Of a DNA stretch of 64,000 bases, positions 1-64,000 are shown in pieces. The notes under the pieces are model-generated. The model did no database searches and was not told the origin of the DNA. It saw only the letters and a list, made by a program, of their open reading frames with translations. Both the position numbers and the translations under genes were made by a program. Positions within the stretch are counted from its first letter, which is position 1; every line of letters begins with the position of its first letter. Source of the stretch: Dillenia suffruticosa (Eukaryota; Streptophyta; Magnoliopsida; Dilleniales; Dilleniaceae); contig JAVTVX010000001.1 of assembly GCA_033439265.1 (NCBI GenBank), forward strand, positions 15,952,608-16,016,607. Reading direction: 5' to 3'.

Positions 1-801
1 AAATGTATAGATATTTATATTACAGAGGAAAGAAAATTAGAAAGGGTATGTTAGCTGTTCTTCAGTAACACCCATTTCAGAGCATAACAGCCCCATTTTA
101 GGTGCAGAAAGATGAGGTACACCTCCACATGCATTTTCTCAATTTTCTAAAGTTAACCCCTATATCCTTATCCTTAGCAAGATGCCTTCAAGGGGATACA
201 ATGGGATATCATTGTAATAAATGCACAATGTCATGATATTCAATGCAATGCAACTTCATGGAGGGCAAGAAAAATGTTGAGCACTTGAGATTTCAGCCTT
301 AAATTGGTTAACTTTTTCCATGTCCCGGCAGCTAGATTTCTATCTATGCTACATAATTAAATGAGATGCAATTACAAGGGACCCAACACAAGTGTTGGTG
401 AGTGCAATTGATTTGTTTACCTCTTCCAGCGGTAAAATGTAAAACCATAGCCATTTTCAAGGGAAATATGGATTTTCAAGGGTGCATTTCCTATATGTTA
501 TTTCAGATTTTTTTTTAGTTGAAATACATTGTCCAGTATAAAAAATTGCATGTTAAGTTTCTGAGATTATCATCCCATAACTGCATTGTTGATAAGACAA
601 TTAAACAATGTGTCTTTTGCTACCTAGCAAGATATGAAGTGACTACAATAAATCAAATAAAAAGAGATGAATTTTCAACTAGGCATGTAGATTACAGCAA
701 CAGAAGACATCAAATTTTTTTCCCAAGTGTATAATTATACCTAATGATCTTGAAACTCAAACAGGTTGATTACAACAGGCTCAGGGATAACTCATGCATA
801 C

Positions 802-3800
802 CTGAAGCACATTAAGCCAATAAGTCAAACAAACATTATTCTCTGAACTGCACAGGAAGTTCCTTGCACTCCAGGATATTGGATTCTTGGGCATCAAGCT
901 TTTGTCATGATGGAAGAAGATGTCTCTGCCAATATAGAATATAAATCATATTTGTCTTAGTATAAATAGCTTATTGAATAAAAGTGGGAACGGCAAAAGA
1001 GAGAAAAGCGCCCAGGGAAGAGAAATCGTGGCATTGACCATTTATATCCAATAAATAGCAGTGCAACACCATGCATCAGAGTGCTTTGTGGCAATTTGTA
1101 GGAGGGAATAATCAGAGGCTGAATATTGAAAACAAATTACAGTTGATGAGAGCTGCAACGCCATATGACATTGAAAATGGTACCTCTGGACATATTGGAA
1201 GGCACCTAGTATTTGCAATTCATCATATGTAGCCTTGATCCCCAACATTTTCAAAGCATCTGGTGCATGGGCAGCGATAATGCATCTGTCATAGGTTTCC
1301 TTTGAACCATCTTGACAAATTACAGTGCAACCTGCCACATTACTCCAGTTTAGATTGACACAAAGTTGGCAAAGAAAATTTCCAAATAAAGATCATATTT
1401 TGCCCAGAAGAAGCTCAATCCATCTGTTTAATATTTTAAGGTGTGATGCTTAAAAGGGAGCTGGAACAATAAAAATAAAAGCATAAATAGAATAAAAGAT
1501 TATTGAATAGGAACACTAAAGAGATATGCATAAGTGTTGCAAACTCAAGCCAATAAAGTATTACATGGTAGGTGGTTTTAAATAACAGGTTATGGAAATG
1601 AAAATAAGAAGGGACTCTGGGTTCCTACATTTAGCTCGACAAGGGATGCCATCAAACAAACCTCTGCAAGACAAGAAAGGAGTGAATCCTAAGGCCGAGT
1701 TACCAGGGTGATGTCTCATTGGATGACCTACAATCATAAGGATTTTGTCTAGTACCATTTATTGTTCCCACAAATACAAATGATAGGATTATTATTACCC
1801 TTACTCACCACAACACTTTCAACCACACATACATATATAATCTATCAAAAGTACACAACTGCTGTGCGCTATGCTGCATGTCACTACAACTGCTACTACC
1901 AACATTAGAGCCAACATTACCACATTCACTAAACGAAGTCCCACTCTACCATCTGTACCTGACAATTGCCAAACCTCCCTCACATTGATTCCTAGAAGTA
2001 TTGTTGCCACCAACACCACTACATCCACACTCAGCTCCATTTGCTATCACAAGAACTGTATTGTTGCTACAGCTTTGACTACATTCATAAGCATATCCTT
2101 ATACCACTATCTTCTTCATTTTCTTTGAAACTACTACCTAATTTTACAGCAGCCATAAAAATGTTAATGCAACAAAAGGAGGCATGACACCCCTCACCTT
2201 CAACATCTGTTGAAATAGATTCAACCTCACAACCAGTTTTTATTTGACAACCTTTGCTCCTTAGCTGTTCTTCAACCTGCTTTTCCACCATAATCAAATG
2301 CAAGCAATTTCACAAGTAAGTACTTTTCCAGGCTAACAGCAGAAAATTGCAAGTACTCCCAAAGAAAAGACAAGCACACATATCAATAAGATGATAGAAA
2401 GCACCTTATTGACAAAATCACATGCACGCTTTCCTAGACTCAGGCATTGCGAGCTATCAAAGAGCTGCAGAGTTAAAAATTTGAAATTAATACATGGCCA
2501 AGAGGGAAAGGATTAAATTTAAATACTTGCACACACTCGCGCACAAAAAGAAATGTAAGAAATCTATGTTTATGACATTAAGGAAGCAAACCTGTAGCAG
2601 GTGATGAGTATGACAATATGAAAGAACAAAAAAAGAAGAAAAGTTCAATGCAGCCTCTGAAGAGCATGACCAAATTGAAGCACATATTGGAACCTATCAC
2701 AAATTTATAAGCAAAGTTAGCAGTGTAATTATGACACAGAAAACATAAGCCAGTGAAACGGAACTAAGTCTCACCAGATAAGCCTTCTCAAATAACTCAG
2801 AATATCCTCTTTTCTTTATGAATTGCCCCAATGTCTCGTTTTGATGGATGTCTTGATTGTTTTCTAGCTCTTCTAGATACCTTCAATATACCAAACAAAA
2901 TTATTCAGTTAATCCACATTCTAGGCCTTCACCAAATAAATAATGAACAACAAAGTAACTGGAAGCTCAGGCCCATGGCTTTCCAGAACACTATAGCAAG
3001 CAACAACTGTAAAGGACCGAATTTTAGGGATATGGAAATTTGGATTTATAATTTGGTTTATAAAATATTGCAACAAATGAGTTCTAAATATTAGACAATC
3101 TTGGATACCATTTCACTGATACAACTAGAATAATCCAAGAAAATCAAAAACGAAAACATTTAGCACCTTTTTCATTATTCCCTAATATGAAATGATTTTT
3201 GACATCAAAGAACCAACTTCTCCAAAACTTTGAATTCACAGAAAAAGAGTACGTTTATTTAGATTTTCACATTTTACGCCCCATCATAAAGTGGCTTTTT
3301 AACATAAAATTTTAAAAAGGATAAACCAGACCTTCCAAGTTTCAAATTCAACTATTATGTTCCACAATATTTACCTTCTCATTTAGTTTAGGGTATGATA
3401 TGTAACTCTGATGCCCATGAATGTGCAGCAGTAAATGCGCAATGGCTAAGAAAAAACATTGCAGCTAGCAAGCACAAAATGACCAATAGACATTATTTCA
3501 TAATTTATAGATTATTTATATTTATTTGTGTGTAGATATTCTCCGAATATGTATTTGGCACACAACAATGTCTGAATCTGCTGCCTATGAGAAATTGAAT
3601 TTTTTTTTCTTGAACATGAAACCATCGAAACAATGTCAGTATACTCAAACAAATCACAACTGCCCGTTAGAAGAAATCTAACATTAAGGGAAAAATTTTC
3701 AAATTTCACCGTTTAATTTGAACCCAAAACAGGGGGAAAAAAGAAAAGAAAACCCAAATTCATAAGGTAAAGAGGAAATTGGCTCACTTGACAGCATCGT

Positions 3801-6489
3801 CCTTGAACTTGGTAATTTCGCGGAACAACTGTAAGAAATATGGGTTGATAAGGTTGGTCTTTTGAGAAAACAAGCTCCGTAAACCATTTCTAGTACCCCA
3901 TTCATACCCCCGACCTTGGTCTAGGCTGACAGAGAATGACATATCCGATGGCTCCAAATCGAACCCCAAATTGTCCAAATACTCCATTGTACTTGGCTCC
4001 GTTACCTGTGAAAATTATCAGATCATTCATCGTCATGCAAAAAACCAGAAAACCTCAGAGGTCGAGCTCGCGAACCGATTATTATTCAATTCTCAGTCTC
4101 GGTTGGGAGTGAACGGGAAAGAAAGTGACCAATTTTAACAATATATTCAAATATTGGGCCGGGCCGGGTGGGCTCGTTAGTATCCCAACCCAATCGAGTT
4201 TGCGGGCTTGGCCTGTGCGTGTTCAAATTTTTTTTTATTACACAAGAATTCACATCCTAAATCTCAGCATCGAAGAGTGCTATCGTGAACACCGATATTC
4301 CTAAGGAATGCTGCTTACCCGGTTTCCACATCGTGGCCCAATGAGAAACTTTTTTTTGGTGGGACCCACTGAGAAATTAAAATAGAAAACGATTTTGAAA
4401 CTCAAAACGGGAAGCTGAATATTTGTCCAACCTCTTTACAAATAATACCATGTGCTTAAGTGGACTTACCAAGGGATTTCATACTGGCGCCAATCCTACC
4501 CTTCTAAGAAGGCTCATGGAATAAGTCTATTTACAAATCCTTGATGGTAAATTTTCATTTCAAATAAAATATTTTAGCACTTTATGAAAGTGAATCGGTG
4601 GTCGAAGATAACACAAGAATGTTGACAGATATATAGAGAAAAATATGGATTTGGATGAATAAATAACACTAAATTCTTCCTTCTATAAATAATCTCGGAG
4701 GAAAATAATTAAAAAGAACTTATCAACTTTATCTTTTATGTCTTCATAAAAATACACGTATTCACGAAAATTTAAATATTAGAAATTAAGAAAGATACTT
4801 AAATAAGTGTTCTTTATCATTCAGGTGCCCCTACAATGACTTATATTTTTGTTTTCTCATTCACTTTATCTTAAATTTTAGATTTTATCTCTTATGTTAT
4901 ATGTTTTTGTTTTTAATTAGTTGGATTATTTTCTTTGATTGCTGTTTTTAGTATAACAGATCCTTTATCCAATCTACGAATAAGGGGGTTTATTTTAGCT
5001 TTTGAGAGACCCTCATCAAGCAGCAGAGTTCCTGTTTTGACTCAATGGCCTAATACAAAGGGAAATCATTTGAGTGTTTATCCTTTTTAATCCAAATCCA
5101 TACAACACTTCCTCGGCAAAAAAAAAAAAAAGCTGAGGTTTGTTTGTTTGTTTGTTTGTTTAGTATAATGAACAAAATGATTTTATTAATTTGGTCATTA
5201 TTATTATTATTATTATTTCATTTGTCTTTCCATCTTGCTTCCGTAATTAATGATCCCCCAAGACCCGTGGTTAACAAAAAGGGTAGTGATCCTACAATAG
5301 CAAAATTCTTTTTGCCAGAGCAATTTTTACTTAAATATCAATTTTACCCTTAATTAAATTTTTTTATTTTAATTGATTTTATTAAACCTCATTTTATATA
5401 TTAATTACTCCCCAAATTCTGTCAACTTTCTCTCTCTCATTTTCCCCACATCGCACCTTTTAACTTCCCCATCCCTTTCCCACCGACCAGTGTCCCCCCC
5501 CCTTTCCTTGCTACAATTCACTTCACTCTTTGAGACTGTCTTAAGATATTGTTTGAAGCTAATTGCAAGAAACTTTTCTTCATCCAACTCTTTGGTGATG
5601 TATTTTTTATTTTTTAACGAAGTTTTCATGTATAAGTTTTTTTTTTTGTTCTCTTTTTTTTTTTTGTTTTTAATTTCAATGAGATAATAAAGATAAAATT
5701 TGAAATTTAATTGTATAATTCATATTTTGCAAATAGACAACACGATTAATACTCGAGTGGAAGAAAATCATATGAATAGGTGGAGCGGTGATATTCAACG
5801 ACAACAACCAATTGGTCAAAAAAATATTGCTTAAATATTAGATTACAAATATGAAACACGTGAAGAAATGATGAAATGCTAGTTGTTTTCTTTGATCAAT
5901 ACGATAATCAAAATGTTTTTCATTTAAATAGTATGACATCTGTATTGTTCACGAATTAGTATCTTTTTTTATTTTATTTGTTATTTATTTAAGATGCTAT
6001 AATTTTAGTTATATAAATAATTTTTTAAATATAAATATAAAAAATTAATAATAATATATTTTTATATGAAACGATAAAATAATATATTAAAATGAAAGAA
6101 TTAATAACAAAATGGGAAGAGAAAAGAGAGAGTAATTAATTTATACTAGGTTTTAACAAAATCAATTAAAATTAAAGAATTTGATTGATTAAGGGTGAAA
6201 TTAGTCTTTGAGCAAAAATTTTTCTAGCAGAAAGAATTTTACTCAGGCAGGATCACCATCCAAACAAAAAACCAGTAATTAATTCGGTTAATAATTAATT
6301 TTTACATGAAATAATTAAAATAATGTTTTTTTAACAAAACGAAAATAAAGTGAAAAGGCGCTTTCGCACCAAAACCCGCCGCTTACCGTCGGCGCAATAC
6401 TGGTTGACTACTACTCCTACACAACATGAATGCGGCCACAGCACGACCTTTAAGCTGTTCAGAGTACGGAACTAGGATTTGACTGTAGA

Positions 6490-6536
<47 letters not shown>

Positions 6537-8472
6537 CTATATATATATAAAAATATAGCGAATATAAGATATAATTATCTAAAATGTAAAATATAAAATT
6601 AAAAATTTTGTAAACACAAATTTTTTATTTTTTAATAAAAAAGACGGAAATTTATGAAAACTGAAAATTAATAAGTAATAAAGGTTTTAAAATTTTAAAA
6701 TTGTTTTTAAAAATACAAAATGTATTTTATAATAATTAGATATTTTATTATAATTTGAATTTTAAAGATGAGAACATTGTTTGGAATATTAAGAGAAAAG
6801 AGGAAAATTTATAAATATTGTATATAATAAATATATAAATTTGTATTTATACAGACAAATTGCTAACCCTAGCAATAGTCAATATGTTATTGTAGGCACA
6901 ACAAATATATTTTTAATATTATTTCAATATATAATAAATATTATGTTATTGCAATAATAAATATTGTATAAATATTATGTTATTAAAATTATATTTTATT
7001 ATTCAAAAAATTCAATATAAAATTTAAGTATAATATTTATTTAAAATCGTCAATAATTTAGATTTAGATAAATTGGTAAATTTAACAATCATGAAATGAG
7101 AAAAGGGATTCTTAATAGAAATTAGGGATGAGCTTTGATAGAGTGAGATGGGGCTTATAAATTCTTGATGTTTTTTTCTTTAAATGCATATATAATAATT
7201 TTTTTAATTTTGATCTAAAATAATAGTAGTACTGTGCGTGCAATGCATAAAACAACAGTTGAATAAATTAATAGGAAATCAAGAGGGAAAAAAATGTTTG
7301 GAAAAGACGAAAATAGGCCCAGATAATCCGGTGATCTGATCACAAAATCTCTTCCTTCCCTTCTCCTTTTCCCTCTCCACCGCAACCAAACTCTCCCGCC
7401 TCCCTTTGTCGTTCTCTGTCTCACTTCCTTGTTCCCTTATCCTCTCGTTATCTCTCTTTTGATTGATTTTTTTTTTTTTTTGGATTTCAGTCACTTCTTT
7501 TTCATTTTTCTCGATTATTTGTATAGGATCCACCATTTTCTCCTCTTCTCTTTATCTTTTTTGATTAATTTTCATTCTCTTCCCCATCAAATTCTCTGGT
7601 CTTATCGATATACAAACTGATTTTTTTTTAAAATTTTTTTTCTTTAAAATAAAAAACGAGGAAAAGATTCTTCAAAATAAGGGAGAGAGAGAGAGAGAAT
7701 CTAGAAGAAAAGAAAGAGAACGAACAGAAATGACGCTTTCACATCAACTAGGGAGAGACAAGAAACATAAATAGAAAAACAGTTAAAACGATGCTTTCAT
7801 TCACATCGATGAACATTAAAAAGTCACTAATCAACTGATGAATAGAGAAGTTCGAATCGTTTTTCTATTGGTAATAGAAATTAGCTTCCGTCTTGCGTCA
7901 CTTAAAAAAGTTCCACCTTTGAATTTTTTGTCAATCATGGATATCATATTTTTCACCTTTCATCCCACGAGAGGTCAAAAAGGCACGTGCGGTTAACTGG
8001 GGAAAAAAAATACTACAATGCTATTCATACGAGAGGATTTAAATAATTTTTTATTTAATTTTTAATGATTTTCTTTATCAAACACAATAAAAATATGGAG
8101 TCATGTGAATAAAAATTTCTATAAAAATATTTTAATTATCAATATATTGATAATTTCTAGAATTAAAAAATTTACTTTATTTTAATTGAATCTAACTCAA
8201 AGAAATCCGTAAATTTTTCCTACGGGAGCGAAATATAATATCCGGAGAATAAGATAGAGGGAAAAAGGTTTATAATTTTTTTTTAAAAAAAATAAATATT
8301 ATTTTAAAAAATATGATAAGTTTAGATAATTGTAACCAATATTTTTATGACTTTCAAATATATTAATAAACTTTTTTATCATGAAAAGTATACATGTTCA
8401 ATTGTATCAACGATATCTGGGTTTACTGGATGCTCGAATAGAGTTAGTCAGATTTTTGGATATCGATAATAA

Positions 8473-8515
<43 letters not shown>

Positions 8516-8807
8516 CACATTCAATTGTTATCCCCTCCTCGAATCTCCACCACCTTATCTATCCTCAATTTTTTTGAACAGAGTTTTGAACTTTCTCAAA
8601 ACGAAGATAACGTACGAAAGAAATAAAGCTTACTGGATTGAAAAGCAGGGAACTGAGGTCCAAATCAATGCCATGGAAGGTGGCAGTCTTGGAATGAGCT
8701 CCCAGATTGTCTTCCTTCTCATACAGCACCACTTCTACACCGGCTTTCACGAGCTCGCTCGCTGCCACAAGCCCACTGATCCCTCCTCCGATCACTGCCA
8801 CCCTCAT
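802..8807 (-). CDS. Cyclopropane-fatty-acyl-phospholipid synthase (plant CFAS/CPS type), copy 1, exons 1-8 (3' part off window)
   Basis: This is the FAD-domain half of a plant cyclopropane synthase, the family that adds a methylene from SAM across the double bond of oleoyl-phospholipid. Exons, 5' to 3' on the minus strand: 8634-8807, 3788-4005, 2775-2880, 2592-2693, 2405-2464, 2198-2276, 1184-1331, 802-925. All junctions are GT-AG and all phases join, giving residues 1-337 with no stop. Translation starts at 8807, the first in-frame ATG. The dinucleotide-binding motif GGGISG is at residues 7-12, followed by the VVLYEKE strand. Odd points: the usual GGH after this strand is GAH, and a Trp kept in copies 2 and 3 is Cys in exon 5. 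Intron 1 is 4.6 kb against 1.5 kb in copy 2 because of inserted DNA. Exon 9 would lie just beyond the left edge, so integrity of the methyltransferase half is unknown. Confidence 0.92.
5281..6261. mobile_element. Mutator-like MITE (non-autonomous, long TIRs) in intron 1 of CFAS copy 1
   Basis: A 981-bp AT-rich element with long terminal inverted repeats of roughly 130-150 bp. The left end begins GGGTAGTGATCCTAC; the right end, read on the minus strand, begins GGATGGTGATCCTGC. Both run on through matching AAAATTCTTT and TTTTAATTGATTTT stretches. It is flanked by a 9-bp direct repeat with one mismatch, TAACAAAAA (5272-5280) and AAACAAAAA (6262-6270), the target duplication length of Mutator-type elements. 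No transposase is encoded. The matching intron of copy 2 lacks it. Confidence 0.75.
6494..6534. repeat. (AT)n microsatellite
   Basis: An uninterrupted run of AT dinucleotides in intron 1 of CFAS copy 1. Confidence 0.9.
8476..8511. repeat. (TA)n microsatellite
   Basis: A TA dinucleotide run in intron 1 of CFAS copy 1, about 120 bases from exon 1. The copy 2 intron lacks it. Confidence 0.9.
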
Positions 8808-10080
8808 TTTCTTTTCTCCTGTTTGAAATATATGAAAGCTGAACGTCACAATAGGACATATGCACTAGACCATTAGTTCCAACTTTTTATTAGGAAAGGT
8901 ACGTAGTTGTGTTAGTTATGACAGCGGTTTTGTATTAGGAGAGAGAGGGACAGAATACCAGATATTGGGTGAAGTGAGAGAGAATAGACGATCACCAAGT
9001 CCCACTGTTCGGACGAGAGAGAGTGAAGCAACAACTAGGTTGTTATAGGACCGAGGAGTACCGGGGCAAAGTTGTAGCACATCTAATATAACATATCTTA
9101 GGGACACGTACGTATGCAAGGGTCATCTTCAAACATCCGCCATTTTTGCTGTCTTTTCAGTCAAATGGTACATTTGGTTCAGAGTAGGCGAACTCTGACT
9201 GTGACTGTGACCACTAATGACGTGACTGCTACGGAGTTTTCATTAACAAAAGTATGCACTATAAGAAATTTAGATAGCTCTTTCCATACTTGAAAATCTC
9301 TCCAAATGCATTGAATAATGGTAGTCAGTCACAATCTCGTTCCCGATTTGTTTGGATTTCTTCATCAGTTAATGCGGATGGGACAAGAAAGAGGCTGCTA
9401 GGCATGGAGTGAGAAATTCAAAAGCCAAGGAGATCCAAGTCATAATTCGAAAATACTCACCATACTTTGTCAACCATCTTATTCCCGTCGATCACTTATT
9501 TTAGTAAATTAAATGATGAGGACGCTACAGCTGCTGGTTTTGAAATTTTTGTCCAAATAAGTGTAAGAAATATGGAGTAAAATCCTCCTCCTATGGACCC
9601 GAGGCTGCTTGGCATGGAGTGAGAAATTCCAAAGCCAAGGTGATCAGGTCATACTTGGAAAATACTCACTACTCTTTCCCCCAGTCTTCCTTGTAAATTC
9701 AATGTTGAAGACTCTAAGCCGCTAGTTTTGACGTTTTTGCAAATAAATAGAAGAAATATGGAGAAAAATCCCCGCCCCCCCCCGCCCATTGGACGCGTTC
9801 ACTCGTGCAAGCAAGTCAATGACACTAACACTTTTGTTCATGCGGTGTACGCAGATTACGTCCGACGCTAAGATCATCTATGATAGGAATAGAAAGGGTT
9901 TAAAAGAAATAATCTCTTAGAATATGTGTGGAAGGAGAGAAATTGGGTGAAAATTACTCTCTAAAATATTTTCCTCCTTTAAGGATTTAGCATGTACCAA
10001 CTTTTCACTCCTAAATTTTTATAGGAAGTAACATTTACTCTCGCAGTAGGGTTGACCCTAAAGTTGGGGTTGGGTAACAC
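8808..10080 (-). promoter_or_regulatory. 5' leader and promoter region of CFAS copy 1, shared with copy 2
   Basis: The region aligns with 37545-38640 upstream of copy 2. It holds the leader, the weak TATA-like site (9041-9047) and more distal sequence. A segment of roughly 200 bp beginning GAGGCTGCT(A/T)GGCATGG occurs twice (about 9390 and 9600), while copy 2 has it once (about 38151). No gene is seen. Confidence 0.5.
9041..9047 (-). promoter_or_regulatory. Weakened TATA-like site upstream of CFAS copy 1
   Basis: This is the counterpart of the copy 2 TATA box. The minus strand reads CCTATAACAAC, with a C breaking the A run. The surrounding CT-rich leader is conserved with copy 2, so this is probably the same promoter with a poorer core. 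Confidence 0.35.
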
Positions 10081-10990
10081 GAGGGGAAAATACAAAAATA
10101 AAAAATTCTCTCAAAATTGATTATTTTATATAGAAAAATTCTAAATAAATTTATTTGTTTAGAAGTCGAAAATTAATATACTTAGTTTATAGAGAGAAAA
10201 ATTAATTTAAATTTTTTTAAGAGAGAAAACTCAAAACAAATATATTTAGAAAAATAAAATATGAACTAAATTAATTTTCTAGAGAGAGAGAATTAATATG
10301 TTTAGTTAGGAAAAAAAACTAGTATATTTAGAGGGACAAAATTTAAGAAAAATTATTTTTTAGTGAGAACTAAAATTAATGTTCTCTCTTTTAGAGAGAT
10401 AAAAAATAAATTTGGTATTTTAAGAGAGAGAAAACTTAAAATCAGTGTGTTTAGATAGAGACAAAGTGAATTAAGTTGATTTTTTAGAAAGTTTTTTATA
10501 GAGAAAACATAAAACAATGTGTTTAAAGAGGGAAAAAGATATAATTGTTTTAGAGACAAAATTTATGTACTATAAAAACTAAGTTTCATATTTTTAGAAA
10601 GAAAAAACTTAAAATCAATAGGATTAAAGAGCAAAGTGTGAATTAATTTTATTTTTTGGGAGAGAAAATTAATGAATTGTGTTAAGGAAGAAAAATAAAT
10701 TTAGTATTCTTAGAGAGAAAAAAAAAACTTAAAATCAATTTGTTTAAAAAGAGAAAATATGAATTAAATTGATTTTTTAAGAAAAAATTAATGCGCATAG
10801 TTTTGGATACAGAAAAACTAAATTTCATTTTAAAAAAATAAGAAAACTTAAAATCAATGTGATTGGAGAGAAAAGATGTGAATTAAAGTGATCTTTTTAG
10901 AAAGAGAAAATTAATTTTTTTATTTTAGAGGAAAAAAACCAAATTTGATATTTTTATAGAGAAATCTTAAAATCCATATATTTAGAAAAT
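10080..10990. repeat. Degenerate A-rich, AGAGAGAAAA-type repeats upstream of CFAS copy 1
   Basis: A chain of short diverged units of the form TTTTTAGAGAGAGAAAATTAA, alternating with AACTTAAAATCAAT and TGAATTAAATTGATTTT modules. The same block lies upstream of copy 2 (38650-39600), so it belonged to the duplicated unit. No coding potential. Confidence 0.7.
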
Positions 10991-10993
10991 GAT

Positions 10994-11870
10994 TTTGAGC
11001 CTACCATGATCTCTTCTCGGTCTCCAAGGAATATTTATCTGAACGACAGAATTTCATACTTTGGGGTTGCATAGCTTTTCCAAGAGAAAGAAACAATCCT
11101 AGACTCGTGGAACTCAAAAAAAGAGTCCCTACTGTCATACTCACTCGTACAGCTAAATAAGCTTAATGTTTCCTCAGTGTAATTGTTTCTCTCCTTGGCT
11201 TTCATTGCTTGCTTCTCTTTCTTTCAGATTTTTTTCTATATAAAAAAGGAATTTGTGATTTGACTCTTAAAAGTTCTGGTTATGCCCATTTCTTTTTTGT
11301 TTTAGAAATCTTAGTGCAAGGATGAAAGTTGAGCAAGAACTTTGTAGCTATATCTCCTTGTACCAAAAAAAAAAAAAAAAAAAGAACTTTTATAGCAAAA
11401 GCTTACTGATACATGGTAAAAATATATTAGGTGTACTATGAGCTGATCAATTGTTAATTTCGTGGCTTCAGGTAATGCACGCCCTTCACTGTTCTTGAGG
11501 AGGTTGGGCTGCAGATTGTGTGCAGACTGTTCGGAAAGCTGTCGACAGAGAAACTACATGTATCTTAATGTGGTTCAAACCATGCTGTTGATATTTGGAC
11601 TAAAGTTATGTGTTGAGTAGATTAGGATTGGCTTGTTCCTCGGATGTATTTGAATGTTACTCTTAACATATGATTAGTGTTTATCTTTATATATTTCGGT
11701 TCTGATATGCTGAAATCAGGATGGACTTGATCTATATTATGGTGTGTATATGTTTCAGAGCCTCTGTTCATTTAACCATCCCAAATAGGATTGTGAATTG
11801 TTAATTTCAGATGTTTAGAAGCAATACCAATCCCCAAGGACCATAGCCCGACATTTTAACTTCCCAGGGC
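10994..11870 (+). other. Possible terminal exon and 3' UTR of an unidentified gene (fragment)
   Basis: Just past the end of the duplicated block, an open plus-strand frame runs from about 10999 to a TAA at about 11160. It has non-repetitive, gene-like composition, including the segments SERQNFILWGCIAF and PRLVELKKRVPTV. The following 600-700 bases are richer in GC than the surroundings and resemble a 3' UTR. I do not recognise the protein. No start, promoter or upstream exon lies beside it because the A-rich repeats abut it, so it is probably a gene fragment. Confidence 0.3.
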
Positions 11871-13393
11871 AATAAAACATGTTAGTGAATGAAATAAATA
11901 GCCAAATGAATTTAGGAAAATATATTGCTCTTATGTTTGTCACGTATAACTTCTACAAATCTTTCTATTTTTCATTACGATGCGATCCATTCTTTTTTTT
12001 TTTTTTTGAAAATACCTCTGATAGAAGGACAAATAATCAAATTGTAAAACTTATTCACATGTATTGTAAGCATGGTAAATTATAAAAATTAAATATTCAG
12101 AATTTTCAGATAAATATCTGGATGTGTAGCTTCAAAAAAATTAACCGAATTGCAAACTTTCTTGTATGAATCGCTCTGTGGGATGGTGATCATAAAATTA
12201 AACTCACCCCCACAGATCTACGATACCTTAACCCAAAATCTGGTAAATCTAATGACGGGAGAAATTTTCCTACTTAAAAATTTCTCAATCTCTCGATAGT
12301 ATTCTCACTCTAGAGAATATGTATATTTCACATTCTCTCTTGACAAATTTTTTTTTTCTAAGGACTTGTGAACTTCACTCACATACAAGTTCACCAAAAG
12401 GAGGGAGAGATTTATTTAGGGAAAATGAGGATAATGGTAACCACTCATTATCCCACATACCCAATGCTCCTACGTGAGCATTTTAACTTACATAAATTTT
12501 GAAAAAACTTTTTGTCAACCTCATTCAGATATGATTCTATCTTATTTAGAAAGAAAAAATTTATATAAATATCTCAATTTCAATTTGAAAATATGTTTGA
12601 GTCACATTTTATGTTTTGTGAAATATTTGTCATGAAAAGAGGAAAAAAATGGAGTCTTCAACATTTCTTAAGAGAGTTGGGGAGTTCAAGGATAAAGTCC
12701 TAGGTATCTCTCGTAAGAATATAGATTTGATTAGAAACAAGAGCGTGATTCAAAAGAAAGTGATACATATACAAAACGAATTTCCTTTTTTATTATTATA
12801 TTTTTTTTCCTCTAAGCAACAAGAGACTTCTCCAAGTTTCATAGAACTCTCATCAGAGGGGAGTGATCTATTAAGGGTGAGAGAGGGTAAATGCCCCCCC
12901 CCCCCAAAAAAAAGAAATTTTGGTAACTTATAGAAAACTTTTATGCATATAAAGTAATTGTTTTTCTCCTATCATTTAAAATATACTAACTCTCAATTTT
13001 AAAAATTTATATTTTTTTCTTGAAAATTGCTTCTTGATCGTCTACGAATCGATTAACTTGTTCTTTGCAAGACAATTCCTTTTCTTTCTTTCTTTTTGCA
13101 TTTTTTTTATTTCTACTACAAAATAATGTATTATTTTTTCCACTTAAATTTAGGAGAGTATGCTTTTTTATTGTTGTACAAGGATTTGAACTAAATTGGG
13201 GAGGGATATTTGTACCACTACGTTGTCCCCTTAGGTACCTAAATATGATGCTCTCAGCCTCTCACAATTTGTTTGTTCCAAAGAATACCTCTACACAAAA
13301 TTCACATTACTGATTTGGACTGTCACAACAAACACCGTTAATCTTTTCTCTCTCTCTTTTTTAACCGACTAGTATTTAGAATCATACTATAGT
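11871..13393. other. AT-rich spacer, nothing recognised
   Basis: Low-complexity intergenic DNA with poly-T, poly-C and poly-A runs (for example near 12895-12912). Short open frames here have biased, low-complexity composition and look like chance. Confidence 0.5.
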
Positions 13394-16333
13394 TAAAAAT
13401 AACACTAGATTGGTTTCAGCATGAAAACCAACCCAGCTGACCCATTTCAGCCCGGACCGGAAACAAACCGGCCCGACCCGGCTATAGTAGCGGGCCAGTT
13501 TGGTTCATTCCTTTTTGGAAACAGGAATCGGCACGGCACAGACCCAGAACTGACACACCGGTTCCAACGGCTATTTTTGTTTTTTTTTTGAATTTTTTCA
13601 ATTTTATCTCTCCTAACAGTTATAGAATGACTAGTTTGAAAGATATTTTGGTCTATAAAGTCAAAAAAATTTTCTATAAATAGATTACATCTCATTTCTA
13701 AATCTCATACAACAAAATATCAGTCTCTCTCACAATTTTATTCTCTACTACACTCTCAAAATCTCTATACAACAACTTAATTCCAATTTTTTACGACTCT
13801 CTCTTACATTAAACACATTTTCATCTCTTACTAATCACACCACCATTTCTATTTTGAATTCATTTTCAATCTCCCATTAATCACATTACCTATAATATCC
13901 ATCAATATTTGATAAGATTTTAAGGATGAAAACTCAAATTTTCAATATTTGATAATAAACAACCGTAATCTCCGTCAACTCGGTAACATTTAATTTTTTA
14001 CAACTTTATTTTTTTTTACATTTTTAATTCATTTGCATTAACTTTTTTTTCATATTTAAACTTAAATTTTTTTTAAAAAAAAATTGACTGGAACACATTT
14101 TTCATAATTTTTCCAACAATCTCCTCTCCCTCCATTTTCATTTTTACAAGAGGGCATTCCAGAACATATAAATATTGATATTGATTTTGAAGAAAATGAA
14201 TCTAATCACACAATCTAATACAACATGTACCAGAAAAGATGATTTTGATGCATGAAATTTTTTGGTTAAAAATTATGAGGAACAAAAGACAATTTGTGAA
14301 ATTTGTCATCAAAAATATAAATTTTTGAAGGGTTTAAAAGTGGGCACACTCAAAAGACACACAGTTCGAGACCATCCAGATAAATTATCTCAAACTAGAC
14401 AAACGCAAATCACCATTGGGAGGGAAATGTAACGGGTACATTTAGATATAATGCAAAGGCTGAAAAAATATGACATATAGAATGGATAGCACATAAAGAA
14501 TTACTATTTAGTACAGTTGAATGTAAGGTTTTTGAAAAATATATTTAAAAATATTTACAACTGGGTTTAAAAAAAATAGTAGAAAAAATGGTAGGAATAA
14601 ATCACTAGATTGATTTCAAGGCTTGAAAGATAGTTTAATTGTAAAATTTATGAATACTAATCGAAAATTTTCATTAATTTCAGATACTTGAAAAAAATGA
14701 ATTAAAAAAAACATTTTATTATAATAACATGTTATTAGATCAATGATTCATGAGTTTTAGAAAAAAAAAATTTACTTTTTCTTGGGATCCCCCACATTTC
14801 AGTTCTCACATAACTAGAGTAATTATGAATATTATTTATGAATATGATATTAATGATAAATTTTTTCTGTCTTTCGATAATATATAAGTTAATACTAATG
14901 TCATTAATACTTTAAAAAATACTTTAAAAATAATATTAGATGAAATATTTTTTCATAATAGATGAACATGTCATGTGTTAAAAACGGTTTAGAAACAACA
15001 GAAGTAGTTTTAAAAGCCATTTGTAATTTAATTTATCAAATTAGAATTTTTTCAATAAAAATACAAGAAATGGGATAATTATATATTTTACATAATATAA
15101 AATTAAAAAAAAAATTAAACAGGAATTTGAAACTAGATGGAGCTCAACTTATAATATGTTACAATGTGTAATTTCTTTTAAAAATATTTTAATTGAATTT
15201 TTTAATTCTAATTATGAATATAATTTTATTAATAATATTGTGTTTTTCATATTTAGTCAAATTGAAAATGATGATAGATTTAATGACATTGTTGAACTTA
15301 TAAAAATAAAAATTTTAAAATATTATGAAAATATTCCTATTTTGTATTTAGTAGCAAATTTTTTAGATCTACATGTAAAATTTGAAAGTATTGAAATTCT
15401 AATAAATTGTTTTGTTAGTAGTTTTTTAACGGAAATATATATTAACCGACAACTTTTAAAATAATAAACATCTCATATTTTACAAATCATGTTCACATTA
15501 TACGAAAAGAAATATAATAATATAAATGGTAGTGATGTAGGTAGTAGTAGAGTGGTTCAACGAATCCTTTACATGACCAATGTTCACATATTTTACAATG
15601 ATGATCATTTTGATATATTAAATCTGTAGAGAAATAATATATCTTACTATTCAATTTTGATCAAAATGATTAAAGATATACTAACCCCTCCGATGTCCAT
15701 AATCCTATTGGAGAGTGTTTTTAGTGCAGGTGATCGAGTTTTAACAGCGTACAAATTTGGCAGACAATACTTTAGAAATCTTGATTTTCATTAAAAATTG
15801 AAAGGAAATGGAAAAAGGGATGCAATGCATGAACAATAACTAAGAGTTGGAAGATGAAGAGGAAGAATAATAAATTTTTAGTGTATAGAAAAATTATGTA
15901 AATATGTTTAAAAAAAATCATTCTTGTAAAAAAAGAAATATAACTATATTGAATTAATGGATTTAAAAATCCAAGTAAAGAGTTTGATAATAGACGTACA
16001 CCGAATTCGGTAGAACCATACTAAAAATTTTTTGCGTCTCTAATTTTTTCTTTATCTCTTTATTGGTTGATTCCCAAAAAAAAAATAAAGAGAGAGTAAA
16101 AGGAAAATAAAGATACTTAAAAAAACAACAAAGAGAACAATTTTATTTAAAAAAAAAAAGAGATAAAAAAAAAACAAAGAGAGTTTGAAAATTTAATTCA
16201 AGAACAGCGGGCCTTGTTCACCAGGCGAGGCCGGGCCGTTTCCAAGTAAATTTTTTTGGAACCAGCCCACGACTCATGGGCCCATCTAGGAATCGGATTG
16301 GAACCGGTCCAATCCGGCCCGGTCTCATCTCTA
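13394..16333 (+). mobile_element. Degenerate hAT-family DNA transposon
   Basis: A roughly 2.9-kb element with decayed hAT transposase pieces in order on the plus strand. A BED-type zinc finger lies at about 14290-14390 (ICEICHQKYKF ... LKRHTVRDH). RWSSTYNML and the central region lie at about 15130-15464 (KYYENIPILYLVANFLDLH). The C-terminal dimerisation segment is at about 15690-15790 (ESVFSAGDRVLTAY). Stops and frameshifts break it throughout. CCGG-rich subterminal sequence occurs at both ends (13440-13570 and 16205-16325), as in many plant hAT elements. Proposed termini TAAAAATAACAC and, reversed, TAGAGATGAGACC are flanked by imperfect 8-bp repeats ACTATAGT/ACTATGAC. The family is clear; exact ends are tentative. 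Confidence 0.7.
14280..15795 (+). pseudogene. hAT (BED-finger) transposase remnant
   Basis: Transposase fragments of the plant RICESLEEPER-like hAT type, scattered over several frames. The longest open piece is 15156-15464 (102 residues). Upstream of it, in the same frame, the RWSSTYNML motif can be read. The dimerisation segment follows about 230 bases later. Not translatable as one protein. Confidence 0.7.
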
Positions 16334-16341
16334 ACTATGAC

Positions 16342-16566
16342 TAATTCTGTTGTTGATAGACTCATTTTAGAATAACTTTTTTAATATAATTTTTTTTTAT
16401 TTCTAATTTTCGAATTCAAAAATTATTTAAAAAATTTAATATTTTTATCCATTAAATTGACTAACTGTCCGTTAATTTTTGTCTTTCTTTTTCCACAATC
16501 AAAAAATAATAACGCTTCATTAATCAAAATGGAGGTACTTGTCTAAAACAAAACTCCTCAAATGTA
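16342..16566. other. Spacer between the hAT and Copia elements; start of the copy 2 3'-flank homology
   Basis: AT-rich. From about 16535 it aligns with 51819 onward behind CFAS copy 3 (shared ACAAAACTCCT and AAATGTAAC), which marks the distal end of the duplicated unit. Confidence 0.5.
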
Positions 16567-16571
16567 ACCAC

Positions 16572-17069
16572 TATTGGCAACTCTGATTCAAATGAATGAG
16601 TTTTAGGAGTAATAAGGCATATCCCACATTTTATGGAGAAATAAGGGTGATTATGCTTATTCAAATATCTATTCAAGGAATATGGCTGGACTCTGATTCA
16701 AATGAATAAGTTTTAGGAGTAATAAGACATATCCCACATTTTATGGAGAAATAAGGGTGATTATACTCATTCAAATATCTATTCAAGGAATATGGCTCGT
16801 GTCAAGGATTCTTAAAGAGTAATAACTTCTCCTACATATGGTAGTCTATTTGATAAAAGAAATATCAATTATTTACTGCGTTTAATATTTTCTTTCTCTT
16901 GTTGATTACTAGTTTTAAGAACCTAATTTAGGAATATTTGTTATTTCCTTCAACTTAGTTATGTGTATGAACTGTATATAATTATCCATCTCTTGTAGTC
17001 AATATAGTGTGGAATCATTCAATAAAAAATTCATCAAGAAAAATTCTTTTTGAACTCTGTTTTTCCTCT
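16572..17069 (+). repeat. 5' LTR of the Copia element, with internal 110-bp tandem duplication
   Basis: The LTR is 498 bp; the 3' LTR is 380 bp. The difference is mostly a second copy of a 110-bp segment (16581-16690 and 16691-16800, both starting CTCTGATTCAAATGAAT). Confidence 0.88.
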
Positions 17070-17107
17070 TGGTATCAGAACAGGAACGATTTTCTCTTCT
17101 TCCTGTC

Positions 17108-20100
17108 ATGACTTCTCTATCTTTGAATGTTGGTAACTTTGTTACTCTAAAATTCACCCCAACTAACTATCCGTTATGGAGAGAACAGGTATTAGAATTG
17201 ACAGAAAGTCAAGACCTGATTCATCATCTCACCAATGAAACTGCCATTCCACCCAAATTTGCTCCACAAAATTCAGATACCACAGGCACAAAAATCTCAT
17301 CAACACCAACAAAAGAATTTGTTACATGGCAAAAATCTGATCGTCTTCTCAGGGGTTGGATCATTGGAACTCTCTCTGAAGAAGCGCTTGGACTTGTCAT
17401 CGGATTAGATACAGCAATTGCAGTCTGGACTGCACTCAAAGAAGCCTACGCATAGGACTCTCAGGAGCGAGAGTTCACACTTCGACAACAACTAACCTAT
17501 TTGCGTAAAGATGAAAACAAAACTATTACAGGCCATATACGAAATTTCAAAAGGTTATGCGATAACCTTGTTGCTATTGGTAAACCCATTCCTGATCAAG
17601 AGAAAGTGTTTTGTCTTCTCACAAGTCTTGGACCATAGTATGAAACTTTCACCACAACAATGCTGAAACCTCCAAGACCAACCTATACAAAACTGATTTC
17701 ACAATTGCAAAGCCTAGATCACCGTATGAACTGGTTCTCAAATCAATCTGATATTTCTCTCTCCTCTCTCACTCCACATCTAGCCTTCTATGGACAACAG
17801 CAGCAACAGATGCAAAACTTCACACCTAGGCATCAAAATAGTCTCTTCACTTCTACAGGTCGTGGTTTTCAAGCACAACAGTCTCGTAGACAAACACAAG
17901 GCTATCCAAACACACAACAACGCAAACCACCGCCACCTGGAGAACGACGAATGACTACTGCAGAAAGAGAATTGTATCGTGATGCAATCTGTCAATACTG
18001 TGACAAACCAGGTCATGTTGCAAAAATCTGCTGGTGGTTACCGAAGAAAGCAAAACAAAACAACGAACTCCCACAAGCTCTTGCAGCACTCACACTCGAC
18101 AACTCCATCATTGACACAGAATGGACTTCAGATACCAAAGCTTCAAATCATATGACTGGACAACCAGGTATGCCAAACAATGTTCATAAATATAGTGGAA
18201 CTGACTCCATCATCATTGGAGATAGATTCTCTTTACCAATAAAAGGTATTGGTAATTCTTCTATTAAACAAAAAGGCAATATTCTACCTCTTGATGATGT
18301 TCTTTTAGTACCAGCTCTTAAAAAAAACTTACTTTCTATTAGTCAACTTACATCTCAATTTCCTGTTAATTGTGAATTCTCTAACACTAATTTTTGTGTG
18401 AGGCCACGGAACACAGGCAACCCTCTCATAACAGGAAAACGAAAGGGTAATTTATATGTCTTGTCCAATGAGCCAGAAGCATACTTTTCTTATCGATTCA
18501 AATCTGGCACCACAGACATCTGGCATCAACGTTTAAGTCATCCGCAATTTTCTATAATTCAGCTATTAAAGAATAAAGGACTTATTGAAGTTGTAGACTC
18601 TTCAAAGGCAGATCATTTATGTGATAGTTGTCAATTAGGCAAATTAAGTAAACTTCTCTTTAGTTCTTCTGAACACTCCAGTTCTGATATTTTTGATAAG
18701 ATACATTGTGATCTTTGGGGTCCTGCTCCTGTTTTATCTGTTGGCAAATTTCGGTTCTATGCATGTTTGGTAGATGATTTCTCAAAGTATACTTGGATCA
18801 TTCATTTGAAAAATAAATCTGATTTCTTTGCTGCTTATTTAGTATTTGAAAAATATGTTGAGCGCCAATTCAATAAGAGAATTAAAATCTTCCATTCCGA
18901 TGGTGGGGAAGAATTTGTTAATTCTCGATTATCATCTCATTTTCTTACCACAGGAATCGTTCACCAAATCTCATGTCCCTATACACTAGAACAAACAAGT
19001 ATGGTTGAGCGACGACACCGTATTATACGAGAATTAGGTATGACAATGTTATTTCATAGTCGTGCCCATTTATTTTTATGGTTAGAAGCTTTTTCCACTG
19101 CTGTTTTTCTTATTAATCGCTTACCTTCATCCTCTCTTCACTTTGAAACACCATACTTCAGGTTGCATAGAACTCATCCTGATTATACTTCTCTTCGAGT
19201 GTTTGGCTCCAAATGTTTTCCATATACATGGGACACAAAAAATACGAAATTTGATCCTAAATCTGCTTTGTGTGTTTTTGTAGGATACAGTGAGAAACAC
19301 AAAGGATATAAGTGCTTTCACCCTCCTAGTCGTAAGTTCATCATTTCTCGACATGTTTTTTATGAAACTATTTTTCCATTTAAATCATCCAACTCATCTA
19401 CTTCGGTCTCTCACATACATCATATTTTTGACTCTTGGCTGACTTCTTGTGGTGGTTCTGACTCAAGTACATCTTTCCAGGAGCTTACCTCGCTACATCA
19501 CTCCCATACTCCGCTAGCAACTGTTATGACAGCTCTTCCACAAAGTGATCCTATACTACCCTCAGATTCCTCTTTTGATGAATCTACTTCAACCAGCAAC
19601 ACATTCACTCCTTCGCCTGAATCTCATGACTCTTTACCACTTGGTGACACAATAATCGCATCAGTTGTGGCTATAATGGCTGACTCTGAGTCTACTGCTA
19701 TAATTTCAAAACCACAATCAAGTTCTGCACCTGTCCATCATCCTATGACTACTCGGTCTCAACATGGAATTGTCAAGCCCAATCCTAAATATGCCTTAAC
19801 TATTGCCACTTCTAGCACTATACCTCGTGAACCTAAGACAATTAAAGCAGCTCTCTCTCACCCAGACTGGAAAACTGCAATGCTTGATGAACTTGCTGCT
19901 CTTCATCAAAATAACACGTGGCGACTAGTTCCACGAACTCCCAACATGAATGTGATTGGCTCAAAATGGGTTTTTAAGACTAAACTTCGACCAAATGGTA
20001 CCTTGGACCGACTCAAAGCTCGCTTAGTTGTAAAAGGTTATCATCAAATCAATGGACTTAATTATACAGAAACTTTTTCTCCTGTCATCTGTCCAGGTAC

Positions 20101-21390
20101 AATTCGTCTAATTTTAACTGTTGCTCTTGTCAAGCATCGGCCAATTCGACAATTGGACGTAAAAAATGCGTTCTTACATGGTTATATAGTTGAAGATATT
20201 TACATGGAATAACCTCCAGGTATGGCTGATTCTCACTTTCCGAATCATGTTTGTAAGCTTCAACGTGCTTTATATGGGCTTAAACAGGCACCATGTGCTT
20301 GGTTTGATAGACTCAGTAATTTTCTTTTTTCTTGTGGTTTCTTTTGTAGCCTTGCTGACCCTTCTCTTTTTGTTTGTCACTTTACTCAGGGTGTTCTTGT
20401 TTTACTTTTATACGTTGATGATATGCTTCTTACAGGATCTTCTACTGCAATTGTCACTTCTTTTATTCAAACCTTAAGCCATGAATTCTCCATGAAGGAC
20501 CTTGGACCAGTTCATCATTTTCTTGGAGTTGAAATCTCTCCTACGTCTGAAGGACTGCATCTTTCTCAATCACATTATGCTCTTACCATCCTAGAGCGGT
20601 CCAACATGCTAGACTGTAAACCTATGTCTACTCCTCTGGATGTCAAGCTCCAACCTCCTACACAGGCGTTTCCTCTTGCGGATCCTAGTTTTTATCGTGG
20701 AATTGTTGGAGCTCTCCAGTACCTCACCCTCACGCGTCCGGACCTATCCTATAGCGTTAATTATGTTTCTCAATTCATGCATGCTCCTACGGTTGCTCAC
20801 TTGAAATTAGTCCATCGCATCCTTTGGTACCTCAAAGGCACGATCTCTACTGGTCTACATCTTACCTCTACTACTACTCTCACATTGTCTACTTTTTCTG
20901 ATGTTGACCGGGCGGGATGTCCTACAACAAGGCGCTCACTACAAGCTATTGCACATTCCTCGGCTCCAATATCATTTCATGGTGTGCTAAGAAGCAACAC
21001 ACTATCTCTCGCTCTAGTACAGAAGCGGAATACCGTGCTATGGTTAATACTGCTGCTGAGGTTACCTGACTAACTTATATTCTCAGCGACCTCCACATTT
21101 CACTTCCATTAGCACCGACTCTTTATTGTGATAATATCAGTGCTCTATACATGACAATAAATCCCGTTTTCCATGCACGAAGTAAACATATCGAATTGGA
21201 TTACCATTTTGTACGTGAACGCGTTGTTCTTGGGCTACTTGTCACTAAACATATTTCTTCGACTAACCAGATTGCTGATCTCTTTACTAAGTCTGTTCCA
21301 AAAGCTACGTTAGCTTCCTTTCGCACCAAACTGTGCCTTCAGTCCCGGCTCAATTTGCGAGAGGGTATTGGCAACTCTGATTCAAATGAA
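17108..21390 (+). pseudogene. Copia gag-pol polyprotein, broken
   Basis: Domains in order: gag (from about 17108); a CCHC zinc knuckle CQYCDKPGHVAKIC (17990-18031); protease; a GAG-pre-integrase HHCC segment (HQRLSH ... CDSCQLGK); integrase core (IHCDLWG, FHSDGGEEF); reverse transcriptase (LYGLKQAP; YVDD at 20411-20422); and RNase H ([15 protein letters not shown]). It is inactive: in-frame stops at 17453 (TAG), 17636 (TAG), 20210 (TAA) and 21067 (TGA), and a one-base frameshift near 20940. The protease triplet reads Asp-Thr-Lys (18131-18139) instead of the usual Asp-Ser/Thr-Gly. The longest open part is 17660-20212. The domain order integrase before reverse transcriptase is that of Ty1/Copia. 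Confidence 0.9.
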
Positions 21391-21745
21391 TGAGCTTTAG
21401 AGTAATAAGGCATATCCCACATTTTATGGAGAAATAAGGGTGATTATGCTCTTTCAAATATCTATTCAAGGAATATGATTGGTGTCAAGAATTCTTAAAG
21501 AGTAATAACTTCTCCTACATATGGTAGTCTATTTGATAAAAGAACCATCAATTATTTACTACGTTTAATATTTTCTTTCTCTTGTTGATTATTAGTTTTA
21601 AGGACCTAATTTAGGAATTATTTCCTTCAACTTAATTATGTGTATGAACTGTATATAATTATCCCTCTCTTGTAGTCAATATAGTGTGGAATCATTCAAT
21701 AAAAAATTCATCAAGAAAAATTCTCTCTGAACTCTGTTTTCCTCT
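21366..21745 (+). repeat. 3' LTR of the Copia element
   Basis: A direct repeat of the 5' LTR with few differences, ending TTCCTCT, followed by the ACTAC target repeat. Confidence 0.9.
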
Positions 21746-21750
21746 ACTAC

Positions 21751-22619
21751 GTTGTTCCATTTTATCCCATTCAAAATATTTCTCGACTCGCATCAAACAA
21801 ACAAGAAAAAAGGTAACTTGTAGACAACAAATGAATGAAAATTTACAAAAGAAGAAAGCAAGAAGAAATATTAAAAAAAAAATTAAAAAGGGTGTCACCT
21901 ATTAACTATAGACATGCAAGATAAAATAAAGAATCCAATTCAAAATTTGTAGATTTTCCATGAAAGTAAAAGTCTGATATAATTATTCAAACAATGTGAA
22001 ATGTGCTAAGAAGAGTAGAAAACCTAATGAAGGCAGAGATTAATATATGTAACCCTTATTTGATTATTAAAAATTGAAGAATTAAAAATGAATATATAAA
22101 AAGAATTGAATTGTATGAATAAAAAACACAACATTGCAGTTGCAAGAATCGCAAATCGTAATGGGTACCCTAATATTCTCTCAAGACATATAGAAAAATA
22201 GAATTTGATTTCGTAGGCAATGAGAAATGCTGTTGAATTATCAAAACAAGCAAACATAAAAGGATCAAATACAACTTGCGGGGCATATCAATGGAAAAAT
22301 AAATTGCGCGTGCAAGGTAGAGTTTCCCTACAAACTGTTAGATTTTTAATGTAAAATATATATTTTTTTGATGATAATGCCATTTATTTAACACGACATA
22401 AGAGTTTTTTCCATACATTTCATATCATAAAAATGCATGAAAAATATAATTTCCACAATGAGTCACACATATCATCCAGATCTATCTTATTTATTATCAA
22501 AGCTAATGGACCTTTCCTCTGTTGGGTCTTCTTGTCCAAATAGATGCAAGCTGTACTGAGCGAAAGCATCGAAGAAGCAACTCAGTTCCAACATGAGATG
22601 GCAGAGATTCCAAAGTAGT
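21751..22619. other. 3' flank of CFAS copy 2
   Basis: It aligns with 51857-52698 behind copy 3. It holds the 3' UTR and candidate poly(A) signal; no other gene is seen. Confidence 0.6.
22490..22495 (-). terminator. Candidate polyadenylation signal (AATAAA) of CFAS copy 2
   Basis: AATAAA on the minus strand, about 125 bases past the stop codon at 22620. The same hexamer is conserved at 52578-52583 behind copy 3. Confidence 0.4.
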
Positions 22620-25600
22620 TTATTTCATTCCTTGTTTTTCATCTGGAAGATGAGTTGAATAAGCTGATGGGAAACCCTCGTATGGATCAACAAAAGTTGC
22701 GTTATTGCCAGGACGTGAAAATACAATCTGCATTTCAAGAAGTATATCATTTCATTTTCCATGAATTCTATAAAACTGAACATGGGGGCAGAGAGAAAGC
22801 ATAGTTTCGGAGTGGAACCAGACTTGAGCATTCTTAATTGCATAAACTTGCCCCAATCTTATGATCAAGCTGAGCATAGATTGGTAGGTCACATGATCCT
22901 CTTCTATTCGTGTAAAGCTACTGCTCAACAAGGAACTGAAAAATACGTGTTGGATGGTACTAGAATGCTACAATTTTGAGTATTTATACAACATTCCAGT
23001 AATAATTTCTTTTAACTAGTGTCACATTGTTCAGCTAGTAAAAATTGTTGAGGTGATATCAACAGAAAAGACCAAATCCCTTGGTACTAGGGTTGGGGGT
23101 GTTTATAGGTATGGGAAGAGACACTTCCATTGTATTACTCACCATTGAACTGAACAGCAATGAATTGTACCATCATGTCAATTTTGTCATGTTTATGAGA
23201 GTGATCAATGGAACCCTTAGAAAATAACAAGTAATCAACTTAACATTTGAGTTGTGACTAGAACATGAGAGAACTGGTTTTTCACATTTTTTTCTAATAA
23301 TTGGATCCAGCTGACTAGTCTCAAATTTTTTTGGGTCGGATCCGGAAGTTGAATTCTCTTAAGAACTTCGGACGCCGACGCACCGCTTGAGCTAAGTCCT
23401 AAGCCCAGCCTTTGGATTGAGCCGAGGCCAGATTTTATTCCTCAATATCTCCTATAGGCCTGACTGAGCTGATTCTCAGGTGTAGTTGTCAAAGTGAACC
23501 TTGTTTATTCCAATATTGGTGGACATAGTATGATACATGGTACTTATAATGCTCAAGCAGAAAATGAAGTAGCAATAGCGGGCTGTAGAAGAGAAAGGTA
23601 CCTGATAGTCTCCTAGAGTACGTGTTTTGAAACCAGCAGCACAGTAATCAAAAAAATACTCCCATGTCCGGATAAACTTTTCATCAAATCCCAGAGCGAG
23701 AACTTTGCTGCAAGAGTGACAACTTAATTCAAATATCATTAAAATCTAAACCTAAACTATTTTTGTTATTTACTGCTGACAACTATGACCATTTACATGA
23801 TCAATATAGAGCAGCAATCAGTGACAGCAACAACAAACAAGTCAAAATTTTGAAATTGGTTTAAATATGTAGGAGATCCAGTTCCTCTAAAAAAATGTTG
23901 GACCATCTGGTTTCATAGCAAAAGAACATGTTACCTCCGGTTTTCAAGAAAGTTTTTCCTCCAACATCTCAATGTTTGGTAGTAATGTATTCCTATGTTT
24001 TCAATGTGCTCCACACTGCGGGCATGAAATAATCAAATTATTTATGAAGAGAAATGGACAATTGAAGTCTCATATAGTTATGAATCCTGGCGCAGAAGAG
24101 AACAACATTTACCAAAGTCTGGAACCAGATGCCATAGAAGATGTAATTTTACGTAATGAAGGAAGGCATCCACCAGGGAAAATGTATTCCTTGATAAATC
24201 CTGCCCCTCTCCGGTATTCATCATATAAATGATCAGGATATGATACAAACTGGAATAGAAGCATTCAGATCCAATGTCAAGTATGATTGAATATTAAGAT
24301 GAGAAATTTAGAACTCAAGAATTTTCATAATCCAAAAATACTTTTTTGAAGCATTTGGTCTGAAATAATTCTAGGAATATACTCCTCTAGAAATGATGGT
24401 TAATTCATTCACAAAAATCCACATTTTTTATATAAAAAATCCACATTTTTTATATAAAAAATCCACATTTTTTTGCCACAGTCTTCTTAAGTGAAGATAT
24501 ATCATACATTAGAAACTCATTTTTATAACAGTAGAAAACACAAACAAGTCGGTCAATTTTTGAATCCCATTTGAAAAATAAACTCGAATTGGAAATCTAT
24601 TGGGCAAAATTACACTACGATACTAAGTTTGCTAATATTAATCATGCCACTTCCAGATCAAAAATCAAGGAATAATGTAATCTTGCTCTTATCACCAAAG
24701 CTCAATTTAAATAGAATCAACTTGTTGTCAAAAATCATTCATAAATTGAAGGAAGCTACATGATGTGGAAAATAAAGAAACTGCGCTAAGAACCAAAACT
24801 GCAACCAATTAATTAATTCATAAGATTCATTACCTGTACGACAAGAAGGCCATCTTTTGCCAATAACGATTCACAGCAACTGAAAAACTCCTCTATGTAT
24901 TCATGTCCAACATGTTCAATCATCCCACTGTAAGAGATCATCCATTAGATCACTGTCTGGAAATAAAACAATAATGTTGTAGTTTTGTCTACAAAAGTTG
25001 TTATGAACTCACCAAGCTATGATTCTATCATACTTGCAAGTATCAGGTAATTGACGATAGTCACAATGAAGAAGTTTTATGTAGTCCTGACAGGCAACCA
25101 AAATAGCTTAGTTGTCAGATGAATTGTTGCACTGCTGTACATGCTTTACTAGAAGGCAGTGCAATAATAAGGCAGCAGATCAAATCCAAACACTATTACA
25201 GACCTTTTTATATATTCTTATACATACATGGGCATTGTTAAATCAAATGCTATGTTTCCGAGCTAGATGAATTGGCCAGTTTCAGAGCCATAATGCATTT
25301 CTGGCCTTTATGTGAAGTAATTTTTAACGGTCTGCTGTAAAGGCAGGACAAATGAAATCAATCAAGTTGATTGTCTACTTCCATAGGAGATATATTTCAG
25401 TTACAAAAAGCTCCGAGCTACTTTCCTTTTCAATTTTCCAATGTGGATTACTTTCATCTCTCACTCATACATGACTTTGACAAACAGTTGACAATGGGAT
25501 AAGAAGAATCCCTTGAAAGAAAGTACAGAGGATTGAGACTACATAAGAGTACAAGAAATAAATAACATTTTTTTTAAGTTACAAGATTCTTTTCTTGCTT

Positions 25601-28600
25601 TAAATTACACTAAAAGGAAACTCCAGGATTGCTGAATGACAAAAACCACAGCAATCTCTTACGAGGAGGAAAGAGTCCAGCTAACAAATAAGAGAATACA
25701 AGGGAGCTGAAAGTAGGGATGGTTTACAAGGTGGGTTAAACAGGTGCTGAACTTGTTATCCATCAACAGAACACCAAGTTTAAGTAGAACTTAATGTTTA
25801 AACATCTAAAAGTAAGAGTAGCTGTAATTATATCGTTTTCCTAACTAACTATGATAGATTTTATTTTTTCTCATTCTTTAATGTAGGGAAAACATTGTAG
25901 ATCCAAAAGTTATCCTCAAAAATGCTGACATGCTTGTTCAGTTCCATCCTTTTAATCTTGGTCAATTATGACACCCAAATAAACATCATGTACCTGAAGG
26001 CCAGCCTCATTCACTCTCTTTTCTGCAAACTTAAATTGTTGCTCGGACAATGTGATGCCCGTGTACTTGCATCCAGTTTGCTTGACAACCTCAATAGCGA
26101 AACCTCCCCAACCACACCCAAGATCAAGAATTTCATGCTTTTTATCAATCCTTGCCTATATTGGAACAAATTCATTTAAACCAGAAATGAAAAAAAGGAA
26201 AATTAAAAGAACATCTGACAACTCTCATATGAAATATAAAAAACATACCTTCTCAATCAAAGCAGTAATTTTTCTCAGTTGTGCAGCTTTTAGATCTTCA
26301 TCCTCCCTCTGACACATGATAAAACAAATCATTGATGGATCCAAGATACATGGAAAGAAGACTTCAAGTAAAAATGCATCATATTCCTTACCTTAAAAAC
26401 TGCACATGTATATGTCATTGTTTCGTCCAAGAAAGTGGAAAAGAGATCATTACTCTGGAAACAGCAAAACAAACACAAGTTATTGTATGCACTTCATGTG
26501 CTGTCTTCATCATTATTATTTTTTATTTATTTTGCTACATAAAGGTGGAGGGGGCAGTCAAGGAATGAGTCCCCCCATTGCTCAACCCAATAGGTTGGTG
26601 GTACTTTTTGTGTTCCTGCTGTTTGTGATAATTTTGCATGCCAAAAAAAAAAATGCATATGGCTTCATAAATGGTGGCACTTTCATCCAGATTACTTTGT
26701 CAAAACTCATGGATGGCATTCTGTTGGAAATTGGATTCAAAATGGTGACTCAAACATGCATGATGGCACGCTCCCACTTACCTTAGTCAACTACAAAAAC
26801 AGCTTTTGGAAGATAAATCTACAAATTCTAGTCTAAGAAATATGGGATAGGAAAAACCAGCCAAAAGTGAGAGTTTAATATCTCATACCAGATCATAATG
26901 GCGAGAGATGTTCTTGCGAGCTTGTGTTACAGTATTTTGATTCAAAACATGCTGAATGATGTTTCTTGCTAATGCGAACCCAGCTGTGAATCGTAACAAT
27001 ATCCACCAACCTCTAAATTCGACAAAGGGTGGAAATTTAAGAACTAAAGTTCAGAATATGCCCACAAAAATATCCTATACTAGCTGATTTATAGACTACA
27101 ATGTACCTTTTATTGTTGGACCATGAAATGGAGGAATTTAAATCATTGTTGAAAATGAAAATCTGTGCATAAAATTCAGCAAGGGAAACAATTAAACAAT
27201 GCAAATATTAGATCGAATTAGCAGTGTTGAGCTTTAGTCAGTATTAACCATGAAAAGATTAAGAAGACCCTCATCTTTATTGACAAAAGAAATATCTCCA
27301 TGGATAAAAGCATCTGCAAGACCCAACTCAGCCTCTGTTACAACCTGTCAAAGAATCTTGGAGTTTAGGAGACGAACAAAAATTCTAACTTTCAATCATT
27401 GCATGACCCGTTCTATATTGCTGAAGTGTTCCTTGGTATAAAAGTTGAGTTAATACCTTCCAATAGAACTGAGGATTGTGAACCCTAAAAGCAGATTTCA
27501 GATAAGATTTCTTACTGGTATCCCCAAAGGTGAACACTGCACCTCCTTCCTCATATATGCTGGGACACCAGAAGAAACATGCTAAGTAATATCCACATAT
27601 CACTTCAGACTAAATTCCTATGTACAAATTAATCCTGTATACTGCCACAACTAAATAATGATATATGTAAGAATGTGTGCAGTTGCATTCATGCACATTC
27701 GCCAGTCAATGTAAAGCAACAAAATGGTATAAAATATGAAAAAGGACATCATAGTCAAAATGGCTCAGAAAGACTGCAATGGCAGCTGCTGCCATTTTGA
27801 TGGGCCTAATGACTACTGGATTAATATTACAGTTAATGTATCCATAAGTCTCTGCTGATCCTTTCAAATGTCGTCACTCAGATAGTTATTTCTAGTGTCA
27901 TCCTTTCTTATGATGTAAAAAAAGGTCTTCAGGCATGATGCTTGTGTAAGTGGCATGTATATATCAGAGTGCTTGCACCCAACTAAATAAAGCTACAGAC
28001 AGCACCCAGAATTCAAATTTTAGCAACACAAGGACAATGAACAAAGTTAAGTCCAAAAGTTAACTCCAGAAGTAGGAACTGAAACATCCATTCAATCAGG
28101 CGAGGTCAAGATAGCTTTCACACGCAATTCCTTCCCAGAAGAAAGAAATCTAATCTTCACCAATTAGGTGAAAATTAAATTCTTTGATGAAATTAGAAAT
28201 GTACGAGAGAGAGAGAGAGAGAGAGATTCAATCAACAATACCGTCAAGACACAGTGAAAGTGGATAACAAAAGTAAATATTGAGGATAACATAATGGGGT
28301 AGAGAAATTACAGTAACAAGCAACATCACTAAGAAACTTCAATTTTCAGGATAAAGGGCAGAATTTATGTGCACTCTCATGAAAACTTACATCAGGCATC
28401 CAGTCGAGATATAGCTCTTAAAAAATCTGATAACAAAAAGTCGTGCCCATGTTTCAAATAGTGAAGCTTCCATATGTTTTGGAATTTTCTGAATTGTAGA
28501 ATTCATTCCAAGTATGCCTTTGGCAGCAACCATGCCTGCCTGCAAAGAATTAGGTATACATTATTACGCATAGGATACATATTACTTACTGTAAAGGGCT

Positions 28601-31600
28601 TCATTTCCTTCTTCTATGCATAACAATACTAATTCTCTAAAATTAACAATCAACCTATCACAATTTTTTTTTTACCATTTCAGATGGAAGGGTGAGAAGG
28701 GCAACTAGCATAGCTACCCCACTCCCTTGGGGCATCACCATAAAGCTACCCACCCTCTGTGGAATATTCGTTTTGAGTCATAACTCTTATTCAATGGGTG
28801 AAGTTATCACTGACCTCACCCAAGTGCTAGGTTTATAACATTTATCCACAAGGTAATTGGCTTATAACCTTGAATTTTCGAACTTGCAAAACTGTGATGT
28901 GACATTGTTGATCATTAGGCAACCACCTTATTGGTGATCCTACCACAAGTTACCCCCTGTTCTTCTACTTATGACAATAAGTTAAAAGAGTGAGCTCTAA
29001 TAGTTACCTTGAATCGATCCTCCTGAAACCCATGGCCTGCAAGAAATGCAATTAAAGTTTTCAACCAATTTCATCATGTAAGAAACAGATTACGGCAACC
29101 AAAGCACAGTAAACTCTAAGCTAGTGCAATTTGCCCAGGCACTTAAAGAAAGGAACCATTGGTACCCTAGGTATGCAACAAACATTGCACAAGGCATAAT
29201 CCTAATGTAAAGCATTTTTGTTGAAACTAAATAATTTGACAATTTTCTGCCTTCTTCATAAAACATTCAAGAATTTTGTGGGTATTCTGTCTGGAAGAAT
29301 ACAAAATTCTGAAAAAAAGAGAGAAATGCATAACTTTCCATTACATTACCAGTCAAACTCATGTCTACTCTACTAAAATCAGATGTTTCTCCAATATCAA
29401 AGGAGGATGAGAGCAGAATAATATCCACTACGACATGCCAAGTCAATAAAGTACTGATTTCTCCAAAGAACTCATTAATAAACTTCACGGCATGCAGTGT
29501 CTATTTCCAATCTTAAGATAAAACGATCTCCTCTAGGCCAAAGGAAAAAATGCTGTTAATGAACTATGCCTAAATCAATAAGTAAACAAATTGGAATAAA
29601 ATTGGACTGGACACATCAAATTGTCTCTGCAGAAGAGACCGGTAGAGCAATTGTTCATAAATGCTCTCCCAATTACATGTGTATTTTACAATTTTAGTCA
29701 TCTACTCTGCTTCATAACATAGAACAGGAGAAGGCAATACAACAATCCCCTTTGTGGCCCACAAGAAAGTTGAAAGGGGCTTTCCGATCAAAATAAGTCA
29801 TACTCACAAATGGTGCTTATTGACAATTTAACAAAATTTTTTTCCAAAATTTTAAATATTTCCACAGATGAAGATTTTGTAGTGCAGATCATCTAGTCTT
29901 CATTGGTGAGAGTTATGAGAAACGAGAAGACTGGATAAATATTCTCAAAGCATAAAAATTCAAAAATTAATATAACAAAGGCAAGGGTATATAAAGCACA
30001 AATTTTCCGAAATTTATATTTTATCAAAGGATATTCAATGGACAAGCAGTACAAAAAGGCATAGTTTTCACCACTTAAAATCAAGATGCAAAGTTAACAA
30101 TGAAATAAATTTTAGGATTATGTTGTTGTGTGAGGGGTGGTTCCAAAAATTGTTCGACCATCAAATTTCAACTAAATTAAAAGGAAAATTTATAGTAATG
30201 CAATAAGACTAGTAACTATTGATAATAGAATCGTGGTTCAATGCTTGTTATGAGTACTTTCATTATAGAAAGCATATTGTGGGCTTGAAATAGGGCAAAA
30301 CAGTAATCACAGTAATCATCAACAGCATCATTGTTGAGGTCAATCCTCAAGCACAGCTCTTGTGATGAACTACATAATTAAATGGGTCAAGCCTTGATTC
30401 CCAATTATTATAACCAGGCATGAATCTAGAAATTCTATAACAGGGGAAGGGGGATTGAACCTAGCAAAGCAATGCTTGCACATAAGTGAATTTAGGTAAG
30501 CCAGAAAATTTACCCTGGTATGCTCCACAAAACCATATTCCTCTCTTCCCCTGAATACTATCAATTCTAGATGATGCTTTGGCCGCAGCAACTGATGGGA
30601 TAGGCCACCGTGTTGACCATTTAAGCAAGGTGTTTTCAGGGGTGTATGCTGGATCAAGAGTCGCAAGAAATGGAAGAGTTGTATCCCCAATGTTCTGCAA
30701 TGACACAGAATGAGAAGAAAATTGAGTTCAAAGGATTGTTACTTACCGAATTGGGTTTCTTCATTCATAGAAGAACTAGACCAGCTTTGGATATATATAT
30801 AAGCATTTCATGCCTTCGAACGAGGAATTTTATTTTAATATTGCTTCTTGTTCACATAGGTCCACTTCACATGGATGTCCAATATAAATTATTTCAAAAG
30901 AAGCAAACACTAATAGAAATTCATATGGTTGTTGTACATAGCATATATCGCACATGATAAGACCATTATTATTATCGTCTTTTTTTTTTTGAAGTGTATT
31001 AGAACCTTCAGGAGATGTTGAGGTAGGAGAAGATAGAGGAGAAATATAAAAATTTATCATGTAATACACGTATATGCATGTGAAATGCATAGATATTTAC
31101 ATAAATACAGAGGAAGGAAAATTACAAAGGGTATGTTAACTATTCTTCAGTAACACCCATTTTAAAGCGTAACAGCCCCTTTTAGGTGCAGAAACATGAG
31201 GTCCACTAACATTAACCTCCACATGCATTTTCTCAATTTTCTAAAATTAACCCCTGTATCCTTATCCTTAGCATTAAACATGCCTTCAATGGGATATCAT
31301 TGTACTAAATATGTAATGACGTGATATTCAACACAATGCAACTTCATGGAGGGTAAGAAAAATGTTCAGAGCACTGGAGATTTCATACTTCAATTGGTTA
31401 ACTTTTCCCATGTTCAGGCAGTTAGATTTCTATCTATGCTACATGTATAAATGAGATGCAATTACACGGGACCCAACACAAGTGTTGGTGAGTGCAATTG
31501 ATTTGTTTACTGCTTCCAATGGTAAAATGTAAAACCATAGCCTTTTTCAAGGGAAATAAGGATTTTCATGGAAGCATTTCCTATAAGTTATTTTAGATTT

Positions 31601-34600
31601 TTTTTTTTAGTCAAAATACATTCTCAAGAATAAAAATCGTATGTCAAGTTTCTGAGATTATCATCCCACAACTGCTTTGTCCATAAGACAATTAAACAAT
31701 TTGTCTTTAGCTACCTAGCAAGATAAGAAGTGGCTACAACAAATGGATGCTATGCATGCTGACTACAGCAACAGAAGACATCAAATTATGTTCTCAAGTG
31801 CATAATTATACCTAACGATCTTGAAAACTCAAACAAATTGATTACAACAGGCTCAACGATAACTCATGCATACCTGAAGCACATTAAGCCAATAAGTCAA
31901 ACAAACTTTATTCTCTGAACTGCACAGGAAGTTCCTCGCACTCCAGGATATTGGATTCTTGGGCATCAAGCTTTTGTCACAATGGAAGAAGATGTCTCTG
32001 CCAATATAGAGTATATATCATAGTTGTCTTAATGTAAACAGCTTATGAATAAAAGTAGGAAGGGCAAAAGAGAGAAAAGTGCCCGGGGAAGAGAAATCAT
32101 GGCATTAACCATTTATATCCAATAAATAGCAGTGCAACACCATGCATCAAAGAGCTTTGTGGCAATTTGTCGGAGGGAATAATCAAAGGCTGAATAGTGA
32201 AGACAAATTACAGTTAATGAGAGCTGCAAAGCCATATGATATTGAAGGTGGTACCTCTGGACATATTGGAAGGCACCTAGTATTTGCAATTCATCATATG
32301 TAGCCTTCTTCCCCAACATTTTCAAAGCATCGGGTGCATGGGCAGCAATAATGCATCTGTCATAGGTTTCCTTTGAACCATCTTGACAAATTACAGTGCA
32401 ACCTGCCACATTACTCCAGTTTAGGTTGACACAAAGTTGGCAAAGAAAATTTCCAAATCAAGATCATATATTGCCTAGAAGAAGTTCAATCCATCTGTTT
32501 AATATTTTAAGGTGTGATGCTTAAAAGGGGGCTGGAACAACAAAAGTACGAGCATAAGAAGAATAAAAGATTATTGAATGGGAACACTTAAGAGATATTC
32601 ATAAATGTTGAAAACTCAAGCCAATCAAGTATTACATAGTAGGTGGTTTTAAACAACAGGGTTATGGAAATGAAAATAAGAAGGGACTCTGGGTTCCTAC
32701 ATTTAGCTCGACAAGGGATGAGATCAAACAAACTTCTGTAAGGAAAGAAAGGAGTGAATCCTAAGGCTGAGTTACCAGGTTGATGTCTCATTGGATGACC
32801 TACAATTGTAAGGATTTTGCCAAGTTACAGTTATTGATCCCGCAAATACAAATAATAGGATTATTATTACCCTTACCTACCACTTCATTTTCAACCACAC
32901 ACCTAGAACCCACCACCATATTTCTACAAATATCGTCTATCGCAAGTATGCAACTGCTGTGTGCTATGTTGCATGTCACTACAACTACTACAACCAATAT
33001 TAGAGCCACCATTGCCACAATCACTAAACGAAGTCCAACTCTACCATCTGTACCTGACAATTACCAAACCTCCCTCACATTGTTTCCCTGAAGTATTGCT
33101 GCCACCGACACCAATACATCCACACTCTGCTCCATTTGCTATCAACAAGAACTGTATTGTTGCTACAGCTTTGACCACATTCATAAGCATATCATTCTAC
33201 CACTATCTTCTTCATTTTCTTTGAAACTACTTGAAGGAAGACATGACATTATCATCATTAGACAGGGAATTCAAAACATAAAACGGGTCACCTCTTTTCC
33301 GACGTCCAACTACGCAACGGAATCCGGATCGATCGCTTGATTGAATCACATGCTCTTTTGATCAGTGTGAAATCACATAATGGAAACCACACATGATCCA
33401 CAACCCAAGTCCTTTTGATGATTTCTTTGCAAAGAATTCTGACAGAAGATCAATTTCGTACTAAAAAAGCAAAGACTCTTAAGCTTTTTTTCAAGTTCGA
33501 GAGCTCTCTCTCTTTCACACTTCTATTTTCTCTCTCTCCCTTCTATTTTCTCTCTCTCTCTTTTTTTTTTCTCTCAAGCTCTATCTCAAGTTCATATTCC
33601 AAGCTTCCTCTCAAACTCATATTTATAGCCTCCTGAAGCTTCTCTTGGAAGTTACTTGAGGCTTCTCTTAGAAGCCATCTCTGAGGCTTCTCTCAAAAGC
33701 TTTTCGAGGCTTCTCTCAGAAGCTACTTCTGAATCTTCTCTTAGAAGCTTCCCAAGACTTCTCTTGTAAGCTTCATCTCGGAATTTGCTCAAAGCTTCAC
33801 TTGTAAGCTTCTCGAGACCTCCCTCGGAAGCCTCTCGAGGCTTCCCTTAGAAGCTTTGTGTGACAAGCTTCCCTCGGAAGTTTCGTGAGACTTCTATAGA
33901 AAGCTTCCTGCTGAGGCAATGGAGGAGGAAGCGGGTCGGCCTCAGGTCAGCCCATCATGGGTGTAATTTTAACCCGACTCATTGTAAAGGCTCCCAACAC
34001 TACTACATAATTTTAGAGCAGCCATAAAAATGTTAATGCAACAAAAGAAGACATGACACCACTCACCTTCAACATCTGTTGAAATAGATTCAACCTCACA
34101 ACTAGTTTTTATTTGACAACCTTTGCTCCTTAGCAGTTCTTCAACCTGCTTTTCCACCATAATCAAATGCAAGCAATTTCACAAGTTAGAAGCACTTTTG
34201 CACACTAACAGCAGAAAAATTGCAAGCACTCCAAAAGAAAAGGCAAGCATACATATCAATAGGATGATAGAAAAGCACCTTATTAACAAAATCACGTGCA
34301 CGCTGTCCTAGACTCTGCCATTGTGAGCTATCAAAGAGCTGCAGAATTAAAAATTTGAAATTAATACATGGCCAAGAGGGCAAAGGATTAAATTTTAAAC
34401 ACTTGCACACACACACACATGCAAAAAGAAATGCAAGAAATCTACGTTTATGAAATTAAGGAAGCAAACCTGAAGCAGGTGATGAGTATGACAATATGAA
34501 AGAACAAAAAAGGAAGAAAAGTTTAATACAGCCTCTGAAGAGCATGACCAAATTGAAGCACATATTGGAACCTATCACAAATTTATAAGCAAAGTTAGCA

Positions 34601-37544
34601 CTGAAGTTATGACATAGAAACCATAAGGCAGTGAAATGGAACAAAGTCTCACCAGATAAGCCTTCTCAAATAACTCAGAATATCCTCTTTTCTTTATGAA
34701 TTGCCCCAGTGTCTCGTTTTGATGGATGTATGGATTGATTTCTAGCTCTTCTAGATACCTTCAATATACCAAACAACATTATTCAGTTAATCCACATTCT
34801 AGGCCTCCACCAAATAAATAATGAATCAAGTAACTGGAAGCTGAGGCCCATGTTGCATTTCTTTCGGGAACACTATAGCAAGCAACAACTCTAAAGGACC
34901 AAATTTTAGGATATGGAAATTTGAATTTATAATTTGGTTTATAAATATTGCAACAAATGAGTTCTAAATATTAGACAATCTAGGATTCCATTTCACTGAC
35001 ACAACTAGAATAATCCAAGAAAATAAAAAATGAAAACATTTAGCTCCTTTTTCATTATTCCCTAATATGGAATGATTTTTTACATCAAAGAACCAACTTC
35101 TCCAAAAATTTGAATTCATAGAGAAAGAGTATGTTTATTTAGATTTTCACATTTTACACCCCATCATAAAGTGGCTTTTTAACATAAAATTTTATATAGG
35201 ATAAACCAGACCTTTCAAGTTTCAAATTCAACCATTATGTTCCACAATAGGTACATCCTCCTTTAGTTTAGGGTATGATATGTAACTCTGATGCCCATGA
35301 ATGTGCAGCAATAAATGCACAATGGCCAAGAGAAAACATTGCAACGGGCAAGCACACAATGACCAATAGACATTATTTCATAATTTATACATTATTTCTA
35401 TTTATTTGTGTGTAGATATTCTCCAAGTATGTATTTGGCACACAACAATTCTGAATCTGCTGCCCATGAGAAATTGGTTTTTTTTTCTTTGAACATGAAA
35501 ACATTGAAATAAGGTCAGTATACTCAAACAAATCACAACTGCCCGTTAGAAGAAGTTCTTACATTAAGGGAAAACATTTCAAATTTCACTATTTAATTTG
35601 AACCCGAAACAGGGGGAAAAAAAGAAAAAAAAAAAAAACCCAAATTCATAAGGTAAAGAGGGAATTGGCTCACTTGACAGCATCGTCCTTGAACTTGGTA
35701 ATTTCGCGGAACAACTGCAAGAAATATGGGTTGATAAGGTTGGTCTTTTGAGAAAACAAGCTCCGTAAACCATTTCTAGTACCCCATTCATAGCCACGAC
35801 CTTGGTCTATGCTGACAGAGAATGACATATCCGATGGCTCCAAATCGAACCCCAAATTCTCCAAATACTCCATAGTACTTGGCTCCGTTACCTGTGATAA
35901 CTATCAGATGATTCATCGTCATTCAAAAAACAGAAACCTCAAAGGTCGAGCTCGCGAATCGATAAATATTGAATTCCTCTTTCGGGGTTCTCTCTCCCTC
36001 TCTCTTTCTCTCAGAGTTGGACTGGGGAGGGAACGGAAAAGAAAGTGACCAAATTTAACAAGATATTCAAATATTGGGCCGGGCCGGTGAGCTGGTCAGT
36101 ATGAGAATCCTCATACAACACTTCGTTCAAATTAGTTCTTTTTTCCTGTTTTACCCTTGATTGATTTTTTTTTTTTTAATTCAATCACTTCTTTTTCTTT
36201 TTCTCAATTGTTGATGTACGGATCCACTATTTTCTCTTTTTCCCTTTATCTTTTTTGATTAATTTCATTCCCTTCTCTCCTGTTATCGTTATACAAACCG
36301 ATTATTTTCTCCTTCTTCTATAATTTATCCCTCGATCACTTATTTCTTTTTGTCTGTCTTTTTTCTTATTTTTTTTTATTTTGTTGTCTTTAAAAAAAAT
36401 ATATTCATCAAAATAAGAGAGAGAGAAAATCTAGAAGAAAAAAAAAGAAAACAGAGCAGAAAAGAGAAGAGAAGAGAAGGGATAAGAAAGAGAGAGAGCG
36501 GTAGCCATCGATATAAATAGAGAGAGAGAGAGAGAGAGAAAAAGAAAGAAAAAAATAATTAAAAAATGATGCTTTCACATCAGTTAAAGGGAAAAAGAGA
36601 AAAAATATAAATAGAAAAAAAGGCAAAATGATTCTTTCATTCACATTAACGAACATTAAAAAATCACTTGTGAAAGGAAAAAGCATTTTTTAATACTAAT
36701 GGAAATTAACTTTCGCAGTTTGTCACTTAATAAAGTTTCGTCTTTGAATTATTTATCACTCATGAATATAATGTTTTTCATCTTTCGTCACACAAGAGAT
36801 CAAAAAAGCACATACTACTAATTGGGTAAAAGGTGCTACAATATCATTCGTACTGCAGTAATTTTACTGATAGGGAGGATTTAAATAATTTTTTATTTAA
36901 TTTTTATTCATTTTCTTTATAAAAACTCAGTAAAAATATGGAGTTGTGTGAGTAAAATATTTAAATTATCAAAATATTGATAATTTCTAAAATTAAAAAA
37001 TTTACTTCATTTCAATTGAATCTTACTCAAAGAAATCCATAAATATTTCTTAGGGGAGCAGAGTACGGTATATGGAGAGTAAGATTAAGATGGAAAGAAA
37101 AAAAAAAAAAAAAAAAAAAAGAGTTTATAATTTTTTTTGAAAAATAAATGTTATTTAAAAAATCATGATAAGTTTTTATAATTTTAATCAATATTTTTTT
37201 TGACTTGTAAATATATTAGTAAACTTTCTTCTTTTTTTTTGCCGCCAAAAGTGCACACATTCAATTTGTTATCCCCTCCTGGGATCTCGATGATCCATCC
37301 TCAATTTTTGCGAACAGGGTTTTGAACTTTCTCAAGGCGAAGATAGCGTACGAAAGAAAATAAAGCTTACAGGATTGAAAAGCATGGAACTAAGGTCCAA
37401 ATCAATGCCATTGAAGTTGGCAGTCTTGTAATGACCTCCCAGGTTGTCTTCCTTTTCATACAGCACCACTTCCACACCGGCTTTCACGAGCTCGCTCGCT
37501 GCCACAAGCCCACTGATGCCTCCTCCGATCACTGCCACCCTCAT
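22620..37544 (-). CDS. Cyclopropane-fatty-acyl-phospholipid synthase (plant CFAS/CPS type), copy 2, complete, 24 exons
   Basis: Complete two-domain plant cyclopropane synthase of 877 residues; family members are about 860-875. Exons: 37371-37544, 35674-35891, 34653-34758, 34470-34571, 34279-34338, 34067-34145, 32255-32402, 31874-31997, 30514-30694, 29008-29036, 28391-28539, 27457-27559, 27249-27344, 27107-27162, 26889-27012, 26392-26454, 26249-26308, 25994-26155, 25013-25086, 24834-24927, 24113-24249, 23935-24015, 23602-23707, 22620-22727. All junctions are GT-AG and in phase. Residues 1 to about 407 form the FAD/amine-oxidase-like half (GGGISG at 7-12; KRGIWFCGAYQG before residue 398). Residues about 480-877 form the SAM methyltransferase half: HYDLSNDLF, SAM motif EILDLGCGWGG at 632-642, MIEHVGHEY at 705-713, and FDYCAAGF with the conserved Cys829. 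The last exon carries the plant tail VFSRPGN...GFPSAY. In plants the substrate is thought to be oleoyl-phosphatidylcholine at the ER. An in-frame ATG at 37583 could add 13 residues; copy 1 lacks it, so 37544 is preferred. Confidence 0.94.
28205..28226. repeat. (GA)n microsatellite in CFAS copy 2 intron 11
   Basis: GA dinucleotide run; the copy 3 counterpart at 58193-58234 is longer. Confidence 0.9.
33232..33999. mobile_element. Solo LTR in intron 6 of CFAS copy 2
   Basis: A 768-bp insertion with TG...CA ends (plus strand TGAAGGAAGAC ... GCTCCCAACA) and a perfect 5-bp target duplication CTACT (33227-33231, 34000-34004). Copies 1 and 3 keep the single CTACT (2131-2135, 62748-62752). No coding sequence, PBS or second LTR is present, so it is a solo LTR or a very small LTR element. 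Read on the minus strand it starts TGTTGGGAGCC, a common plant LTR start; orientation is not settled. Inside are a CT-rich tract and a family of AGCTTCT-type tandem repeats. Confidence 0.85.
33620..33910. repeat. Tandem GAGGCTTCTCTTAGAAGCTT-type repeats inside the solo LTR
   Basis: About ten diverged units of roughly 25-30 bp, each built on AGGCTTCTC and AGAAGCTT(C). The units are partly self-complementary (AAGCTT core), so the region can fold into multiple hairpins. Confidence 0.75.
36519..36539. repeat. (GA)n microsatellite in CFAS copy 2 intron 1
   Basis: A GA run within a longer purine-rich stretch (about 36412-36620). Confidence 0.85.
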
Positions 37545-37684
37545 TTTCTTTTCTCTTGTTTGAAATTTCTGAAAGCTGAACATCACGATGGGACTTATGC
37601 ACTAGATCATTAGGTTGCAATTTTTATTAGGAATGGAACGTAGTTTTGTTAGTTATGACAGCGGCTTTGTATTGGGGGGGCGGG

Positions 37685-37707
37685 GGAGAGAGAGAGAGAG
37701 AGAGAGA
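37685..37707. repeat. (GA)n run in the leader of CFAS copy 2
   Basis: It is CT-rich on the transcribed strand, between the TATA box and the ATG. Copy 1 has only a short GAGAGAGGGA here. Confidence 0.8.
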
Positions 37708-37795
37708 TTACCAGATATTGGGTGAAGTGAGAGAGAATAGACGATCACCAAAGTCCCAATGTTCGGACGAGAGAGAGAGAGAAGCAATAACTATG

Positions 37796-37803
37796 TTTTT
37801 ATA
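37796..37803 (-). promoter_or_regulatory. Probable TATA box of CFAS copy 2
   Basis: The minus strand reads CCTATAAAAAC here, about 250 bases before the ATG at 37544, followed by a CT-rich leader (GA-rich on the plus strand at about 37685-37780) typical of plant 5' UTRs. The aligned site upstream of copy 1 reads TATAACA. Position and composition are seen; promoter function is inferred. Confidence 0.5.
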
Positions 37804-38649
37804 GGACCGAGGAGTACTGGGGCAGAGTTGTAGCACATCTAATATAACATATCTTAGCGGACACGTACGTATGCAAGAGTCATCTTCAAATATCCTCCAT
37901 GTCTGCTGCCTTCTTTCTCAAATGGTAGATTTAGTTCAGAGTTTTTCAACTCTGACTGTGACAACTACGAAGTTTTTATTAACAAAATGTTGATCGCTCT
38001 TTCCTTAGTTAAGAATCTCTCCAAAATGCATTGAATAATTGTAGTCGGTCACAATAATCTATCTTACTTGATTTTGGTTGGATTCCTTTTCATTAGTTTA
38101 TACTGATGCTCCACCAATAGAATACCAGCAATTCAAGATGTGACGAGATAGAGGCTGCTAGGCATGGGGAAAGAAATTCGAAAGCCAAGGAGATCAGGTC
38201 ATACTTTGAAAGTGCTCACTGTACTCTGTGTCACCCGTGTTCCTCCCTTCAATCATTTTGTTTAGTAAATTCAATGTTGCAGGTGCTACAGCTGTTAGTT
38301 TTGGCGTTTTTGTTCAAACAAATGGAAGAAATATTGAGTAAAAACCCCCTCATTTGGACGCATTCTCTCGCCGAAGCTTGGGCCAATGACATTAAAAACA
38401 CATTTGTTCATGTGTGGTGTGAGCACATTAAGTTACCCAACAGATAAGCTTTTTAAAATTTAACCCCACGCTAAGGTCATCTATGACAGGAATACAAAGG
38501 GTTTAAAAGAAATAATCTCTTAGGATATGTGTGGGAGGAGAGAAATTGGGTCAGCTTTTCCCCCCAAATTCTTATAGGAAGTAACATTTACTCTCACAGG
38601 GGGTAAGGGTACCCTAAAGTGGGGTAGGGTAACACAAGGGGATGATGGG

Positions 38650-39600
38650 GAAAAAAAGGTCTCTCAAAATTGATTATTTTTTGTAGAGAAAATTTAAAAT
38701 AATTTTATTTTTTTTAGAAATGGAAAATTAATATACTTAGTTTTACAAAGAGGACAACTAATTTTAGTTTTTTTAATGAGAGAAAATTCAAAACAAAATT
38801 TTCTAGAGAGGGGCAATTAATATATTTAGTTTTAGAAAAAACCAATATATTCTGAAATACAAAATTTAAGATAAATTATTTTTTAGAGAGAAATAAAATT
38901 AATATTCTTACTTTTAGAGAGAGAAAAATTCATTTTAGTATTTTAAGAGAGAGAACTTTAAAAATTATTGTGTTCAGAGAGAGACAAAATGAATTAAGTT
39001 TTTTTTTAGAAAGTTTTTTATAGTAAAAATATAAAACAACGTCTTTAGAGAGAGAAAAAATATGATTGTTTTAGAGACTAAATTATTGTGCTATAAAAGC
39101 TAAATTTCATATTTTTAGAGAGAAAAAAACTTCAGATCAATATGGTTGAGGAGCAAAGTGTGAATTGATTTTATTTTTTTAAGAGAAAACATTAATGAAT
39201 TGTTTTAAGGAAGAAAAATAAATTTAGTATTATTAGAAAGAAAAAGCCTAAAATCAATTTATTTAAAAATAGAAATATGAATTAAATTGATTTTTTAAAG
39301 AGATAAAATTAATACAATTAATTTTGGAGACAGAAAAACTAAATTTCATTTTTCTAAAAGGAGAAAATTTAAAATCAATGTAAATGGAGATAAAAGATAT
39401 GAATTGAATTGATTTTCAGAGAAAAATTAATGTGCTTATTTTAGAGAGAATTAAAAATAAAATTATTTATACCGAGAATGTGAATTAAATTGATCTTTTT
39501 AGAGAGAAAATTAATTTTCTTATTTTAGAGAAAAAAATAAATTTGATATTTTTAGAGAGAGATTTTAAAATCAAGTTGTTTAGAAAGATATCAAATTAAG
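38650..39600. repeat. Degenerate A-rich, AGAGAGAAAA-type repeats upstream of CFAS copy 2
   Basis: Same chain of short units as 10080-10990. Homology between the two upstream regions ends at about 39600/10990. Confidence 0.7.
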
Positions 39601-40440
39601 GTGATTTTGTCCAAAGCCCACTAAAATTTGGAAAAAAAATTGATTGATTTTGGTAGACTTTTGAAAAGAGGAATTGTTTCCCGATTTTATAATTTATTTG
39701 GATGAGAAAAGTGATTGTAATAACAGGATATTAATAAAGATTTTGAGAGAAAATGTGAAAATATGAAAAAAGAAAGTATATGTTGTATGCAGAGCTATCA
39801 AAAAGTAATGAATCAGAGTATTTGAATTTCCTCTGTTTAAGAGAAGCTTTAAGTTTTAGAGAGCGAGAGATAAAGAGATGATATTAATTACCTAAAATGG
39901 TCTCTCTAGCGTTCAATCCTCTTTCTTGTTGACCTTCAATTATCTCTCAATTTCTCTCCGATGATGAGCTAAACACTTGTTTTTTATTCTTCTTTTTCTC
40001 TTGTTCTGGAATAATAATTCACTATCAAAATCGCATTTGCATTTTGTTTTTAATTATTAAATACAGTAAAAGTTGATTTTTTAAAATTCAATTTTACTCT
40101 ATTTTTGGATAATTTTCAAATAGAGATTTGAAGTCAATTTCTTAAAAATTAATTTTAATATTCTGATAAGTCAAATAAAAATATCAATATTTTTATAATT
40201 TTAATCCTCTTAAATTTAACATTTAGAGAAAAAACCTGGAATCGGAGAATAAAGAATTATAAAAATTTTAATAATTCTTAGATGAGTATTGAGACTTGTG
40301 TAAAATTGTTATCGATAAACCTAGTAAAATATTTAATGTTGCACTATGATTTAGCAATGGCCATTTCATGCTATTAAAACTTTCCATAACTGTAGAAAAT
40401 TCGGAGTTATTAACGTTGACTAAGGTGAAGAAATCGGAGC
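39601..40440. other. AT-rich spacer
   Basis: Non-repetitive AT-rich DNA with no counterpart upstream of copy 1; nothing recognised. Confidence 0.5.
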
Positions 40441-40936
40441 ATTCGAGGTAAAAAAGTTTTGCCGCCGAGACGGACACTTGAAGTGGGAAAGAGCCAGATA
40501 CAGAGAAAGGCGAGCAAAATCATAGACAAAGAAGTCGAAGAAGAAGCGCTGCCCCCCCACCCCACCCCTCCGCGAACAACACAACACCTCTGTCTCCAAC
40601 CTCCACCCTCTCTCTCTATCTCTCTCTCTCTCTCTCACATCCGCATACCCAAAATTGTAAACCCAAAAAACCATAAAAATGTAAAGCCAAATGGGTTTTT
40701 GCTCTCTTTTGGAACCCTAGTTTGTAGTCAATTTCTACGAAATAGGATCTTTGTAATATTTTAAAGCGAGAACGGATTAGGGTTTTGTCTGTTTTATTGG
40801 GTTGAACGAGCTGAGAGGGGGAGATTTTTTTTTTTTTTTTTTTTTTCAGGGATCTTGTGAGTGTTTTCTCGTTATGGAAGGAATTCAACCTAAGGTTTGT
40901 TGCCGTCTGCCAAATGCATTGGTACAAAAAGGGGAT
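40440..40936 (+). other. Possible promoter, 5' UTR and first codons of an unidentified gene (truncated)
   Basis: A more GC-balanced island with plant 5'-UTR traits: a CT microsatellite (40609-40637), AACCCTAG, and a long T tract ending in CAG (near 40830-40850, like a 3' splice site in a leader intron). An ATG at 40874 opens MEGIQPK, followed by a good donor-like AAG|GTTTGT or by a short read-through. The AT-rich repeat block begins about 60 bases later, so no further exon is visible. The product is unknown. Confidence 0.3.
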
Positions 40937-43900
40937 ACGTATGAAAATATATTTGGAATAATTTATCTTTTATGATATGATAATACTATTTTTATGAAAA
41001 AAAAAAACAAAGATTCCTTCAAATGAAACATTGTTTTATATTTTGTGTGTTTTCAAATATTAGCATGTGTGTAATAGGTATGGTGCACGACTTTTATTTT
41101 TTCTGTTCAAATTGATCAATAAAGATAATAAAATATTATTATAACATTGACATATTAAAAATATTATCAAAATATATCTTAACTATTAATTTATTAATTT
41201 ACTTTGTGTTAAATTGTGTTAAATTGAAAAGTAAAAAAAAAAAGAATTTGAAAGTGTTAAAGTAGAACTAAGTTCTACACATTTTGCGGTGCAGACCTAC
41301 AAAATATTATAATTTAGCCCCTAAAACAAAAATTTGTCGACGAAGGCATTAGAAATATTTAGATATTTGTTATAATTTAACCCCTCGGAATATGTATTTT
41401 TTTATATATTTTAGATTTTACACATATATTAATATTATGCAGAAATTTTTTTCATTTTAATTTAGGATATTTAGATCAAATTTAAAGAAATGAAAATGGA
41501 AAAAAAAAAAAAAAGAACAGTGCACTACAGAACAAAGATCTGCACTATACAGTACCACAGAACCAGCAAAACTATATAGTTCTGCAGCGCAGAACCAGCT
41601 TCTGCACTGAAATTCTACTTTCAGAACTTCCTTGTTCTGCAGCGCAAAACGACCAAGTTTTGCACCTCTCATCCACCACACCCCATGTCTCAATTTTTTG
41701 TTTTCCATATTATATAAATAATTATTATTTTTTCCTATTTGTAGACTTTAAAAATTTTATTATTTATAAGTTTACAAAACGAAGAAAAAGATGTTGGTTA
41801 GGTTTTCCACAAATTGGGGAGCATTTTTGGAGATCTTTTTATTTTTTTTGTAATATGAATTCGCTTTTTTTTTGTTCCTATTTTTGGAACAATCAATTTT
41901 ACAAATTTAGCCCATAAAAAAAATCATCAAGGGAGGCTTTATATTTTTAGATTAAAAAGTTTTATGATTATATTAAAAATCTAAAAAATATTTAAAATAA
42001 ATATTTTTTAGAGAAAATATTACAATATTATAATATTATAAAAATAATAAAAATATTGAGTAAAAAATATTTGAAAATATTTTTTATATTAAAAAATTCA
42101 TATTCGAAATAATTAATTCTAAGAAAAAAATTTTAGCCCACAGAAATAACATGATACGCTTTGATAATTTCATAGTTCGTAAAACTAACACGATTTCCTT
42201 GTTCTGCTTAGAGAGGTTTTTTTTTTCTTTTACTATAATATGTATAAAAATATATTTGGAATATTTTGTCTTTTATGATAAGATAAGACTATTTTTATAT
42301 ATAAAAAAATAGATTCCATCGAATGAAACAGTGTTTTGTGTTTTCAAATATTAGCATGTGTGTCATAGGTATGCGCACGACTTTTATTTTTTCTGCTCAA
42401 AGTGATTGATAAAGATAACAAAATATTATTATAATATTGGCATATTAAAAACATTATCAAAATATATCTTAACTATTAATTTATTAATTTACTTTAAATA
42501 TTAGATTGTGTTAAATTGAAAAGTAAAAAAAAAATTGAAAGTGTTAAAAAGTTCTACACGTTTTGCGGTGCAGAACTGCAAAATAATATAATTTGGCCCC
42601 CAAAAAAAATAATTTGTCGACGAAGGCATTAAAAATATTTTAGATATTTTTTATAATTTAGTTCCTCAGAACATGTATTTTTTATATATTTTAGATTTTA
42701 CACATGTTAATATTATGCAGAAATTTTTTTCATTTTAATTTAGGATATTTAGATTGAATTTAAAGAAAGGAAAATGAAAAAGAAAAAAAAAAGAACAGTG
42801 CACTGCAGAACCAAGTTTTGCACTATGCAAAATGAAAAACCAGTAGAACTACATAGTCTACAGCACAGAACAAGGTTCTGCACTAAAGTTCTACTTTCAG
42901 AACTTCCTGTTCTGCGGTCTTCCTGTTCTGCAGTGCAGAATGACCAAATTCTGCACTTTGTTCTGCACTACAGAATAACCAAGTTCTATAGTGCAGAACT
43001 TCAATTTCTACGGTCTCGTCCACCACAACCCTTCTCTCAAATTATTGTTTTTATATTTTATAAATAATTAATTTTTTTCTATTTTTATACTTTAAAAATT
43101 TTATTATTTATGAATTTAAAAAAAGAAGAAGAGGATGTTGGTTAGGCTTTCCACAAATTTGGGAGCATTTTCGGAGATTTTTTTTTTTTTGTAATATGAA
43201 TTGGCCTTTTTTTTGTTCCTGTCTTTGGAACAATTAATTTTATAAATTTAGCTCATAAAAAAATCATCGAGGGAGACATTACAGATATTTTTAGATTAAA
43301 AAAATATAAATATACACTAAAATTAACAGAACTACTTTGATAGTTCTGCATAGTGCAGAACTACCATGGTTGTTTTGCCATGTGCAGAATTATTTTGGTT
43401 TTTTAGAGCTAAACAATATTTGATTTAAAGTTTAATATTTGATTCGGACAAACTGTTAATTTTGATATTTAATTTTTCAAATTACTTTTAATTATAAAAG
43501 TCGCCTTACACTGTCACTAATATTAAACTTAAAGTACTAAAAATATATTAAGTATTTAAATAACTACATTATTTTTTATATATTGAAGATTTTACAAACT
43601 TTTAATTAAATAATAATATTTATAAGTTTTTTTACACTTAAATTGTTAAATATTATAATTTCAATTTAATATTTATATATTTAAAATTTTACAAAGATAT
43701 TAATATTATACAGATATTTTTTATTTTAATTTAGGATATTTAATCTTAAATCACTTTTTTTAAATTTAAATAATGTGTATAATAGAAATACAATTTGTAA
43801 AAATTACAATTATAAAAATGTCAACAACTAATTCTATAGTTCTATACTTAATATGCAGAATTGAACAGTGGAGAAATGTCTAGACTGCACAGAACCACAT

Positions 43901-46030
43901 GGTTCTGCACTGTGCAGAACGAGGTGGTTCTGTGCTGAGCAGAACCACAAAGTGCAGAACGATGTGGTTTTGCACAGCCAAGAACCACCATGTTCTACAG
44001 AACCACATGGTTCTGCGCAGTGCAGAACGATGTGGTTTTGCATTGCACAGAACATACATAGGTTTTTCAAATCTTTTTTTATACTTTTAGATTAAAAAGT
44101 TTTATGATTTTTTTTAAAATCTAAAAAATATTTAAAATAAATAATTTTTAGAGATAATATTACAATATTATAATATTATAAGAATTATAATAATAAAAAT
44201 ATTGAGTAAAAAATTTTTGAAAATAATTTTATATTAAAAAATTCATATTCAAATAATTAATTTTAAGAAAAAAATTTTAGCCCACAGAAATAACATGATA
44301 CGCTTTGATAATTCTGTAGTTTGTAAAACTAACATGATTTCATTGTTCTACTTAGTGAGCTCTTTTTTTTTTTTTTTTCTTTTACTATAATATGTATAAA
44401 AATATATTTGAAATATTTTGTCTTTTATGACATGATAATATTATTTTTATTGAAAAAAAAAGATTCTATCAAATGAAACAGTGTTTTGTGTTTTTATATT
44501 TTTTGTGTTTTTGAATATTAGCATGTGTGCCATATGTATGGCGCACGACTTTTATTTTTTCTGCTCAAAGTGATGGATAAAGATAATAAAATATTATTAT
44601 AATATTGGTATGTTAAAAACATTATCAAAATATATCTTAACTATTAATTTATTAATTTACTTTATGTGTTAGATTGTGTTAAATTGAAAAGTAAAAAAAT
44701 TGAAAGTGTTAAAAAGTTTTACACCGCAGAACTAACTTCTTCACGTTTTGTGGTGCAGAACTGCAAAATATTATAATTTAGCCCCTAAAAAAATAATTCC
44801 TCTACGAAGGCATTAGAAATATTTTAGATATTTTTTATAATTTAGCCCCTCAGAACATGCATTTTTTTATATATTTTAGATTTTACACAAATATTAATAT
44901 TATGCAAAATTTTTTTTCATTTTAATTTAGAATATTTAGATCGAATTTAAATAAATGAAAAAGAAAAAAGAAATAACAAGAACTGTGCACTGCAGAACCA
45001 AGTTTAGCAGAAGCAGCAGAACTACATAGTTCTACAGCATAGAACCAGATTCTGCACTGAAGTTTTACTTACAGAACTTCATTGTTCTGCACTACAGAAC
45101 AACCAAGTTCTGCGGCTCTCGCCCCCACACTCCCTCTCTGAAATTATTATTTTTTATATTATATAAATAATTAATTTTTTTCTATTTTTATACTTTAAAA
45201 TTTTTATTATTTATGAGTTTAAAAAAAGAAGAAGAAGATGTTGGCTAGGCTTTTCACAAATTTGGGAGCATTTTATGAGATCATTTTTTTTGTAATATGA
45301 ATTGGTTTTTTTTTTTTTTTTTTTCTATCTTTGGAACAATCAATTTTATAAATTTAGCCTATAAAAAAAATTATCGAGTGAGACATTACAGATATTTTTA
45401 GATTAAAAAAATACAGATATGCATTAAAATTGACAGAACTACTTTGATAGTTCTGCATAGTGCAGAACTACCAAGGTTGTTATGTCATGTGCAAAACTAT
45501 TCTAGTTTTTTAAAGCAAAACAATATTTAGTTTAGAGTTTAATATTTGATTCGGATAAATTATTAATTTTGATATTTAATTTTTTAAATTATTTTTAATT
45601 ATAAAAGCCGCCCTACTCCGTCACTAATAATAAACTTAAAGTACTAAAAATATATTAAGTATTTAAATAACTAAATTATTTTTTATAAATCGAAGATTTT
45701 ACAAACTTTTAATTAAATATTAATATTTATAAGTTTTTTTACACTTAAATTATTAAATATTATAATTTCAATTTAAAATTTATATATTTTAAATTTTACA
45801 CAGATATTAATATTATATAGATATTTTTTATTTTAATTTAGGATATTTAATGTTAAATCACTTTTTAAATATTTAAATAATGTGTATAGTAGAAATACAA
45901 TTTGTAAAAATTATGGTTACAAAAATGTCAACAACTAATTCTATAATTCTACACTTAATATGCATAGCGCAGAACTACCAATACTTTTATTGAAAAAAAA
46001 TGAATGCACTGAAAATATTAAGAGTATTCG
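40937..46030. repeat. Three large tandem repeat units (A-type) with GCAGAAC palindromes
   Basis: Three diverged units start alike (GTAT(A/G)AAAATATATTTG) at 40937, 42241 and 44393. Each continues through AGCATGTGTG, GACGAAGGCATTA, a cluster of TTCTGC/GCAGAAC motifs, and GGGAGCATTTT. Unit 1 lacks about 0.8 kb that unit 2 has, including the densest palindrome cluster (43861-44060). No coding sequence. Confidence 0.75.
43861..44060. repeat. Dense palindromic GTTCTGC/GCAGAAC cluster
   Basis: Some ten copies of GCAGAAC or its complement in 200 bases, spaced by CCACATG-type modules. One exact palindrome is GTTCTGCAC-T-GTGCAGAAC at 43902-43920. A related palindrome with a TAG centre occurs at 43341-43363 and again at 45448-45470. 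Confidence 0.8.
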
Positions 46031-46369
46031 AAATGGATGACATATAATAAATTTGTTATAATATTATAATAACGCAAAAATTAAAATTATTTAAATATTA
46101 AATTAAAAATATTTGAAATTATAAAAATATTTTAATAAATTGAATAATGTGGTTTTGGTTTATTATTTAGTATTTTTACAATTTTGTTTTGCTCATTCCA
46201 TGTAGTTCAAACTTTGGTGGTTCAGTATCGTGCAGAACTATTTGGTAGTTCTGTATAGTACAGAACTACGTAGTTTTGCTCCATGTAGAACTGAACTGCT
46301 TGGTGGTTTTGCATAAATATTAATATTATAAAAATTAAATATTTAAAATATGAAATATTTTATTCAAAA

Positions 46370-48010
46370 ACCTGAAGTATTAATATTTAATATATTAAAA
46401 TGTTAATGCTAAAATTTATACATTAAAAAGTTTTACAATCAACAAATAAAAAAAGCAAAAATTTATTAAAAAAAAAAGGAAATTTGAAAAATTATTAAAA
46501 GAAAGCAAAAATAATAAAACTTTAATTTTTGTATTCAAATTAAAATATTATGATTTAAAAAATTATTAAGATGGGTAAGTTAGATGCCTTTTCATGCAAA
46601 TTTACTATTTCCCTCAAGTATTTGATCTTTATCGACGAAGGCATGCAGTGTTACATAGCAGAACTACATGGTCTTGCTATGTAGCAAAACTTCAGCAGCA
46701 GAACAATATAGTTTTGTTATATAGCAGAACTAGAAAATAGATTTTCTTTTTTTTTTTAACTAAAACACTTTATTATGAAGAAAAACAAATTCAACTTTAA
46801 AATGGTAATTTTAAATATATTATATGAATTTTTTAAAATTTTCAAAAAATTCCAAGTATGGTGGCGATTGATATTTTTATTTTGTTTTAATGTTATGCAA
46901 TATTTGTAGTGCATATATAAAAATACGTTGATTTAATGTTATGATATTAGAAAAATTATAATTTTAAAAATACTAAGTAACAAATATTTTACAGATATTT
47001 TTATATTAAAAAAATACATATAGGTACTAAAATTGACAGAATTACGTGTGAAGTGCAGAACTAACAAGGTAATTTAATATTCAATTTAAAATTTTATAAA
47101 TTTTAAAATTTTAATTTAATATTATAATTTTAATTTAATATTACAGATTAGTATTAATACTAAAAAATATTAATGTTGTAAGAATTAGAAATTTAAAATA
47201 TGTAATATTTTATTCTAATACCTAAATTATTAATATTTAATATATTAAAATGTTAATGCTAAAATTTATATATTAAAAAGTTTTACGATTAGCAAAAAAT
47301 CAAAAAAGAAAGAAAGAAAAAATATTAAAAAAAAGTAAATTTGAAAAATTATTAATAGAAAGCAAAAATTATAAAACTTTAATTTTGTATTCAAATTAAA
47401 ATATTATGATTTTAAAAATTATTAAAGCTAGTAAGTTGATTGCTTTTAAAGCAAATTTACTATCTTCCTCAAGCATTTAGTTTTTGCCGACGAAGGCGTG
47501 CAGTGCTACATAGCAGAACTATGAAGTTCTGCTATATAGCAAAACTACAAAGTGAGGCTGCATAGCAGAACTTTAGCAACAGAATAATATAATTGTACCA
47601 TGTAGAAGAACAATATAGTTCTGTCATGTAACAGAACTAGAAAATACATTTTCTTTCTTTCTTTTTTTTTTTTTTTTTTTTACTAAAACACATTATTATG
47701 AACAAATGTAAATTCAACTTCAAAATGGTAATTATAAATATATTAATCATGATTTTTTTTTTAATTTTCTAAAGATTTCAAGCATGGTGACGATTGATAT
47801 TTTCATTTTAATGTTATGCAAAATTTTTAGTGCACATATAAAAATGTTTTGATTTAATGTAGACAATAAAAAAATATTTGAACTTTAGTGCATATATAAA
47901 AAATATTTTACAGATATTTTTAGATTAAAAAAAATACAAATAGACAATAAAATTGACATAATTACGTGTAAAGTGCAAAACTACCAAGGTAATTTTATAT
48001 TCAATTTAAT
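46370..48010. repeat. Two tandem repeat units (B-type), about 0.85 kb each
   Basis: 46370-47220 and 47221-48010 align (shared TTAATATATTAAAATGTTAATGC, GACGAAGGC(A/G)TGCAGTG, CATAGCAGAACTA). Both carry GCAGAAC motifs. Confidence 0.65.
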
Positions 48011-48249
48011 ATTTTATTCTTATAAAATTTTAAATTGAATATTCATATTTATAAGTTTTAGTTTTGTTTTATTTTTTAATATTTTTATATTTTATATTAC
48101 GATTAACATTTTATTTGAAACTCCAATTTTTTAAACTTTTAGTTAGATAAAAATTAAAACTACTAGAGTAAAAATTTTAGATAGACAATAATTCTTTAAA
48201 AGATCAAAATTCTAATTTAAAAACGGCATAGTTAACTATAGGCAAAACT

Positions 48250-50870
48250 TATAAAATTAGATAACTTATACATAAATTGATCGGCACAATCTCATATTTA
48301 ATACCTACCAATAGAATATTTGATTTATCGTATGAAATCTTTAAATAACTAAATTATTTTTGATACTTTTTATATTTTACAAACCTTAAATTAAATATTA
48401 ATATTTATATTTTTTGACTTAAATTATTAAATATTATAATTTCAAATTAATATTTATATATTTTTAATTTCACACCGATATTAATGTTATATATGTTATG
48501 TCCATGTTTCTTTTTGTTTTAATTTAGAATGTTTAATATTAGATAAATATTTGAATATTATCTAATCTAAAAATGCAATCTATAAAAATTATAATTATAA
48601 AAAAATCTATCAAACTATGGTTTTTAATAATATTTCATTCTTTGTGAAAAGATTTAATATATATAAAAAAGAAAAATTATATTTATTTTATAGAAACAAA
48701 TCGAATTTAAATTTTTTTAAATCATTTAGATGCGGTTTATAAAAAATTTATACCATCACAGCCCTAGACAAAATAAAAAAAATGTTTTCGAGTGTTTCAA
48801 AAATAAAAGTAATATTTTGGGAGATTAAAAATGTTTTGTTTTTTGGGGGGAATAATAGCAGAGCCATGAGTTTCTGCATAGCAAAACCATGTGGTTCTGC
48901 GTACTACCTTATTATTCGAATATTCAGTTTTTTATAAAATTCAAAATAATTTATTTGAATATTTGATATTTATTTAAATAAAATATGAAATTGTAGCATG
49001 AAATGTAAAAATATTGAATGATGAACAAAAACAATATTATTAATATTTTTATTTAAATAGATGCATAAATATTTTTATCATTTAAAATTATATAAGAATA
49101 AAAATTAATAAATTAAATATATAATTCTTAATATATAGCACGCACACTATGCACACTACATGCTACCTTTTGTCACGTCTCCCTTTATATAGAAAAAAAG
49201 ACCCGAAAGATAAAAAAAAAAAGAATATATAAGCACTCAAGAACAATTATGTCGTTTAAACATAATATTGCATAATATTACACAGATAATGTTTTTTCTA
49301 GATATATTTTATTTAATATCTAATTTATTCAGTTTTAAATAAATATCTACATATTTAAATTAAATATTTAAATATTTTTATTTTTTTTTAATTTTAAATT
49401 GCATAATCATATTTATAAGTTTTAGTTTTGTTTTATTTATTAATGTTTTTATATTTTTTACTACGATTAAGATTTTATTTGAAATTCCAATTTTTCAAAT
49501 TTTTAGTTAGACAAAAATTAAAACTATTAAAGTAAAAGTTTTAGATAGATAATAATTCTTTAAAAGATCAAAACTCTAATTTAAAAACTCCATAGTTAAC
49601 TATAGACAAAACTTATAAAATTAGATAACTTATACATAAATTGATCAGCACAAACTTATATTTAATGCCTATCAAAAGAATATTTGATTTATTGTATGAA
49701 ATCTTCAAATAACTAAGTTATTTTTAATATTTTTTATATTTTACAAACCTTAAATTAAATATTAATATTTATGCATTTTTTATACTTAAATTATTAAATA
49801 TTATAATTTTAAATTAATATTTATGTATTTTTAATTTCACACCGATATTAATGTTATACATGTTATGTCCATATTTTTTTCATTTTAATTTAGGATGTTT
49901 AATGTTAGATAAATATTTAAATATTATCTAACCTAAAAATGCAATCTATAAAAATTATAATTATAAAAATATCTACCATATTATGGTTTTTAATAATATT
50001 TCACTCTTTGTGAAAATATTTAATATATATAAAAAAGAAAAACTATATTTATTTTACAAAAGCAAATCGAATTTAAACTTTTTTGTTGTTTTATTATGCA
50101 GAACCTCATGGTTCTGCACCACGTGATTCTGCTAGCAGAACCATATCCTTCTGCATACCATAATCATGCCGTTTTGTGTACCATCTTATTATTCGAATAT
50201 TCAATTTTTTATAATATTAAAAATAATTTATTTGAATATTTGATATTTATTTAAATAAAATGTGAAATTGTAACATGAAAATATGAAAATATTAAATGAT
50301 GAATCAAAACAATATTATTAATATTTTTATTTATATATACTTATAAATATTTTTATCATTTGAAATTGTATAAGAATAAAAATTAACAGATTAAATATAT
50401 AAATTTTAATATATAGTACGCACACCACGCACACTACAAACTACCTTTTGTCACGCCTCCCTCTATATAGAAAAAAAAGACCCAAAAAATAAAAAAAAAC
50501 AAGAAATATACAAACAATCAAAAACAATTATGTCGTTTAAATATAATATTACATAACATTACACAGATAATTTTTTTCCGGATATAATTTTTTTAATATC
50601 TAATTTATTTAATTTTAAATAAATCTCTACATATTTAAATTAAATATTTAAATATTTTTATTCTTATAAAATTTAAAATTGCATATTCATATTTATAAGT
50701 TTTAATTTTTGTTTATTTTTCAATATTTTTATATTTTATATTACGATTAACATTTTATTTGAAATTCTAATTTTTAAACCTTTTACTTAGACACACAAAA
50801 ATTAAAACTATTAAAATAAAGATTTTAGATAGACAAACATTCTATAAAAAATTAAAACTCTAATTTAAAA
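48250..50870. repeat. Two tandem repeat units (C-type), about 1.36 kb each
   Basis: About 48250-49610 and 49611-50870 align. Shared marks are AGATAACTTATACATAAATTGATC at 48259 and 49621, GCACAC(C/T)A(C/T)GCACACTAC, and the CACG(C/T)CTCCCT stretches. Each has a few GTTCTGC/GCAGAAC motifs. Confidence 0.65.
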
Positions 50871-51818
50871 ACTCCATGCTTAAATAATAATTTAGTTTTG
50901 GTTTATTATTTAATATTATCACATTCTATTTCAATTTAATATTTTAATCAAATCTCAAATATCTAAATATACATATTCAAATATATTATATGTGGTTATG
51001 TCAAACGCAGAATCACCTTCTGGCTCTCCAACATGCAGAATCACGTTGTGGATCTACGAAACGTAGAATTTTGTTGTCATCCTGCATAGCGTAGAACTAT
51101 TTTAAAAAATTAAAACCAATAAAAAATTGAAAAAAAATGAAAAACATATTTAATTCTGTTTTAAATATTTTTTTTGAGTTAATATATAACTTTTAATATA
51201 TATTACATACACTACGCACACTATATTTTAATATATACATTTAAATCCAAACATATTTAAATAAATAACTTAAATCTAAATATATTTAAATATAATATAC
51301 ATTTTTTTTCCATTCTAATGTATTTTTTTTTAATATAATATATTTAATGTTAAATGAATATATTTAAAATATATTTCTCTCGGTCATGTTTTTTTGGGTT
51401 TCATTTTTTTGGTATTATAAAAAAAAATTTTACGTATCACAAAACTGAAATTAATACGAATTTCATTAAATCACACTGGGCAACTTCCCTCATTTTGCAG
51501 CTAAAATCAAAACTTTACACCGCGTATCATGCAGTGTACACCTCCTAGTTGATCAAAATAGAAGCCTTCTTTCAATTGCAAAGTGAGGACTTGACCAAAT
51601 TACTAAACTCTCTTAACCAACATTTCGAATTCGAGTATTAAAAGTTAAAAAATAAGCACCAAGATAAACAACCCCTAAATTAAGTCTCATAACTGTTCGA
51701 TGAGTCAAATTTCCAAATACCGATGATTAAATGCAAAAAAAAAAAAAATGAAAACTTCTTGCTGGTCTGTGGTGTTTTTTTTTTTAAATACTTTTTACAT
51801 CTCCAAATAATGATGAAA
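50871..51818. other. AT-rich spacer with a last GCAGAA cluster
   Basis: GCAGAAT/GTAGAAC-like motifs persist to about 51100. Beyond that the DNA is AT-rich with no recognised feature up to the start of the copy 3 3'-flank homology. Confidence 0.5.
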
Positions 51819-52698
51819 GCTACTTGTCCAATACAAAACTCCTGAAATGTAACTACATTTTTCCATTTTATCCTACTCAAAACATTTCTTAGCGTGCATC
51901 AAACAGGCAAAAAAAAAAGCACTTTATAGACAACAAATGAATGAAAATTTATAAAAGAAGAAAGCAGAAGAAATATTAAAAAATAAAAAAGGGTGTCACA
52001 TATCAACTATAGAAATGCAAGAATCCATTTTAAAATTTGTAAGTTTTCCATGAAAAAAAAGTCTGATATAATTGTTCAGAAAAAAATGAAATGTACTAAG
52101 AAGAGTAGAGAACCAAATGAAGGCATGGATGAATATATGTAGCCTTTATTTAATTATTAAAAATTGAATAATTAAATATGAATATATAAAAAGAATTGAA
52201 TTGTATGAATAAAAAACACAACATTTTATTTGCAAGAATCTCAAAACCTAATGGGCACCCTAATATTCTCTCAAGATTTATAGGAAAATGAAATTTCATT
52301 TCGTAGGCAATGAGAAAAGCAGTTGAATTAACAAAACAAACAAATATAAAAGGATCATATACAACTTGCGAGGCATATCAATGGAAAAAGAAATTGCATA
52401 AGGTAGGGTTCCCCTACAAACCATTAGATTTTTAATATAATATATATTTTTCGACAATAATGCCATTTATTTAACACGACACGAGTTTTTTTTGATACAT
52501 TTCATACCATAAAAATGCATGAAAAATATTATTTGCAGAATAAGAGTGAGTCACATAAATCATCCAAATCTATCTTATTTATTATCAAAGCTAATGGACC
52601 TTTCCTCTGTTGGGTCTTGTTGTCCAAATGGATGCAAGATGAGTGAGAGCATCGAAGAAGCAACTCAGTTCCAAGCTGAGATGGCATTCCAAAGTAGT
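51819..52698. other. 3' flank of CFAS copy 3
   Basis: It aligns with 16535-16571 joined to 21751-22619 behind copy 2 and thus preserves the site before the Copia insertion (ACTAC at 51852-51856). It holds the candidate poly(A) signal at 52578-52583. Confidence 0.65.
52578..52583 (-). terminator. Candidate polyadenylation signal (AATAAA) of CFAS copy 3
   Basis: AATAAA on the minus strand, about 115 bases past the stop codon at 52699, aligned with the one behind copy 2. Confidence 0.4.
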
Positions 52699-55600
52699 TT
52701 ATTTCATCCCTTGTTTTTCATCTGGAAGATGAGTTGAATAAGCTGATGGGAAACCCTCGTATGGATCATCAAAAGTTGTATTATTGCCAGGACGTGAAAA
52801 TACAATCTGCATTTCAAGAAATTATCATTTCATTTTCCGTGAATTCTATAAAACTGAACATGGGGGCAGAGAGAAAGCATAGTTTCAGTGTGCAAGCAAA
52901 CTTGAGCATTCTTAATTGCATAAACTTGCCTTAATCTTATGATCAAGCTGAGCATGGATTGATAGGTCACATAATCCTCTTCTATACTGCTCAACAAGGA
53001 ACTAAAAAATACGTGTTGGATGGTACTAGAATGCTACAATTTTGTGTATTTGTACAACATTCCAGTAATAATTTCTTTTAACTAGTGTCACCTTGTTCAG
53101 CTAGTAAAAATTGTTGATTTGATATCAACAGAAAGGACCAAATCCCCTGGTACTAGGGTTGGGGGTGTGTATAGGTATGAGAAGAGACACTTCCATTGTA
53201 TAACTCACCATTGAACTGAACCGCAATGAATTGTAAGTCAATTTTGTCATTTTTTATGAGAGAGAAGAATGGAACCCTTAGAAAATAAGAAATTATCAAC
53301 TCAACATTTTAGTTGTGACTAGAACGTGAGAGAACTGGTTTTTGGCTTTTTTTTTCTTTTTTTAATAATTGGATCAGCCTTATTGGTCTCAAATTTTTTT
53401 TTTTTGGGTTGGACCCGGAAGTTGAATTCTCTTAAGAAATGCGGCCGCTGCCACGGGGCTTGAGCTTGTCCTAAGCGCAGCCTTTGGATTGAACCAAGGC
53501 CAGATTTTATTCCTCGGTATCTCTGATAGGCCTGACTGAGCTGATTCTCAGGTGTAGTTGTCAAAGTGAACCTTTCTTGTTTATTCCAGTATTGGTGGAC
53601 ATAGTATGATCCATAACACATATAATGCTCAAGCAGGAAATGGTCAAGCAGCAATGGCGGGCTGTAGAACAGGAAGGTACCTGATAATCTCCTAGAGTAC
53701 GTGTTTTGAAACCAGCAGCACAGTAATCAAAATAATACTCCCATGTCCGGATAAACTTTTCATCAAATCCCAGTGCGAGAACTTTGCTGCAAGAGTGACA
53801 ACTTAATTCAGATATCATTAAAATCTAAACCTAAACTGTTTTTTTTTTATTTACTGCTGACAACTATGACCGTTTAGATGATCAATATAGAGCAGCAATC
53901 AGTAACAGCAACAACATACAAGTCAAAATTTTGAAATTGGTTTAAATATATAGGAGCAGCAGGCTCCTCTAGAAAAAATGTTGGAGCACCCCATTTCAAG
54001 CAAAAGCAGAACATGCTACCTCTGGTTTTCAAGAAAGTTTTTCCTCCAACATCTCAGTGTCTGGTAGTAATGTATTCCTATGTTTTCAACATGCTCCACA
54101 CTGAAGGCAAGAAATCATCAAATTATTTATGAAAAGAAATGGACAATTGAAGTCTCATGTAGTTATGAATCCTGGCACAAAAGAGAACAGCATGTACCAA
54201 AGTCTGGAAGCAGATGCCATAGAAAATGTAATTTTACATAATGAAGGGACGCATCCACCAGGGAAAATGTATTGCTTGATAAATCCTCCCCCTCTCCGGT
54301 ATTCATCATATAAATGATCAGGAAACGATATGAACTGGAAATGGAATAGAAGCAATTAGATCCAATGTCAAGAATGATTGAATATAAAGATGAGAAATTT
54401 AGAACTTGAGAATTTTCATAATCCAAAAATACCTTTTGAAGCATTTGGTCTGAAATAATTCCTGGAATATAATCTTCTCTAGAAATGATGGCAAATTCAT
54501 TCACAAAAATCCAAAATTTTGGCCACAGATTTCTTAAGTGAAGGTATATCATACATTAGAAAATTATTTTTATAATAGTAGACAACACAAACATGTAAGT
54601 CAACTTTTGAATCCCATTTGAAAAATAAACTCGAATTGGAAATCTATTGGACAAAATTACAGTATGGTGCTAAGTTAGCTAATATTAATCTGCCACTTCC
54701 AGATCAAAAATCAAAGAATAATGTTATCTTGCCCTTACACCAAAGCTCAATTTATATAGAACCAACATCTTGTTTACTATCATTCATAAATTGAAGGAAG
54801 CTACATGATGCAGAAAATAAAGATACTATGCTAAGAACCAAAACTGCAACCAATTAATTAATTCATAAGATTCATTACCTGTAGGACAAGAAGGCCGTCT
54901 TTTGCCAATAATGATTCACAGAGACTGAAAAACTCCTCTATGTATTCATGTCCAACATGTTCAATCATCCCGCTGTCAGAGATCATCCATTAGATCACTG
55001 TATTGAAACAATATAATAACTTGTAGTTTTATCTACAAAAGTTGTGATGAACTCACCAAGATATGATTCTATCATACTTGCAAGTATCAGGTAATTGACG
55101 ATAGTCACAAAGAAGAAGTTTTATGTAGTCCTGACATGCAACCAAAATAGCTTAGTTCTGTCAGATGAATAGTTGCAGTGCTGTACATGCTTTTCTAGAT
55201 GGCAGTGTAATAGTAAGGCAGCAGATCAAATCCAAACACTATTACAGATCTTATATATTCTTAAATATACATACATACATAGGTATTGTTAAATCAAATG
55301 TTGTGTTTCTGAGCAAGATGAATTAGAATGAAATCAATCAAGTTGAAAGTCTACTTCTTTAGGAGACATATTTCAGTCACAAAGAGCTACAAGCTACTTT
55401 CCTTTTCAATTTGCCCAAGTGGAATACTTTCATCTCTCACTCACACATGACTTCGACAAACAGTTGTCAATGGGATTGATCTGCTTCATAAGAAAAATCC
55501 CTTGAAAGAAAATACAGGGGATTGAGACTGCGTAAGAGTACAAGAAATAAATAACATTTTTTTCCCTTAAGTTACAAGATTATTTTCTTGTTTTAAATTA

Positions 55601-58189
55601 CACTAAAAAGAAACTCCAGGATTGCTGAATAACAAAAACCGCAGCAATCTCTTACCAGGAGGAAAGAGTCCAGCTAACAAATGAGAGAACACAAGGGAGC
55701 TGGAAGTAGGGATGGTTACAAGGAGGGTTAAACAGGTGCTGAACTTGTTATCCATGAACAGAACACCAAGTTTAAGTGGAACTTAACGCTTGAACATCCA
55801 AAAGTAAGAGTGGCTCTAATTAGATCGTTTGCCAAACTCAGTATGATAGATTCATTTTTCTCATTCTTTAATGTAGGCAAAACATTGTCGATCTATATGT
55901 AATCTTCAAAAGTGCCGACATGCTTGTTCAATTCTATCTTTTTAATATTGGTCTATTATGACATCCAAACAAATATTATGTACCTGAAGGCCAGCCTCTT
56001 TCACTCTCTTTTCTGCAAATTTAAATTGTTGCTCTGACAATGTGATGCCCGTGTACTTGCATCCAGTTTGCTTGACAACCTCAATAGCTAAACTTCCCCA
56101 TCCACACCCAATATCAAGAATTTCATGCCTTTGCTCAATCCTTGCCTATATTGGAACAAATTCATTTAAACCAGAAATTAAAAAAAAAAAGGAAATTAAA
56201 AGAACATCTGACAACTCTCATACAAAATATTAAAAACATGCCTTCTCAATCAAAGCAGTAATTTTTCTCAGTTGCGCAGCTTTTAGATCTTCATCCTCCC
56301 TCTGACACATAATAAAACAAATCATTGATGGATCCGAGATACATGGAAAGAAGACTTCAAGTAAAAATGCATCATATTCCTTACCTTAAAAACTGCACAT
56401 GAATATGTCATTGTTTCGTCCAAGAAAGTGGAAAAGAGATCATTACTCTGGAAACAGCAAAACAAACACAAGTTATTGTATGCACTTTATGTGCTGTCTT
56501 TCTGGTTTCTTTTTTTTTTTTTTATAAAGAGGGAGGAGGCAGTCAGGGAGGGAGTCCCCCCATTGCTCAACCCAATAGGTTGGTGGTACCTTTTGTGTTC
56601 CCGCTGTTTGTGATAGTATTGCATGCAAAAAAAAAAAAAAAAAAAAAAAAAGCCTATGGCTTCATAAATGCTGGCACTTTCATCCAGACTAATTTGTGAA
56701 AACTCATGGATGGCATTCTATTGGAAATTGGATTCAAAAAGGTGACTCAAACATGCATGATGGCTCGCTCCCACATACATTAGGCAACTACAAAAATAGC
56801 TTTTGGAAGTTAAATCTACAAATTCTAGTCTAAGAAATATGGGATGGGAAAATCAGCCAAAGTAAGAGTTTAATATCCCATACCAGATCATAATGGCGAG
56901 AGATGTTCCTGCGAGCTTGTGTTACAGTATTTTGATTCAAAACATGCTGAATGACATTTCTTGCTAATGCTAATCCAGCTGTAAATCGCAACAAAGTCCA
57001 CCAACCTCTAAATTCAACAAAGGGTGGAAATTTAAGAACTAAAGTTCAGAATATGCCCATAAAAAATATCCTATACTACCTGCTTTATAGACTACAATGT
57101 ACCTTTTATTGTTGGACCTTGAAACGGAGGAATTTGGATCACTGTTGACAATGAAAATCTGTGCCATAAAATTCAGCAAGGGAAACACTTAAACAATGCA
57201 AATATTCGAGGAATTAGCAGTTTTGAGCTTTAGTCAGTATTAACCATGAAAAGATTAAGAAGACCCTCATCCTTATTGACAAAAGAAATATCCCCATGGA
57301 TATAAGCATCTGCAAGACCCAACTCGGCCTCTGTTGCAACCTGTCAAAGAATCTCGGAGTTTAGGAGACAAACAAAAATTTTAACCTCCAATTATTGCAG
57401 GGCCTGTTCTACATTGCTAAAATGTTCCTTGGTATAAAAGTTTTAGAGTTAATACCTTCCAATAGAACTGAGGATTGTGAACCCTAAAAGCAGATTTCAG
57501 ATAAGATTTCTTACTGGTACCCCCAAAGGTGAACACTGCACCTCCTTCCTCATATATGCTGAGACACCAGAAGAAACATGCCAAGTAATTTCCACATATG
57601 ACTTCAGACTAAATTCCTATACACAAATTAATCCTGTATATTGCCACAAGTAAATAATGATATACACAAGAATGTGTGCAGTTGCATTCATGCACATTCG
57701 CCAGTCAACATAAAGCAACAAAGTGGTATAAAATACGAAGAAGGAAATATAGTCAAAATAGCTCAGAAAGACTGCAATGGCAGCTGCTGCCATTATGATG
57801 GCCTAATGACTTGTGGATTAATATTATAGTTAACGCATCGACAAGTCTCTGCTGATCCTTTCCAATGTCATCACTCAGATTGTTATTTCCTTCTATGATG
57901 TAAAAAAGGGCCTTTAAGTATGATGCTTGTGATTAAGTGGCATGTATATACCATAGTGATTGCACCCAACTCAACAAAGCTACAGACCGCACCCAGAGCT
58001 CAAATTTTAGCAACACAAGGACAATGAATGAAGTTAAGTCTAAAAGTTAAACTTCAGAAGTAGGAATTGAAACATCCATTCTATTAGGCATGGTCAAGAT
58101 AGCTTTCACATCCAATTCCTTCCCAGAAGAAAGAATTCTAATCTTCACCGATTAGGTGAAAATTAAGTTCTTTGGTGAAAATAGAAATG

Positions 58190-58192
<3 letters not shown>

Positions 58193-58234
<42 letters not shown>
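58193..58234. repeat. (GA)n microsatellite in CFAS copy 3 intron 11
   Basis: A 42-base GA run aligned with the shorter run at 28205-28226. Confidence 0.9.
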
Positions 58235-58237
<3 letters not shown>

Positions 58238-59019
58238 CTATCAAGACACGGTGAAAATGGATAACCAAAGTAAACATTGAGGATAATATAATGGGGTAGA
58301 GAAATTACAGCAACAAGCAACATCACTAGGAAACTTCAATTTTCAGGATAAAGAGCACAATTTATGTGCACTTTCATGAAAACTTACATGAGGTATCCAG
58401 TCGAGATATAGCTCTTAAAAAATCTGATAACTAAAAGTCGTGCCCATGTTTCAAACAGCGGAGCTTCCATATGTTTAGGAATTTTCTGAACTGTAGAATT
58501 CGTTCCAAGTATGCCATTGGCAGCAACTATGCCTGCCTGCAAAGAATTAGGTATACATTATTACCTGCAGGATACATATTACTTACAGTAAAGGGCTTCC
58601 TTCTTATATGCATAACAATATTAATCCTCTAAACGTAACAATTAACCTATCACAAATTTTTGTTTCCCCATTTTTTTGGCCGAGAAGGAAGGGTGAGAAG
58701 GGCAACTAGAGTAGCTACCCACTCCCTTCGGCATCACCATAAAGGTACCCACCCAGTGTGGGATATTCATTTTGAGTCATAACTCTTATTCAATGTGCGA
58801 GGTCATCACCCCACCTAAGTGTTAGGTTTCTAGTATTTGTCCACAAGGTAATTGGTTTGCAGTGACCTTGCAACCTTGAATTTTCAAACTCGTAAAACTG
58901 TGACTTGACATTGTTGATCATTAGGCTACTACCTCACTGGTGATCCTACCACAAGTTACAGCTTGTTCATCTACTTATGACAATAAGTTAAAAGCGTGAG
59001 CTCTAATAGTTACCTTGAA

Positions 59020-59022
59020 TCA
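59020..59022 (-). other. Premature TGA codon in exon 10 of CFAS copy 3
   Basis: The minus-strand codon is TGA. The aligned codon of copy 2 (29016-29014) is CGA. Frame is fixed by exon 9 (181 nt, ending one base into a codon) and exon 10 (29 nt), both the same length in the two copies. The change is a C-to-T at a CpG, the common deamination type. Confidence 0.88.
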
Positions 59023-62000
59023 ATCCTCCTGAAACCCGTGGCCTACAAGAAATGCAATTAAAGTTTTCAACCAATTTCATCATGTAAGAAACAGATTACG
59101 GCAACCAAAGCTCAGTAAACTCTAAGCTAGTGCAATTTGGCACTTAAAGAAAGGAACCATTAGTACCCTACATATGCACCGAACAATGCATAAGCCCAAT
59201 GTAAAGCATTTTTGTTGAAACCAGATAAATGGACAATTTTCTGCCTTCTTCACAAAAGACTCAAGAATTTTGTGGGTATTCTGTCTGGAAGAATACAAAA
59301 TTCTGAAAAAAAGAGAGAAATGCATAACCTTCCATTACATTACCAGTGGACCTCATGTCTAGTTTGCTCAAATCAGATTTTACCCCCCCATATCAAAGGA
59401 GGATGAGAGAATAATAATATCCACTATGGCATGCCAAGTCAATAAAGTACTGATTTCTCCAAAGAACTCATTAATAAACTTCGCAGCATGCAGTGGCTAT
59501 GTCAAATCTTAAGATAAGATGATTTCCTCCAGGTCAAAGCAAAAAAAAAAATGCCGTTAACGAACTATTCCTAAATCACTAAGTAAACAAACTGGAATAG
59601 AATTCGACTGGATATATCAAACTGTCTCTGCAGGAGAGACCAGGAGAGTAATTGTTCAATGGACAAACAATACTAAAAGGCAAAGTTTTCACCACTTAAA
59701 GTCAAGATGCAAAGTTAACAATGAAACAAATTTTAAGATTACGCTGTTGTGTGAGGGGGTGGTTCCAAAATTGTGTGACCATAAAATTTGAACTAAATTA
59801 AAAGGAACATTTACAATACCGCAATAAGACTAGTAACCATTGATAATAGAATCGTTGTTCCATGCATGTTATGAGTAGTTTCATTATAGAAAGCATATTG
59901 TGGGCTTGAAATAGGGCAAAACAGTAATCACAGTAATCATTAAAAACATCATTGTTGAGGTCAATCCTCAAGCACAACTCCTGTGATGAACTACATAATT
60001 AAATGGGTCAAGCCTTGATTCCCAATTATTATAAGCAGGTCTGAATCTAAAAATTCTATAACAGGGAAAGGGGGGATTGAACCTAGCAAAGCAATGCTTG
60101 CACATAAGTGAATTTAGGTAAGCCGGAAAATTTACCCTGGTATGCTCCACAAAACCATATTCCTCTCTTCCCCTGAATACTATCAATTCTAGATGATGCT
60201 TTGGCTGCAGCAACTGATGGGATAGGCCACCTTGTTGACCATTTAAACAAGGTGTTTTCAGGGGTGTATGCTGGATCAAGAGTCACAAGAAATGGAAGAG
60301 TTGTATCCCCAACGTTCTGCATGTGTTGATATGACACGGAATGAGAAGAATATTGAGTTCAAAGGAGTGTTACTGAATTGGGTTTCTTCATTCATGGCAG
60401 AACTAGACCAGCTTTGGATATACAAGCATTTCACACCTTTGGACAAGGAATTTTATTTTAATATTGCTTCTTGTTCAAATAGGTTCACTTCACATGGATG
60501 TCCAATATAAATTATTTCAAAAGAAGTAAACACTAATAGAACTTCTTATGGTTGTTGTATACAGCATATATCGCATATGGTAAGACCATTATTATTATTG
60601 TCTTTTTTTAAAAAAAAGTGTATTATAACCTTCAAAAGATGTTAAGGGAGGAGAAAATAGAGGGGAAATACAAAAATTTATCATGTAATACACGTATTTC
60701 CACGTGAAATGCATAGATATTTATATCACAGAGGAAAGAAAATTAGATAGGGTATGTTAGCTGTTCTTCAGTAACACCCATTTTGAGAGCATAATAGCCC
60801 CTTTTAGGTGCAGAAACATGAGGTACACCTCCACACGCATTTTTTCAATTTTCTAAAATTAACCCCCTATATCCTTATCCTTAGCAAGATTCCTTCAAGG
60901 GGATACAATGGGATATCATTGTAAGAAATATAAAAAGACATGATATTCAACGCAATGCAACTTCATGGAGGGCAAAGAAAAATGTTGAGCACTTGAGATT
61001 TCAGCCTTCAATTGGTTAACTTTACCACTACCAGGGTGAAATGTAAAACCATAGCCATTTTCAAGGGAAATATGGATTTTCAAGGATGCATTTCCTATAT
61101 GTTATTTCAGATTTTTTTTTTTTTTTAGTTGAAATACATTGTCCAGTATAAAAAATTGCATGTTAAGTTTCTGAGATTATCATTACACAACTGCTTCGTC
61201 GATAAGACAATTAAACAATTTGTGCCTATTGCTACCCAGAAAGATATGAAGTGACTACAATAAATCGAATAAAAAGAGATGAATTTTCAACTATGCATGT
61301 AGATTACAGCAACAGAAGACATCAAATTTTTTTCTCAAGTGTATAATTATACCCAACGATCTTGAAACTCAAACAGGTTGATTACAACAGGCTCAGGGAT
61401 AACTCATGCATACCTGAAGCACATTAAGCCAATAAGTCAAACAAACTTTATTCTCTGAACTGCACAGGAAGTTCCTTGCACTCCAGGACATTGGACTCTT
61501 GGGCATCAAGCTTTTGTCATGATGGAAGAAGATGTCTCTGCCAATATAGAATATAAATCATATTTGTCTTAGTGTAAATAGCTTATGAATAAAAGTGGGA
61601 AGGGCAAAAGATAGAAAAGTGCCCAGGGAAGAGAAATCATGGCATTGACCATTTATATCCAATAAATAGCAGTGCAACACCATGCATCAGAATGCTTTGT
61701 GGCAATTTGTTGGAAGGAATAATCAGAGGCTGAATATTGAAAACAAATTACAGTTGATGAGAGCTGCAACACCATATGACATTGAAAATGGTACCTCTGG
61801 ACATATTGGAAGGCACCTAGTATTTGCAGTTCATCATATGTAGCCTTGTTCCCCAACATTTTCAAAGCATCGGGTGCATGGGCAGCAATAATGCATCTGT
61901 CGTAGGTTTCCTTTGAACCATCTTGACAAATTACAGTGCAACCTGCCACATTACTCCAGTTTAGATTGACACAAAGTTGGCAAAGAAAATTTCCAAATCA

Positions 62001-64000
62001 AGATCATATTTGGCCCAGAAGAAGCTCAATCCATCTGTTTAATATTTTAAGGTGTGATGCTTAAAAAGGGGCTGGAAAATAAAAATTAGAGCATAAATAG
62101 AATAAAAGATTATTGAATAGGAACACTAAAGAGATACGCATACGTGTTGCAAACTCAAGCCAATAAAGTATTACATAGTAGGTGGTTTTAAATAACAGGT
62201 TATGGAAATGAAAATAAGAAGGGACTCTGGGTTCCTACATTTAGCTTGACAAAGGATGATATCAAACAAACCTCTGCAAGACAAGAAAGGAGTGAATCCG
62301 AAGGCTGAGTTACCAAGGTGATGTCTCATTGGATGACCTACACATGTACCATTTATTGTTCCGACAAATACAAATAATAGGATTATTATTACCCTTACTC
62401 ACCACAACATTTTTAACCACACGCATGGAACCCACCACCATATTATTACAAATATCATCTATCACAAGTACACAACTGCTGTGTGCTATGCTGCATGTCA
62501 CTACAACTGCTACTACCAATATTAGAGCCACCATTAGCACATTCACTAAATGAAGTTCAACTCTACCATCTGTACCTGACAATTACCAAACCTCCCTCAC
62601 ATTGATTCCTAGAAGTATTGCTGCCACCGACACCACTACATCCACACTCTGCTCCATTTGTTATCACAAGAACTGTATTGTTGCTACAGCTTTGACCACA
62701 TTCATAAGTATATCATTATACCACTATCTTCTTCATTTTCTTTGAAACTACTACCTAATTTTAGAGCAGCCCTAAAAATGTTAATGCAACAAAAGGAGGC
62801 ATGACACCCCTCACCTTCAACATCTGTTGAAATAGATTCAACCTCACAACCAGTTTTTGTTTGACAACCTTTGCTCCTTAGCTGGTCTTCAACCTGCGTT
62901 TCCACGATAATCAAATGAAAGCAATTTCACAAGTAAGTACTTTTGCAGGCTAACAGCAGAAAAATTGCAAGTACTCCCAAAGAAAAGGCAAGCATACATA
63001 TCAATAAGATGATAGAAAGCACCTTATCGACAAAGTCACGTGCACGCTGTCCTAGACTCAGCCATTGTGAGCTATCAAAGAGCTGCAGAATTAAAAATTT
63101 GAAATTAATACATGGCCAAGAGGGAAAAGGATTAAATTTTAAACACTTACACACACTCGCACACAAAAAGAGATGCAAGAAATCTATGTTTATGAAATTA
63201 AGGAAGCAAACCTGTAGCAGGTGATGAGTATGACAATATGAAAGAACAAAAAAAGAAGAAAAGTTCAATGCAGCCTCTGAAGAGCATGACCAAATTGAAG
63301 CACATATTGGAACCTATCACAAATTTATAAGCAAAGTTAGCAGTGAAATTATGACATAGAAACCATAAGCCAGTGAAACAGAACTAGGCCTCACCAGATA
63401 AGTCTTCTCAAATAACTCAGAATATCCTCTTTTCTTTATGAATTGCCCCAGTGTCTCGTTTTGATCGATGTCTTGATTGTTTTCTAGCTCTTCTAGATAC
63501 CTTGAATATACCAAACAAATTATTCAGTTAATCCACATTCTAGGCCTTCACCAAATAAATAATGAACAACCAAGTAACTGGAAGCTGAGGCCCATGTTGC
63601 ATTTCTTTCCAGAACACTATAGCAAGCAACAACTCTAAAGGACCAAATTTTTGGGATATGGAAATTTGGATTTATAATATGGTTTATAAAATATTGCAAC
63701 AAATGAGTTCTAAATATTAGACAATCTTGGATTCCATTTCACTGATACAACTAGAATAATCCAAGAAAATAAAAAAGGAAAACATTTAGCACCTTTTTCA
63801 TTATTCCCTAATATGAAATGATTTTTGACATCAAAGAACCAACTTCTCCAAATTTGAATTCTTAGAGAAAGAGTATGTTTATTTAGATTTTCATATTTTA
63901 CACCCCATCATAAAGGGGCTTTTTAACATAAAATTTTAAATAGGATAAACCAGACCTTTCAAGTTTCAAAATCAACTATTATGTTCCACAATAGGTACCT

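Follow-up and report, generated by a model that had tools for sequence, protein, structure and literature searches.

A young tandem array of five head-to-tail genes, carried by a single contig in a plant assembly of 596 Mb, is a clear example of a lipid-modifying gene that was recently amplified locally. By their domain matches, the array genes encode a plant protein in which a UfaD-like FAD oxidoreductase is fused to a UfaM/CFAS-like SAM-dependent fatty-acyl methyltransferase. With a probability of about one half, they are best read as amplified fatty-acyl methyltransferases in which the oxidase half is altered and perhaps non-catalytic. Purifying selection mostly holds the array, as Ka/Ks ratios show.

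Organisation of the array

Within the window (the whole stretch of 64,000 nucleotides analysed, part of this contig), self-comparison resolves three head-to-tail blocks with 87-94% identity in gene bodies; at the 5' end, identity between copies 1 and 2 is 73-79% (Table 1). The preliminary description, of three minus-strand copies arising by whole-locus duplication with common flanks, agrees with both the self-comparison and the spliced models. However, its triplication is too small a count. A search of the plant's own genome found CMAS-domain exons beyond both window edges, and the gene models in and around the window comprise five young units, two older paralogues and one fragment, over about 227 kb and all in one orientation. 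The three copies are instead members of a young five-unit array within an eight-member cluster. Sequence outside the window completes copies 1 and 3 and contains copies 4 and 5, which are further young copies. With at least three head-to-tail homologous units, the locus is a tandem array, which may have grown by unequal crossing-over between misaligned units.

Table 1. Positions of array features within the window.
Feature	Position	Strand	Basis or remark
Duplication unit 1, right part	1..10988	.	Self-comparison
Copy 1, exons 1-8	802..8807	-	Spliced model
Copy 1 codons 52-53, Ser-Ser	8649..8654	-	Same site as in copy 2
Copia-type LTR retrotransposon in 3' flank of unit 2	16572..21745	+	
Duplication unit 2	21746..39616	.	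Gene, ~0.9 kb common 3' flank and ~2 kb common 5' flank; outer limits blurred
Copy 2, full 24-exon gene	22620..37544	-	Spliced model, GT-AG throughout
Copy 2 codons 52-53, Ser-Ser	37386..37391	-	Gly-Phe in the paralogues d2, cA and cB and in four bacterial relatives
Duplication unit 3, left part	51852..64000	.	Self-comparison
Copy 3, exons 3-24	52699..63500	-	Spliced model
GC donor replacing GT after copy 3 exon 17	56240..56241	-	
In-frame TGA, codon 405 of copy 3, in 29-nt exon 10	59020..59022	-	

Each young-array gene has 24 exons, is 14.5-25 kb long and has flanks common to the units. Copies 1, 2 and 5 are intact. Copy 2, correctly called intact before, reads through as a single open frame (877 aa plus stop), and copies 1, 3 and 5 have an exon chain equal to it; the exon sizes described as the same are indeed so, all 24 being equal among copies 1, 2 and 3, without indels. 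Copy 1 is cut by the window edge as had been noted, exons 9-24 lying to the left, and the entire gene is open. The report of an interrupted copy 3 holds if it refers to a lesion, namely the GC donor and the single TGA (codon 405 is CGA in copies 1, 2 and 5 and CAA in copy 4); exons 1-2 lie to the right of the window, so copy 3 is also cut by an edge. Copy 4 is a pseudogene, in which codons 32 and 433 are stops and three indels occur, and there is also a broken duplicate, d1. Paralogues cA, cB and d2 have 24 exons with lengths as in the young copies except for the last (72 versus 108 nt), although these models were sought with the exon lengths (modulo 3) of copies 1, 2 and 5 as a guide, so that a deviating structure could be missed. 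Relative to these three paralogues, the young copies carry a 12-residue C-terminal extension.

The LTRs of the Copia element are 93-96% identical over two aligned pieces, and the element is bordered by ACCAC and ACTAC. Window position 21746 was considered as a common unit boundary and rejected: it merely marks the Copia insertion in unit 2, and further left some unit pairs still align in patches. Elsewhere in the genome, CMAS stretches on contigs C8, C17, C20 and C37 were rejected as further members because they aligned weakly and with only part of the methyltransferase half (best E 4e-8, against a provisional bait sequence), as were stretches on C9 and C15, which matched neither copy 2 nor the bait at E 1e-3; a second C15 match and a C10 match were left out of this comparison. 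As regards a wider biosynthetic cluster, no obvious lipid partner was found in six of the 56 open frames of at least 130 aa in the region (domains: RRM, Clp protease, DUF659, reverse transcriptase/endonuclease, LTP/seed-storage and gag/integrase), a search that intron-rich genes would escape. Among eight open frames of the window that were compared, only the Copia frame had a match.

The two halves of the fusion protein

Copy 2 combines an FAD oxidase-like N-terminal half (Pfam Amino_oxidase, 2.5e-22) with a CMAS methyltransferase C-terminal half (CMAS, 8.6e-81, match 571-839) in a single reading frame. Both this architecture and the 24-exon structure, which is common to other members in the genome, place the gene in the plant CPS/UFAMD fusion family, and the exon chain joins in frame. 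The methyltransferase half was compared at the bicarbonate-site positions C139, E239, H266, I268 and Y317 (E. coli numbering), taken from the available portion of PMC3132707. In the alignment, all five young copies have Cys, Glu, Gln and Tyr at the E. coli active-site positions, and the I268 position is Ile in copies 3 and 5, Val in copies 1, 2 and 4 and Thr in cA and cB. Cys, Glu and Tyr are kept in 8/8 plant copies examined and Gln replaces H266 in 8/8, so the full strict-CFAS bicarbonate site occurs in none of the eight. Gln at this position is also found in all three bacterial CMAS genes that adjoin an oxidase gene, and in cotton GhCPS1 and GhCPS3 (PMC3132707, as excerpted); as CPS1 is active, Gln there is compatible with activity. 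By this alignment, the young copies retain most of the methyltransferase active site. This half may still use SAM to add a methylene or methyl group to unsaturated acyl chains.

The oxidase half differs in its core. As reference columns, 67 oxidase residues invariant in d2, cA, cB and four bacteria were taken; ten of these are changed in all of copies 1, 2, 3 and 5, including G52S, F53S, W317R and H402Q, and the conserved core of the UfaD type is thus not kept in these four copies. Among 75 columns invariant in d2 and the four bacteria, 13-15 are changed in young copies, five in cA and seven in cB, and when only the four bacteria define invariance (104 columns), changes number 40-42 in young copies, 29 in d2, 30 in cA and 33 in cB. 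Compared with cA/cB, the young copies have only modestly more core residues changed (one-sided Fisher test, p 0.014-0.11, with columns and copies non-independent). Against the preferred reading, the GxGxxG motif is whole in all five young copies. Faster evolution of the oxidase half alone was also considered, and is rejected on stem lengths (oxidase/methyltransferase): these are 0.29/0.16 for the young copies and 0.14/0.07 for the cA/cB lineage in a tree that includes two provisional sequences, and as the ratios are about equal, there is no oxidase-specific acceleration overall. The oxidase half may have lost its ancestral desaturase role and become a structural or regulatory partner, or its chemistry may have changed; this is the least certain step of the proposed mechanism. 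On that view, the enzymes would yield methylated or cyclopropane acyl chains in place of the conjugated diene from which furan fatty acids arise.

Selection and alternative readings

Pairwise Ka/Ks among copies 1, 2 and 5 is 0.33-0.40, and that of the oxidase domain is 0.24-0.34 in five pairs, with 0/1000 bootstraps at or above 1 in both cases. For the methyltransferase half of copies 1 and 2, Ka/Ks is 0.58 (95% 0.27-1.51), which is not clearly under 1. The strong purifying selection seen on the oxidase half would fit continued catalysis of some kind just as well.

A simple increase in dosage, the view of the preliminary description, is a tenable if rather unlikely alternative: a functional plant cyclopropane synthase would have been multiplied, with all intact copies making dihydrosterculate-type fatty acids and an oxidase half that only stabilises the enzyme. 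Most catalytic positions are retained, as it predicts. However, copy 2 scores under both of the best-matching NCBIfam cyclopropane synthase equivalog cut-offs (NF008686, 253 of 400 bits; NF053839, 281 of 600), although these models are bacterial and the test weak: d2 scores 253 and 290 bits, and the bacterial CMAS of locus L037, with 264 and 234, also falls under. The bacterial relatives adjoining DUF1365 genes also count against it. Position C139 makes a weak argument, since the Sterculia synthase, in a provisional sequence, has Cys there too. According to the excerpted text of PMC3132707, Cys at C139 in the young copies is as in GhCPS3, for which no detectable cyclopropane fatty acid is given in yeast, tobacco cells or Arabidopsis seeds, whereas active GhCPS1/2 have Ser. 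The same text favours the dosage reading in that cotton GhCPS1 and GhCPS2 make cyclopropane fatty acids, with about 30% of activity left when the oxidase half is removed. The earlier name of cyclopropane synthase is thus sound for the protein family and, on the scores, the gene neighbourhood of the relatives and GhCPS3, unsupported as a statement of product.

Bifunctional furan fatty acid enzymes of the UFAMD type, with methylation and desaturation both active and a separate DUF1365 protein closing the ring, are a distinctly doubtful reading of the young copies. In all three complete loci of bacterial oxidase-half relatives (L035, L037 and L038; a fourth full-length match, L036, ends within the next gene, and 24 loci with short matches were left out), the gene row is oxidase-DUF1365-CMAS, so that the UfaD-UfaM-type neighbourhood is present, as this reading would have it. 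A UfaO-type DUF1365 partner is suggested in the plant genome by four exon matches on three contigs, C21 (two), C29 (two TGA inside) and C31. Likewise, AT3G23510 has been proposed by similarity as the UfaD-UfaM-type fusion AtUFAMD1, located on lipid droplets (PMC10940516, in the part available). Against it stand the ten invariant residues of the UfaD-like half that are changed in the young copies. The UFAMD reading suits d2 better; d2 keeps those residues by construction of the comparison.

That the array is decaying, a set of recent functionless duplicates of which several are already dead, is improbable: copy 4, the stop in copy 3, the fragment and broken d1 all fit, but copies 1, 2 and 5 have 24 exons without stop or indel and the low Ka/Ks given above. 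An assembly artefact that placed allelic copies end to end is scarcely credible, as no support was found beyond five similar units being a possible outcome of such an error, and the units diverge by 4.7-10.1% in introns 2-22 and by 8.7-17.8% in alignable flank and intron 1, with insertions and spacers that differ among units (a Copia element in unit 2 and, within intron 23 of copy 1, a LINE-type frame).

Under the preferred reading, of amplified methyltransferases with an altered oxidase half, the young array might be a natural separation of the UfaD and UfaM halves, a furan-type bifunctional enzyme becoming a methyltransferase or cyclopropane-former with a pseudo-oxidase partner, its oxidase domain conserved as a body but stripped of the ancestral desaturase chemistry, and the genes kept by selection; this further proposal is speculative and, on balance, unlikely. 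Intact altered-core copies and the conserved paralogue d2 in one genome offer matched pairs for a catalytic versus a supportive oxidase half, which also bear on product type (cyclopropane, methyl-branched or furan acyl chains).

Comparison with known systems

In bacteria, ufaD-ufaO-ufaM is a furan fatty acid gene set, for which the roles of UfaM, UfaD and UfaO were taken from the available part of PMC7380195. Both plant halves are homologous to neighbouring bacterial genes, but in the plant they are fused and the DUF1365 matches are on other contigs; the three bacterial loci compared are relatives of the characterised ufa genes and not those genes themselves. A five-unit array of such genes was not found in the literature searched, in the excerpts available, which do contain small duplicate sets in Arabidopsis and tomato.

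The young copies differ from plant cyclopropane synthases of cotton and Sterculia by Ser-Ser for Gly-Phe in the oxidase core. In cotton GhCPS1-3, likewise, an N-terminal oxidase and a C-terminal CMAS domain share a single polypeptide, 865-873 aa long (PMC3132707, excerpt). AtUFAMD1 and AT3G23530 are the same fusion. The array differs from them in having five young units beside two older members and a fragment, and in the altered oxidase core of the young copies, by sequence comparison with one provisional Arabidopsis protein. The excerpt of PMC3756979 names AT3G23510 and AT3G23530 as recent duplicates that differ in expression, and from their locus numbers the two probably lie close together. 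In tomato, the two genes of the CFAPS1 locus (Solyc09g090500/090510), both for putative cyclopropane synthases, lie within a single mQTL, and CFAPS1 knockout alters galactolipids and volatiles (PMC12781095, in part); set beside the array by description only, it is alike in its clustered putative cyclopropane synthase genes, with two genes in tomato and five young units here.

Organization of the cluster

The window spans 64,000 bases (C1 15952608-16016607). Self-comparison resolves it into three head-to-tail blocks, and tblastn with a plant cyclopropane synthase protein as bait recovered one exon series in triplicate, each time on the minus strand. The splice-site model of copy 2 has 24 exons, GT-AG introns throughout and a single open frame that encodes 877 aa and ends in a stop codon. 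Copies 1 and 3 match copy 2 in exon length without any indel, both for the exons inside the window (1-8 and 3-24, respectively) and for all 24 in the genome. In copy 3, codon 405, which lies in the 29-nt exon 10, is TGA (CGA in copies 1, 2 and 5, CAA in copy 4), and a GC donor follows exon 17. Given the length of exon 10, its skipping would shift the frame.

In the plant assembly (596 Mb, 37 contigs), a CMAS family search found exon matches on both sides of the window, and the surrounding region was modelled from C1 15830001 to 16086500. The cluster has eight members, all on the minus strand, across ~227 kb: five young units (c1-c5, of which c1-c3 are the window copies), two older paralogues (cA and cB) and a broken fragment. 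c4 is a pseudogene: codons 32 and 433 are stops, and it has three indels. On contig C11 are a conserved paralogue, d2, and its broken duplicate d1, which is interrupted by an in-frame stop and lacks a first exon within the fetched stretch. These counts come from family searches that score best candidates only; members in which no CMAS or oxidase exon passes the cut-off could be missed.

Family members in the genome and exon 24 in two window copies
Feature	Position	Strand	Description
c1	C1 15961414-15940340	minus	young unit, all 24 exons open
c2 (window copy 2)	C1 15990151-15975227; window 37544-22620	minus	young unit, all 24 exons open
c3	C1 16019771-16005306	minus	young unit
c4	C1 16040702-16024804	minus	young unit, pseudogene
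c5	C1 16072326-16047232	minus	young unit, all 24 exons open
cA	C1 15865183-15845431	minus	older member left of young units, 24 open exons
cB	C1 15884931-15869446	minus	older member left of young units, 24 open exons
Fragment	C1 near 15.889-15.891 Mb	minus	broken C-terminal fragment left of young units
d2	C11 15189069-15181789		further family member
d1	C11 15198-15205 kb (L029, L034)		broken duplicate adjoining d2
Exon 24, copy 2	window 22727-22620		
Exon 24, copy 3	window 52806-52699		

Exon 24 of the young copies encodes 12 extra C-terminal residues that cA, cB and d2 lack. A stretch within intron 1 of copy 1 (window 4184-7458) has no copy 2 match of the listed sizes in the self-comparison, and intron 6 of copy 2 holds ~770 bases without counterpart in copies 1, 3, 4 and 5 (33232-33998), with tandem repeats of 20-48 bp. 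Intron 23 of copy 1, the exons of which are still open, carries on the opposite strand a LINE-type frame of 1005 aa with endonuclease and reverse transcriptase domains (L020:1663-4677, C1 15941663-15944677).

Ks is 0.075-0.124 among the young copies and 1.01-1.14 against cA, cB and d2. In the ten pairs of young copies, substitutions reach 4.7-10.1% in introns 2-22, 8.7-16.0% in the 3' flank and 9.9-17.8% in the alignable 5' flank plus the start of intron 1; of the 5' flank, often under half can be aligned. The copies are therefore more similar in the gene body than in the flanks, as expected from gene conversion, stronger constraint or the two together; the divergence of alignable flanks and intron 1 is ~1.5 to 3 times that of introns 2-22. 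Homology 3' of the stop codon is unbroken for ~0.9 kb in some pairs (c3-c5) and lies further out, in patches, in c1-c4 and c1-c5, so the outer limits of the units are not sharp. The array may have grown by unequal crossing-over. The 3' flank of unit 2 contains a Copia-type element bordered by ACCAC and ACTAC. Its LTRs align in two pieces, at 93-96% identity. An AT-rich spacer (window 40935-50886, GC ~17-29% in 2-kb steps) separates units 2 and 3 and is built of direct repeats 76-91% alike at a spacing of ~1.3-2.1 kb.

Bacterial relatives of the fusion

Copy 2 matches Amino_oxidase at residues 10-273 (2.5e-22) and CMAS at residues 571-839 (8.6e-81). Among solved structures, its C-terminal half is closest to bacterial cyclopropane synthases and its N-terminal half to the amine oxidase LkcE. 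A pattern search seeded by the aligned oxidase halves of d2, cA and c5 found 28 loci; the four matching over at least 389 residues (L035-L038) were analysed, and the other 24, with short matches, were dropped. L035, L037 and L038 each carry, all on one strand, the oxidase gene, then a DUF1365 gene and then a CMAS-type gene, the last also examined by tblastn of the CMAS half; L036 stops within the gene after the oxidase gene.

In the bacterial furan fatty acid pathway, UfaM is described as methylating the acyl chain, UfaD as desaturating it and UfaO (DUF1365) as introducing oxygen (PMC7380195). The oxidase-DUF1365-CMAS row corresponds to the gene set of this pathway. The genes of the three rows are close or overlapping and are candidates for furan fatty acid synthesis. 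The Arabidopsis gene AT3G23510 has been proposed as such a UfaD-UfaM fusion (PMC10940516) and is also listed as UFAM1/UFAD1 (PMC12712439). DUF1365 matches occur in the plant genome on contigs C21, C29 and C31, and the Gln found at the His266 position of plant enzymes is also present in three of three bacterial CMAS genes adjoining an oxidase gene; in these CMAS genes the C139 position is Ala or Ser. The label 'cyclopropane synthase' is therefore sound as homology but does not settle the product.

The oxidase half of the young copies

The four young copies in the alignment (c1, c2, c3 and c5) were compared with a set of d2, cA, cB and the four bacterial relatives. Ten of the 67 oxidase columns invariant in this set are changed in all four: G52S, F53S, V55L, N195T, S214A, Y217F, L300F, W317R, N351D and H402Q. 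With columns chosen without cA and cB, 13-15 of 75 are changed in young copies versus 5 in cA and 7 in cB (one-sided Fisher p 0.014-0.11, columns and copies not being independent). When the four bacteria alone define the invariant columns, young copies depart from them at 40-42 of 104 (d2 29, cA 30, cB 33), and at columns common to d2 and L038 alone, 34 of 155 are changed versus 28 and 26 in cA and cB. Exon 1 scores 27.6-36.9 bits against the Pfam oxidase model in c1, c2, c4 and c5 (c3 not listed) versus 40.8-46.6 in cA, cB and d2. The methyltransferase half of the young copies has changed about as much as that of cA and cB (15, 16, 16 and 21 versus 17 and 17 of 128 positions common to d2 and L038). 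However, the stem branch length ratio of the two halves is about equal in the young and cA/cB lineages; the oxidase half is therefore not faster overall, which counts against an altered oxidase.

Purifying selection acts on the oxidase half among the young copies: Ka/Ks is 0.24-0.34, and in each of five pairs 0 of 1000 bootstraps reach 1 or more. For the methyltransferase half, Ka/Ks is clearly below 1 in four of five pairs, but not clearly so in c1-c2 (0.58, 0.27-1.51). Purifying selection and the changed core columns together mean that the oxidase domain has been retained while parts of its conserved core changed.

Comparison with known plant enzymes

The analysis establishes the array, its gene models, their homology and the selection on them; the intact copies would transfer methyl or methylene from SAM, and the ancestral desaturation of the oxidase half may have been lost or changed. 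Cys is found at the C139 position in all eight copies examined and also in the Sterculia sequence, which makes it a weak marker. In the cotton study, ~30% of activity is left once the oxidase half is removed, and GhCPS3, which shares this Cys with the eight copies, yielded no detectable cyclopropane fatty acid (PMC3132707). These results agree in part with the mechanism proposed for the array.

Small duplicate sets of the fusion family are described in Arabidopsis (PMC3756979), where five family genes fall in one clade (PMC3132707), and in tomato (PMC12781095). A young five-unit array of this family was not seen in the literature searched on it. The duplication mechanism is ordinary, and the added interest lies in an altered oxidase core in genes kept by selection.
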